Below are positions 1 through 46,632 of a stretch of 46,632 nucleotides of DNA, piece by piece. This DNA comes from an uncultured Chitinophagaceae bacterium (GTDB taxonomy: Bacteria; Bacteroidota; Bacteroidia; Chitinophagales; Chitinophagaceae), in contig CAITVK010000034.1 in assembly GCA_903895845.1 (NCBI GenBank), positions 1 through 46,632 on the forward strand, written 5' to 3'. The notes beneath the pieces are model-generated. The model did no database searches, was not told where the DNA came from, and saw only the letters and a program-made list of their open reading frames with translations. The position numbers were made by a program, and so were the translations under genes. Within the stretch, counting starts at the first letter, position 1. The number at the start of each line of letters is the position of its first letter.

Positions 1-47
1 ATCTAAGTAATCGAAAACCTAACTATTTCGGGCTTCTTTCAGCTCTT

Positions 48-270
48 AAAAGAACTTATTTGAAGCTTAAAAGAACTTATTCAAGACCTAAAAGAACTTA
101 TTCAGCGTATAAAAGAAGTTATTTAAGCCTTGAAAGAACTTATTTGAAGGGTAAAAGAACTTATTCAAGACTTAAAAGAAGTTATTCAGGCTTTGAAAGA
201 AGTTATTCAGGCTTTGAAAGAAGTTATTTAAGACCTAAAAGAAATTATTTATGCTTTGAAAGAAGCGAGT
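48..270. repeat. 21-bp tandem array A, 11 units
   Basis: The core word AAAAGAACTTATT, or variants GAAAGAAGTTATT and GAAAGAACTTATT, starts at 48, 69, 90, 111, 132, 153, 174, 195, 216, 237 and 258: eleven units with spacing of exactly 21 bp. The 8-base linker between cores varies (for example CAAGACCT, TAAGCCTT, CAGGCTTT). The fifth/sixth core bases alternate between GAACTT and GAAGTT, and AACTT and AAGTT are reverse complements. The plus frame is open with a heptad K/E-R-T/S-Y-S/L-x-x, as any 21-bp repeat allows. The array lies downstream of rluE, which runs the other way towards it. Confidence 0.95.
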
Positions 271-453
271 TTTTATCCTGTGCAGCCGCTGGAAGTCCCA
301 GTTAGTGTGGCAAGAAGCGTTGGATAACCGTAGAAATGTAGAATGGGTGACTTTTAAAACCTATGAATTGAATCGTTTTCTTTGAAGTGGTGAAGTTATG
401 GGGGGAATGAGGGAAATAAAACAATAGAAGGAAGTGATTTGTAAAATATGCTT

Positions 454-559
454 GGTTTTTGCCACAAAGACACTAAGGCTCAAACTGGCACAAAGGGAAG
501 AAGGAAGAAAAAGGAATCCTTAGTGCTTCTTTCTGTTTTTGTGTCTTTGTGGCAAAAAA
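454..559. repeat. Long inverted repeat, GCCACAAAGACAC type
   Basis: The left arm (about 454-472, GTTTTTGCCACAAAGACAC) pairs almost perfectly with the right arm (541-559). The interior also pairs in part (CACTAAGG at 471-478 with CCTTAGTG at 518-525). The same arm sequence recurs at 34992-35130 and 43710-43810. It would form a long hairpin in RNA or single-stranded DNA. No protein is encoded. Function unknown. Confidence 0.85.
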
Positions 560-587
560 ATTATTACTGATTGAACAACAACAACAA

Positions 588-620
588 ACGGTCAACAACC
601 TTTTGAAGGTTGTTGACCGT
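588..620 (-). terminator. Perfect 15-bp hairpin downstream of rluE
   Basis: The arms 588-602 and 606-620 are exact reverse complements around a 3-base loop. Read on the minus strand, as the rluE transcript would be, the hairpin is followed by TTTGTTGTTGTTGTT, which is T-rich but not a pure T run. It sits 53 bases after the rluE stop. An intrinsic terminator is the likely role. Confidence 0.6.
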
Positions 621-672
621 AGCGGAACTCACATAAATAAATAATCAAAACTAATATGCTTTAACCCACTTA

Positions 673-1254
673 TTACCCAAACAACATCTTATACAGCTCT
701 TTTTGCTCCATAGCCACCATTTCGCCAGGCTGTAAATGGTCGATGGTTAGTTTTTCAATCCGGTATCTGATCAAGCGCAAAGTGGGAAAACCAACGGCGG
801 CTGTCATCCGTCTTACTTGTCTGTTTTTACCCTCTTTCAACTGTAGGTGAAACCAAGGAGCAGGTATTTCTTTTCTGAAACGAATAGGCGGATTTCTTTC
901 TGGAACGATGGGCGGCGCTTCAAAAAGACTGGCTTTGCATGGTTTCGTACGGTATTGTTTTCCATCTATATTGATGGATACCCCCTTTTGCAATTGTTCG
1001 ATAGCTTCTTTGGTAATAGCCCCATCTACCTGCACCCAATATTCCCGCTCGTGGGCAAACAACGGATTCAACAAGCGATTATTTAGTTGTTTATCATTGG
1101 TCAAAATCAATAATCCCTCACTATCATAATCCAATCGCCCAACGGGATAAACATCTTTGGGTACGTCAAAGTAATCGGCAAGGGTTTGTTTGCCCTCCAC
1201 CGCAGAAAACTGCGACAGAACCAAGTAGGGTTTGTAGATGATGTAGTAAAGCAT
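673..1254 (-). CDS. rluE: 23S rRNA pseudouridine synthase, RluE type
   Basis: This 193-aa cytoplasmic enzyme should convert a uridine of 23S rRNA to pseudouridine (U2457 in E. coli for RluE). The catalytic motif V-G-R-L-D-Y-D-S-E-G-L-L-I-L-T sits near residues 38-52, with the Asp of RLD as nucleophile. The C-terminal half shows family signatures: R-N-P-P-I-R, E-G-K-N-R-Q-V-R-R-M-T-A-A-V-G and T-L-R-L-I-R. There is no N-terminal S4 domain, as expected for RluE and unlike RsuA or RluB. The ATG at 1254 abuts an inverted repeat that starts at once upstream, so the 5' leader is made of repeat DNA. A hairpin lies downstream at 588-620. Confidence 0.88.
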   Translation of the reverse strand: MLYYIIYKPYLVLSQFSAVEGKQTLADYFDVPKDVYPVGRLDYDSEGLLILTNDKQLNNRLLNPLFAHEREYWVQVDGAITKEAIEQLQKGVSINIDGKQYRTKPCKASLFEAPPIVPERNPPIRFRKEIPAPWFHLQLKEGKNRQVRRMTAAVGFPTLRLIRYRIEKLTIDHLQPGEMVAMEQKELYKMLFG

Positions 1255-1255
1255 T

Positions 1256-1335
1256 AGTTATGAATTATGAGTGATCAGTTATGAGTTAAGAAATGAATTG
1301 TGAAGTTCATAACTCATACTTCATCACTTATTACT
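1256..1335. repeat. Inverted repeat of TTATGAGTTATGA type
   Basis: The left arm (about 1256-1295) is built from TTATGAATTATGAG and CAGTTATGAGTT words. The right arm (about 1304-1335) carries the complementary TTCATAACTCATACTTCATCACTTATTACTAAC. Pairing is imperfect but extensive. The arm touches the rluE start codon. Related arms occur at 40394-40513 and, more distantly, at 37826-37917. Confidence 0.7.
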
Positions 1336-1340
1336 AACGA

Positions 1341-1365
1341 AACAGCCTCCACGTGGGAGGCTGTT
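1341..1365 (-). terminator. Hairpin between sod and rluE
   Basis: AACAGCCTCC (1341-1350) pairs with GGAGGCTGTT (1356-1365) around a 5-base loop. On the minus strand it is followed by TCGTTAGT, only weakly T-rich. It would end the sod transcript before rluE. Strong stem, weak tail. Confidence 0.5.
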
Positions 1366-1503
1366 CCTTATATATGTAGAGTTACTATTGGGGAATAGAT
1401 GCTATTCCCACTGCAATATTAGGTTGTGATGGTATATGGCTGCGTAGTTTTTTATGCACAAATCTTTGCCAACATAAAACTTACAACTTAATACCTACAA
1501 CTA

Positions 1504-2256
1504 CTAAATGGTTTCCTCAAAGCGTTTGGTTACCACGTCCCAGTTGACTACACTCCACCAAGCTGTGATATAATCCGGGCGTTTGTTTTGATACCTCAGG
1601 TAATAAGCATGTTCCCACACATCCAATCCCAACAGCGGCGTACCCTTCAGTTCGCTTACATCCATCAAAGGATTGTCTTGGTTTGGCGTAGAACCTATTA
1701 CCAGTTTTTTGTCGCTACTAACAACCAACCAGGCCCAACCACTTCCAAAACGGGTTTTACCAGCGTCGGCAAACTTTGTTTTGAAAGCATCGAAAGAACC
1801 AAAGTCCTTTTCTATCTGCGCCAACAACTTACCTTCTGGTTTCAAAGAAGACTTAGGCGTCATACTTTGCCAAAAGAATTCATGGTTAAAATGACCACCG
1901 CCATTGTTACGCAACTTGGGTGAATACTTAGAAATCTTGCCTAGTAAACTTTCTAATGAAACAGAGCTGATATCCACCTTTTCTGCAACTACCGCTTCAT
2001 TCAAATTCTTTGCATAAGCAGCAGCGTGCTTGGTATGATGAATTTCCATCGTCATTGCATCAATAGCAACTTCCAGATCTTTGTATCCATAGGGCAATGG
2101 CTGCTGCGAATAAGGAATGTTCTTAACTAAATAACTACTTTTTTCATTGGTAATCTTTGCCAATGCAGGTATAACTGTTGCAGATAGAGCAACAGCTGCG
2201 GTTGTTTTTGCAGCGTCAGCAATAAAAGTTCTGCGACTTGTGTTCTTAGTTGACAT
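1504..2256 (-). CDS. Tat-exported Fe/Mn superoxide dismutase
   Basis: This 250-aa enzyme dismutates superoxide to oxygen and hydrogen peroxide. The first 33 residues form a Tat signal: S-R-R-T-F-I near residues 7-12, then an alanine-rich hydrophobic stretch ending in P-A-L-A. This predicts a periplasmic enzyme, unlike the usual cytoplasmic SodB/SodA. Metal ligands are visible: His73 in E-I-H-H-T-K-H, His in F-N-H-E-F-F-W-Q, and Asp plus His in L-D-V-W-E-H-A-Y-Y-L. The motif G-S-G-W-A-W-L is also present. Sequence alone does not settle Fe versus Mn. The start codon lies 5 bases after the stop of the upstream permease gene on the same strand, so the two are probably co-transcribed. Confidence 0.9.
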   Translation of the reverse strand: MSTKNTSRRTFIADAAKTTAAVALSATVIPALAKITNEKSSYLVKNIPYSQQPLPYGYKDLEVAIDAMTMEIHHTKHAAAYAKNLNEAVVAEKVDISSVSLESLLGKISKYSPKLRNNGGGHFNHEFFWQSMTPKSSLKPEGKLLAQIEKDFGSFDAFKTKFADAGKTRFGSGWAWLVVSSDKKLVIGSTPNQDNPLMDVSELKGTPLLGLDVWEHAYYLRYQNKRPDYITAWWSVVNWDVVTKRFEETI

Positions 2257-2261
2257 TTTAT

Positions 2262-3707
2262 TTATTTTAAAGATGATTTAGAAAAGCGAAAGTTACCTAT
2301 AAATCTTTTTATCGTACTAAAAATTCGGTAATAAGCCTCCGAATTAAATAATTGCGAGTCGTGCATGGCCTTATACGTCAAGAAAATACCCACCGGAATC
2401 AGCACCATTGTCGATAGCCACATCCCTTCAAAAACAGTGAGTACCGCTTCGTGGGCAAGACGTTCACCAAAAGTATTCAGCAGATGGAAGACCACAAAAA
2501 AAGCAATGGCAAAAACCAATGGCGCGCCCAAACCGCCTTTCCGGATGATGGCACCAAGCGGTGCACCAATCAAAAACAATACAAAACAAGCAACCGACAG
2601 CGTAAATTTCCGATGCCATTCTATCTTATGCGAACTCAAGGTTTTCTCCTGTCTTTTATAGTCATCCTGAATTATTGTAATAGAGGTTTTTGCACTATTT
2701 ACCTGGTTAAGGCTTCTCTCATACACAATCTGTCGTATCGAATCTGGTATTTCTGCCGCAAAAGATTTAGCCTTAATGGGCATTGGTTTTGTTTTTACCC
2801 AACCCGTGTCGGCATATTTAGTAAACTGAAAGGAAGGACTCATCTCCAAAGAAACCCGCTTGGCAAAAAAGCTGTCGTTCTTGTGCAACGAATCAATCAT
2901 CATATTCAACTGCCTGATACTAAGCATCTTTGGGTCATACTTAAAGGCGCTGTCCTGGGTGTTGTTTAGTCCAAAACTCTTCAGGTCAAATACCTTTTTA
3001 TACTGCTTAAATCCATTCCGGACAAACTCAGTATTCGCATTCATGCGCATCCCTTTTTCGGTATAACGCACCCCATCATTCATAATAAATTCCAAAAACT
3101 GTTTGTCGGGCGTTACCCGCATCACCCCGTCTTTGGCAATCAATAAGTTATCTTGCAGGTTATAGTTCCGTTCGTAAATAACAATATCATGAATGGTGCT
3201 GTCATCCTTATCCTTCTTACCCAATTTAATCACATAGCCTTCAATCTTATCATAAAATACCCCTTCTTTGATGTCGAAAGAAGGCTTTGATACGATGATA
3301 TTATACTTGATGGTCGCCAGTTTAAGCTGTGCCACCGGAATGATGTTGTTGGAAAACAGAAAGGCGATGCCACTAATAAAAAGCGTGACAATCAGCAATG
3401 GTCGCATGAAACGCAACAATGAAATGCCCGCCGATTTGATGGCTACTATCTCAAAGGTTTCTCCCAGATTTCCAAACGTCATGATGGAAGAAAGCAGTAA
3501 GGCAATGGGTAATGCCAATGGAATTACGTTGGCGGCCACATAAACAATCAATTGGAGGATGGTTAAAACATCGAGTCCTTTTCCTACTAAGTCATCAATA
3601 TATAACCAAAAAAACTGCATCACCAGTATAAACATGGCGATGAGGAAGGTGGCGATGAATGGCCCAATGAAGGATTTTATGATTAATATGTCTAATTTTT
3701 TTATCAC
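2262..3707 (-). CDS. LptF/LptG (YjgP/YjgQ) family permease
   Basis: The 481-aa inner membrane protein is a likely permease subunit of the Lpt ABC machine that lifts lipopolysaccharide from the inner membrane. The N-terminal third has membrane segments near residues 15-35, 55-75 and 100-120, with the coupling-helix-like stretch around M-T-F-G-N-L-G-E-T-F-E near residues 75-86. A large soluble periplasmic domain follows (about 125-360), then three more hydrophobic segments near 370-390, 395-415 and 425-445. This six-helix pattern split by a β-rich domain is typical of YjgP/YjgQ proteins. Whether it is the F or the G paralogue cannot be told. A TAnnTTTG element lies 41 bases upstream. The superoxide dismutase gene follows almost directly. 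Confidence 0.85.
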   Translation of the reverse strand: MIKKLDILIIKSFIGPFIATFLIAMFILVMQFFWLYIDDLVGKGLDVLTILQLIVYVAANVIPLALPIALLLSSIMTFGNLGETFEIVAIKSAGISLLRFMRPLLIVTLFISGIAFLFSNNIIPVAQLKLATIKYNIIVSKPSFDIKEGVFYDKIEGYVIKLGKKDKDDSTIHDIVIYERNYNLQDNLLIAKDGVMRVTPDKQFLEFIMNDGVRYTEKGMRMNANTEFVRNGFKQYKKVFDLKSFGLNNTQDSAFKYDPKMLSIRQLNMMIDSLHKNDSFFAKRVSLEMSPSFQFTKYADTGWVKTKPMPIKAKSFAAEIPDSIRQIVYERSLNQVNSAKTSITIIQDDYKRQEKTLSSHKIEWHRKFTLSVACFVLFLIGAPLGAIIRKGGLGAPLVFAIAFFVVFHLLNTFGERLAHEAVLTVFEGMWLSTMVLIPVGIFLTYKAMHDSQLFNSEAYYRIFSTIKRFIGNFRFSKSSLK

Positions 3708-3747
3708 CTGATGCTATTACAACTACTATTTATGAAAATGAATGCTC

Positions 3748-3755
3748 CAAAAGTA
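3748..3755 (-). promoter_or_regulatory. Candidate -7 element for the Lpt permease
   Basis: On the minus strand this reads TACTTTTG, matching the Bacteroidota -7 consensus TAnnTTTG, and lies 41 bases before the ATG at 3707. I see no TTG at the usual -33 distance, so support is partial. Confidence 0.35.
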
Positions 3756-3826
3756 AAGGATTAGTGAAATGAATGGGATTTGAGTTTGAAGAGAGGGATA
3801 ATTTACCATCCCAGAATGATTAAAGG

Positions 3827-3973
3827 TTTACCCGCAGTCTTAGAGGGTACACCCAGAAGGATTAATTGTCTACCCGCAAACAATTTGGGTGTACCCAGAA
3901 CCCTTGCGGGTGTACCCGGAAAGACTAACTGTCTACCCGGAAGCACTGATTGTCTACCCTGAGAAGAATCGGG
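3827..3973. repeat. 21-bp tandem array B, 7 units
   Basis: The word TNTACCC (TTTACCC, TACACCC, TCTACCC or TGTACCC) starts at 3827, 3848, 3869, 3890, 3911, 3932 and 3953: spacing exactly 21 bp. A looser unit lies at 3802. The rest of each unit varies, with recurring GGAAG and ATTGTC pieces. GGGTACACCC (3845-3854) and GGGTGTACCC (3887-3896, 3908-3917) are reverse complements, so the array contains its core in both orientations. It sits between two divergent promoters candidates. Confidence 0.93.
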
Positions 3974-4080
3974 ACAGATTGAAATGTTCTGAAAGCTCAT
4001 AGTATATGATATTTAATTACGGAAATACCTCAATTAAGAAGGATAAATTTTCAATGTACGCACAGAATATGGTAGAATAG

Positions 4081-4088
4081 TATATTTG
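4081..4088 (+). promoter_or_regulatory. Candidate -7 element for fabG
   Basis: TATATTTG matches TAnnTTTG and lies 23 bases before the fabG ATG at 4112. No clear TTG at -33 is seen. Confidence 0.4.
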
Positions 4089-4111
4089 ACCCGTCTTAAT
4101 TAGTACTTTTT

Positions 4112-4867
4112 ATGAAATTATTAGAAAACAAAGTTGCCATCGTTACTGGTGCAGCACGCGGAATAGGAGAAGCAATTGCATTGAAACTGGCAGTACAAGG
4201 AGCTTCTATAGCATTTACTTATGTGAGTGATAGTAGTGCAGAAAAAGCGGCTGCTTTGGAAGCAAAATTGCAAGAACTAGGCGTAAAAGCAAAGGCTTAC
4301 AAGAGCAATGCAGCCGATTTTGCACAAGCAGAAACCTTTGTGAATGATGTGTTGAAGGAGTTTGGCACCATTGATATTTGTGTGAATAATGCAGGTATCA
4401 GCAAAGATAATTTGTTGCTTCGCATGACCGAACAACAATGGGATGAAGTGATTGATATCAACCTGAAGAGTGTTTTTAACATTACCAAACAAGTAATTAA
4501 GCCGATGATGAAGGCAAAATCGGGAAGCATCATCAACATGAGTTCTATCATTGGTATCAGAGGTAATGCAGGTCAGAGCAGTTATGCTGCCAGTAAAGCT
4601 GGTATTATTGGTTTTACAAAATCTATTGCAGCCGAGCTTGGCAGCCGTAATGTACGTTGCAATGCCATTGCCCCAGGATTTGTAGAAACAGATATGACCC
4701 ATTATTTGCAAGACGGACCGGGTGCAGCAGAGTTTTTGAAGAAGATTCCTTTGGGACGTTTTGGTAAAAGTGAAGAGATTGCAAATACTACTTTGTTCTT
4801 GGCCAGCGATTTGAGCAGCTACATAACAGGACAAGTAATAAGTGCTTGTGGTGGTTTGAATATTTAA
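4112..4867 (+). CDS. fabG: 3-oxoacyl-[ACP] reductase FabG
   Basis: This 251-aa classical short-chain dehydrogenase should reduce 3-oxoacyl-ACP with NADPH in type II fatty-acid synthesis. The Rossmann glycine motif T-G-A-A-R-G-I-G is at about residues 12-19, N-N-A-G-I near 90-94, and the catalytic Ser (M-S-S-I-I-G), Tyr and Lys (Y-A-A-S-K-A-G) near 140-162. The tail I-S-A-C-G-G-L-N-I resembles the FabG ending (V-D-G-G), with A-C replacing V-D. Length and spacing fit FabG closely. It is transcribed alone, towards lpxA, with a strong bidirectional hairpin between the two. Another SDR of this class could be confused with it, but the local match to FabG is good. Confidence 0.88.
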   Translation: MKLLENKVAIVTGAARGIGEAIALKLAVQGASIAFTYVSDSSAEKAAALEAKLQELGVKAKAYKSNAADFAQAETFVNDVLKEFGTIDICVNNAGISKDNLLLRMTEQQWDEVIDINLKSVFNITKQVIKPMMKAKSGSIINMSSIIGIRGNAGQSSYAASKAGIIGFTKSIAAELGSRNVRCNAIAPGFVETDMTHYLQDGPGAAEFLKKIPLGRFGKSEEIANTTLFLASDLSSYITGQVISACGGLNI

Positions 4868-4891
4868 GAACGAGCAGAAAATATGTTCAAT

Positions 4892-4925
4892 AAAAAAGCT
4901 TCATCGATACCGATGAAGCTTTTTT
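4892..4925. terminator. Bidirectional terminator between fabG and lpxA
   Basis: AAAAAAGCTTCATCG (4892-4906) pairs perfectly with CGATGAAGCTTTTTT (4911-4925) around ATAC. The A and T tracts give a U run in either direction, serving fabG on plus and lpxA on minus. Confidence 0.92.
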
Positions 4926-4947
4926 GTTTTATGATGAATGTGATTAT

Positions 4948-5745
4948 TTATTCGTCACCAGCACCGTTTTTGCTGAATTTCTTGATTATACCCCTGCCAC
5001 TATCTCTGATGAAAGCTATTATTTCATCTCGTTCATCTGTAGCAGTCAACTCTTCTTCAATAAAGTCAATCGCTTGAGAAGTATTTAAGCCACGGCTATA
5101 AATAACACGATAGATATCTAAAATCTGGTTGATCTGGTTTAAGGTAAATCCTCTTCTTTTAAGTCCTACGCTGTTAACACCTCCGTAACTCAAAGGATTC
5201 CGAACCGCTTTTATGTAAGGAGGAACATCTTTGCTCACCAAACTACCCCCAGCGATGAACGCGTGTTGACCAATATGAACAAACTGATGCACAGCACTTA
5301 CGCCTGCAATTACCGCCCAATCGCCTATCACTACGTGACCAGCCAATTGTACACTATTACTAAGGATACAGTTATTGCCAATTACGCAATCGTGTGCAAC
5401 GTGGCAATAAGCCATGATTAAGCAATTTTTACCTACTTTGGTTTTGCCCCTGTCGATAGTACCCCTATTGATGGTTACAAACTCGCGAATAGTAGTGTTA
5501 TCGCCAATTTCAACTGTAGTATTCTCACCATTAAATTTTAAGTCCTGCGGCATCGCTCCAAGAACAGCACCTGGGAAGATGCGGCAATTTTTTCCTATCC
5601 GAGTCCCCTCCATGATGGTAACATTACTGCCAATCCAGGTTCCTTCACCTATGGTTACATCACCATGTATTACGGTAAAAGGATCTATTTTAACGTTTGA
5701 TGCTACTTTAGCATTGGGGTCTATGTAAGTGTATGGATGTGTCAT
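4948..5745 (-). CDS. lpxA: UDP-N-acetylglucosamine acyltransferase LpxA
   Basis: This 265-aa cytoplasmic trimeric enzyme transfers a 3-hydroxyacyl chain from ACP to UDP-GlcNAc, the first step of lipid A synthesis. Left-handed β-helix hexapeptides ([IV]-G-x-x-x-x) run through the first 190 residues. The catalytic histidine is in C-H-V-A-H-D-C-V-I-G. The C-terminal α-helical part (L-K-R-R-G-F-T...I-N-Q-I) is typical. The frame is open 13 codons further upstream to 5784, but M-T-H-P-Y-T-Y-I-D-P at 5745 aligns with the usual LpxA N-terminus, so that start is chosen. lpxC-fabZ ends 117 bases upstream on the same strand, which supports a shared lipid A operon. Confidence 0.92.
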   Translation of the reverse strand: MTHPYTYIDPNAKVASNVKIDPFTVIHGDVTIGEGTWIGSNVTIMEGTRIGKNCRIFPGAVLGAMPQDLKFNGENTTVEIGDNTTIREFVTINRGTIDRGKTKVGKNCLIMAYCHVAHDCVIGNNCILSNSVQLAGHVVIGDWAVIAGVSAVHQFVHIGQHAFIAGGSLVSKDVPPYIKAVRNPLSYGGVNSVGLKRRGFTLNQINQILDIYRVIYSRGLNTSQAIDFIEEELTATDERDEIIAFIRDSGRGIIKKFSKNGAGDE

Positions 5746-5862
5746 CCGACTATTTATGGGTTTTGTGGCCAACAATCTTTGCATATAAAGACCACATTAA
5801 TAAAAAAGATGCCAAATTTTAAAATAAAGCGGATTCAAGTAAAAATATTCTTTCCTTTTATT

Positions 5863-7269
5863 TTAAGCCCGCTTAACGATCTGAGCTACTAAATCTGCTT
5901 CGGTTGTAACTTTTCCGTTTACATAAACGGTTCCATGCATACTACAAATGCCCCTTCGGATAGGCTCCAGTAACTCCATTTTCAAAATCATTGTATCCCC
6001 AGGAATAACTTTCTGTTTGAATTTGCAGTTATCAATTTTCAAGAAATAAGTATCAAACTGTCCTTCAGGCATCAAATTAATACAAAGGATACCTCCAGTT
6101 TGCGCTAGTGCTTCAATCTGCAAAACGCCCGGCATAACGGGGTTATTAGGAAAATGTCCCTGAAAGAACCACTCATTAAAAGTGACATTCTTGATACCGA
6201 TAATATGTTTATCAGAAAGTTCCGTTACCTTATCTACCAACAGAAAAGGAAATCTGTGTGGTAATGTTTTTTCAATTTTTTCATGATTGAAAATGGGTGG
6301 CAAAGTGGGGTCGTACACTGGAACATCCTTTACGTGCTTATTCTTCTTGATGTATTGCTTAATTTTCTTTGCAAAAGCAACATTTGTACTATGCCCAGGG
6401 CGGTTTGCAATAATCCTTCCTTTAATAGGATACCCGATCAAAGCCAAATCACCAATTACATCCAATAGTTTGTGCCTAGCAGGCTCGTTAGGAAATCGAA
6501 GCTCCAAATTATTCAGATAACCCTCTGTTTTTACTTCAATTTTTTCTCTATTGAATACTTTTGCCAGACGAGTCATTTCAGCATCAGAAATTTGTTTGTC
6601 AACAACTACGATTGCATTATTGATGTCGCCGCCTTTAATTAAATCATGTTCGAGAAGCGCTTCCAACTCATGCAAAAAACAAAAAGTTCTACAGGGAGCA
6701 ACTTCTTCTTTAAAATCCGACATCCTTCTCAAACCAGCATGTTGGGTTCCTAAAACCGGGCTATTGAAATCTATTAAAGTAGTCAATTGATATTCAAGCG
6801 AGGGTAAAGCAACCATTTCAACACGCTTAGATTCATCATAAAGAAATATGTTTTCATCTATGCTATACCAAGCTTTTGCAGCTTCTTGTTCGGTTACTCC
6901 TACTTTTTCTATTAACTCTACAAATGGCTGGGAGCTTCCATCCATTATTGGTATTTCTGGGCCGTTTAATTCTATTAAAACATTATCTACACCCATTCCT
7001 ACCAGAGCAGCAAGCACATGCTCCACAGTACTTATCTTAACGTCACCCAATTGCAGTGTTGTTCCACGACTAGTGTCTGTAACTAAATCACAATCTGCTT
7101 TGATAAGAGGCTTATTGGGCAAGTCAATTCGTTGAAATTGAAAGCCAAAACCAGGGTTTGCTGGCTTCAAAGTCATGTCTACCAATATCCCAGTATGCAG
7201 CCCTGTACCAGAAATATTTATCAGGTTACCAAGGGTATGTTGCTTGTCTGGGTTGAAGTTTATATCCAT
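5863..7269 (-). CDS. lpxC/fabZ: Bifunctional LpxC-FabZ fusion
   Basis: This 468-aa protein joins UDP-3-O-acyl-GlcNAc deacetylase (LpxC, about residues 10-305), the committed zinc-dependent step of lipid A synthesis, to 3-hydroxyacyl-ACP dehydratase (FabZ, about 320-465). LpxC motifs: G-T-G-L-H-T-G, T-V-E-H-V-L-A-A-L with a zinc His, P-I-M-D-G-S-S, and H-K-L-L-D-V-I-G-D-L with further zinc ligands. FabZ motifs: L-P-H-R-F-P-F-L-L-V-D and the catalytic helix F-Q-G-H-F-P-N-N-P-V-M-P-G-V with its His, then E-A-L-A-Q. The fusion is standard in Bacteroidota. The frame extends to 7416, but the extra 49 residues are basic and hydrophobic with no LpxC match. M-D-I-N-F at 7269 gives the normal length. 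Confidence 0.94.
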   Translation of the reverse strand: MDINFNPDKQHTLGNLINISGTGLHTGILVDMTLKPANPGFGFQFQRIDLPNKPLIKADCDLVTDTSRGTTLQLGDVKISTVEHVLAALVGMGVDNVLIELNGPEIPIMDGSSQPFVELIEKVGVTEQEAAKAWYSIDENIFLYDESKRVEMVALPSLEYQLTTLIDFNSPVLGTQHAGLRRMSDFKEEVAPCRTFCFLHELEALLEHDLIKGGDINNAIVVVDKQISDAEMTRLAKVFNREKIEVKTEGYLNNLELRFPNEPARHKLLDVIGDLALIGYPIKGRIIANRPGHSTNVAFAKKIKQYIKKNKHVKDVPVYDPTLPPIFNHEKIEKTLPHRFPFLLVDKVTELSDKHIIGIKNVTFNEWFFQGHFPNNPVMPGVLQIEALAQTGGILCINLMPEGQFDTYFLKIDNCKFKQKVIPGDTMILKMELLEPIRRGICSMHGTVYVNGKVTTEADLVAQIVKRA

Positions 7270-7507
7270 TCCGTTTATTTTACAAAGCGGCAAAAATAAG
7301 TGTTGGATTAAGCTTTTGAATAAATGTTTTTGTAAAGTCCCCGTTTTAGTTAAGACCTTCTTATCCATTTTAGCCTGTTTTATGTTAAAAATGATAATTA
7401 AAAGGTGCTTGTCCAATTAGAATTTTAAAGTTACTATTTGTGCTTAAATAGTGACATCTGACTCTATTTAATGTTTTTTTAAGCATTTTTATCAAAAAAA
7501 ACAGCAA

Positions 7508-7542
7508 TTTGTAACGCTAAGTCGTATTATTCGATACATTTG
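7508..7542 (+). promoter_or_regulatory. Bacteroidota-type promoter for the 7615 outer membrane protein gene
   Basis: TTTG at 7508-7511 and TACATTTG at 7535-7542 match the -33 and -7 elements with a 23-base spacer, at the long end of the accepted range. The predicted 5' leader is about 65 bases. Confidence 0.5.
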
Positions 7543-7614
7543 AATCCTTAAATCTGTTATTTTCTTTTACATCATCTTAAGAAAAACTTTTTTATAACCC
7601 TGTATATTTAATTT

Positions 7615-8628
7615 ATGAGAATAAAATTTAACCTTTCTATTATAAATAGTGGGCTTTTATTGGTCTTCGTGCTACTGTCTAGTGCAAGTAATGGGCAATA
7701 TTTCAAACTCACAACCTCTTTTGGGGGTAGCATTTACCAAGGAGATTTATCAAATGGGGTTGTTTCAAGTATCGGGCCTGCTGCCAGTGTGGGTCTTACT
7801 TATGACCTATACGATAATTTTCGACTTAGAACTAACCTATCCTTTTTACAAGTTAGTGCAGATGATTCCAAATCACCCAAGCTAGCAATAAAGGAAAGGA
7901 ACTTAAACTTTAAGTCAGATATTATCGAACTATCCCTCATGGGTGAAGTAGATTTACTCAATAGCGAGGATTATACTTTGGTACCCTATCTTTTTGGAGG
8001 ACCCTCTATTTATCATTTTAACCCCTACACGACTATAAAGCAAAGTGATATTACAGAGGAGGTAAACTTAGGTTACACAGGTCTTTTCAAGGTAGGTCAA
8101 AAAGTTTATCTACATGATATAGGGACAGAGGGCCAAATATTAAACGACAATACACTTAAGACAGCTGGTAAAAGCTATAATTTAACACAGCTGAATATAC
8201 AATTGGGGGGTGGGTTTAGATATAAAATTTCCGATGCAATTTCAATAGGATATGAATTCAGTTTCAGGAAATTATTTACGGATTATCTAGATGATGTAAG
8301 CAGTAAAAACTACATTAGTGCTGGTGAGTGGACTAAAGTAATTAACCTAGCCAAGGCATCAGGCAACACAGCAAGAGTTAAATTATTGGAAGAAGGAGAA
8401 ACATTATCATGGCGGGAACTTGATTCCAAAGGAAATTCTATTCTGTTAAAACCTGGTCCACCAAGAGGAAATCCAGATGCAAATGATGCTTATTTCTCTA
8501 GTCAAGTAAGACTTAGCTTCACACTATTTTCTAAGTCTGATAATTATGCCAGAGGTAATAATAAATTGTATTCTCCCGGTAACCCAAGAGGAAAGGGTCA
8601 GCTAAATTGCCCTAAAGTATTTTACTAG
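7615..8628 (+). CDS. Outer membrane β-barrel protein, DUF6089-like
   Basis: The 337-aa protein has an N-terminal signal peptide (hydrophobic residues 11-25, ending S-N-G-Q). The first strands after it, F-G-G-S-I-Y-Q-G-D-L, are characteristic of the DUF6089 group of Bacteroidota outer membrane proteins. Alternating β-strand patterns continue (Y-L-F-G-G-P-S-I-Y near 125, L-G-G-G-F-R-Y-K near 197 and V-R-L-S-F-T-L-F near 305). The real C-terminus is not a classic aromatic end. Function is unknown; some relatives are linked to cell-envelope or motility functions. It is divergent from lpxC-fabZ, with a good promoter upstream, and ridA follows 42 bases later. Confidence 0.7.
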   Translation: MRIKFNLSIINSGLLLVFVLLSSASNGQYFKLTTSFGGSIYQGDLSNGVVSSIGPAASVGLTYDLYDNFRLRTNLSFLQVSADDSKSPKLAIKERNLNFKSDIIELSLMGEVDLLNSEDYTLVPYLFGGPSIYHFNPYTTIKQSDITEEVNLGYTGLFKVGQKVYLHDIGTEGQILNDNTLKTAGKSYNLTQLNIQLGGGFRYKISDAISIGYEFSFRKLFTDYLDDVSSKNYISAGEWTKVINLAKASGNTARVKLLEEGETLSWRELDSKGNSILLKPGPPRGNPDANDAYFSSQVRLSFTLFSKSDNYARGNNKLYSPGNPRGKGQLNCPKVFY

Positions 8629-8670
8629 AGTCGTCTATATTAACCTAAGAGAACAATAAATAATTTTTTT

Positions 8671-9060
8671 GTGCGTAAGAATATCATAAACACACCCAAA
8701 GCGCCTGCACCTATCGGCCCTTACAATCAGGCGGTTTTGGTTGGTGACTGGCTTTTTATAAGTGGACAGATTGCCATTGTTCCATCTACTGGCGAACTAA
8801 ATCTACAAACTATTGAGGAAGAAGCTACCCAGGTGATGGAAAATCTGAAAGCAATTCTTACCGAGGCAAATACCTCTTTCTCTAATGTAGTTAAATCAAC
8901 CATTTTCTTAAGCGATATGGCACTATTTGCTAAAGTGAATGAGATTTATGGCTCTTATTTTATTGGAGATTATCCCGCAAGAGAAACATTAGCAGTGAAA
9001 ACACTGCCCAAAAATGTAAATGTCGAGATTAGTATGATTGCTATTATAAGTAAGGCATAA
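8671..9060 (+). CDS. ridA: RidA family reactive enamine/imine deaminase
   Basis: This 129-aa trimeric cytoplasmic protein should hydrolyse reactive 2-aminoacrylate and related imines formed by PLP enzymes. Family motifs are clear: A-P-A-P-I-G-P-Y-N-Q-A-V near the N-terminus, F-I-S-G-Q-I-A in the middle and Y-P-A-R-E-T-L-A-V, whose Arg binds the substrate carboxylate. The final strand V-E-I-S-M-I-A is typical. The start is a GTG; no ATG fits the N-terminus. It is close behind the outer membrane protein gene and may share its transcript. galK converges on it 31 bases downstream, with no obvious terminator between them. Confidence 0.92.
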   Translation: MRKNIINTPKAPAPIGPYNQAVLVGDWLFISGQIAIVPSTGELNLQTIEEEATQVMENLKAILTEANTSFSNVVKSTIFLSDMALFAKVNEIYGSYFIGDYPARETLAVKTLPKNVNVEISMIAIISKA

Positions 9061-9091
9061 GACATTCGACTTAAACCTTGTGACTTTTAAA

Positions 9092-10240
9092 TTACATTTC
9101 GTGTGTTCCATTAGAGGTCTCTACCAAATAAACTTCTGGCTGAATATCATAAACCCGCTGATAAGAAGAAACAATAGAACTGACTACATTATCCCTGTTA
9201 TTTTTTGCAATAAGGTTAATAGTGCAGCCACCAAATCCGCCACCCATCATCCTAGATCCAATTACATCATATTGTAGTTTGGCTTCTGTTACCAGATAAT
9301 CTAGTTCGCCACAACTTACCTCATACAGTTCACTCAATCCTTTGTGTGTTTGATACATTAGTTTACCAAACTCTATCAGATTATTTGATTTTAAGTATTC
9401 TGCTGCTTTTTGGGTCCTTTCAATTTCTTGGGTAATATATAAGCATCTATGATAGACCTCCGGACTTAAATTTTCTCTAAACTGATTTACAACATCTGGA
9501 TTAACTGCTCTGAATGAAGTGACGTTTTTATTCAACGTCTGAAAGAAACTTAATCCTTCCATGGCTTCCTGACGCCTTTTATTGTATTGACCATCATTTA
9601 GGGAGTGGTGTACTTTAGAATTGATTAATACCAATTCATATTCAGTTTCTACAATTGGTAAATATTCATAGTGAAGACTATTGCAATCCAGCAACATACA
9701 ATGTCCTTCTTTTCCATGCAGGCTGGCGAACATATCCATAATGCCGCACTTGGTTCCCGGAAAACTATGTTCAGCTTCTTGAGCAATCAATGCCATCTGC
9801 TGTGTATTCAGACCCAGATTAAATAGCTTATCCAATGCATACACCAATCCTGCTTCCAACGCTGCCGAAGAAGATAATCCTGCACCTTGGGGAACATTGC
9901 CACCAAACAAACAATTAAATCCTCCAATCACATATTTCTTTTGCTGGAGAATATGCAAGACCCCTAACACATAGTTTTTCCAGCCATCCAGTTTTTTTAT
10001 AGCATCCAGTTCCACAGAAAATGATTCGTCAATATCCGCTGCCACAAAGTTTGCAGAATTTGTATGGTTGGCAGCTATGGCAAACCATATTCCTTTGTTG
10101 ATGGCTGCAGGCAAAACAAATCCGCCGTTGTAGTCTACATGTTCGCCTAACAGATTTATCCTTCCTGGCGAAAAAAATATTCTTGCCCCTTCCCCAAAAT
10201 GTTGTTGATATTGTTCTCTTGCTTGTTGTGGAGTATGCAT
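9092..10240 (-). CDS. galK: Galactokinase
   Basis: This 382-aa GHMP kinase phosphorylates galactose to galactose-1-phosphate in the Leloir pathway. It has the galactokinase signature G-R-I-N-L-L-G-E-H-V-D-Y-N-G-G (about residues 26-40), the ATP-binding motif G-A-G-L-S-S-S-A-A-L-E (about 118-128), the catalytic Asp in C-G-I-M-D-M-F (about 165-171) and the late glycine motif M-G-G-G-F-G-G-C-T near 330. Length is typical. The epimerase gene ends 2 bases upstream on the same strand, so the two form an operon that handles α- and β-galactose together. galT and galE are not in the window. Confidence 0.94.
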   Translation of the reverse strand: MHTPQQAREQYQQHFGEGARIFFSPGRINLLGEHVDYNGGFVLPAAINKGIWFAIAANHTNSANFVAADIDESFSVELDAIKKLDGWKNYVLGVLHILQQKKYVIGGFNCLFGGNVPQGAGLSSSAALEAGLVYALDKLFNLGLNTQQMALIAQEAEHSFPGTKCGIMDMFASLHGKEGHCMLLDCNSLHYEYLPIVETEYELVLINSKVHHSLNDGQYNKRRQEAMEGLSFFQTLNKNVTSFRAVNPDVVNQFRENLSPEVYHRCLYITQEIERTQKAAEYLKSNNLIEFGKLMYQTHKGLSELYEVSCGELDYLVTEAKLQYDVIGSRMMGGGFGGCTINLIAKNNRDNVVSSIVSSYQRVYDIQPEVYLVETSNGTHEM

Positions 10241-10242
10241 TT

Positions 10243-11187
10243 CTATGCTAGTTTTTCTGCTGTGTAATGAGTTGCAAATGTAATAGCCACATGGGGTTCT
10301 AGCAACAACAATCCTAGTCCATTATTAAAACAATCTGGTGCGCCACTCAGGTTTTCTATCGCAATGCTTTTTCTGTGAGGAGGTGTATAAATCTGTAAGT
10401 AAGGATAAGATTTTTCAGGACTAATCGTCAACTTTACAAGTTCATTACTTAAAATACAAGCGTTTGTTCCCTCCCCAGCCAAGTGAAAACAATTATCTAG
10501 AAATATGTCTTTTAAAGATGCCCCTGCAACAAATCGATTATCATTAATTGTATTACCGGTTGGCAAGAGAGTATCATCAAATTCTACTTGTGTATCTGTA
10601 GAAAACTGCAACGAACATTCATCTATACTTGTGCCGAGCGTAAAATATGGATGCCAGCCTTGTGCATACGGAATAGCGTGTGTATTATTATGAATTATGG
10701 TTGTTGAAACAGATAGTTTATTACCCGCTTCCAACTTCCAGATATGCGAAATGGAGTAGCTGAACGGATAGCCAACATCTTCTTTATCATAGGTATAAGT
10801 AAGCTTTACCGATGCAAACGTTTCGGTTACTTCAATGTTTTCTGCTTTAAAGGGCGCATCATAAACCAACCCGTGGATAGCATGAGGTGGCATAAAGAAT
10901 TTTTCTACCTGATAATCTTTATCGGCATAAGAATATTTACCCTCATTCATTCTGCAAGTAAACGGACTAAGAAAGGCACTTTTGAAGCCTTTTGTAATAT
11001 CCTCAATTGCTGCTTGCGGTGAAGAGAACCCCTCAATAAGGTTTAAATTTCCCGATTTGGTATTGATTATAAACTGATTGAGCAATGCACCAAAAGAATA
11101 AATTTCTGCTTTGGTATTACTGGAAGTATCGGAAAGTGTAACAACAGGAAAAAACTGACTACTATCTATAATTGCGCTAAATGACAT
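10243..11187 (-). CDS. Aldose 1-epimerase (mutarotase) family protein
   Basis: The 314-aa protein has the galactose mutarotase-like β-sandwich signatures: H-A-I-H-G-L-V-Y-D near residue 100, with a catalytic-type His, Q-G-W-H-P-Y-F-T-L-G near 175-185 with the second His, and a late Glu in L-L-L-E-P-H near residue 294. It should interconvert α and β anomers of a hexose and feed α-galactose to the adjacent galactokinase. The start at 11187 is taken because the next Met is far inside. It is more distant from E. coli GalM than GalK is from its homologue, so another sugar is possible. Confidence 0.8.
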   Translation of the reverse strand: MSFSAIIDSSQFFPVVTLSDTSSNTKAEIYSFGALLNQFIINTKSGNLNLIEGFSSPQAAIEDITKGFKSAFLSPFTCRMNEGKYSYADKDYQVEKFFMPPHAIHGLVYDAPFKAENIEVTETFASVKLTYTYDKEDVGYPFSYSISHIWKLEAGNKLSVSTTIIHNNTHAIPYAQGWHPYFTLGTSIDECSLQFSTDTQVEFDDTLLPTGNTINDNRFVAGASLKDIFLDNCFHLAGEGTNACILSNELVKLTISPEKSYPYLQIYTPPHRKSIAIENLSGAPDCFNNGLGLLLLEPHVAITFATHYTAEKLA

Positions 11188-11437
11188 GAGTATAATATTT
11201 TTATGGCAGGACTAAGAAGCGGTAAAAGTAGGACGAAAAAGAGTTTGCAAGCTAGATTGAATAGGAAAAAGTGCTGCGGACTTGCAATTTTGTTAGCGAT
11301 TATTACCAAATCAACTTTGCTTAATTTGCATCCTATGACTATTGCTTCCATCTTGACCAGCCTAAACCATTCATTGGCACATTGGGGATTAAACTTTCAA
11401 ACTAAGATAACATCTTTGCAGATTAACAAATGACTAT

Positions 11438-13990
11438 ATGAAAATGATTAGAATAAGTTGCTTAGCCTTAGCGGGTCTGATAATTTCAATTCATAGTTTC
11501 TCCCAATCTATCCCCGATATCTTTAAGTATTTGGCCAATGATACCCTCGCTGCCAATGACCCTCGTTTGATGGAGCAACCCAAGCGTAAGTTTACTGCCG
11601 ATGAAGCTTTGGATAACAAGCTTAAATGGGCTAATCCATACCAAGAAACATTGGTGCCTAACAGCGAAGGCTTTGATTATAGCAAGTTGGGTAAAGTACC
11701 TGCTACGGGTGTTCATCCGCGCATCTTTACTTCACCCGATGAGTTTGGTGCTATCAAAATGCGGTTAGAGAATACAAAGATGGGTAAGCAATTATTGGCT
11801 TTGGCAAATGATGCCCTTGCCAAATTGCATAGCAGTAACTATTATGCAATCCTTAAAACAAGAGAACCAATTGCTTCGGATGGTGTAGCCCCAAAGGAGA
11901 TAGCAAACTTATTGGCTATCCAAGGCTTGTTGGCTCAATTGAATAATGATAAGTCTTTGCAAGCTGAGACTGGCACCGTTGCAGCCAACTATCTTAGAAA
12001 GGTTTTTAGAGATATAGATTCTACACCTCAAAACCCTGCTAAGCTATTGCAAGTAAAAGAGCCGTTGTATAGCAGCGGCGAGATTGCTAAACTGTTCGAC
12101 TTTACGGCTGCGGGAATGACAGCTACCGATAAGAAATTCTTTGTCGATTACTATACAAAAGCCACTTATGGCAAGTATGGTCTGGGCATGGAATTGCCAC
12201 ATCATTGGCGCAGATGGAATCATATTGCCATGTCTATTTGTTATCCTTTGTCCATATTAGCTATTGAAAACGAGAAGGGATACGACAAGCGCATCTTCGA
12301 GCGTGGCAAGGATGTGGTGAGCGATTATCTTACCTATTCCTACACTGCAAAGGGGATGAGTTCGGAAGGTATCGTTTACACTTTTGGTCAGTTCCCAAAT
12401 GATATGTTGGCCATGACCGCAATCGCCCGAAGGGACAAGACCTATAACACCTTTACCAATCCACATTTCCGTGCAATACCCGATTGGTTAATCAATTCAA
12501 TGAATCCAAATCCTGCTGCGTTGTGGAGTTCGCATGGAGATACAGGTACCACTTCTGAAATCCCTTGGTTGATGATGATGATCATGAAGTATTTCTTCCC
12601 TACCGACGCCAAGATTGATTATGTATATGCCAATTCCCTCCAAAAGGAAATTAAACAAGTGCCTGATGTGGCCGCTTTTGTGTTTTGTACCGACCCCAAT
12701 AAAACCGCTGCCGACTACAACGGGGTGCCTCCTGTGGCAATGCCGCTTACCTATTTCGAACCAACAAGGGGCAGTCTGATTGCCCGCAACAAGTGGGACA
12801 AGAACGGCATTCAGTTTCAGTTTGATGCACGTCATGATATGATGTACCAATCGCACGATCATTCCGACAGGGGTAGTTTTATGTTAGCGGCTAATGGTAG
12901 AGTGTGGGTAACGGATGGTTGGAGAAGTACTGAAAGCAAATACCATTCTGTGGTTACGATTGATGGACACGGACAAGGATACTTTGCTACACCCGCTACA
13001 TGGAACAACTATTTAGATAAGCCCGAAGCTACTTTTGGTACTATTGATGCCAAGTATCCCTATAGTTGGAGTTGGCTGAAATCTGCCGTAGGCGATATAA
13101 TGACTGGCAAACAAGTAGAACCGCAATGGCGCGATGGGGTGTATGCGCACACTGCAAGTAACCTGAAACGCTACTATCCGGGTGTGCTGCCCGAGCGCGA
13201 TCCGTTGCGTAAGGTGGCTGATTTTTATAATGGAACGATGGAAACAAACCCTTTGATGTGGGCGGAGGATACCTGGCCCATGCGTTTGAAGAATTATCCG
13301 GTGGAATATGCTTTCCGCACCGCAGGATTGGTGAAGGGCAAGCACGATTATGTGTTGATTGTAGATGATATTAAAAAGGATGATAAGGAACATCTGTACG
13401 AATTTGCGATGCCGATGCAGTTGGATGTGGAGGTAGTTTCTATTAAGCAACTGATAGATGTAAAGCAAGAATCTGGTGCTTTGAATCTTGGCTTCAATTC
13501 TTTTTCTGATGCAAGAACGCAAGGTGAATACGATGTGGTGCTGGGCGATAAACGAATGAAGCGCAATATGGCTGAGGTTGAAGGTTTGGGCGGCGTATTG
13601 AGTGCTGGTAAGTTTACCCCACAAAAAGGTGATCCACAATTGTTGGTGAGGGTATTGGAAAGCACCGAATCTGCCATCCCCAATATGGAACCTAACCCTC
13701 GTTTGGAAACCTTCGAGAACATAAAGACGGAGGATATGCACCAGTTTTATCTGCGTACTATGGATATTGCGAAGCGTCTAGTGCTTCCTTCCCGTTCTGT
13801 TGAACCAAACTTTAAGGTATTGTTGTTCCCTTACTTACACGGAGAAGAAACGCCGAAGACGTTGTGGAATGCCGACAAAACAGTGTTGACAGTTACATGG
13901 AAAGACCAGAAAGATGTATTCACTTTTATAAAAGCTGCGGATGGACATACGATAACTAAGTTGGTGCGGGATGGGAAAGAGATTTTTTAA
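11438..13990 (+). CDS. Exported heparinase II/III-like polysaccharide lyase
   Basis: The 850-aa protein begins with a signal peptide (about residues 1-22, ending H-S-F-S-Q). The first half is helical and resembles the (α/α) toroid of alginate/heparin lyases; L-P-H-H-W-R-R-W-N-H at about 250-260 matches the conserved active-site region. The heparinase II/III-like domain follows with Q-S-H-D-H-S-D-R-G-S-F at about residue 470-480 and V-T-D-G-W-R just after. Such enzymes cleave uronate-containing polysaccharides by β-elimination. The substrate cannot be read from sequence. It is a paralogue of the 16952-19525 gene, clearest at the C-terminus (K-V-L-L-F-P-Y...P-K-T-L-W-N). A TonB-dependent receptor gene lies downstream on the same strand. 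Confidence 0.82.
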   Translation: MKMIRISCLALAGLIISIHSFSQSIPDIFKYLANDTLAANDPRLMEQPKRKFTADEALDNKLKWANPYQETLVPNSEGFDYSKLGKVPATGVHPRIFTSPDEFGAIKMRLENTKMGKQLLALANDALAKLHSSNYYAILKTREPIASDGVAPKEIANLLAIQGLLAQLNNDKSLQAETGTVAANYLRKVFRDIDSTPQNPAKLLQVKEPLYSSGEIAKLFDFTAAGMTATDKKFFVDYYTKATYGKYGLGMELPHHWRRWNHIAMSICYPLSILAIENEKGYDKRIFERGKDVVSDYLTYSYTAKGMSSEGIVYTFGQFPNDMLAMTAIARRDKTYNTFTNPHFRAIPDWLINSMNPNPAALWSSHGDTGTTSEIPWLMMMIMKYFFPTDAKIDYVYANSLQKEIKQVPDVAAFVFCTDPNKTAADYNGVPPVAMPLTYFEPTRGSLIARNKWDKNGIQFQFDARHDMMYQSHDHSDRGSFMLAANGRVWVTDGWRSTESKYHSVVTIDGHGQGYFATPATWNNYLDKPEATFGTIDAKYPYSWSWLKSAVGDIMTGKQVEPQWRDGVYAHTASNLKRYYPGVLPERDPLRKVADFYNGTMETNPLMWAEDTWPMRLKNYPVEYAFRTAGLVKGKHDYVLIVDDIKKDDKEHLYEFAMPMQLDVEVVSIKQLIDVKQESGALNLGFNSFSDARTQGEYDVVLGDKRMKRNMAEVEGLGGVLSAGKFTPQKGDPQLLVRVLESTESAIPNMEPNPRLETFENIKTEDMHQFYLRTMDIAKRLVLPSRSVEPNFKVLLFPYLHGEETPKTLWNADKTVLTVTWKDQKDVFTFIKAADGHTITKLVRDGKEIF

Positions 13991-14073
13991 TTGATAATTA
14001 ATAATTGACAATTTAGAGTGTTGCTACGGGGCTTAGTAGACGTAAAGAAGCACTTGGAAAGCTTTGTTAGATT

Positions 14074-14114
14074 AGGTTAGATAGGAAGGTAATACTTTCT
14101 ATCTAACCTTTTTT
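14074..14114 (+). terminator. Terminator after the 11438 lyase gene
   Basis: AGGTTAGATAG (14074-14084) pairs with CTATCTAACCT (14099-14109), followed by a run of T at 14110-14114. It lies 84 bases after the lyase stop. Confidence 0.8.
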
Positions 14115-14153
14115 AATGGATAATTACAATTGATTTTCAAAACTAAAAAATAG

Positions 14154-14445
14154 TTTGCTGGCAGTAACAAACTACTTATGGGGCAAATAAGTGTGTTTGC
14201 TGCCAACATAGTTCTATATGGACAGTAAGCAAGACTATTTGCTGCCAATATAGTTCTACACTGCCAGCAAATAAGCGTGTTTGCTGGCAACATAGTTCTG
14301 CACTGACAGCAAGCAAGCGTGTTTGCTGCCAACATAGTTCTATATGGACAGTAAGTAAGACTATTTGCTGGCAACATAGTTCTATGTTGCCAGCAAATTA
14401 CGTTTTTGACACAAAAGATAGAACTATGTTGGCAGCAAATAATTT
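14154..14445. repeat. 21/42-bp tandem array C with inverted halves
   Basis: TTTGCTG[CG]C starts at 14154, 14196, 14238, 14280, 14322 and 14364: six 42-bp units with exact spacing. Each 42-bp unit is two 21-bp halves. The first half reads TTTGCTGCCAACATAGTTCT(A); the second (TATGGACAGTAAGCAAGACT or CACTGCCAGCAAATAAGCGT) carries the partial reverse complement of the first. The last unit makes a perfect 17-bp-arm palindrome at about 14363-14398. A full inverted copy of the first half follows at about 14418-14438. A transcript would fold into strong hairpins. The array lies 238 bases upstream of the receptor start. Confidence 0.93.
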
Positions 14446-14682
14446 TATTCCCCCCTCAATAGTAGTATTTATATTGGGGTTAATCGGCTCTATCCATATA
14501 GTTGATAAATTATAGTATCTACAAATAATCAATATTCTCATCAGCCATACCTTCCAACTTTTTATAAAGACATTAATCACCCTAAACAGCTTCTTTTCCG
14601 CATCGCGGTGGTTGCTTTTCCCGATTCTGGTAGTATCTCATCTTTCATTCCTACACTTTTGCGCCCAACAAAAAATGGAGGA

Positions 14683-16869
14683 ATGAATAGAAGATTTACA
14701 TTAGTAGCAGTGGTTATTTTGTTGTGTACAATGATCGTTCAGGCACAAAAGAAAAGCATCAAAGACTCGGTATTTATATTGAACGGGGTTACCGTTACGG
14801 GCTACAAAACAATGAATGGTGTGGGGCATCTGCTCGAAACAAAAGATGGCGTGATCTACGCAGGCAAGAAAACAGAAGTGATTATAGTAGATAGCTTGGA
14901 TGCCAATAAGGCCATCAACAATACGCGTCAGATATTGGGTCGGATACCGGGACTAAACATTGTGGAAAGCGAAAGCAGTGGTTTTACTTCCAACGGGATT
15001 GCCACACGTGGGTTGAACCCCAACCAAAGCTTGGAAATGAATACCCGACAAAACGGCTATAACATTAGTGCCGATGTGTATGGCTACAATGAGGCCTACT
15101 ACATTCCTGCGATGGAAGCGGTGAAGAGGATTGAGTTGGTGCGTGGCGCATCGTCGTTGCAGTTTGGGGCACAGTTTGGCGGACTAGTCAATTATATAAT
15201 TGAAGAGGCTCCCAAGAATGTTCCTTCTCAGTTTACAACCTCTCAATCAAGGGGTAGTTTCGGCATGTATAACTCTTATAATGCCATTAGTGGCAACTAT
15301 AAAAAGTGGAACTACTTTGGATTTATTCAATATAGAAACATTGATGGCTATAGGGCTAATAGCCAACAATGGCAGTTCTCCGGTTTTGGGAAAGTACAAT
15401 ATAAAGCATCAGAAAAGCTAAGCATCAGTATGGAATATTCCTTTATGAGAAACAGAATCCAGATGCCAGGAGGTTTGTCCGATAGTCTGTTTAATGCAAA
15501 CCCAAAAGCCTCAATCCGAGCTAGGAATTGGCTAAAGAGTCCATGGAATATTATCAGTAATAATATTTCTTATACGCCTACGGCTAATACCACCATGTCT
15601 CTTATCACTACTTATCTGTTCAGTAATCGCTCGCTTGTGTGGCGTAATGAGGATGGTGGCGCGAGTGTGTTAGACACCATCGGTCCAGCAACAAATCAAT
15701 ATGTACCTCGTGAAGTGGAGAGTGAGGATATGTACAGTGTGGCTACCGAAGCGAGGATTTCTACCAACTATAGACTAGGTAAAAACAAGAATACCTTGGC
15801 TGGAGGAGTACGGGTTAGTCATGCTTGGTTTAAAAGGCTTGAAGATGGCGAAGGTACTACTGGTAGCGACTTCGACCTATCCATCACTGGAGATTGGGGT
15901 GCCAATATCAAGTTCACCACCACCAATGTTGCCCCTTTTGTAGAGAATATATTTAGGATAGGAGACAAGTTGACCATTACGCCGGGCGCACGCTTGGAGT
16001 ACTTGAGAAGTACGGTGGATGGATACATCACAGACGATGATGGCTCGAGGGTGTATTCGAATTTGGCAAAGGATAGAACATTTCTATTAACGGGTATCGG
16101 CTTTGAACTGAAACCCAAGAGTAATGTAAGTGTATATGGCAACATTAGTCAATCGTATCGTCCTATCGACTACAGCCAGTTATCGCCCTTTGGAGTGGCC
16201 GCCAAGATTGATCCCAACATGAAAGACGCCTTTGGCTTTAACTCCGATCTAGGTGTTAGAGGTACTATAAAAAACTACCTGAACTTCGATTGCAGCTTGT
16301 TCTATCTAGCTTATAATAATAGAATTGGCACAACGGTACTAACGGATTCAACAACTGGCGATAGCTATGCCTACCGAACCAATATTGGCAATAGTGCGCA
16401 TCAGGGTGTTGAATCTTATATAGAATTTAACTTGTTGAAGTACCTAAAGGAAACATCTAAAAGAGGACTAAGTATTTTCAATTCTTATGCCTATATCGAT
16501 GCCCGCTACACAACCGGAATGTATAAAGGAAACAGGGTAGAAGCCGCCGCAAAACAGATAGAAAGAGTAGGCATTATTTATACCGATAAGGCATTCTCCT
16601 CTACGATTCAGGTGAACTATGTGGGCGATGCTTATGGCGATGCCACCAATGTAAAAGTGAGTGACGACCCTATTGCGGGTTACATTCCAGCTTATACCGT
16701 ACTAGATTTTAGTGCTACTTACAGGATAAATAACTACGCCATCAAGGGCGGTGTAAACAACATTGCAGACAAGGCATACTTTACCCGAAGAACGGATGAA
16801 TATCCTGGTCCGGGCATCATACCAGCCATTGGAAGATGCTTTTATATAGGTTTAACCGCTAGATTTTAG
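14683..16869 (+). CDS. TonB-dependent outer membrane receptor (FecA-like)
   Basis: The 728-aa protein has a signal peptide (residues 1-21, ending I-V-Q-A-Q). A plug domain follows at about 40-170 (N-N-T-R-Q-I-L-G-R-I-P-G-L-N; R-I-E-L-V-R-G-A-S-S-L-Q-F-G), then a 22-strand-type barrel that ends I-G-L-T-A-R-F with the expected terminal Phe. There is no N-terminal carboxypeptidase-like domain and no SusD partner next to it, so it resembles ferric-siderophore/FecA-type receptors more than SusC. The frame opens at 14608, but only the ATG at 14683 gives a signal peptide; GGAGGA precedes it directly, too close to be a normal ribosome site. Its place between two lyase genes suggests, but does not show, uptake of a lyase product. 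Confidence 0.85.
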   Translation: MNRRFTLVAVVILLCTMIVQAQKKSIKDSVFILNGVTVTGYKTMNGVGHLLETKDGVIYAGKKTEVIIVDSLDANKAINNTRQILGRIPGLNIVESESSGFTSNGIATRGLNPNQSLEMNTRQNGYNISADVYGYNEAYYIPAMEAVKRIELVRGASSLQFGAQFGGLVNYIIEEAPKNVPSQFTTSQSRGSFGMYNSYNAISGNYKKWNYFGFIQYRNIDGYRANSQQWQFSGFGKVQYKASEKLSISMEYSFMRNRIQMPGGLSDSLFNANPKASIRARNWLKSPWNIISNNISYTPTANTTMSLITTYLFSNRSLVWRNEDGGASVLDTIGPATNQYVPREVESEDMYSVATEARISTNYRLGKNKNTLAGGVRVSHAWFKRLEDGEGTTGSDFDLSITGDWGANIKFTTTNVAPFVENIFRIGDKLTITPGARLEYLRSTVDGYITDDDGSRVYSNLAKDRTFLLTGIGFELKPKSNVSVYGNISQSYRPIDYSQLSPFGVAAKIDPNMKDAFGFNSDLGVRGTIKNYLNFDCSLFYLAYNNRIGTTVLTDSTTGDSYAYRTNIGNSAHQGVESYIEFNLLKYLKETSKRGLSIFNSYAYIDARYTTGMYKGNRVEAAAKQIERVGIIYTDKAFSSTIQVNYVGDAYGDATNVKVSDDPIAGYIPAYTVLDFSATYRINNYAIKGGVNNIADKAYFTRRTDEYPGPGIIPAIGRCFYIGLTARF

Positions 16870-16909
16870 AAAGGGTATATTGCCACAGAATCGAAGAGTG
16901 GCGTGAAAA

Positions 16910-16940
16910 TACCTGACAGGACTCACAGACCTGTCAGGTA
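16910..16940. terminator. Hairpin between convergent genes
   Basis: TACCTGACAGG (16910-16920) pairs perfectly with CCTGTCAGGTA (16930-16940), 40 bases after the receptor stop and 12 before the stop of the minus-strand lyase-like gene. There is no strong T run on either side, so it may be a bidirectional terminator or a small repeat. Confidence 0.55.
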
Positions 16941-16951
16941 CGTAAACCTAA

Positions 16952-19525
16952 TTATAACTCAAACCCCTTCTCACCATCCTTTATAGCAATATGAGTTCTT
17001 CCATCTGTGTTAGCACTAAACGTCAGTTCTTGCTTTTCGCTATTACTCCATTTCACCGTCAGTTTGGTATGACTTCTGTTCCAAGATGTTTTAGGTAACT
17101 CATCACCATTGCGGTAAGGGTACAACAACACTTTATAATCAGGCGAAACGGCATCAGCAGGGATAACAAGCTTACGAATATTGCTCTCCAGACTCTTGGG
17201 TTTATTGCTGCGCCACTCCTCTATGTTTACAGTGTTGGCGTCAACCGTATTGTTAATATTCAGCACTTTCACCAACAACATCGGTTGATTGGCAGGAACA
17301 GTTCCTGTGTACTTAGCCGGCAATGAGTCTTTGTCCCAACCACTCTTTTGTTCAGGGTCGTTACCAGTAAGGATAATGTCCATCTCGTGGTCATTTACCT
17401 TGGTGGAACTTACTATTTGTATATCGTGCTCTAAGGTTAGTATCCAGTCATAATGATGCACCTGATCATCCTTAGCAATATCATCCACCACAATAGCATA
17501 CGGTTTTGAAGACCGAACCACTCCTGCTGTGCGGAATGCTTTTAATACCGGATAATTCACCTGCCGTAAGAAAGGACGCACCGCACCGGTTGGCAATATC
17601 CAATGCGGTGTTTCGCTGCGGGGAACATTCAGGTAGGCATAAGGTAGTTTCAAGTAACTGAAATGATTCACCGTATTTTGTTCCAACTCCCAACTACTAG
17701 TATTTGGCATTTCCACTTTTCCTGCACGCACATCGGCAACAGTATAATATCCTTTCTTCCGCTCCTGTTCTTTGTTGTTATAATCCCACGCATATTTAGC
17801 ATCGCCAACCGCAAAAGTGGCAAGGGGTTCATCCTTAAAGTCCACCATAGTAGCAGGCGTATGTTCATCTTGCGCTTGTTTATCAATCACAACAATACTT
17901 TGCTTAAAATTATCATAGGCACGTCCTCCCTGAATCGGACTCCAGACCCTACCTGCGCCGGCTACCATAATACAGTTTCTATCTGCAGACGGATGACCTC
18001 CATTTGCCTGACGGGTATGCAGATTCAGCATCAAAGCATCTTTTGTCCAGCTACTTCTGGTCATCATCAGCGCACGTTCGCCACAAAAGAACGTATTGCC
18101 AAGGTTCAGTTTAGAGGGGTCATTATTGTTTTTATCAAAGTCTCTTGCAAAGATGGCAAAAAACAACAACCCGTTGTAATAGCCATCCGAACGATCCGGA
18201 ACATTACTGTAATCATCTCGCATTGCTGTATGATATACCCAATCTATCTTTTTATCAGTTGGAAACATGTACTTCAATCCTAGCAAATCACAGATAGTAA
18301 ACCCTCCACCTTTCGATCGACTTCCTCCCAATAAATCATATTTCACAAAGCCATCTTGGGTGGGAATAATACTATGCGGCAAAAAACTTCTGGCATAAGC
18401 CTGCAAATAGGGATGCCCAGAAATGTCTTCGAAGCCATATAGCTTTGTACGTTTTGCAAAAGTTATGATACCATCCATACCCAACTGATTCTTGGCTTCA
18501 CCCTCAAAAGTTGCACCCGACTGAAACCAACCATAAGTCATCAGGTTATGCCAGCCCCTGTACATGCCTTTCACTTTCAAATCATTAAAACCAGGCTCAC
18601 CTTCAATAGCCAACACTTCAAACAACCAATAGGAGAAGGTAGCCCAGTTACTTCTGGAAGCCTCTGCTGTGTTGAATGTTCCATAGTTATCATGGCTCCA
18701 AGTGTTTTCGGCAAGCTCATCATGCATGGCTTTCTTCTGTTCAGTAGTCAACCAATTAAAGATGAAATCGTAAGTAAAAGCCAACTGAAACCGTCCAATA
18801 GGCTGCTCATTTGGTTTGGTAATATTCTTTGCTGCGCGAATGGAATCTCGTTTGGCGGCATCAATCTTCAAGGCAGTCATAGCAGCATTGGCTAGCTTCT
18901 TTGCCCCTGCTTTATCCTCTTCAATCAAACACCTGAAGGCTTCTAAGGAGAATACATCCCAATAAAACTCAGGGAAAGAAGTAGCAGTTCCATTGGCTAA
19001 TCCATCATAAATATCCCTTGCCAGTGTATTGTGGTTGTATGCCATCCCTTTTGCACGAGGCACACCCAATCTAAACAGCGGCACCCGTCCATGCAAACCA
19101 CCAAAATTGCCATTCCAAACATCGGGTTTTGCATAGTCTTTTGTATCATCATAGTTGCCCTTCATCATCTCCGTCCACGAAAGGATATTCTTCCAGCAGC
19201 CTTGTCCACATTGGGTTTCCTTCAGGTTCTTTCTTATCTCAGGCAAGTCATCCGGCCCAAAATAAATACGAGGATGTATGCCCGGCGCAGGCACTTGATT
19301 CACCTTGCGTACTCCCTCAAAATTAAAGGTCACCTGGCGGCTACCAAAGTCTTTAGGGTTAGCGGCACCCCAAAGCAGTACACCGGGTTTACCATTCTCA
19401 TCCCTATAGTTACTATAAGAGTCGCACGGTTTATCTGCAAAGGGAGATTGATTGTTTACATATTGACTCCTACATAAAACAGAGAGTGTAAGGGAAGCAA
19501 AGGCTAGCAAAATAGATTTATTCAT
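16952..19525 (-). CDS. Exported heparinase II/III-like protein, second paralogue
   Basis: The 857-aa protein has a signal peptide (M-N-K-S-I-L-L-A-F-A..., ending C-R-S-Q). It aligns with the 11438 lyase: P-A-P-G-I-H-P-R-I-Y-F near 85 against P-A-T-G-V-H-P-R-I-F, a shared toroid half, and a shared C-terminal β-domain (Y-K-V-L-L-Y-P-Y-R-N-G-D-E-L-P-K-T-S-W-N). The active-site region differs: where the first has S-H-D-H-S-D-R-G, this one has G-G-H-P-S-A-D-R-N at about residues 508-516, so one histidine is lost and two residues shift. It may have another substrate or weaker activity. It faces the TonB-dependent receptor tail to tail. Confidence 0.78.
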   Translation of the reverse strand: MNKSILLAFASLTLSVLCRSQYVNNQSPFADKPCDSYSNYRDENGKPGVLLWGAANPKDFGSRQVTFNFEGVRKVNQVPAPGIHPRIYFGPDDLPEIRKNLKETQCGQGCWKNILSWTEMMKGNYDDTKDYAKPDVWNGNFGGLHGRVPLFRLGVPRAKGMAYNHNTLARDIYDGLANGTATSFPEFYWDVFSLEAFRCLIEEDKAGAKKLANAAMTALKIDAAKRDSIRAAKNITKPNEQPIGRFQLAFTYDFIFNWLTTEQKKAMHDELAENTWSHDNYGTFNTAEASRSNWATFSYWLFEVLAIEGEPGFNDLKVKGMYRGWHNLMTYGWFQSGATFEGEAKNQLGMDGIITFAKRTKLYGFEDISGHPYLQAYARSFLPHSIIPTQDGFVKYDLLGGSRSKGGGFTICDLLGLKYMFPTDKKIDWVYHTAMRDDYSNVPDRSDGYYNGLLFFAIFARDFDKNNNDPSKLNLGNTFFCGERALMMTRSSWTKDALMLNLHTRQANGGHPSADRNCIMVAGAGRVWSPIQGGRAYDNFKQSIVVIDKQAQDEHTPATMVDFKDEPLATFAVGDAKYAWDYNNKEQERKKGYYTVADVRAGKVEMPNTSSWELEQNTVNHFSYLKLPYAYLNVPRSETPHWILPTGAVRPFLRQVNYPVLKAFRTAGVVRSSKPYAIVVDDIAKDDQVHHYDWILTLEHDIQIVSSTKVNDHEMDIILTGNDPEQKSGWDKDSLPAKYTGTVPANQPMLLVKVLNINNTVDANTVNIEEWRSNKPKSLESNIRKLVIPADAVSPDYKVLLYPYRNGDELPKTSWNRSHTKLTVKWSNSEKQELTFSANTDGRTHIAIKDGEKGFEL

Positions 19526-19975
19526 TCGAAAGCTTTTTAAAATGTTTTAAGACGAATGCAAAGACTTGGAGGGTTGAAGAAAGTTTAGTTATTGATTGAC
19601 CATTTGATGTGTTGGATGTTGCAGGAAAGGAGGTTAAGTGTTTACATTCTTTAAAAATATTTATACAATCACCCAACCTAACCAAATCGTACTGTTGTAT
19701 ATCATAGTACAAAAGCTTTTGTAACAAACTTTATTAACTCAATTATTAAACGTGTAAACTTTATTAAAGAAGTTGTTTAAAATTTTAAAAGAATCAATCT
19801 AAGCATTTGCATGTTCAATCTTATTCCTCCTTTACATAATTCTTCGTCAAAGTATCGATACCGAACCTTTTTTCCCTTGATGTTTCTGGCATTAGGTTCT
19901 ATTCATTTTTCCAAACAGGTCTCGTTTTATTCTTCACAGTAAAAGCCTGAATCTGCATTCAAGAATATCCCTTAC

Positions 19976-20006
19976 AGCCAACCGCCCCTTTTGCAGGGGT
20001 GTGGCT
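19976..20006. other. Isolated hairpin
   Basis: AGCCAACCGCCCCT pairs with AGGGGTGTGGCT around a short T-rich loop, with two mismatches or bulges. No gene ends here and no T run follows, so its role is unknown. Confidence 0.45.
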
Positions 20007-20139
20007 AACATCCAATTGGACACTTTACAAATCAAGTCGTTTTTTATGTTGCCTCAGTAGGTTAATCCCTGTTTATGTGCGCATTTTTAGCCTTTTTCGC
20101 TGTAGGTAGTATAGTAAAACCTATGGAAACAGCTTTTTT

Positions 20140-20345
20140 AATTGGAGAAAAAATCATTTTCTCTTTAGAAAAATTCGTTTTTTCACCAGAAAATTTGTTT
20201 TTCTCTCTCGAGAAATTCCTTTTCTCTGAAGAGCGAACCATTTTTTTGAAAGAAAAAATGATTATTTCTTCGGAAAAAACATTCCCACTGCGGAAATAAT
20301 GATTAATTCTTTAGGGAAAATGATTTTTTCTTTCGGAAAATTCAT
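20140..20345. repeat. 21-bp tandem array D, about 10 units
   Basis: A GAAAA or GAGAAA word falls at 20147, 20168, 20189, 20210, 20231, 20252 and 20273 with exact 21-bp spacing, then at 20293, 20316 and 20336. The slips at 20293 and 20316 cancel, so 20273 to 20336 is exactly 3 x 21. Each unit pairs a TTTTCTC-like half with a GAGAAAA-like half (for example ATTTTCTCTTTAGAAAAAT), an internal dyad. The plus frame is open with the heptad E-K-x-x-F-S-x. Confidence 0.9.
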
Positions 20346-20744
20346 TTCTACACACCCATAAATTGTAAAATGTAAGCTTTTAGTGAAGATGAGGCTAAGC
20401 AAAAACAGACTATCTATCGTTGTTCTGTTTCTTTCGACTTGGTAGAACTACGGGAATGAATATTCTTTGAAGATTTATTATTTGGAGAAGGGGCATTTTT
20501 ATTAAACCCTTAAATAGATGCGTAGTTTCTCTATTGGATATGTGTGTACGTATCTATTTAAAACAAACAAATTCTGTTTATACTGATAAACCCATATATT
20601 CGTTACTGAAACTGATGCGTGTAAAGGGTTTGAGAGATAAAGTATAAAATTCCTTTTTTGCTGTTTATAGTGTCAATACAAGAGTTCTGCGTCACTTTAA
20701 GCCGCAGTAATTTTAAAAAAATATTCACTGAAATAAAGACTTTA

Positions 20745-21362
20745 ATGAAAAAAGTAATCCTTTTTTTAATCCTTTTATACAGCCAAATTACTTATGGACA
20801 AGAATGGAGAGAAAAAATACATGGTGGACTTGGAATAACTTATGGGAGTTTGAACTCAATTGAAAGCATAGCTGGAGGATTTTCTGTTCCTTTGGGTTAT
20901 AATTTTATTGAAACTGAAAACTCTTCTTTTTCACTTTCTACTAATATTAAATTTGGTGCAGAAGATAAGACTGGATTAGCATTTCCTGGGTTGGTTATTC
21001 TTTCGGCAATACTTCCAAAAGGTACTGATATAAATACTCAGGGTATCAATGATTTTGCAGAATTACCTTTATTGATACATTATAATTTTGGATTAGGCTC
21101 AAGAAAGTACACCGATAAAGAAACTGGGTTTTATTTTGGTGGCGGGATGAATTATCTTTTTACAGGTTATACAGACACATCAGGTAATTCTCTGCCTACG
21201 TCTTTTTGGGGATATACGATAGATGGAGGAATCAGATTTAACAAAAAAAAAGATGGCATTTGTACAGACTTAAATTTTGGAACTACTATCTCTTTGGGAC
21301 AATCTGTCGGACAAATCAATAGACCTCAATTTTTTGAAATAACTCTATCATTTTACAGGTAG
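20745..21362 (+). CDS. Small exported β-barrel-like protein of unknown function
   Basis: The 205-aa protein has a signal peptide at residues 1-19 (M-K-K-V-I-L-F-L-I-L..., ending T-Y-G-Q). The rest alternates short hydrophobic strands with turns (G-G-L-G-I-T-Y-G-S, F-S-L-S-T-N-I-K-F-G, F-Y-F-G-G-G-M-N-Y-L-F) and ends I-T-L-S-F-Y-R, as small outer membrane barrels do. I do not recognise a named family. The frame reaches back to 20658, but the ATG at 20745 begins a clear signal peptide. The coding sequence looks more AT-rich than its neighbours and lies in a repeat- and remnant-rich stretch, so recent acquisition is possible. Confidence 0.7.
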   Translation: MKKVILFLILLYSQITYGQEWREKIHGGLGITYGSLNSIESIAGGFSVPLGYNFIETENSSFSLSTNIKFGAEDKTGLAFPGLVILSAILPKGTDINTQGINDFAELPLLIHYNFGLGSRKYTDKETGFYFGGGMNYLFTGYTDTSGNSLPTSFWGYTIDGGIRFNKKKDGICTDLNFGTTISLGQSVGQINRPQFFEITLSFYR

Positions 21363-21394
21363 AAAAGCGAACGTACAACATCAATATTGCAAAT

Positions 21395-21496
21395 ATGGCT
21401 GCTGACGGAACAAACTCAGCTTCAGCACTTTCTTTTAGCAGTAGTTTCGGCAGACCTAACACTATGGGAGAAATGGTCAAACCAGTTTCTAACTAG
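21395..21496 (+). CDS. Possible 33-aa peptide gene, or remnant
   Basis: This short frame starts M-A-A-D-G-T-N-S-A-S and ends M-V-K-P-V-S-N, rich in Ser, Ala and Gly. It stops 17 bases before a strong hairpin terminator and starts 33 bases after the outer membrane protein stop. The frame stays open upstream into the end of that gene, so it could be the tail of a broken gene. No family is recognised and no ribosome site is seen. Confidence 0.25.
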   Translation: MAADGTNSASALSFSSSFGRPNTMGEMVKPVSN

Positions 21497-21513
21497 AATA
21501 CGCTTAGATAAAC

Positions 21514-21554
21514 AAAAGTGCAGCTACTACCTAAGGGTGGGGCTGCACTTTTTA
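21514..21554 (+). terminator. Terminator after the 20745 gene
   Basis: AAAAGTGCAGC (21514-21524) pairs perfectly with GCTGCACTTTT (21542-21552), followed by T. It would end the transcript of the small outer membrane protein and the possible peptide. Confidence 0.8.
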
Positions 21555-21556
21555 GT

Positions 21557-21790
21557 TTGCCAACAGAAATATATTACTTGCGGGTGCAAACAACAGATGG
21601 CAAAGTAAGTGGCGTAGGGCAATGTTTTTAAGTTAAGGAATGACTGTCAGGTTGAGCTTGTCGAAACCGGGTAAATTAAGGTTCATTCTTTTATTAAACG
21701 TCTTCGCCAAGCTCAGGCCGACACCCCGATTTCAATCTGGTAGCATATATATAAACCCTTAACTTAAAGTAAGTGGCGTAGTAATAAGTT
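21557..21790 (+). pseudogene. Remnant resembling a T9SS C-terminal domain, interrupted
   Basis: The plus frame at 21557-21616 reads L-P-T-E-I-Y-Y-L-R-V-Q-T-T-D-G-K-V-S-G-V, much like the end of type IX secretion sorting domains (compare S-P-G-V-Y-I-A-Q-L in the intact cargo genes at 29428 and 31345). There is no start and no upstream domain. The sequence is then broken by a 148-bp hairpin. Joining across its flanking 16-bp repeat would restore a short ending, V-S-G-V-V-I-S-stop, at about 21790. This is reconstruction from one frame, so it is tentative. Confidence 0.35.
21602..21781. repeat. 148-bp inverted-repeat element flanked by 16-bp direct repeats
   Basis: AAAGTAAGTGGCGTAG occurs exactly at 21602-21617 and 21766-21781. 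Between them lies a hairpin with outer arms TTTAAGTTAAGG (21627-21638) and CCTTAACTTAAA (21757-21768), and inner arms around TGTCAGGTTGAGCTTGTCGAA (21645-21665) and its imperfect complement ending at about 21722. It has the shape of a small non-coding insertion with a target duplication. No transposase is present. The inner word resembles a dispersed repeat I recall from many bacteria. Confidence 0.7.
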
Positions 21791-21952
21791 GATTACTTTT
21801 TAGTGCCTCTTTCTCTTAGTTGGGCGTTATTATAAACAGATCACTAATAAGCAATAAGTAGTGCCTGAAAATTAAATAAGGGATGTTCTTATTTCTGTGT
21901 TTCTTTGAATCTTAGTTGCTTTGTGGCTACAGAAACTCCTATTTTTGTCCTG

Positions 21953-23002
21953 ATGCTCTCTTTTAGAAAAATATTCTTATTAATTTGTTTGACCGTGGTC
22001 GGATTGTTTGCTGTGGCTCAAACCGATTCGGGTTCTGCGGCTGCGCCAAAATCATTCAGAAGACCATTTGTAAAAAGGGACACCACCCACACCGTTCAAA
22101 GAATAGTGAGAGACACTGCTTTCACAAAAGATACCTCACAGCTTGCCAATGACTCTTTGAGACTCAAAGATTCGGTATTGCTGGCGCAGAAAAAAATAGA
22201 TTCTCTTCGATTAGATTCCATTAAAAAAAGTCAGGCTAAGTTATTGGTCAACCCAATCGATACTTCAAGTTATGGTGGAATATTCGGAGGATTGTATATT
22301 CCTATCAATTTGCCAACGGTGGCCTTGCTGGAAAAAGAACGTAACCCTCAAGGTAAAGACGAATTGTTTTATGTATTGGTAGGGTTGGTAGCCTTGATTG
22401 CTTTCACAAAAGCGGTTTTCCCTAAGTACTTTGTCAATATGTTTTCTCTCTTCTTTCAAACAACATACAGACAAAAGCAAGCGGTAGAACAACTGACCAA
22501 TAACAAGGTTTCTTCTATTCTATTAAACGTTGTATTTATTGGATGCCTGTCCACCTATGTAAGTCTCATATTAAACTACAAGGGGTTGGTTCATATCAGT
22601 TTCTGGTTATTGCTAGCCTATTCCCTCATTGCAATTACCAGTATTTATTTGTTTAAATTCATTTTCCTCAACTTTATTGGATGGATTTTTAATGCAAGTG
22701 AGGCATTGGAATCCTACACCTTTGTTGTCTTTTTAAGTAATAAAATAATTGCTATCATACTGCTGCCTTTCGTATTCCTTATTGCGTTCAACGAAGGCGA
22801 AATAGCAAGAATTTGTTTGTTGGTTACGTATGGATTACTAGGATTGGCATTGTTGTACAGATATTTTGTTGTAATGGGTACATTAAGAAATGAGTTACGC
22901 TTTCATGCCTTGCATTTTTTCCTATACCTTTGCGCCGTTGAGATATTGCCATTGTTGTTAATTTATAAAGCAGTTTTCAATTTAATAGCTTCAGAAATAT
23001 AG
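21953..23002 (+). CDS. DUF4271 family membrane protein
   Basis: The 349-aa protein has an N-terminal signal or membrane segment (about residues 5-22, ending A-V-A-Q), a charged low-complexity stretch rich in D-S-L-R-L and K repeats (about 25-90), then a domain with about six or seven hydrophobic helices (from about residue 135 to the end). That layout and the following hemD gene are typical of DUF4271 proteins in Bacteroidota. Function is unknown; the steady linkage suggests a role around heme or the envelope. The ATG at 21953 is chosen over the TTG at 21905 because the signal segment starts there. hemD begins 2-23 bases after the stop, so the pair is co-transcribed. Confidence 0.8.
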   Translation: MLSFRKIFLLICLTVVGLFAVAQTDSGSAAAPKSFRRPFVKRDTTHTVQRIVRDTAFTKDTSQLANDSLRLKDSVLLAQKKIDSLRLDSIKKSQAKLLVNPIDTSSYGGIFGGLYIPINLPTVALLEKERNPQGKDELFYVLVGLVALIAFTKAVFPKYFVNMFSLFFQTTYRQKQAVEQLTNNKVSSILLNVVFIGCLSTYVSLILNYKGLVHISFWLLLAYSLIAITSIYLFKFIFLNFIGWIFNASEALESYTFVVFLSNKIIAIILLPFVFLIAFNEGEIARICLLVTYGLLGLALLYRYFVVMGTLRNELRFHALHFFLYLCAVEILPLLLIYKAVFNLIASEI

Positions 23003-23025
23003 TTTTGCAAAACATCAAAGAAAGA

Positions 23026-23826
23026 ATGGTTACTCAAGACGAAAACACAACTGCAACTAATACATCCCCAAAGAAAATACTTATCTCGCAAGCGAGACCC
23101 GATAGCGATAAATCGCCTTACTTCGAATTGGAGCGTAAGCATAAGGTGAAATTGGTATTCTATCCCTTCATTAAGATAGAGGGCATTACCCCCAAAGAAT
23201 TTAGAAAGCAAAAGATCGACTTGACTAAATACACGTCTATTATCTTCACCAGTCGGAATGCTATCGATCATTATTTTCGGATGAACGAAGAAATGAGAAG
23301 ACCTATCGACCAAGAGATAAAGTATTTCTGTACTACCGAATCGGTTGCACTTTACTTACAGAAATTTATTCTGTATAGAAAACGTAAGATTTTCTTTGGT
23401 GCAAGTGCTAGCAACAAAAGCTTGTTCGATATCATCAAAAAACATAGAGACGGGGAGAAGTTTTTGTATGTATGTAGCGAAAACCAACAAGACAATGATA
23501 TTGTTGGTTGGCTAAAAACTAATAATTGCGATTTTAGTCTCGCATTTATGTATCGTAGTGTAAGTAATGACGTAAAGACTTTACTGGAAAAAGAAGAGTT
23601 TGACGTTATTTGTTTATTTACGCCAAGCGGTATCAGAAGTTTGTTGGACAGCTTTCCAGATTACAAGCAAAATGGAACTATTTTAGGTGCGTTTGGAGAG
23701 AATACGACAAAGGCAGTAACAGAAGCAGGGCTTAAAATAGGTATCATTGCTCCCAACCCACAAGCCCCAAGCATGGTTACAGCACTAGATAAATATTTAT
23801 CGGAAGAAGCAAAAAACAAAGCTTAA
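23026..23826 (+). CDS. hemD: Uroporphyrinogen-III synthase
   Basis: The 266-aa cytoplasmic enzyme should close hydroxymethylbilane to uroporphyrinogen III with inversion of ring D, in heme and siroheme synthesis. The two-lobe HemD fold is suggested by I-I-F-T-S-R-N-A-I-D-H-Y-F near residue 75 and I-C-L-F-T-P-S-G-I-R-S-L near 193, then G-A-F-G-E-N-T-T-K-A near 218-228. Sequence conservation in this family is low, so the DUF4271 context matters. A TTG start at 23005 is also open; the ATG at 23026 is preferred. The stop codon touches the stop of the convergent epimerase gene with no gap. Confidence 0.82.
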   Translation: MVTQDENTTATNTSPKKILISQARPDSDKSPYFELERKHKVKLVFYPFIKIEGITPKEFRKQKIDLTKYTSIIFTSRNAIDHYFRMNEEMRRPIDQEIKYFCTTESVALYLQKFILYRKRKIFFGASASNKSLFDIIKKHRDGEKFLYVCSENQQDNDIVGWLKTNNCDFSLAFMYRSVSNDVKTLLEKEEFDVICLFTPSGIRSLLDSFPDYKQNGTILGAFGENTTKAVTEAGLKIGIIAPNPQAPSMVTALDKYLSEEAKNKA

Positions 23827-24798
23827 TTACAACTTATAACGCTCTTTCAGTTCCCCACATATTCTGTTGATAGTTGTATTTATTGGAGAATATTTAAATG
23901 AAGGCAACGCTTTTAGAAGTTTCGTATTGTCAAAATATACCTTGGTTTGTGCAGTATGGGCAGTCTCCTTTGTAAGCAACGGTTTCCTCTTAGTAAATAA
24001 TTCTTTGATAGCTTCTATCCGCCACACAATAGCAGCTATCGTTTTGGTGACTTCCTTTTGCGGTGGTTTTTTATCAAATTCCTTTGCTATCTGGGTAAAT
24101 ATCTCTTTATAGCCAACATTATCTCCATTCAAAATAAAGCGTTCGCCCACAATAGGGCTATCCATTAGTGCAATCATTGCTTTCACAACATCCACAACAT
24201 CCACAAACCCGGTAACACCGTTTGTGTACCAAGGGAATTCTTTGTAAGCCGACTTAAAAATGCTAGCGCTCCCTTTATCCCAATCTGATAGGCCCAATAT
24301 AATGGTCGGATTTACAATTACTGCATTTAGTCCTTCCCCTACGCCTCGCCAAACTTCCATTTCGGCAAGATGTTTTGTTTTGGCATAAACACTTCCCCCT
24401 GCTTTCTCGTCCCAATTCATGGTCTCATCAATCAACTTATTTTCTCCAAACCTTCCTAGTGCAGCAACAGAGCTCACATGCACCAATTTCTCTATTCCCG
24501 CATCAATACAGGCATTTACAATATTGGCAGTCCCTTCTATATTGGTTTGAAAAAGCTGTTTTTTATCTTTAGGATCAAAGGAAACAATTGCTGCACAGTG
24601 ATAAACGTGCGTTACTCCTTCCAAAGCACCTTCTACATCCAAAATATCCAAGATGTCTCCTTGAACCCATTCTAAATTATTATCAAAAATGGATGGATGA
24701 TTTTGACGATACAAAGCCCTTATCTTATTCCCTTTTTGTAAAAGATAAGGTATCAAATGACTTCCCACCAAACCACTACCACCCGTTACTAATATCAC
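23827..24798 (-). CDS. NAD-dependent epimerase/dehydratase (extended SDR)
   Basis: The 323-aa protein begins with the nucleotide-binding motif V-T-G-G-S-G-L-V-G-S-H-L (residues 4-15). An Asp-containing acidic residue pattern follows (V-Q-G-D-I-L-D near 47), then the active-site Ser-Ser (V-H-V-S-S-V-A-A-L-G near 105) and Y-A-K-T-K-H-L-A-E near 137, with catalytic Tyr and Lys. It is an extended short-chain dehydrogenase acting on a nucleotide sugar, dihydroflavonol-like or sterol-like substrate; the substrate cannot be told. murA lies 57 bases upstream on the same strand and may be co-transcribed. hemD converges with zero spacing. Confidence 0.82.
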   Translation of the reverse strand: MILVTGGSGLVGSHLIPYLLQKGNKIRALYRQNHPSIFDNNLEWVQGDILDILDVEGALEGVTHVYHCAAIVSFDPKDKKQLFQTNIEGTANIVNACIDAGIEKLVHVSSVAALGRFGENKLIDETMNWDEKAGGSVYAKTKHLAEMEVWRGVGEGLNAVIVNPTIILGLSDWDKGSASIFKSAYKEFPWYTNGVTGFVDVVDVVKAMIALMDSPIVGERFILNGDNVGYKEIFTQIAKEFDKKPPQKEVTKTIAAIVWRIEAIKELFTKRKPLLTKETAHTAQTKVYFDNTKLLKALPSFKYSPINTTINRICGELKERYKL

Positions 24799-24855
24799 AA
24801 TATTGATTTAATGATTGAACGATTCATGAACCATCGCTTCTGACTTTCCTGATTA

Positions 24856-26160
24856 CTATGCTCTAGTAATATCGGCTCCAATTGCTCTCAACCGGGTATC
24901 AATGTTTTGATAGCCCCTATCTATCTGCTCAATATTTTGAATAGTACTTTTTCCATCAGCACTCAATGCAGCAATCAACAACGCTTGTCCTGCTCTGATA
25001 TCCGGACTACTCATTGTGATGCCACGTAAGGCATATTTTCTTCCCAAGCCAATGACAGTTGCACGATGAGGGTCACAAAGAATAATTTGTGCCCCCATAT
25101 CAATCAGCTTATCAACGAAAAATAAGCGACTCTCAAACATTTTCTGATGAATCAATACACTTCCCTTTGCTTGAGTAGCAATTACCAGCATAATACTAAT
25201 TAAATCTGGCGTGAAGCCTGGCCAAGGATGATCGTAAATTGTCAAAATGCCACCATCCAGATAAGTAGTCACTTCATAACTATCCTGGGCAGGAACATAA
25301 ATATCATCCCCCTTTAATTCAAACTGAATTCCCATCTGAGAAAACTTCTCAGGTATCATTCCTAGGTGATGAATACCCGCTCCTTTAATGGTCAATTCGC
25401 TTTGGGTCATCGCTGCCAAGCCAATAAAGCTTCCTACCTCAATCATGTCCGGAAGCATCTTATGGTCTGTTCCATTTAGTTTTTCAACGCCTTCTATCAC
25501 CAATAAATTACTTCCAATACCTGCAATTTTTGCCCCCATCCTACTAAGCATATTACAAAGTTGTTGAAGATAGGGTTCGCAAGCGGCATTGTAAATGGTA
25601 GTTATTCCTTCCGCCAAAACAGCAGCCATTACAATGTTTGCAGTTCCTGTAACAGAAGGTTCATCCAGCAACATATAGGCACCGTGCAGTTGAGGGGCCG
25701 TCAGTTTAAAAATATGCAAGTTATCATCATATTCAACCTTTGCTCCTAGCTTTTCAAAACCAATGATATGTGTATCCAATCTGCGTCGCCCAATTTTATC
25801 CCCTCCTGGCTTTGGGATATATGCCTTTTTAAATCGTGCCAACATCGGGCCCGCCAACATAACAGAACCTCTCAAACGACCGCCCTTTATCCTGAATGCC
25901 TCGGAAGTAAAATAATCAGTATTTACATTGTCGGCAATAAAAGTGCAGGTGTGTCTGTCTTTCCTGTCTACCCTCACCCCCATGTCCTCCAATAATTCTA
26001 TCAGTAGGTTTACATCTAAAATGTCTGGAATATTATATACCGTAACTGGTTGTGAGGTTAATAATACAGCGCTTAATATCTGTAAGGCTTCATTTTTTGC
26101 CCCCTGAGGAATGATAGTTCCCTTTAATTGATTGCCTCCTTGTACGATGAATGATGCCAT
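24856..26160 (-). CDS. murA: UDP-N-acetylglucosamine 1-carboxyvinyltransferase MurA (Cys-to-Asp type)
   Basis: The 434-aa cytoplasmic enzyme adds enolpyruvate from PEP to UDP-GlcNAc, the first committed step of peptidoglycan synthesis. The substrate Lys-Asn pair is K22-N23 in G-A-K-N-E-A-L. In the active-site loop, where E. coli has G-G-C-A-I-G-A-R with Cys115, this protein has G-G-D-K-I-G-R-R with Asp121. In other bacteria Cys-to-Asp at this place keeps activity and removes fosfomycin sensitivity. Later motifs (P-G-F-T-P-D-L; D-I-R-A-G-Q-A-L-L-I-A) are intact. The frame extends 32 codons upstream to 26256, but M-A-S-F-I-V-Q-G-G at 26160 is the family N-terminus. Confidence 0.93.
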   Translation of the reverse strand: MASFIVQGGNQLKGTIIPQGAKNEALQILSAVLLTSQPVTVYNIPDILDVNLLIELLEDMGVRVDRKDRHTCTFIADNVNTDYFTSEAFRIKGGRLRGSVMLAGPMLARFKKAYIPKPGGDKIGRRRLDTHIIGFEKLGAKVEYDDNLHIFKLTAPQLHGAYMLLDEPSVTGTANIVMAAVLAEGITTIYNAACEPYLQQLCNMLSRMGAKIAGIGSNLLVIEGVEKLNGTDHKMLPDMIEVGSFIGLAAMTQSELTIKGAGIHHLGMIPEKFSQMGIQFELKGDDIYVPAQDSYEVTTYLDGGILTIYDHPWPGFTPDLISIMLVIATQAKGSVLIHQKMFESRLFFVDKLIDMGAQIILCDPHRATVIGLGRKYALRGITMSSPDIRAGQALLIAALSADGKSTIQNIEQIDRGYQNIDTRLRAIGADITRA

Positions 26161-26298
26161 TATATTCTTATTAATCGATATGGAAAGCGTAAAAATAGGG
26201 AGTTGGGGTCTAAAATGAATAAAAAGCACCCCGATAGCATCATATTTAACCAGCAAGGAATCGATATTTTTCCTACGATAAGCTAGCTTCCGATTGTT

Positions 26299-27609
26299 TT
26301 ATTTTATATAAAAGCGAATAAATAAGTTGGTATTAAATGGTGTTTTGTTGGCAAAGGCATTGGTTGAAATATTGCCAATAGGCTTACAGACGACTGCACC
26401 TATCTCTAATTTTTTATACTTATATCCTACTTCAAGTTTACCTGACACAAAATTTGATTTCAATAAATTCCACTCTTTACTTGATTTGTCTATACCAATT
26501 ATGCTGTCGTGAGTAACCTTTGTACCATTCTCAATAATTTTATTTGTTATCACGGCACTTTGTAGCCAATTGTTCGCAACACCCAATCCAATATTTAATT
26601 TATCCGACAACTTATACCGATACATCAGCGTTGCCTCTATACCAATCAGTTTATTGATGGAAACTTGTTGAGCATACGTTATTTGTTGAGGAGCGTTTTC
26701 TTCTGCAGAACCATGCTGAATGGTTACATTGTAATTGTTGGCACTAATAATACGTTTATTGTTTAGATAATACTGAGAATAAGGATTGAATGCCAATAAC
26801 AAGCGTTGTTTTTTGCTGATACTTTTTTCAATAAATAGTTGAGGAATAAGCAAGGAAAATGGTTGTCTTTTTCCATTTACATCCAACGAATTTGCGCCAG
26901 ACTCAAATGGTACATTCAGTTGTAAACCAAAGTGAATCCCTTTTTTGTTGATTAATTTAGGCGTCAATTTGTTTGCAGCAGCAGCTGTTGCTGTGTTTAC
27001 CGAATCTGATATGTGTTTGGTTACTGTATCGCCAGCCAACACTTTTTTCTCAGCTGTTTTGTCTGCATCCTTCAAAGTTGAAGATTCCGACGCAGCGTAA
27101 CTATCTTGCATCGGATTGATAGATTTAGCTGCATTATTATCCTCGCCACTCTTATTTGTACCAGCAATAGAATTGTTGTGATTTGGATTAAGAGGAATGG
27201 CTGCCGAAGCAACTACACCTCTTTTTGGGGTTACAGCAGCGCTATTTTCATTCGGACTAATCTTATTTATAACAACAGTTTCGTTTGTATGTGTGTACTT
27301 TTCAAGTAGTGTTTTGCCCACTATCAATGGCAATGCCACAGCAGAAACAGAAGGCGTTGCAATATTTCCTCCGGTAGATTTTACAGTAGCTTGAGTATGT
27401 TTTTTACTTTCATTCATTACAATCAATCCGCTAATCAGACCAACTGCAAGAATGCTTATCCAGAAAAAGAAAACTCTTTTCCTTCTCTTTCTTCTAGCCG
27501 CTTCCTTGTCTAAATTGGGTTTCAATGTTGCCCAAGCTGCTTCAAAAGGGATAGCTGGGGGGATTGCACCTTCCTTTTTTCCGTCTATATTGCCCAAATT
27601 ATCTCGCAT
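26299..27609 (-). CDS. Putative dual membrane-spanning anti-sigma factor
   Basis: The 436-aa protein has four parts. Residues 1-44 are a charged cytoplasmic segment ending in a basic R-R-K-R-R-K-R cluster. Residues 46-65 form one hydrophobic helix. Residues 67-205 are low-complexity, rich in Ser, Thr, Asn, Ala and Lys. Residues 206-436 show alternating β-strands (G-I-H-F-G-L-Q-L-N-V, G-I-E-A-T-L-M-Y-R-Y, K-L-E-V-G-Y-K-Y) and end N-L-F-I-R-F-Y-I-K, like an outer membrane barrel. The sigma factor gene overlaps it by 11 bases. This matches the architecture of the dual membrane-spanning anti-sigma factors described in Bacteroides: cytoplasmic sigma-binding part, inner-membrane helix, disordered linker, outer-membrane barrel. 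Anti-sigma activity is inferred. Confidence 0.65.
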   Translation of the reverse strand: MRDNLGNIDGKKEGAIPPAIPFEAAWATLKPNLDKEAARRKRRKRVFFFWISILAVGLISGLIVMNESKKHTQATVKSTGGNIATPSVSAVALPLIVGKTLLEKYTHTNETVVINKISPNENSAAVTPKRGVVASAAIPLNPNHNNSIAGTNKSGEDNNAAKSINPMQDSYAASESSTLKDADKTAEKKVLAGDTVTKHISDSVNTATAAAANKLTPKLINKKGIHFGLQLNVPFESGANSLDVNGKRQPFSLLIPQLFIEKSISKKQRLLLAFNPYSQYYLNNKRIISANNYNVTIQHGSAEENAPQQITYAQQVSINKLIGIEATLMYRYKLSDKLNIGLGVANNWLQSAVITNKIIENGTKVTHDSIIGIDKSSKEWNLLKSNFVSGKLEVGYKYKKLEIGAVVCKPIGNISTNAFANKTPFNTNLFIRFYIK

Positions 27610-28153
27610 AGACCTTCATGTTTGTGTTGTTGTTGTAGATCAATTTCAGTTTGCTTCTTCCATCATTCAGGTGCCATTTCACAGTCCCTTCTTTCATATC
27701 CAAACATTGTGCAATCTCTTTTATCAAAAAACCTTCTATATAAAAAAGATTAAAAACAGCACGCGTAGTTGAGGTAAGTGTTCTCAGAAAAGAAATTACA
27801 GTTTCCTCACTCGCATCCTTAAAAGGATTAATGCTTGTTTCTATCCTCATCTCAGTCACAGCTTCCTGATATGCCATTTCTTTTTCTTTGGCTCTCACAT
27901 GCGATATTGCAGCATTCCTGACCACACCATACACCCAGCAAAACAAGTTTCCTTTAGACATTTCATACTTTTCTATGTTATTAAAAGCATTCAACATTCC
28001 ATTGTTTAAAGCGGTGATAATATCGTGTTCATCATCAAAGAATTTACGGCACAAAGAAAATAAGTCATCATAAAAATGCCTGTATAGCTTTTCCTGACTT
28101 AATCTGTCATATTCAAGGCAGCCTTGCAATAATATTTCTATGTTTTCCGTCAA
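27599..28153 (-). CDS. ECF-type RNA polymerase sigma factor
   Basis: The 184-aa protein has sigma region 2 at about residues 20-92 (L-Y-R-H-F-Y-D-D-L-F and W-V-Y-G-V-V-R-N-A-A-I-S-H) and region 4 at about 125-180, with the helix-turn-helix I-K-E-I-A-Q-C-L-D-M-K-E-G-T-V-K-W-H-L. Region 3 is absent, as in extracytoplasmic-function sigma factors. Its end overlaps the start of the barrel-containing membrane protein by 11 bases, so the two are translationally linked, the usual layout for an ECF sigma factor and its inhibitor. No target promoter is identified. The start at 28153 is the first Met and fits the family length. Confidence 0.9.
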   Translation of the reverse strand: MTENIEILLQGCLEYDRLSQEKLYRHFYDDLFSLCRKFFDDEHDIITALNNGMLNAFNNIEKYEMSKGNLFCWVYGVVRNAAISHVRAKEKEMAYQEAVTEMRIETSINPFKDASEETVISFLRTLTSTTRAVFNLFYIEGFLIKEIAQCLDMKEGTVKWHLNDGRSKLKLIYNNNTNMKVYAR

Positions 28154-28311
28154 ATTTTTTTCTAATTAGTACAAAGAAAGCAAAGGAATATATACAATTA
28201 GCATAATTTCTTCAAACTTTCATAAGAAATAAGGATTTTTACATAAGTAAATGCACTTGTTACATAAGACATTATCACGGTTTTTGATACGCTTTGTAAC
28301 AAACTCAATCA

Positions 28312-29313
28312 TTATTGCACCACCAACGGATAAATAGACACCACTTTGTTGCTTATCCAATTAAAACTAAAAACACCCGTTGCACTCAATGTAACCGTTC
28401 CTGTGTAGGTATCATTGCCATAGTTGACCGTAAATGGAAAGGTGCCAACAGACATATTAACGATGGAATTGATGCTGGTGGCGGGTTTTATGCTTGAACA
28501 CGGAATAGAAGCAATCACAACACCACCATAATTGAGTGTGTATTGTTGGTTACTGCTATCCACCAAACTCAGGACACTATCGGTATAACATTGATAATTG
28601 TAGTGCGTGTTGGCAGTTAACACCAACTGTTTTTTGCCCTGAATATCTTTTTGTACCGAGGGCGTGATGGCCAATTTATCGCTAAAAATAAAAGGAACAG
28701 TATCCACCGAAGGATTATTGATGGAAGGATCTGCCAGCCAAACAGTACGAGTGCGAGATTGGTTGCCCGATGAAATATGTACTGTACCAGTTTTACCATT
28801 TCCAAAACTAAAGGTTGCAGGATTTTTTGATGTGTTGATTGAGCTTACATTTCCTGTAGTTGTCCAGATAAAATCATTAATATTCGGTGGGTTATTTACA
28901 GAGAAAGAAATATTTTGATAGGGCAGAATATTTACAATCTGAGATGCCCGCAAACTAAATCCTGTATCAATGTCTTGATAAACGCTATCGGAAACCGTAA
29001 CAACATAAGTGGCTTGGGTGGCATTGGCAGTAGCCGTGATATTGTAGGTACCTCCTTTGCTGAATGATAGCGTGGCGTACACACCCGCAGGGCTAATAGT
29101 ATAGTTTTTATTTGGAAAAACCTGCCACGTTACAATTGCTGTATTGTTTCCGGTGTTGAATGAAAGCAATAACGGCTCGGTCTGCTTAATAACAGAAACA
29201 GTATCCGTAAACAAATGGTTTACTGCATTGCTATCAGTACTAGCGTCTTTACTACAAGCAAGTGCAAATTGGCAACAGGCTAAAAAAAGAAAGACATAAT
29301 ATTTATTTTTCAT
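28312..29313 (-). CDS. Predicted surface lipoprotein with Ig-like/PKD-like repeats
   Basis: The 333-aa protein starts with a lipoprotein-type signal, F-A-L-A-C with Cys20, followed by S-K-D-A-S-T-D, an acidic stretch like the surface-export signal of Bacteroidota lipoproteins. The lipobox is not ideal (A-L-A-C). The rest is β-rich: G-G-T-Y-N-I-T-A-T-A and Y-V-V-T-V-S-D near residues 88-108 resemble PKD/Ig-like domains, and a second similar segment is near 150-185. No enzyme motif is seen. It lies 114 bases after the T9SS cargo gene, beyond a hairpin, and is likely a separate transcript. Function unknown. Confidence 0.65.
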   Translation of the reverse strand: MKNKYYVFLFLACCQFALACSKDASTDSNAVNHLFTDTVSVIKQTEPLLLSFNTGNNTAIVTWQVFPNKNYTISPAGVYATLSFSKGGTYNITATANATQATYVVTVSDSVYQDIDTGFSLRASQIVNILPYQNISFSVNNPPNINDFIWTTTGNVSSINTSKNPATFSFGNGKTGTVHISSGNQSRTRTVWLADPSINNPSVDTVPFIFSDKLAITPSVQKDIQGKKQLVLTANTHYNYQCYTDSVLSLVDSSNQQYTLNYGGVVIASIPCSSIKPATSINSIVNMSVGTFPFTVNYGNDTYTGTVTLSATGVFSFNWISNKVVSIYPLVVQ

Positions 29314-29328
29314 ACTCTTTTTTGTTAA

Positions 29329-29360
29329 AACCAGTCAGGCTTTTTAATTCCCGACTGGTT
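29329..29360 (-). terminator. Terminator after the 29428 T9SS cargo gene
   Basis: AACCAGTCAGG (29329-29339) pairs with CCCGACTGGTT (29350-29360) with one mismatch. On the minus strand it is followed by TTTTAAC. It lies 68 bases after the cargo-gene stop. Confidence 0.6.
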
Positions 29361-29427
29361 GATTAATAGTTTTGGTTGATATTTGAGTTAGGGATTTAAA
29401 ACCTTACGTTTGTAAAGGGATAACGGC

Positions 29428-31326
29428 CTATTCAACCACGATTTTTTCATTGACTAATTTGCCACCGACAATCTGGAGTTGTGCTATGTAAACGCCTGGG
29501 CTAAGGTTAAATTTTATTTTGTTAAGATTGCTAGAAGTGTTTAAGTTCTTCTTTACAAAAACTAGATTTCCCAATTTATCATAAATATCTACTTCTGTTA
29601 CTTTTTTTCCATTTACCATAATAAACTTCTTGGCAGGATTGGGATAAACAGAAAACTGGTCGTTGTTTGCAGCCAACTGAACACTAATAGTTTTACTGTA
29701 TTGAGAGCTGCCATCTTTATTAACTATCTTTAGTCGATAATAAGCTTTTGCAGAATCAGTACTTACTTTATCTGTAAAATTGTACTGATTTAGTCCTACA
29801 CTTCCTTTGGCAGTAAGTAAATTGATTGGGATAAAGTTGGTACTATCCAAACTCCTGTCCACTTCAATTGCAATTGCATTTGTTTCATTTTCTATTGAAA
29901 ACTGAATACCTGTATAGTGAACGGTAATTGCATTGGCAGTGAATGATTGAACGGTACCAGGCAGCATTGCAGGTAAAGAGTAACAGATTTCTAAACGAGG
30001 CCTTTTGGTGGTATCGCTAGCTAAACCAGATTCAAATATTAAAGAGTTGTAAGGGTCGTTTTCTGTTTGTAATCTAAATAACATTCCATTGTTGCTATCA
30101 GGCTTGCTAACCCAATTTTGGGCATACGCAGTGATATCTGCTATATAATTTTCCGTTGTATTGGTACTTTTTGGAAGTATAACCTCTGTAGCAGTATCTA
30201 CTACCAAAGGCGTAAAGTAATTGGTAGAATCCATTTTCCAATGTGAATATACTTTTTGCAAAAGGCCAATGTTATTAGTGCCATAGGTGGGACTACCTGA
30301 TACCCCATTCAGGTTTTTTAATTTGGCATATAAATAAAGCTTAGCACTCTTTACAATTGCATTTGATGGCAATTGGCTCAAATCATATTTTATTAGTGAC
30401 CTGCCATTATAATTAGGAATGCCAATACTGGTTGCTGTCCATGCAAACGCATATAATTCAGTTCCAGAAGTGTCGCCATGTGGCCCGGCATTGGGGTCAT
30501 TTAAAAAAGAAGAGGTTTGAAATGCTTTATTGGTAGGCGATCCATACATTACCAAAGAAGAGTCACAAGTGGGAATAGTATCCTTATCTGGGTTTGGTGC
30601 AGTATACAAAGCGGTTACTTCTGAGCTATCCAATGCCCTATTATATATTCGGATATCATCTAAAACACCATTGAACCAATAAGGTGTACTAACAATGCTA
30701 AAATATCTTCCAAGGTAAATATCATTTGTGTTAAATGTTATTTTAGCACTACTTGCTGATATCAGACTGTCATTAACATATAACTTCGAAATGCTTCCAT
30801 CGTTTGTATAAACTACATGATACCAATGCCCTGTATGTACAGTTGGGACATCATTACTTGTACAATCCATTCCAAAAAAAGCTTCATGACTTGTATCTGC
30901 AGGCACACTACAAAAATTTATACCATTAACATTTCCATAATAGGCATCAGAAAAAACGACGTTGTAGTTAGTTTGGGATTCAAGACCTTTACTTAAAATG
31001 TAGTTCGCACCACATGTTCCTGAATAAAAACCATTTGGCTTTACCCAAATACTCAACGAAACAGCAGTAGCTGTATCTAAAGAAAGGCTTGCAGGGATTT
31101 GAATATAGCTACCGTTTCCATTGAATGAATACGCACTATTAGCATTTCCAAATCTATCAGTAGTTAAAGTTGCATTATTAAAGGACGGATTGTTACTGTT
31201 GCCACTCGAGTCGTTGGCATTGCCAGTAAAAGGATAGTACGCCATCAACCCTTTGCTGAGGTTTACCTGAGCTGTTGCAAATGCAACAATCAAGACCATT
31301 GTTACTAATAGATATATTTTCTTCAT
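29428..31326 (-). CDS. T9SS cargo protein with LamG and DNRLRE domains
   Basis: The 632-aa secreted protein has a signal peptide (residues 1-19, ending A-T-A-Q). A LamG/concanavalin-like domain covers about 25-240 (G-L-M-A-Y-Y-P-F-T-G-N-A-N-D-S-S-G; D-D-I-R-I-Y-N-R-A-L near 225). A DNRLRE-type domain covers about 255-455 (R-S-L-I-K-Y-D-L-S-Q-L-P; A-K-L-Y-L-Y). The C-terminus (about 558-632) is a type A T9SS sorting domain: Y-P-N-P-A-K-K-F, then S-P-G-V-Y-I-A-Q-L and a final K-I-V-V-E. It is probably displayed on or released from the cell surface, binding glycans or acting as an adhesin. It lies 18 bases downstream of the LRR cargo gene and shares its C-terminal 140 residues in style and order. 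Confidence 0.85.
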   Translation of the reverse strand: MKKIYLLVTMVLIVAFATAQVNLSKGLMAYYPFTGNANDSSGNSNNPSFNNATLTTDRFGNANSAYSFNGNGSYIQIPASLSLDTATAVSLSIWVKPNGFYSGTCGANYILSKGLESQTNYNVVFSDAYYGNVNGINFCSVPADTSHEAFFGMDCTSNDVPTVHTGHWYHVVYTNDGSISKLYVNDSLISASSAKITFNTNDIYLGRYFSIVSTPYWFNGVLDDIRIYNRALDSSEVTALYTAPNPDKDTIPTCDSSLVMYGSPTNKAFQTSSFLNDPNAGPHGDTSGTELYAFAWTATSIGIPNYNGRSLIKYDLSQLPSNAIVKSAKLYLYAKLKNLNGVSGSPTYGTNNIGLLQKVYSHWKMDSTNYFTPLVVDTATEVILPKSTNTTENYIADITAYAQNWVSKPDSNNGMLFRLQTENDPYNSLIFESGLASDTTKRPRLEICYSLPAMLPGTVQSFTANAITVHYTGIQFSIENETNAIAIEVDRSLDSTNFIPINLLTAKGSVGLNQYNFTDKVSTDSAKAYYRLKIVNKDGSSQYSKTISVQLAANNDQFSVYPNPAKKFIMVNGKKVTEVDIYDKLGNLVFVKKNLNTSSNLNKIKFNLSPGVYIAQLQIVGGKLVNEKIVVE

Positions 31327-31344
31327 TCCTTTTTTATTAAAATG

Positions 31345-33996
31345 CTATTCAACAACAATTTTCTTAATTACAGTTTCGCCATCAGCCATTAATATCTGAG
31401 CGGTATAAATACCAGAACTCAACTTAAATTCTATTTTATTTTGAATAGCCATTGCATTCATCCCTTTTTTTGTAGCCACTGTCCTTCCCAAATTATCGAT
31501 AATGTTAATTTGCTTTATATTTTTTCCATTCACTATTATAAAATTTTTGGCAGGGTTAGGATAAACAGAAACCCGATTTGCTATTGCCGACAATTGAATA
31601 GCTACGACTTTACTGTAACTAAGGTTACCGTTTCTATCTATTATTTGAAGGCGATAATAGTTGATGCCATTTGCTGGTGTATTATCTATAAACTGATAAT
31701 TGTTTGCACCACGTCCTTTAGCATTTATTTTACCTATCGTTGCATAATCAACCCCATTGATGCTCCTCTGAACATTGAAGTAGGCTGTGTTCAGTTCGTT
31801 TGCAGTACTCCAATTATTTTTAACGCTGATGATATTACCTACAATTTCTTTTAATTGATAGTCACTTAATGTTACAGGCAATGGGTCACTTATTATAATG
31901 GTATTTGTCGTATTAGTTACAACGGGGTTGTTATAATCAAAATAAATAGAAGCTTTATTAAAGATATTACTACCAATAGTATCACCTGGCAAAGGGGTTA
32001 GTTTAAAGTTTACGAATCCGTTACTTTTTGTTTGGCTAGAGCTACTATCATCTAAATCTATGTCAAAAAATTTAAAATAGACAATACCTTTCGTGTTGTT
32101 TATTTCAATATTTGGGCTATGGCTACTGCCAATCATTTGAAACAGGTTCTTATCTAAAAGCGTGTTAAGGGTATCTGCTATCACAACATCTCTGGCAGAG
32201 GCATTTCCAACATTTTGAAAATCTATTTTGTAATCAATTCCATCCCCATCCACTACCTGTGTTGTTGTTAATTTAGGGGTTGCTTTTTTACAATTAGGGT
32301 CATAACTACCTTTTATTGTACTGCTGTCTCTAGTTGAAACATTACTGATTGTTGCTGTGCTAAACAAACTAAGCCCCCTTTCGGTATTGGGCTTAACACT
32401 AAATAGAAAATATGGATACTTATAACCGCTTCTGTAATACTCGTTTCCAAAGTAATTTGCGCTCAACGTATCCAGCCAAGTGATTGTATTACCTATATTA
32501 CTTAAAATTGTTATTGAAGCAGAATCAAAAACTAACTTACTACTATCATAAGTGAACCGTACAGTATCGTAACTGTCATTGGTGCCTAGATTTCTATAAG
32601 ATATGCTGTATGCAAATGCTCTGCCTGGTATTGCATTTTGCCAAGGATAGATATGGATAGCCAAACTATCCTTTAATCCATTGGGTTGGATTGCAATATC
32701 CTGAAGTGCCAATTGTTCTTCATACGAAGAAAAGCTAAAGCTTATTCCATTTGGAACTGCTTTAAAAAATCTTGGCACAATTGGATTCAAAGTGAAGCTT
32801 CCGGTGTCTGTTGTAGTAATAATAAATTGCCCCGCATCATTGGTAAATGATGTTTGCCCCTGATTTAATGTAACAGGCACATAAGGAATATAAAACTCGT
32901 CAGTATCTTTTATACCATTACTGTTTTTATCATAGAAAACCTTTCCCGTTATTACTGGGAATGCGTTACAATGGTTTGCATTGTTAGTAGGGTTACAGAT
33001 AGACAAGCCTGCTGGATATACGTTGGTATTTCCGGCAGTGTTGGGAATGCACCTCACCCCAGTACCGCTCACATTCAGGGAGTCCAAGGTATTGGGTAAT
33101 CTTGGCAGACACAGCAAATTACTGTCTCCCTGGCAATACAGATACTGGAGTTGATACAAAGAATCTAGGAATGGGATTGAAGAAACGGGGTTAATACTTA
33201 CATCTAAATAATTGAGTGTTGTTGGTAGGTTGTACGGCAGGGCTGTCAATTGGTTACTATCACAATCCAATGAATAGAGTGTGTATGGCAATGTTGGTAT
33301 TTGGGAAATAATATTTTCACCACAATCTAACAAGGAAATGTTTTTGGAAAGTGTTGGCAATGATGTTAACCGATTACCGTAACAATAAAAGTTTTGTAGG
33401 CTGCTGGGCAAAGTTGGTAGGGTAGCTAATTGATTATTACCGCAATCCAATAAAGTGAGATTGGCGGGGAGTGTTGGTAGGGCTGTTAGTTGATTAAATG
33501 AGCAAACCAAAGTATTTAATGAATCAGGCAGTGTAGGCAAATTCTGCAACCCATTTTCATCACATAGAATACGCGTCAAAGATGCTGGCAACGAAGGCAA
33601 TGTTGTTAATTGATTGTTTTCGCAGTTAAAGGATAGCAACTGCTTTGGCAAATCGGGTAGGGAGGCAAGTTGGTTGTTGCTGCAGTACAGATATTGCAAA
33701 CTATTGGGCAAAGTGGGTAACGTTGTTAGCTGGTTATTTTCACAATCCAATAGTTTCAAGCTTTTAAAGTATTGTATACCACTTAAATCTTGTATAGAAT
33801 CCTGATTAACATACAAAGAATCTTCTGTTATTATACCCCTGCAAGTGGTGTCCATCTGCCCCGATCCATCGAAGCAAGCAGGATAAACCTTTATCAGTAA
33901 TGCTCGGAAATTACTATCAGCAATGTTTACATACTGTGCTTTGGCAAACACGCATGTAATTAAGCTGATAAGTAAGCAAAACCAAATTTTTCTCAT
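31345..33996 (-). CDS. T9SS cargo protein with leucine-rich repeats
   Basis: The 883-aa secreted protein has a signal peptide (ending F-A-K-A-Q). About a dozen 21-residue leucine-rich repeats follow at about 80-330, each like L-x-x-L-x-C-x-x-N-x-L-x-x-L-P-x-L-P, the short L-P-x-L-P type also known from YopM/IpaH proteins. An SdrD B-like motif sits near 355-420 (V-F-Y-D-K-N-S-N-G-I-K-D). A DUF7619/DUF11-like segment is near 570-710 (G-S-Y-D-P-N-C-K-K; I-Y-F-D-Y-N-N-P-V-V-T-N). A type A T9SS sorting domain covers about 810-883 (V-Y-P-N-P-A-K-N-F; final K-I-V-V-E). It likely serves as a surface adhesin or binding protein. The 29428 cargo gene follows after 18 bases. Confidence 0.88.
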   Translation of the reverse strand: MRKIWFCLLISLITCVFAKAQYVNIADSNFRALLIKVYPACFDGSGQMDTTCRGIITEDSLYVNQDSIQDLSGIQYFKSLKLLDCENNQLTTLPTLPNSLQYLYCSNNQLASLPDLPKQLLSFNCENNQLTTLPSLPASLTRILCDENGLQNLPTLPDSLNTLVCSFNQLTALPTLPANLTLLDCGNNQLATLPTLPSSLQNFYCYGNRLTSLPTLSKNISLLDCGENIISQIPTLPYTLYSLDCDSNQLTALPYNLPTTLNYLDVSINPVSSIPFLDSLYQLQYLYCQGDSNLLCLPRLPNTLDSLNVSGTGVRCIPNTAGNTNVYPAGLSICNPTNNANHCNAFPVITGKVFYDKNSNGIKDTDEFYIPYVPVTLNQGQTSFTNDAGQFIITTTDTGSFTLNPIVPRFFKAVPNGISFSFSSYEEQLALQDIAIQPNGLKDSLAIHIYPWQNAIPGRAFAYSISYRNLGTNDSYDTVRFTYDSSKLVFDSASITILSNIGNTITWLDTLSANYFGNEYYRSGYKYPYFLFSVKPNTERGLSLFSTATISNVSTRDSSTIKGSYDPNCKKATPKLTTTQVVDGDGIDYKIDFQNVGNASARDVVIADTLNTLLDKNLFQMIGSSHSPNIEINNTKGIVYFKFFDIDLDDSSSSQTKSNGFVNFKLTPLPGDTIGSNIFNKASIYFDYNNPVVTNTTNTIIISDPLPVTLSDYQLKEIVGNIISVKNNWSTANELNTAYFNVQRSINGVDYATIGKINAKGRGANNYQFIDNTPANGINYYRLQIIDRNGNLSYSKVVAIQLSAIANRVSVYPNPAKNFIIVNGKNIKQINIIDNLGRTVATKKGMNAMAIQNKIEFKLSSGIYTAQILMADGETVIKKIVVE

Positions 33997-34179
33997 AAAT
34001 CTGTTTTATAAAAACAATGTTTCACTAAGCATTACGCTTTTTCGAAGGCAAAAGGTTGGGTTTTTGAAAAATATTTTTTAAAAAAAGTCAAATTAGTTAA
34101 TAATAGACCCTTTTCTAGGCTTTATCCTCTATTTTTAGTCGTTTAAAAATTTAATCAATCAGTAAAAAAATAATAAAAA

Positions 34180-34989
34180 ATGAGTAAAAAACTAGACAAT
34201 CAAGTAGCCATCGTAACAGGTGCAAGTAGTGGAATTGGTGCCGGCGTTGCAAAATCGCTGGCAGCAGAAGGTGCAATAGTCGTGGTAAATTATCCCGTGG
34301 CATCCAATAAGGACGCTGCCGAAGCAGTAGTTGCGGAGATAGTTGCCAAAGGTGGTAAAGCAATTTCCATTCAATGCGATGTGAGCAAAGAGGCCGATGT
34401 GCAACAGATGTTTGCAAGCACGGTTGCCGAGTTTGGCACAGTAGACATTTTGGTGAATAATGCAGGTATCCAAAAAGATTCGCCTTTTGAAACAATGACT
34501 CTAGACCAATGGAACTTGGTGTTGGGCATCAACCTTACCGGATTATTCCTATGCGCTAGGGAGGCGGTGAAAGAATTTTTGAGAAGGGGCATCGACCCAA
34601 CTAAATCTAAAGCAGCGGGCAAAATCATTTGTATGAGTAGTGTGCACGAAGTAATTCCTTGGGCTGGTCACGCCAATTATGCAGCGAGTAAAGGGGGAAT
34701 TATGTTGTTGATGAAAAGTCTTTCTCAGGAATTCGCTCACAAAAAAATTCGTATCAACAGTATTTGTCCGGGTGCCATTCAAACGCCCATCAATCGAAGT
34801 GCTTGGGAAACGCCCGAAGCATTGGAAAGTCTGTTGACGCTTATTCCATATAAAAGAATTGGTCAGCCCGAAGATATAGGCAATGCTGCGGTGTGGTTGG
34901 CTAGCGACGACAGCGATTATGTAAATGGCATCTCTTTGTTTGTGGATGGAGGTATGACCTTGTATCCTGGTTTTACTACCAACGGATAG
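34180..34989 (+). CDS. Glucose 1-dehydrogenase-like SDR
   Basis: The 269-aa classical short-chain dehydrogenase has T-G-A-S-S-G-I-G near residues 13-20, N-N-A-G-I near 95, catalytic Ser in M-S-S-V-H-E-V-I-P-W, and Y-A-A-S-K-G-G with catalytic Tyr and Lys near 168. M-S-S-V-H-E-V-I-P-W and the tail V-D-G-G-M-T-L-Y-P are shared with Bacillus glucose 1-dehydrogenase, so oxidation of glucose to gluconolactone with NAD(P) is the best guess. Related sugar dehydrogenases cannot be excluded. It is transcribed alone; a long inverted repeat separates it from gldF downstream. Confidence 0.82.
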   Translation: MSKKLDNQVAIVTGASSGIGAGVAKSLAAEGAIVVVNYPVASNKDAAEAVVAEIVAKGGKAISIQCDVSKEADVQQMFASTVAEFGTVDILVNNAGIQKDSPFETMTLDQWNLVLGINLTGLFLCAREAVKEFLRRGIDPTKSKAAGKIICMSSVHEVIPWAGHANYAASKGGIMLLMKSLSQEFAHKKIRINSICPGAIQTPINRSAWETPEALESLLTLIPYKRIGQPEDIGNAAVWLASDDSDYVNGISLFVDGGMTLYPGFTTNG

Positions 34990-34991
34990 CA

Positions 34992-35130
34992 TTTGCCACG
35001 AAGACACAAAGGCAGAAAGAAGCACAAAGAAATAAATGGGGAGGAAGGAAAATACTTTGATTTTCCTTCCTTCTTAATTAATTGGCAAATCTTTGTGCTT
35101 CTTTCTGCCTTTCTGCCTTTGTGGCAAAAT
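34992..35130. repeat. Long inverted repeat, GCCACAAAGACAC type
   Basis: The left arm 34992-35030 and the right arm 35092-35130 pair over 39 positions with about three mismatches. A second, smaller hairpin (GGAAGGAAAAT with ATTTTCCTTCC, about 35043-35071) fills the centre. The arm begins 3 bases after the dehydrogenase stop and ends 21 bases before the gldF start. The arm word TTTGCCACGAAGACACAAAG is shared with 454-559 and 43710-43810. Confidence 0.92.
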
Positions 35131-35151
35131 TTAAAAACATATTTTTGGCGC

Positions 35152-35874
35152 ATGTGGATTATCTGTAAAAAAGAATGGCAGCAGTTTTTTAGTAGCCTCA
35201 CCGGTTACCTCGCCATTATTGTTTTTCTTTTGTTGAATGGTCTCCTGCTTTTTGTATTTCCCGACAGCAACGTGCTAGACTTTGGCTATGCTTCTCTGGG
35301 TAGTTTCTTCTCCACTGCTCCCTTTATTTTATTGTTTCTGGTGCCTACCATCACAATGCGCAGCATTGCCGAAGAATATAAAAGCGGCACGTTCGAACTC
35401 CTCAAAACCCTTCCACTAAAGCCTTCTCAAATAGTTGGCGGTAAGTTCTTTGGAGCGTTGCTGATTGTGGTGGCGGCCTTGGTGCCTACGGTTATCTATG
35501 CCGTTTCCATCCAACAACTTAGTAGCATTGGCGGTATAGATGTGGGTGCAACCATGGGTAGTTACTTTGGTTTGGTGGCGCTCGGGGCGGTGTATACGGC
35601 GGTAGGAATCTGTGCAAGTAGCTTCACCAACAATACGGTGGTGGCGTTTATTGCAGGCGCATTTGTTTGTTTTTTGCTGTATAATGGATTTGATGCCATC
35701 AGTAAACTACCTGTTTTTAAGGCTGGTGCCGATTATTATATAGAGATGGTGGGCATCAATGCACACTACCGAAGCATCAGTAGGGGCGTGGTGGATTTGA
35801 AGGATATGATTTATTTTGTGGGATTGATTTTACTGTTTCTGTTCATCACTCAACGAAATATTAGTCGCAGATAA
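35152..35874 (+). CDS. gldF: Gliding motility ABC transporter permease GldF
   Basis: The 240-aa inner membrane protein has six hydrophobic segments: about residues 17-37, 55-75, 100-122, 135-160, 165-185 and 215-235. The segments between the second and third include M-R-S-I-A-E-E-Y-K-S-G-T-F-E-L-L-K-T-L-P, the conserved ABC-2 permease motif that contacts the ATPase. GldF, GldG and the ATPase GldA form a transporter needed for gliding in Flavobacterium; it also occurs in non-gliding relatives. The frame is open upstream to 34993, but the extension is encoded by the inverted repeat, so M-W-I-I-C-K-K-E-W at 35152 is chosen. gldG follows, with 21-bp array E between them. Confidence 0.88.
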   Translation: MWIICKKEWQQFFSSLTGYLAIIVFLLLNGLLLFVFPDSNVLDFGYASLGSFFSTAPFILLFLVPTITMRSIAEEYKSGTFELLKTLPLKPSQIVGGKFFGALLIVVAALVPTVIYAVSIQQLSSIGGIDVGATMGSYFGLVALGAVYTAVGICASSFTNNTVVAFIAGAFVCFLLYNGFDAISKLPVFKAGADYYIEMVGINAHYRSISRGVVDLKDMIYFVGLILLFLFITQRNISRR

Positions 35875-35879
35875 GGAAT

Positions 35880-36036
35880 GATTGTTAGCGATTAATCTTT
35901 TTTCGTTAGCAATTAGAAACATTCCGTTTGCGGAATAAAAGTTTTTGTTTGCGATTAAGAATATTCCTCTAGCAATTAAGAATTTTTTGTTTGCGGAAAG
36001 TTTTATTTTGTATGCGGAATAAAATATTCCGCAAGA
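35880..36036. repeat. 21-bp tandem array E, 7 units, between gldF and gldG
   Basis: The word GCGATTAA, GCAATTA or GCGGAATA starts at 35888, 35909, 35930, 35951, 35972, 35993 and 36014: spacing exactly 21 bp. GCGGAATA also occurs as its complement TATTCCGC at the end (36014-36032 is a perfect 8-bp hairpin), and ATTCCGTTTGCGGAAT near 35921 is a second dyad. The minus frame is open with the heptad S/I-A-N-x-x-x-L; no plus frame of the array is open throughout. It fills almost the whole 192-bp gap of the gldF-gldG operon. Confidence 0.94.
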
Positions 36037-36066
36037 CTGAAAAGGTGTTTTACATATAAAAAGACA

Positions 36067-37815
36067 ATGAGTAGACTATTAAATTATAAATACACTTGGG
36101 CAATATTGACGGCTTTGTTCATCGCCTTGGTGTACGCTTCTTCTTTTTTAGATTATCGGATAGACCTCACTGCCGAGAAGCGTTTCAGCATCAATCCATC
36201 AACAAAAAAACTCTTTAATCAAGTGGATGATGTAGTGAAAGTGCAGGTATTTCTTACGGGTGATTTACCGGCTGATTATAAAAAACTAAGTCTTGCCACT
36301 AAAGATTTTTTGGAAGAGATGAAGCAGGTTTCTAATAATAAAATAGAAATCAGTTTCGAGAAACCCGGCGACGATTTAAAGGATGATACCGCAAAAGGTA
36401 TGCTCTATGATAGCCTTGCCCGCTTGGGTGTGGTGTTTGAAAGAAGTGAGGTTTCCGAAAAAAGCAACGAAAAAGAAACCAATCAGCTCATTATTCCTTC
36501 GGCCTTGGTAAGCTATAAAGACAAGCGACCAATTGCTGTTGATTTGCGCAGCAGTAAGAAAATTTATAAGCAATATAATGTCATAAACGACAATCCGCAG
36601 GAAGATGTGGAAGCTACCCGCAATGCTGCCGAGGCTTTATTGGAGTTTAAATTTGCCAATGCCATCGATAAACTCACGCGCACTTCGGTTCCGGTTATTG
36701 CGTACACCATTGGTAATGGCGAACCCATTGATAAAACCGTGAACGACCTGGGGGAAAGCCTGCGGACTGAATATCAATTGGGCATTTTCGATTTAAAAGC
36801 CGCCTATCCCGATGCGTCTAAGATCAATGCCTTATTAATCGTAAAACCAACTACGGCATTTAGCGATGAGGATAAGCTAAAACTCGATCAGTATGTGATG
36901 AATGGAGGCAAGATTATTTGGTGTATTGATAAACTGCACGCCGAACTGGATAGCCTGATGCGTAGCAAATCGGAATATACGGCTTATGACAGAGGGGTAA
37001 ATGTGGATGATATTCTGTTTAGATATGGGGTTCGTATCAACGGCGATTTATTGCAGGATTTAAACTGTGCAAAGTTACCGTTGGTTATTGGCTATAATCC
37101 CGACAAAAGTCCTCGGATGCAACGGGTGCCTTGGCCTTATTATCCCTTGCTATCCTCCATAAACAATAACCCTATCTCCAAAAATCTGGATAAAGTATTG
37201 CCCATTTTTCCTTCTAGTATCGATACAGTAAAGGCAGAAGGCATCAATAAAACAATCCTTTTGGCTAGCGATACCAATAGTCGTGTGTTGGGTTCGCCAG
37301 CTTTGGTAAGCGTAAACAGTGTGAAGACGGAGGAAGATTTTAGAAGTTTCACCCGAAGCTATGTACCTGTTGCAGTGCTGTTGGAAGGAAAGTTTAAGTC
37401 TTTATTTGCCAATAGATTAACCTCAGTTGTAACCGATTCTGTCCAAAAAGCAACTGGTAAGCCTTTTTTGGCATCTGGTAATATCGAAAGCAAGCAGATC
37501 GTGATGTCGGATGCGGATATGGTTACAAATGCCATTTCTGAAACCACGGGGCCACTATCGATGGGCGAACTTCCATTTGATAGCTATCGGTTTGCAAACA
37601 GGGAGTTTCTGTTAAACTGCGTGGATTATCTGGTTAGTAACAATGGAATCTTCGCTACACGCAACAAAGAGTTCACCCTGCGGTTATTAGATAAGAAAAA
37701 AGTAGAAGCCGAGCGGACTGAATGGCAATTCATAAATATTGTTGCCCCCATCGCTTTGCTGATATTGATAGGATTATTGTTGCAGTGGCAACGGAAAAGA
37801 AAATACGCATTTTAA
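36067..37815 (+). CDS. gldG: Gliding motility ABC transporter component GldG
   Basis: The 582-aa protein has an N-terminal membrane helix (about residues 10-28), a large periplasmic domain and a C-terminal helix (about 555-575) before the basic end W-Q-R-K-R-K-Y. The start of the soluble part, D-L-T-A-E-K-R-F-S-I-N-P-S-T-K-K-L, and the stretch V-Q-V-F-L-T-G-D-L-P-A-D are characteristic of GldG/ABC-2 accessory domain proteins. It partners GldF (directly upstream) and an ATPase, not in this window. The start at 36067 follows 21-bp array E by 30 bases. Confidence 0.9.
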   Translation: MSRLLNYKYTWAILTALFIALVYASSFLDYRIDLTAEKRFSINPSTKKLFNQVDDVVKVQVFLTGDLPADYKKLSLATKDFLEEMKQVSNNKIEISFEKPGDDLKDDTAKGMLYDSLARLGVVFERSEVSEKSNEKETNQLIIPSALVSYKDKRPIAVDLRSSKKIYKQYNVINDNPQEDVEATRNAAEALLEFKFANAIDKLTRTSVPVIAYTIGNGEPIDKTVNDLGESLRTEYQLGIFDLKAAYPDASKINALLIVKPTTAFSDEDKLKLDQYVMNGGKIIWCIDKLHAELDSLMRSKSEYTAYDRGVNVDDILFRYGVRINGDLLQDLNCAKLPLVIGYNPDKSPRMQRVPWPYYPLLSSINNNPISKNLDKVLPIFPSSIDTVKAEGINKTILLASDTNSRVLGSPALVSVNSVKTEEDFRSFTRSYVPVAVLLEGKFKSLFANRLTSVVTDSVQKATGKPFLASGNIESKQIVMSDADMVTNAISETTGPLSMGELPFDSYRFANREFLLNCVDYLVSNNGIFATRNKEFTLRLLDKKKVEAERTEWQFINIVAPIALLILIGLLLQWQRKRKYAF

Positions 37816-37825
37816 AACCAGTGGT

Positions 37826-37917
37826 AAGTCATAAGTGGTAAGTAGTAAGTAAAGAACCCTTTACATTCTATTTTCCTCCACTTACGACTTACAACTTACG
37901 ACTATTGACTTATGACT
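37826..37917. repeat. Inverted repeat overlapping the murF-alr start
   Basis: The left arm (about 37826-37853) carries AAGTCATAAGTGGTAAGTAG; the right arm (about 37878-37917) carries CACTTACGACTTACAACTTACG and GACTTATGACTAAT. The arms are imperfect reverse complements around AAGAACCC and TTTTCC. The ATG of murF-alr at 37912 lies inside the right arm. Confidence 0.75.
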
Positions 37918-40389
37918 AATATAAAAGAAGGAATCCCCACTTCCATCCCATCAAGCATTGAGCATCTGGTGGTTGATAGTCGTAAGATAATATTCCCTAA
38001 AACAACTTTGTTTTTTGCCCTTCGTGGAGCAAGAAGAGACGGACATGAATACATTCAGGAAGCTTACGACAAAGGCGTTAGACACTTTGTAATTTGTAGA
38101 AGGATTGATACAACAAATTTTGTTGGAGCCGATTTCTTTCTCGTCCCCAGTTCATTGAAGGCATTGCAGATATTAGCCTCTATTCATCGGGCCGGATTTG
38201 ATTATCCCGTAATTGGCATCACCGGAAGCAATGGAAAAACGATTGTAAAAGAATGGTTGTACCAATTACTGAATCCCGATTATAACATCGTTCGTAGTCC
38301 ACGGAGTTATAATTCTCAGATTGGCGTTCCCCTAAGTGTATGGCAAATGACCGCCGAGCATACGCTAGCTATTTTCGAAGCGGGTATCTCTACATCTAGA
38401 GAAATGCCTGCACTTGCAGGCGTTATTCAGCCGACAATTGGTATTTTGACAAGTATTGGCGAAGCCCATAATGGTGGTTTTGTAGACATCAAGCAGAAAA
38501 TACTGGAGAAGCTACAGTTGTTTGCCATTTGTAAATATTTGATTTATTGCAGGGAATCGATTGATGACCACATGGATATTGAAGAAATTAAAAGCAATCT
38601 TTTTCAGCAAAATATAACCCTTTTTTCTTGGAGTAGGGAAACCAATGCAACCTTAAAGGTATTGGCTGAAATGAAAAGCGAGAACACAACACAGGTTTTC
38701 TTTACCTATAAAAATAACAATTACTCCATCTCTATTCCCTTCACGGATAAGGCTTCTCTGGATAATGCGATTACCTGCATCTGCACTTTGTTTTTGCTGG
38801 AAATACCTTTCGAAACAATTCAAGAGCGGATTTCTCAGCTGCAACCATTGGAGATGCGCTTGCAATTAAAAAAAGGTATCAACAACTGCCACGTTTTAAA
38901 CGATAGTTATAGCAACGATTTATCTTCCCTGAGCATTGCCCTAGACTATTTGCAACAACAAGCAGGTAATAATCCTACAACAGTCATTATTTCGGATATT
39001 CCTCAGTCTGGAATGCACGAAGAAGTGCTGTATCATGTGGTTGCAAATGAATTGGAACAAAGAAATATTCATCGGTTAATTGGTATTGGAAAATCCATTA
39101 CTGAACATCAAGCTGTTTTTGATGAGTCTGTTCCTGAGAGGAGTTTCTATCTTACTACCGACGACTTTTTAAACGAATACACTGGAAAATCTTTGGCTGA
39201 AAGAAAGTTTCAGAATGAATATATCTTACTGAAAGGGGCGCGTATCTTTTCCTTTGAACGAATAAACAATTGGTTAGAGCAAAAAGTGCATCAGACAGTA
39301 ATGGAAATTAACCTTACCGCCATGGTTCACAACCTGAAAGAATACCAACAAAAGCTTCTGCCTTCTACCAAGCTCATGGCAATGGTAAAAGCATTCAGTT
39401 ATGGTAGCGGAAGTGTGGAAGTAGCCCGATTATTACAGTTTTATAAAGTAGATTATCTGGCAGTTGCCTATGCAGATGAAGGCGTTGAACTACGTTTGGG
39501 TGGCATCACTCTTCCTATTATGGTTATGAACGTAGACGAAGCCGGTTTTGATGCTTTACTAGAACATAACCTGGAGCCAGAGATTTATTCATTCTCTATC
39601 TATCATTCTTTCCACGAATATTTATTAAAACAAGGCATTACCAAGTTCCCTGTTCACATAAAACTGAATACAGGAATGAATCGCCTTGGCTTTGATCCCG
39701 AAGAAGTGGAATTGTTGGGCAAACAATTGGCGAAGCACAATACCATGCTGGTGAAAAGTGTCTTTAGTCATTTGGTTGGTAGTGAATCAGCCGAGTTTGA
39801 CGACTTCACACAGCATCAAGCGTCTCTTTTTGAGACGGCAGTGGGTACTTTACAGACCTATTTAAACTATTCCTTCATAAAACACATTGCTAATTCATCG
39901 GGCATATTCAGACATCCAAACTTTCAATACGATATGGTGCGCCTTGGCATCGGATTATACGGCGTTGATAGTGCCGGTGGAAATGATATTAACCTCATTC
40001 CTGTTGCCACACTGAAAAGTACTATTGCCCAAATAAGAAACGTAAAAGAAGGGGAAACGGTTAGCTACAATCGTAGAGGAGTCTTGAAAAGAGATAGCAT
40101 TATTGCCACCATTCGTATTGGTTATGCAGACGGTTACAGTAGAAGATTGGGCAATGGGATAGGGAGTGTTTATATTAATGGACAGTTAGCACCAGTTGTA
40201 GGAACTGTTTGTATGGATATGCTGATGATTGATATTACGGATATTCCAAAGGTAAAAGAAGGTGACACTGTAGAACTATTTGGTACTAATTTACCAATAC
40301 AACAAGTAGCAAAGTGGTCCGAAACAATCCCTTATGAAGTAATGACAGGCATTAGTCAGCGCGTTAAGCGAGTATATGTAGAAGAGTAA
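37912..40389 (+). CDS. Bifunctional MurF-alanine racemase
   Basis: This 825-aa cytoplasmic enzyme joins MurF (about residues 1-455), which adds D-Ala-D-Ala to UDP-MurNAc-tripeptide, to alanine racemase (about 460-825), which makes D-Ala. MurF has the ATP loop G-I-T-G-S-N-G-K-T near residue 102-110. The racemase has M-V-K-A-F-S-Y-G-S-G near 492 with the PLP lysine, G-M-N-R-L-G-F near 588, I-G-Y-A-D-G-Y-S-R-R with the catalytic Tyr near 740, and V-G-T-V-C-M-D-M. The fusion is usual in Bacteroidota. The start codon sits in an inverted repeat; the first 25 residues are weakly conserved, so the true start could lie a little downstream. It follows gldG on the same strand by 96 bases. Confidence 0.92.
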   Translation: MTNIKEGIPTSIPSSIEHLVVDSRKIIFPKTTLFFALRGARRDGHEYIQEAYDKGVRHFVICRRIDTTNFVGADFFLVPSSLKALQILASIHRAGFDYPVIGITGSNGKTIVKEWLYQLLNPDYNIVRSPRSYNSQIGVPLSVWQMTAEHTLAIFEAGISTSREMPALAGVIQPTIGILTSIGEAHNGGFVDIKQKILEKLQLFAICKYLIYCRESIDDHMDIEEIKSNLFQQNITLFSWSRETNATLKVLAEMKSENTTQVFFTYKNNNYSISIPFTDKASLDNAITCICTLFLLEIPFETIQERISQLQPLEMRLQLKKGINNCHVLNDSYSNDLSSLSIALDYLQQQAGNNPTTVIISDIPQSGMHEEVLYHVVANELEQRNIHRLIGIGKSITEHQAVFDESVPERSFYLTTDDFLNEYTGKSLAERKFQNEYILLKGARIFSFERINNWLEQKVHQTVMEINLTAMVHNLKEYQQKLLPSTKLMAMVKAFSYGSGSVEVARLLQFYKVDYLAVAYADEGVELRLGGITLPIMVMNVDEAGFDALLEHNLEPEIYSFSIYHSFHEYLLKQGITKFPVHIKLNTGMNRLGFDPEEVELLGKQLAKHNTMLVKSVFSHLVGSESAEFDDFTQHQASLFETAVGTLQTYLNYSFIKHIANSSGIFRHPNFQYDMVRLGIGLYGVDSAGGNDINLIPVATLKSTIAQIRNVKEGETVSYNRRGVLKRDSIIATIRIGYADGYSRRLGNGIGSVYINGQLAPVVGTVCMDMLMIDITDIPKVKEGDTVELFGTNLPIQQVAKWSETIPYEVMTGISQRVKRVYVEE

Positions 40390-40393
40390 GGCA

Positions 40394-40513
40394 AGTTATG
40401 AGATATGAGTTATGAATGATGAGTTAAAAAAAGCCCTTGAAGGAAAATCTTCAAGGGCTTTATTAATATTATTTGCTTAACACTTATAACTCATCATTCA
40501 TAACTCATAACTA
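40394..40513. repeat. Nested inverted repeat of TTATGAGTTATGA type
   Basis: The outer left arm (about 40394-40425) is AGTTATGAGATATGAGTTAT and continuing; the right arm (about 40486-40513) is its near-complement. Both arms repeat TTATGA/TCATAA words. The terminator at 40429-40462 lies in the centre. Confidence 0.85.
40429..40462. terminator. Terminator between murF-alr and the 40519 gene
   Basis: AAAGCCCTTGAAG pairs with CTTCAAGGGCTTT around GAAAAT, with A and T tracts on the two sides. It serves convergent genes from both directions. Confidence 0.88.
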
Positions 40514-40518
40514 ACCGC

Positions 40519-40986
40519 TTATCTGTGATTATACTGATCTCTGTACTTAGGCCATTCACTATGTTGCGGGTGTTCTTTTATTTGATAGTACCTTGGATCA
40601 TGACTTTCACGAATTACGGGCTGAGGATCGTGATGTACCACTACTTCCCTGTATTTATCTCTGTAATAAGGGTGGTTCAAATAGGGCTTGTAATCATTAA
40701 CCACCACTTTATACGAATGGTCTAAATCATAATTGCCATATCTGTCTGGTAGTTGAGAAGCAAATCGCCATTGCCCGTTGTCAAAATAAATAAACCGATG
40801 TTTTGTCACATTGTAATAGCATTCAATGTCAGGCAAATAATAATACTCCACATGATCATAACCGGTTGGTCCCCAAACAGGCTGTCTTCCAATGTTTACA
40901 TCGAAATGTACATTAACTTGTGCTTTTACATTGTCTGCAAAAACCATTGCAGCAACAAAAAGACTTAAAAACATTACTTTTTTCAT
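40519..40986 (-). CDS. Small exported protein of unknown function
   Basis: The 155-aa protein has a signal peptide (residues 1-22, ending N-V-K-A-Q). The mature part is rich in Tyr, His, Asp and Pro: G-Y-D-H-V-E-Y-Y-Y-L-P-D-I-E-C-Y-Y near residues 42-58 and R-F-I-Y-F-D-N-G-Q-W-R-F near 64-75. This Y-Y-L-P-D-I-E-x-Y-Y pattern recurs in uncharacterised Bacteroidota exported proteins, as I recall. The C-terminal third has five or more histidines and several Asp-Pro/Tyr-Arg-Asp pairs, possibly for metal binding. It is transcribed alone and faces murF-alr across a terminator. Confidence 0.7.
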   Translation of the reverse strand: MKKVMFLSLFVAAMVFADNVKAQVNVHFDVNIGRQPVWGPTGYDHVEYYYLPDIECYYNVTKHRFIYFDNGQWRFASQLPDRYGNYDLDHSYKVVVNDYKPYLNHPYYRDKYREVVVHHDPQPVIRESHDPRYYQIKEHPQHSEWPKYRDQYNHR

Positions 40987-41084
40987 GATTGTTAATTTAA
41001 TTGTGGGTACTTATGCAAGTAGTGTTCCAAACTTACTTAAAGATTTATAAAAATTCCTTTGCTAACGTATGACTTAAAACTAGT

Positions 41085-41315
41085 CTATTCTCCCTTCATT
41101 ATTTGCTTCTCTTTCTTCCACCATTTAAATCCGATGTAAGCCATAATTGCCAAAGGCATAAACATCAGGTAGAGAATACCAGTGTTAAGGGAATGTGCGG
41201 GCCCTTCTCCCAACTGAGAAGCTGTTTTTGTGCAGATACTACACTGAGAAAATGCAGCTTGTAACCCACAAAAGAAGATAGCAATAGATAAAAGAAGCAA
41301 TTTAATTTGATTCAT
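41085..41315 (-). CDS. Small membrane-anchored CxxC protein
   Basis: The 76-aa protein has a signal peptide (M-N-Q-I-K-L-L-L-L...A-A-F-S-Q), then C-S-I-C-T-K-T directly at the mature start, G-E-G-P-A-H-S-L-N-T-G-I-L-Y-L and a membrane helix, ending in a basic cytoplasmic tail (K-W-W-K-K-E-K). Proteins of this shape are widespread in Bacteroidota, but I know no function; the C-x-x-C could be a redox or metal site. A TTG start at 41336 is possible but overlaps a promoter-like TATCTTTG, so the ATG at 41315 is preferred. plsC lies 100 bases further upstream on the same strand. Confidence 0.75.
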   Translation of the reverse strand: MNQIKLLLLSIAIFFCGLQAAFSQCSICTKTASQLGEGPAHSLNTGILYLMFMPLAIMAYIGFKWWKKEKQIMKGE

Positions 41316-41333
41316 TCCAAAAAATTTGAGGCT

Positions 41334-41341
41334 CAAAGATA
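41334..41341 (-). promoter_or_regulatory. Candidate -7 element for the CxxC protein
   Basis: On the minus strand this reads TATCTTTG, matching TAnnTTTG, 18 bases before the ATG at 41315. No TTG is seen at the -33 distance. Confidence 0.35.
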
Positions 41342-41349
41342 GAATACAA

Positions 41350-41420
41350 GTAATTAACGATTAAAGTTTAGTGATTAATCCGGTTCACTAATCATAAAAC
41401 GTTAATCAGTAAACATTAAC
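41350..41420. repeat. Imperfect inverted repeat between plsC and the CxxC gene
   Basis: TAATTAACGATTAAAGTTTA with GTGATTAATC pairs loosely with GTTCACTAATC and ACGTTAATCAGTAAACATTAAC. It ends at the plsC stop and could act in termination. Pairing is weaker than in the other inverted repeats. Confidence 0.45.
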
Positions 41421-42186
41421 TGTGTTGCACATAAAAATCTACCATCGTCGTATATACTTTTTGCTTCAGGGCTTCAATGGTCATATCTTCTGGATCTATA
41501 GGTGGCAGAAAGTGCATCTCTAGTTTGGTGGGTAATAAAAAAAGCGTCTCATGAATGGGACAAGCCTTCTTTGTACCTAAAATTACACACGGAATAATGG
41601 GAGTTTTGGTATCTCTCGACAGCTTAAAAGCCCCATCTTGAAACTTTGCCATCGGTAAATCTGTTTTATTTCTTGTCCCCTCTGGAAAAATACACATGTG
41701 AAACCCTTTATTTAGCGAGGCTTTCATCAAATCGAAGCTTTTCTTTCTACTAGCCACACTATCTCGGTTTACTAATACTGAACCACGTGCATAGAACCAT
41801 CCAAAAAGGGGTACTTTGGCAAAACTATCCTTTGCTATTGTCTGATTGGGGCCCGGTACAAACGGACACAACAAAGGCACATCCAACATCGCATTATGAT
41901 TAGCTGTAACTATATAGGTAGTGCCTTTTTTAAAATTTTCTTTGCCATAAACTTTCAACGGGGAGAGTATCAGGTACAGCCAAGTGGCATTCCAAGCCTT
42001 TGAAACGAGTATAAACCACCACATTCCCTTCGAATCTTTTACCAATTTGGTAGCCATCGAAGGAATAAAGATGATTAAAAAGGTTATTGCAAAAGTTACA
42101 ACACCCCATATAGCCCAGATCCTCGCAAAAACGAGTGTGAATAAATTGTATTTCTTTCTTTTCGGTGTCAGTATCGCTTCGCTCAT
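41416..42186 (-). CDS. plsC: 1-acylglycerol-3-phosphate acyltransferase (PlsC family)
   Basis: This 256-aa inner membrane enzyme should acylate lysophosphatidic acid at position 2 in phospholipid synthesis. The H-x4-D motif is in A-N-H-N-A-M-L-D-V-P and the second motif in F-P-E-G-T-R-N-K; a loop R-G-S-V-L-V-N-R-D lies between. One or two hydrophobic segments lie near residues 15-65. The frame is open to 42243, but the extra 19 codons are encoded by an inverted repeat (42212-42292), so M-S-E-A-I-L at 42186 is chosen. Family members can also acylate other lipids, such as ornithine lipids. Confidence 0.85.
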   Translation of the reverse strand: MSEAILTPKRKKYNLFTLVFARIWAIWGVVTFAITFLIIFIPSMATKLVKDSKGMWWFILVSKAWNATWLYLILSPLKVYGKENFKKGTTYIVTANHNAMLDVPLLCPFVPGPNQTIAKDSFAKVPLFGWFYARGSVLVNRDSVASRKKSFDLMKASLNKGFHMCIFPEGTRNKTDLPMAKFQDGAFKLSRDTKTPIIPCVILGTKKACPIHETLFLLPTKLEMHFLPPIDPEDMTIEALKQKVYTTMVDFYVQHS

Positions 42187-42211
42187 ACTATTATCAATTT
42201 TATTTTCTCTT

Positions 42212-42292
42212 TTAACACATAGAAACATAGGGACATAGAACACATAGCCTTTATTTCTATGCTTCCTATGAATCTATGTTTCTATGTGTTAA
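42212..42292. repeat. Inverted repeat, CACATAGAAACATAG type
   Basis: TTAACACATAGAAACATAG (42212-42230) pairs perfectly with CTATGTTTCTATGTGTTAA (42274-42292). Inner segments (GGACATAGAACACATAG and CTATGCTTCCTATG) pair partly. It fills the space between ung and plsC and resembles the GCCACAAAGACAC elements in size and position. Confidence 0.9.
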
Positions 42293-42346
42293 TTTTTTCA
42301 TTTCTCATTTGCTTCAATATCCCCCTTTAGGGGTTAGGGGTTCTTT

Positions 42347-43018
42347 CTATATCATCCAATCTATCACTTCTTGCCCTTGTTTTGCCAACAAAGCATTTGC
42401 CCTACTAAAATGTTTACACCCGAAAAAGCCATTATACGCACTCAACGGAGATGGATGTGCTGCTTTCAGTACATGATGTTTTGTTTCATCAATCAATACC
42501 TGCTTCTCTTGTGCAAATTTGCCCCAAAGTAAAAATATTACACCCGTTTTTTCGTCAGAAATTTTTTTAATCACCGCATTGGTAAAGTCCATCCAACCTA
42601 TTTTGGCATGACTAGCAGGCTCATTTGCCCGTACGGTAAGCACTGCATTCAATAAAAGTACCCCTTGCATTGCCCATTCGGTAAGATTGCCCGAAGATGG
42701 TATCGGCATCCCAATATCTGTATTCAATTCTTTATAAATATTTACCAGAGAAGGCGGGGGCGGCACACCATCGGGTACGCTGAAACTTAATCCCATTGCC
42801 TGACCCGGATTATGATAAGGATCCTGACCCAATATCACCAGTTTTACCTTATCAAAAGGCGTTTTGTCAAAAGCATTAAAGATGAGTCCTCCAGGAGGAT
42901 ATATTGTTGCCTTGGTAGCACGCTCTGTTTTAAGATGTGTGACAACTTGTAGAAAATAAGGCTTGCTAAACTCATCTTGCAGCACTGTTTTCCAGCTATC
43001 TTCTATTTTCACATCCAT
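42347..43018 (-). CDS. ung: Uracil-DNA glycosylase, family 1
   Basis: The 223-aa enzyme removes uracil from DNA to start base-excision repair. The water-activating loop G-Q-D-P-Y-H-N-P-G-Q-A-M-G-L-S-F-S-V-P sits near residues 63-81 with the catalytic Asp. L-L-L-N-A-V-L-T-V-R is at about 116-125, and the DNA-binding loop H-P-S-P-L-S-A-Y at about 188-195 with the catalytic His. Length is typical. It is probably the first gene of its own transcript, with the acpH stop 87 bases upstream. Confidence 0.96.
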   Translation of the reverse strand: MDVKIEDSWKTVLQDEFSKPYFLQVVTHLKTERATKATIYPPGGLIFNAFDKTPFDKVKLVILGQDPYHNPGQAMGLSFSVPDGVPPPPSLVNIYKELNTDIGMPIPSSGNLTEWAMQGVLLLNAVLTVRANEPASHAKIGWMDFTNAVIKKISDEKTGVIFLLWGKFAQEKQVLIDETKHHVLKAAHPSPLSAYNGFFGCKHFSRANALLAKQGQEVIDWMI

Positions 43019-43104
43019 ATAGAAACTTTTTTAGTAGCAACGAAAATATCAATATTTAACGCTCAAAACAGCAAATTGAACTTTTGGCATATTCATCAGG
43101 GACA

Positions 43105-43692
43105 TTAGATTGTGCCCAGGTACGCAATTGTAAACTCTTTTAATTGAGGAAAGAATATTTTGTACAACTGTTGCATTGCTTCATAATTCTCTTCCCAAAG
43201 CTTAAAACATTCCGCGGCGGAAGAGAGATAGGTTGCGCGGCGGGCAATGTTGGCAAAACTTCTTTCTATACCCCAAGCAAACTGGTAGTTATACAGCCAA
43301 TTATTCTGTTTCATATAAGGAAACACTTTTATGAAGTTTTCTGGAAGCCACTCTTGCTGTGCTTCCAGAATTTGATACGTGCTTTCTGCAAAATTTTTTA
43401 AGTCATCAGTAGTTGCAAAGCTGCTTGTGTCGAATGCCAGAAAATGATCGAAGGCAACATCCACAAAAGCCCCCGAATACAATCCAACAGCAGGTTTCAG
43501 GTATTGTTTAGCCTGACGAACAGCGGTGTGATTGTCTGTAAAACTATCAATTGCGCGATGAAGTTGTATCCCTTTTTGAATAGGCAAAGGATAGTCGTAT
43601 TGCTTTTTTCCTTTGATAAAATCGCTGATCATATTACCCACTACAACTTCGGGTTGATTGAAGGAAAGATACGCGTGGGCTAAGTAATTCAT
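43105..43692 (-). CDS. acpH: Acyl-carrier-protein phosphodiesterase family protein (AcpH/DUF479)
   Basis: The 195-aa protein begins M-N-Y-L-A-H-A-Y-L-S, then G-N-M-I-S-D-F-I-K-G and I-Q-L-H-R-A-I-D-S-F-T-D-N-H. These are the metal-binding His/Asp pattern of the AcpH (YajB, HD-like) family. V-D-V-A-F-D-H-F-L-A follows. E. coli AcpH removes the phosphopantetheine arm from acyl carrier protein; the physiological role is unclear. The frame is open nine codons upstream to 43719, but that part lies in inverted-repeat DNA and the family begins at the M-N-Y-L-A-H methionine. Confidence 0.82.
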   Translation of the reverse strand: MNYLAHAYLSFNQPEVVVGNMISDFIKGKKQYDYPLPIQKGIQLHRAIDSFTDNHTAVRQAKQYLKPAVGLYSGAFVDVAFDHFLAFDTSSFATTDDLKNFAESTYQILEAQQEWLPENFIKVFPYMKQNNWLYNYQFAWGIERSFANIARRATYLSSAAECFKLWEENYEAMQQLYKIFFPQLKEFTIAYLGTI

Positions 43693-43709
43693 GGATTGAA
43701 GATAGGAGA

Positions 43710-43810
43710 GTTTCGCCACAAAGACGCAAAGGCTCTAAGGAACACAAAGAAGGAAAGGCAGAAATAAGCTTTAAGTGCTTCTTTCTGTCTTAGTGTCCCT
43801 GTGGCGAAAC
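43710..43810. repeat. Long inverted repeat, GCCACAAAGACAC type
   Basis: GTTTCGCCACAAAGACGCAA (43710 on) pairs with the right arm ending TGTCCCTGTGGCGAAAC (to 43810), with a few mismatches. The centre is partly paired. It lies exactly between the truA stop (43813) and the acpH start (43692). Confidence 0.88.
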
Positions 43811-43812
43811 CC

Positions 43813-44544
43813 TTATTCTAGGTAAGTTACTTTTACTAAAAACAATCCTTGTGCGGGTGTGTTGAAGTTTGCTTTTGTACAATCTTTGGCTTCTATTATT
43901 TGTTTAAAATCATTTTGGCTAATCAATCCCCTGCCTAATTTTAGCATCGTTCCCACCAGCCCTCTAACCATTCCCCGCAAAAAACGATTCGCCTTTACCT
44001 CATATACCAAGCAATCATTTTCATAGTACCATTTAGAAACAACAATGTCGCACAAAAATGTTTTTACTTGGGTATTCCGCTTTGAGAATGTTGTGAAGTC
44101 GGCGTAGGTGAGCAACACATTGGCAGCTTGCTGTAATGCTTCCATATCTAAATTGTATGGATAATACCAAGCAGTCTCGGTTAAAAAAGGGTTTCTATCC
44201 CTTGTTATATAATATTTATACTGGCGATGTGTAGCACTAAACCTAGCGTGCTTGTCAGGCTCAACAAGAAATATTTGTTTAATCACGATGTCGTGTGGCA
44301 ATACTGCATTTAGGTTATACACCTGTTTTAGATTGAGTTCTGTTTCGGTATCCAAGTGAAAGAAGTTCTGCAAAGCATGTACGCCTGCATCTGTTCGGGA
44401 CGAACAGGTGAGTTGAAAATCTTGTTTGTAAATTGTTTGTAAGGCCCCCTCAACTTTGGATTGTATGGTTTCGGCATTGTCCTGAGCTTGAAAACCGCTG
44501 TAGCGTGTGCCTTTGTAGGCGACTTCAATAAAATAACGAAGCAT
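43813..44544 (-). CDS. truA: tRNA pseudouridine(38-40) synthase TruA
   Basis: The 243-aa enzyme modifies uridines 38-40 of the tRNA anticodon arm. The catalytic motif S-S-R-T-D-A-G-V-H-A-L is at about residues 48-58 with the Asp nucleophile. Y-K-G-T-R-Y-S-G-F-Q near the start and R-F-L-R-G-M-V-R-G-L-V-G-T near 183-195 are also family signatures. The gene starts 3 bases after the stop of the DUF4476 gene on the same strand, so the two are one operon. An inverted repeat lies right after its stop. Confidence 0.95.
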   Translation of the reverse strand: MLRYFIEVAYKGTRYSGFQAQDNAETIQSKVEGALQTIYKQDFQLTCSSRTDAGVHALQNFFHLDTETELNLKQVYNLNAVLPHDIVIKQIFLVEPDKHARFSATHRQYKYYITRDRNPFLTETAWYYPYNLDMEALQQAANVLLTYADFTTFSKRNTQVKTFLCDIVVSKWYYENDCLVYEVKANRFLRGMVRGLVGTMLKLGRGLISQNDFKQIIEAKDCTKANFNTPAQGLFLVKVTYLE

Positions 44545-44547
44545 CGG

Positions 44548-45267
44548 TTAGAGCGTATTTCTAAATTGTTTTTTAATAATAGGATCGCTTAACTGCCCCT
44601 CCAAAGTACCAAAGTTATTTCCGTCATATATGCTTTGCCTTGCAGCCAAAAAGAAACCAAGCTTATTTTTGTCGGAGGGTATCAATTTGCTCAGGTTCTT
44701 TATTTCTTCGGTAGAAAAACATCTTTGTGCAAAGGTTGCTTCGGCGGTGGCAATCATCCCTTCTTCGGTGGTAGCCTGCTCCATTTGCTTGTGAAGTAGC
44801 TTATAATCTTCGTCTGTGGCAATAATACATTTAGGCGATTGTTTCAATTTATTAGTCAGGGGAGGTGTTGTATCAATATCTAGGCTTGGTACCCTACTTG
44901 CAAGTGGTTTTTCTATTGATTGTAGCGGAGCAATGGTGGCAAAGGTTTGCAAATTCATTAAATCGAACGTATTTTCCTTCGATCTCCGAAGGGTATATCC
45001 TAAATCCTGATTCTTAATGGAAAGTGTGAAGTGTTGCTCAGGATATTTTCCTCTTACAAAACCAATTTCGGCATCATACACTCCGTTGGGCATCTGGGGA
45101 ATAGTAAGGAATCCATTGATGGACGAGCTATAATTAATCTTACCATCAATCAATACATAAAAAGGCTCACGAGCCTCGGATTCTATGTAAACAAAAAAGG
45201 TTTGCTGCGCACCCGCTTTGATGGATAATGTTGCAAAAAGAAGAAAAGCAAGTAAGAATCTGTTCAT
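44548..45267 (-). CDS. Exported DUF4476 protein
   Basis: The 239-aa protein has a signal peptide (M-N-R-F-L-L-A-F-L-L...ending K-A-G-A-Q). The next 90 residues look like a β-sandwich (Y-V-L-I-D-G-K-I-N-Y; G-V-Y-D-A-E-I-G-F). The C-terminal 90 residues match DUF4476: a helical domain with D-E-D-Y-K-L-L, A-E-A-T-F-A-Q-R-C-F-S-T-E-E and L-P/L-G-F-F-L-A-A-R. Function is unknown. The frame stays open to 45480 through 21-bp array F. That longer start would give a repeat-derived N-terminus and skip the signal peptide, and a good promoter lies just upstream of 45267. Confidence 0.8.
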   Translation of the reverse strand: MNRFLLAFLLFATLSIKAGAQQTFFVYIESEAREPFYVLIDGKINYSSSINGFLTIPQMPNGVYDAEIGFVRGKYPEQHFTLSIKNQDLGYTLRRSKENTFDLMNLQTFATIAPLQSIEKPLASRVPSLDIDTTPPLTNKLKQSPKCIIATDEDYKLLHKQMEQATTEEGMIATAEATFAQRCFSTEEIKNLSKLIPSDKNKLGFFLAARQSIYDGNNFGTLEGQLSDPIIKKQFRNTL

Positions 45268-45290
45268 CTCAAATCGATATTCTGTTTTGA

Positions 45291-45323
45291 CAAACATAAG
45301 ACTTTTCATTTCTTCGTTTGCAA
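45291..45323 (-). promoter_or_regulatory. Bacteroidota-type promoter for the DUF4476-truA operon
   Basis: On the minus strand TTG (45323-45321) and TATGTTTG (45298-45291) match the -33 and -7 elements with a 22-base spacer. The predicted leader is short, about 17 bases before the ATG at 45267. This supports that start. Confidence 0.55.
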
Positions 45324-45410
45324 TTAATAAACCAAAACCTATCGTATAATGAGCTTGAATAACTCTTTTGCCATAACTAACAGGTAATCTGCCCCCTTTT
45401 ACAAAAGCTT

Positions 45411-45500
45411 TGTACACCCATACAAGGCCTTTGTACATCCGTACAGAAGTTCTGTACGGAGATACAGAAACCTTGTACACCCGTGCAAATTTGTATTAAA
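45411..45500. repeat. 21-bp tandem array F, 4 units
   Basis: TGTACA or TGTACG starts at 45411, 45432, 45453 and 45474: spacing exactly 21 bp. A partial fifth unit lies at 45492, three bases short. CCGTACAGAA and TTCTGTACGG form one perfect 21-bp palindrome at 45439-45459. The minus frame is open with the heptad F-C-x-x-V-Q-x. It lies between comEC and the DUF4476 gene, 88 bases upstream of the DUF4476 promoter. Confidence 0.88.
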
Positions 45501-45546
45501 CCTAGCTTTTGCAATGGATTTAAGTAGGTTGTTAAGGGATTATCAC

Positions 45547-46632
45547 TCAATAAAAAATAAAACAGATACCTCTGTATATAATGAATGCGGCGAAAAAGGA
45601 AAGTCCTACAATAAGAAAAAGAACTTTTTTGTACATCAACCACCCCACGAAACCAATAATACAACCGTATAATAAAAATACTTGTGGCAGTGAAACTTGT
45701 AAGTTTCGCCATACAGAAAATGGCAAATCGTTTACATTGCTTATGTAAGTGTTCATTATTGTAAGCAGCCAATCAATTATTTTTCCTAAAAAAGAACCGA
45801 TGGTTGGAATGGGCGAAAAGAGAATCAGTAATAATTCTGCATATAAAATGATACACGAAAAAGGAACAGCCAATAAATTGGTAAACAAAAACAATGTAGG
45901 TAACTGATGAAAATGAAACAAAATAAGCGGAAGTGTAAGTATTTGAGCGGCAATGGTAACGGCAGATAAGCTCCAGACATAAGACAATATTTTATTCTGA
46001 AAAAAGAACCAATTACGAATGTCACGATAAAAAATAATGATACTCAAAACAGCTGCATAGCTTAGTTGGAAGCCTGCATCCCAAAGACTGAATGGATTAA
46101 TTAAGAGGATAATCATTGCTGAAAGGGCAAGGGTGTTATAAATATTAGTCCGCCGTTTGATACTTTCACCTAAAATAATAACCGTTAACATAATGGCACT
46201 TCTGGTAACGGAAGGCGCAGCACCAGCAATTAAACAGAAACCCCACAAAATAATTATGATGCTAACTGGTTTGACAACGTGTACCCATTTTCTATTTTTA
46301 AATGGCGAAAACAAGAATAAAAGGAGTCCATATATCATACCCATCCGCAAACCCGAAATAATGATGATGTGTATTACCCCAGTATTATTGTATGCCTGAA
46401 TAACGGCTTTATCCAAATCGTCACGGTAACCAATCAACAGTGCCTCTGAAACACTCAGAGAGGTGGGGTTGGTGATGTATTTTCTCAGAATACTTAATAC
46501 TTTAAAGCGAGCTTTTATAATTATTGAGCCTAAAAAGGTCGTGCTTTTGGTATCCAACAAAATGTAATCATGCTCTTTTAAGAATGTCTGGTAAAATATA
46601 TGATTGAAAAGACAATGCTGCTGATAATCAAA
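45547..46632 (-). CDS. comEC: ComEC/Rec2 family DNA-uptake channel, partial
   Basis: The visible 361 residues hold a multi-helix Competence domain, and the frame stays open to the window edge with no stop, so the N-terminus is missing. Signature stretches: L-L-I-G-Y-R-D-D-L-D-K, then N-T-G-V-I-H-I-I-I-I-S-G-L-R-M-G, I-A-G-A-A-P-S-V-T-R-S-A-I-M, and D-A-G-F-Q-L-S-Y-A-A-V. About seven membrane helices are visible. ComEC carries single-stranded DNA across the inner membrane during natural transformation. There is no C-terminal metallo-β-lactamase domain here, as in many Bacteroidota ComEC proteins. In G-V-I-H-I-I-I-I-S-G the usual G-L-x-H-x-x-A/V-I-S-G is seen with Ile substitutions. Confidence 0.9.
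   Translation of the reverse strand, partial: FDYQQHCLFNHIFYQTFLKEHDYILLDTKSTTFLGSIIIKARFKVLSILRKYITNPTSLSVSEALLIGYRDDLDKAVIQAYNNTGVIHIIIISGLRMGMIYGLLLFLFSPFKNRKWVHVVKPVSIIIILWGFCLIAGAAPSVTRSAIMLTVIILGESIKRRTNIYNTLALSAMIILLINPFSLWDAGFQLSYAAVLSIIIFYRDIRNWFFFQNKILSYVWSLSAVTIAAQILTLPLILFHFHQLPTLFLFTNLLAVPFSCIILYAELLLILFSPIPTIGSFLGKIIDWLLTIMNTYISNVNDLPFSVWRNLQVSLPQVFLLYGCIIGFVGWLMYKKVLFLIVGLSFFAAFIIYRGICFIFY

Follow-up and report, generated by a model that had tools for sequence, protein, structure and literature searches.

Repeat classes are usually defined by their sequence. Plasmid iterons and phased operator arrays place dyads or direct repeats on one face of the helix at a step of about two turns, with one sequence and one initiator in the case of iterons, and the attC sites of integrons conserve a structure while their sequence varies. 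REP, BIME and REPIN elements of E. coli and Pseudomonas are intergenic and palindromic, occur in hundreds of copies per genome and are at times tandem. Excerpts of two papers present BIMEs as proposed supercoil barriers (PMC6907758, PMC3116915), and those of the second describe REPs as a few sequence groups found genome-wide, with REP doublets distributed randomly in extragenic space. A-tract periodicity, a diffuse 10-11-bp signal, is tied to nucleoid-associated proteins in excerpts of PMC3940949.

The stretch of DNA that we analysed (the window) is contig CAITVK010000034.1 of assembly GCA_903895845.1, 46,632 nt from an uncultured Chitinophagaceae bacterium whose draft genome is labelled G000. 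An earlier note on these letters had listed six intergenic arrays, unrelated in sequence and all with an exact 21-bp step. All six are present where it had placed them, and in each the highest within-array lag identity falls at 21, 42 or 63. Array A (45..265) has about 10.5 units of 21 bp with core TTAAAAGAACTTATT; array B (3810..3967) has seven units with core TACCC and is flanked by an lptF-like gene (minus strand) and an SDR gene (plus strand); array C (14153..14449), upstream of a TonB receptor gene, has 42-bp units with the long dyad TTTGCTGCC...GGACAGCAA; array D (20140..20347) has about 10 units with the dyad GAGAAAA...TTTTCTC; array E (35880..36036) has seven units and is bordered by genes of the ABC2-membrane and ABC_transp_aux types, which we take to be gldF and gldG; and array F (45400..45495) has four to five units, each TACA.......TGTA. 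None of the six is assigned a strand. Identity at lag 21 is 0.72 in A, 0.54 in B, 0.58 in D, 0.53 in E and 0.53 in F; in C it is 0.69, at lag 42 only, so that the exact 21-bp step holds for five of the arrays and C has a unit of 42. Nor is every unit confined to a single array: A belongs to a dispersed family with further copies on other contigs, and B resembles another array. TRF, at a minimum score of 30, picks up A, C, D and part of B, and misses E and F. Array E lies inside a likely operon, an unexpected site for a strong barrier.

The 21-bp observation is confirmed, and it is larger in extent than first noted. A detector using lags P, 2P and 3P, run on 1,110,976 bp (28% of the draft genome), returned 93 segments at P=21 and 0-3 at each of 14 other periods from 15 to 33; the 12 segments at P=28 are attributed to 7-bp arrays, a second class in this genome (17 counted in the 28% sample). 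With 42-bp forms admitted, the detector recovers all six arrays of the window, and adding 42- and 63-bp forms gives 105 arrays in 1.11 Mb, or about 380 by extrapolation to the whole genome. Because a 3-mer-block shuffle of 731,726 bp produced only three arrays, all of period 5, and the control periods were near-empty, the 21-bp arrays are not due to chance. The genome-wide lag spectrum, named beforehand as the test on which the idea could fail, came out in its favour: intergenic DNA within 1,131,726 bp sampled (28% of G000) has lag-identity peaks at 21, 42, 63, 84, 105, 126, 147 and 168 (z from 19.3 to 5.0). Arrays of many other periods had been named as a second ground for doubt. Among the 86 noncoding arrays of period at least 10 there were none, 75 being exact multiples of 21 and 11 off by one base, although the 7-bp arrays do form a second class; arrays within open reading frames include one of period 60 and one of period 102.

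What recurs is the step and not the word. Clustering of 75 arrays (from 28% of G000) gave 39 unit clusters, 16 with several members and 23 singletons, and no one conserved palindrome was common to all 75. A faint pattern, G/C on the dyad axis and A/T at ±2-5, was common to 132 arrays before unit families were collapsed; a strong universal motif was rejected, as the early hint nearly vanished after collapse (z 2.8, at most 0.18 bit per position). Dyads are frequent: the dyad beats all 40 column permutations in 44 of 132 arrays (3.2 expected), and the share of arrays with a significant one lies between about a third and a half, over half being below significance (36/67 in one set, 88/132 in another).

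Like REP and BIME elements, then, the arrays are intergenic, palindromic in part and numbered in hundreds, but they have no common conserved palindrome, and in contrast to REPs they combine free sequence with a fixed 21-bp step and over-regular placement. We infer that they work like BIMEs yet are not BIMEs. Unlike iterons they number about 100 in the sample, comprise many unit families, are dispersed over the chromosome and have a binder that is only putative. With attC sites they share a structure that is kept while sequence varies, but attC sites are not tandem 21-bp arrays. With A-tract periodicity, which excerpts of PMC3940949 tie to chromosome packing, they share a helix-phased pattern and a putative link to such packing, but the arrays repeat whole 21-bp units and lags 10-11 are depressed within them.

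Sister species of the genus, represented by Chitinophagaceae MAGs, also carry 21-bp arrays, and orthologous gaps retain an array above chance (odds ratio 24). Nine pairs, some of them not independent, have an array in both species and gap lengths at least 5 apart. In 7 of these 9 the difference comes to a multiple of 21, give or take one base, compared with 9 of 51 array-free control gaps under the same cut; measured by flanking gene ends, steps of 21 number 8/13 versus 8/30. Unit sequence drifts or is replaced between species, and the 21-bp register stays. Array B aligns without gaps to its counterpart in G001 and has another unit in G010; the G001 counterpart of array C likewise has 42-bp units; and the gap of array E holds, in G001 and G010, a 21-bp array built on a different unit (ACTGCATGCAGT...) and, in G002, G003 and G004, no array above threshold. 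The position of the dyad axis relative to the flanks is kept within half a base pair in 11 of 16 comparisons, several of which have a unit family or subject in common; for A, L010:10408 and E the G000 dyad is itself not significant and the axis rests on that of the sister species. Both the orthologous gaps and the lag spectrum from 28% of the genome thus support the earlier proposal that spacing is kept while sequence drifts. The companion suggestion of copying with a fixed step found no enzyme lead, the compared arrays showing drift and concerted change at fixed register, and reverse-transcriptase copying was rejected because G000 has no RVT_1 match.

The arrays are restricted to the clade: other named relatives yielded one array in 739 kb. 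Within 39 kb of G005 and 43 kb of G008 there was no array, an absence that is not firm because only about four each were expected, and in G012 the control periods fired too, three of six stretches containing Ns. Among the 16-24 genomes searched, HU-HIG, Y1 transposase and RT families did not track the arrays; HU-HIG was rejected as a clade-specific binder, being present in 16 of 16 genomes with or without arrays.

The over-regular spacing of arrays at about 10 kb is a new observation in G000. Distances between arrays (n=83) have a mean of 10,022 bp and a CV of 0.530, compared with 0.895±0.085 in simulation, none of 2,000 simulations being as regular, and 13 distances are below 5 kb where 33.6 are expected. 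This regularity persists against gaps of at least 100 bp and with strong arrays alone. The 7-bp arrays of the same genome have no regular spacing (CV 1.134 versus 0.978±0.099). In sister species the signal is weaker: G006 (n=31) has a CV of 0.651 versus 0.893 (P 0.02), with 4 distances below 5 kb versus 10.9, and the short contigs of seven other species, six of which supplied 24 distances, gave 7 versus 8.2 below 3 kb (P 0.36) and 8 versus 12.8 below 5 kb (P 0.02). Five arrays are clustered 1.5-2.4 kb apart at G009:C1.

Our leading explanation, still a tentative one, is that the arrays anchor chromosome domains and serve as helically phased scaffolds to which a DNA-architectural protein of weak sequence specificity binds. 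Each array would offer about 4-13 units, set at intervals of exactly two turns of the helix (21 bp), all on one side of the DNA and often with dyad symmetry, to which a putative dimeric protein with weak sequence demands would bind side by side and cooperatively. Avidity across the array would stand in for sequence specificity, and for that reason unit sequence may drift and homogenise, while indels that break the phase would be selected against. By analogy with E. coli BIMEs, the probable role of the arrays, found every ~10 kb in G000, would be as anchors for loops of the chromosome or for supercoil domains. Of the earlier note's three options (protein binding, structured RNA, fixed-step copying), protein binding fares best, on inferential support. 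Supercoil domains of ~10 kb are reported in excerpts of PMC3420936; those of PMC6907758 treat BIMEs as supercoil barriers, give E. coli domains a span of 10-400 kb and call barriers commonly viewed as randomly placed. That domain boundaries should recur regularly is our own expectation, E. coli barriers being often random in the same excerpts (PMC6907758).

A neutral origin, which we consider rather unlikely, would make the arrays tandem palindromes of a selfish or neutral kind that dispersed from a founder in the distant past and are drifting today, with slippage and exchange homogenising units, hairpin-templated repair keeping the dyads and the period an unselected relic. Change within arrays is indeed concerted, with an end unit lagging behind (array A in G010), certain unit families are common to several loci, arrays are gained or lost between species (L024:7198 is missing from G001 and G010), and units at L025:11657 and L010:1143 resemble in-place inversions. 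Single-stranded DNA folds at z ≤ -2 in 12 of 16 hand-picked arrays; L021:8980 folds no better than shuffled sequence, and compensatory change within arrays is weak (17/26 double changes paired, z 0.9), two points that count against the scaffold explanation. Yet the period has not diversified though turnover of the sequence has produced dozens of families, over-regular spacing is unexpected for neutral repeats and is lacking in the 7-bp repeats, and 102 of 150 array flanks contain no repeat as judged from the 28% sample of the genome. A single element carrying all arrays was rejected, as only 48 of the 150 flanks hold any repeat in that sample. One such flank element, beside array A (256..417, plus strand), adjoins arrays with differing units elsewhere; among the matches listed it recurs at L015:3139-3300, L033:1955-2073 and L010:17727-17828, the arrays at the last two being one unit family, and judged by eye it may read as the C terminus of an HNH-type protein.

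Less probable again are operators in which every array or family answers to a separate, dimeric transcription factor of its own. The dyad units match operators in size and are family-specific, their concerted change could track a changing regulator, and divergent gaps are mildly enriched (26/105 with arrays versus 64/447, P 0.012, under slightly different gap rules), a possible sign of promoter function. Placement at promoters or terminators was set aside, a first count having matched background and a later one giving the mild divergent excess. However, such operators sit poorly with 39 unit clusters in 28% of one genome, with the 10 array-bearing gaps that are convergent and with the regular ~10-kb spacing, and none of ten scanned proteins beside B-F matched a regulator family (two, at C and D, matched no family).

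Tandem transcript hairpins serving stability or processing are improbable. Units form hairpins, and of the 90 gaps that hold an array 54 lie between co-directional genes, but the sense strands of 24 oriented arrays have 46 G.U and 56 A.C mismatches in 1011 cells, so there is no RNA bias, RNA hairpins do not need an exact 21-nt step, and Rfam at gathering threshold had no match in the window; the earlier suggestion of structured RNA is thus unsupported. More doubtful still is a transposase-moved element of REP/BIME type, which would fit intergenic palindromes in hundreds per genome and the flank repeated beside several arrays, but not the lack of common sequence, the repeat-free flanks or the Y1_Tnp copy numbers (G000 2, G010 1, and G005 7 despite its array-free 39 kb); Y1_Tnp is present in 20 of 24 genomes, with arrays and without, and a RAYT/Y1 element was set aside as improbable. 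Coding, RNA hairpins, reverse-transcriptase copying and a simple mobile element all fit poorly, coding heptad repeats being rejected on an open frame in 62 of 75 arrays versus 61.1 expected by column permutation.

The scaffold explanation has a bolder form, possible though on balance doubtful: a genus-level chromosome-organising code of spacing and not sequence, in which each genome has some 380 dyad arrays in helical phase, about 10 kb apart, register and place are selected while letters turn over, and one architectural protein would read phase and dyad shape and partition the chromosome into domains. No description of such fixed-step arrays appeared among the matches listed in open-licence PubMed Central, which is weak evidence of absence. 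Homology-based annotation would overlook a class whose defining traits are its period, its dyad and its spacing along the chromosome and whose sequence is free to change. Related species offer natural experiments in gain, loss and unit change at orthologous sites, and should the arrays prove to mark out domains, the question of what fixes supercoil domains in bacteria would become testable from sequence alone.

The earlier note had described six sequence-unrelated intergenic arrays sharing an exact 21-bp period. All six, A (48-270), B (3827-3973), C (14154-14445), D (20140-20345), E (35880-36036) and F (45411-45500), are present in the window, and the exact period holds for A, B, D, E and F, where identity is highest at lags 21, 42 and 63, but not for C, where it is highest at 42. 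At a score of 30, TRF reported A, C, D and part of B, and did not report E or F. The window is one of 138 contigs in a 4.01-Mb draft genome (G000). Judged by the protein at 36067-37815, its nearest named relatives are MAGs of the Chitinophagaceae (L049 and L050, 94-95% identity). Positions 1-131 are identical to the starts of two other contigs (C51 and C57, reverse strand) and represent a repeat at an assembly break, which falls in array A.

The intergenic lag spectrum bears out the 21-bp step beyond the window: in a sample made up of the window and 60 further stretches (1,131,726 bp, 28% of the G000 genome), peaks occur at 21, 42, 63 and onward up to 168, with separate peaks at 7 and 14 and at very short lags of 2-4. 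Among noncoding arrays of period at least 10 in this sample, the period is an exact multiple of 21 in 75 and a single base away from one in 11, and no other period occurs; the 75 make up 8.3% of the sampled intergenic sequence. ORFs also hold arrays, among them one with a 60-bp and one with a 102-bp period. A detector that sums lags P, 2P and 3P, run on 1,110,976 bp (five small contigs omitted), picked up 93 segments when P was 21 and 12 when it was 28, compared with 0-3 at each of 14 further periods in the 15-33 range. With the 42- and 63-bp forms included, it recovers all six window arrays and gives 105 arrays in the same sequence, which extrapolates to about 380 per genome. Two high-scoring arrays, L011:14589-14835 and L026:8982-9431, are built of 43- and 64-bp units, each a single base away from a multiple of 21. 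Loci of other Bacteroidetes records (L070, L090 and L093) carry arrays of 45-bp period.

A new observation of this analysis is that the arrays are spaced over-regularly along the chromosome. Measured on eleven G000 contigs or stretches, each 40 kb or longer, the distance between neighbouring arrays has a mean of 10,022 bp and a CV of 0.530 (83 distances); randomly chosen intergenic gaps give 0.895+-0.085 and reached the observed value in 0 of 2000 trials. Distances below 5 kb number 13, where 33.6 would be expected. The regularity persists under a 100-bp minimum length for eligible gaps, and also with the set restricted to strong arrays. A related genome, G006, yields 31 distances with a CV of 0.651 versus 0.893 (P 0.02), 4 of them below 5 kb versus 10.9, and 3 below 3 kb versus 6.6 (P 0.05). 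In short contigs from seven other species the spacing signal is weak: six of these species together give 24 distances, including 7 below 3 kb versus 8.2 and 8 below 5 kb versus 12.8 (P 0.02). In G009, five arrays lie inside approximately 8 kb.

Array density is 67-150 per Mb in sister species of the genus (G001, G010, G002, G003, G004, G011 and G009); G006 has 34 arrays in 400 kb and G007 has 4 in 80 kb. Named relatives outside this group have one array in 739 kb (43 loci, all around one gene). In 24 locus comparisons, a count that includes two rows with a common subject and one matched through a repeated flank, 17 subjects carry an array and three sites are clearly empty (<100 bp). Among conserved adjacent gene pairs, the array is present in both genomes in 10, in G000 only in 11 and in the relative only in 5, and 132 pairs lack it in both genomes (odds ratio 24, p 4e-7); eight of the 10 come from G001 and G010, and more distant species have few array sites in common with G000. 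The lengths of gaps with arrays in both genomes differ by a multiple of 21 (+-1 base) in 8 of 10 cases. With differences below 5 omitted, this becomes 7 of 9, versus 9 of 51 array-free gaps under an equal cut; because the G001 and G010 sequences are almost the same at some loci, the nine pairs are partly non-independent.

Within these persistent sites, the letters of the units turn over while the 21-bp register stays. Array B aligns to G001 without gaps at 66.7% identity (86% in the left half, 47% in the right), with TACCC changed to TGCCC in successive right-hand units; the 73 bp adjoining the array likewise reach just 47% identity, so rapid change extends beyond the array. The same gap in G010 holds a different unit. 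Array E has ACTGCATGCAGT-type units of 21-bp period in both G001 and G010, and the A locus in G010 has AAACAACTGTTTT units, with a last unit that still resembles the G000 sequence. The units at L010:10408, in another G000 stretch, and at window position 35880 are unlike in G000, and a similar ACTTCATGCAGT / ACTGCATGCAGT-type unit occurs at both in G001/G010. Units at L010:1143-1318 and L025:11657-11814 appear to have been inverted in place with the register kept. At lag 21, complement-type changes have a value of 0.110, versus 0.073 for other transversions.

Grouping 75 arrays by unit similarity gave 16 clusters of at least two and 23 singletons; the largest clusters, which are A/T-rich, may in part be chance merges. 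Array A is part of a dispersed family; the unit of B resembles that of L024:11035. Dyads, that is, inverted symmetry within the unit, are common among the arrays and not universal: 31 of 67 were significant (p<=0.05) in a first test, and in a second 44 of 132 beat all 40 permutations (mean z 1.7). Averaged over the 132, G/C is favoured on the dyad axis and A/T 2-5 positions away, and a motif common to the arrays is weak once they are collapsed to 75 families (z 2.8). Between species the axis stays in place (0-1 half-bp) for A, L010:10408 and E, where the G000 dyad is itself not significant. It moved by 2 in the G010 counterpart of B, by 4 at L010:1143, and by 9 at both L021 (G004) and L015 (G001). 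Folded as single-stranded DNA, 12 of 16 hand-picked arrays have z <= -2; C and E are among the other four, and L021:8980 folds no better than its shuffles.

Other repeats in the window are of different kinds. A dispersed inverted repeat, GCCACAAAGACAC...GTGTCTTTGTGGC (458-556), matches 34992-35029, 35091-35129 and 43711-43817 and has many matches genome-wide, and a short palindrome around CAACCTTTTGAAGGTTG (585-620) has exact or near-exact copies on many contigs. Arrays of 7/14 bp, of the TTATGAA type (1258-1304, 13988-14013, 37820-37903 and 40394-40512), form a separate class, with 103 7-bp arrays in the larger G000 contigs and others in loci of other named relatives; in G000 they are not regularly spaced (CV 1.134 vs 0.978+-0.099).

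Readings of the 21-bp arrays as coding repeats, RNA stems, products of RT copying or a simple transposable element fit poorly. The main rival, and a plausible one, is a neutral or selfish origin. We favour a reading in which the arrays would be phased nucleoprotein scaffolds, which fits the fixed two-turn phase, the dyads, the freedom of sequence, the persistence at place and the regular recurrence together. To our knowledge, no known family brings together arrays of unrelated sequence through their period and spacing, and none of the papers listed by literature searches of a partial library does so; on these grounds we call the class categorically new.

Among known systems, REP doublets are described as scattered at random through extragenic DNA (PMC3116915). 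A role as supercoil domain barriers has been proposed for BIMEs (PMC6907758); the same source gives domain sizes of 10-400 kb with randomly placed barriers, and so lends no support to a regular lattice. The array spacing in G000 resembles the ~10-kb supercoil domains described for enteric bacteria (PMC3420936). We infer that a protein would bind the arrays, perhaps cooperatively, and that the arrays may have a domain role in this organism.
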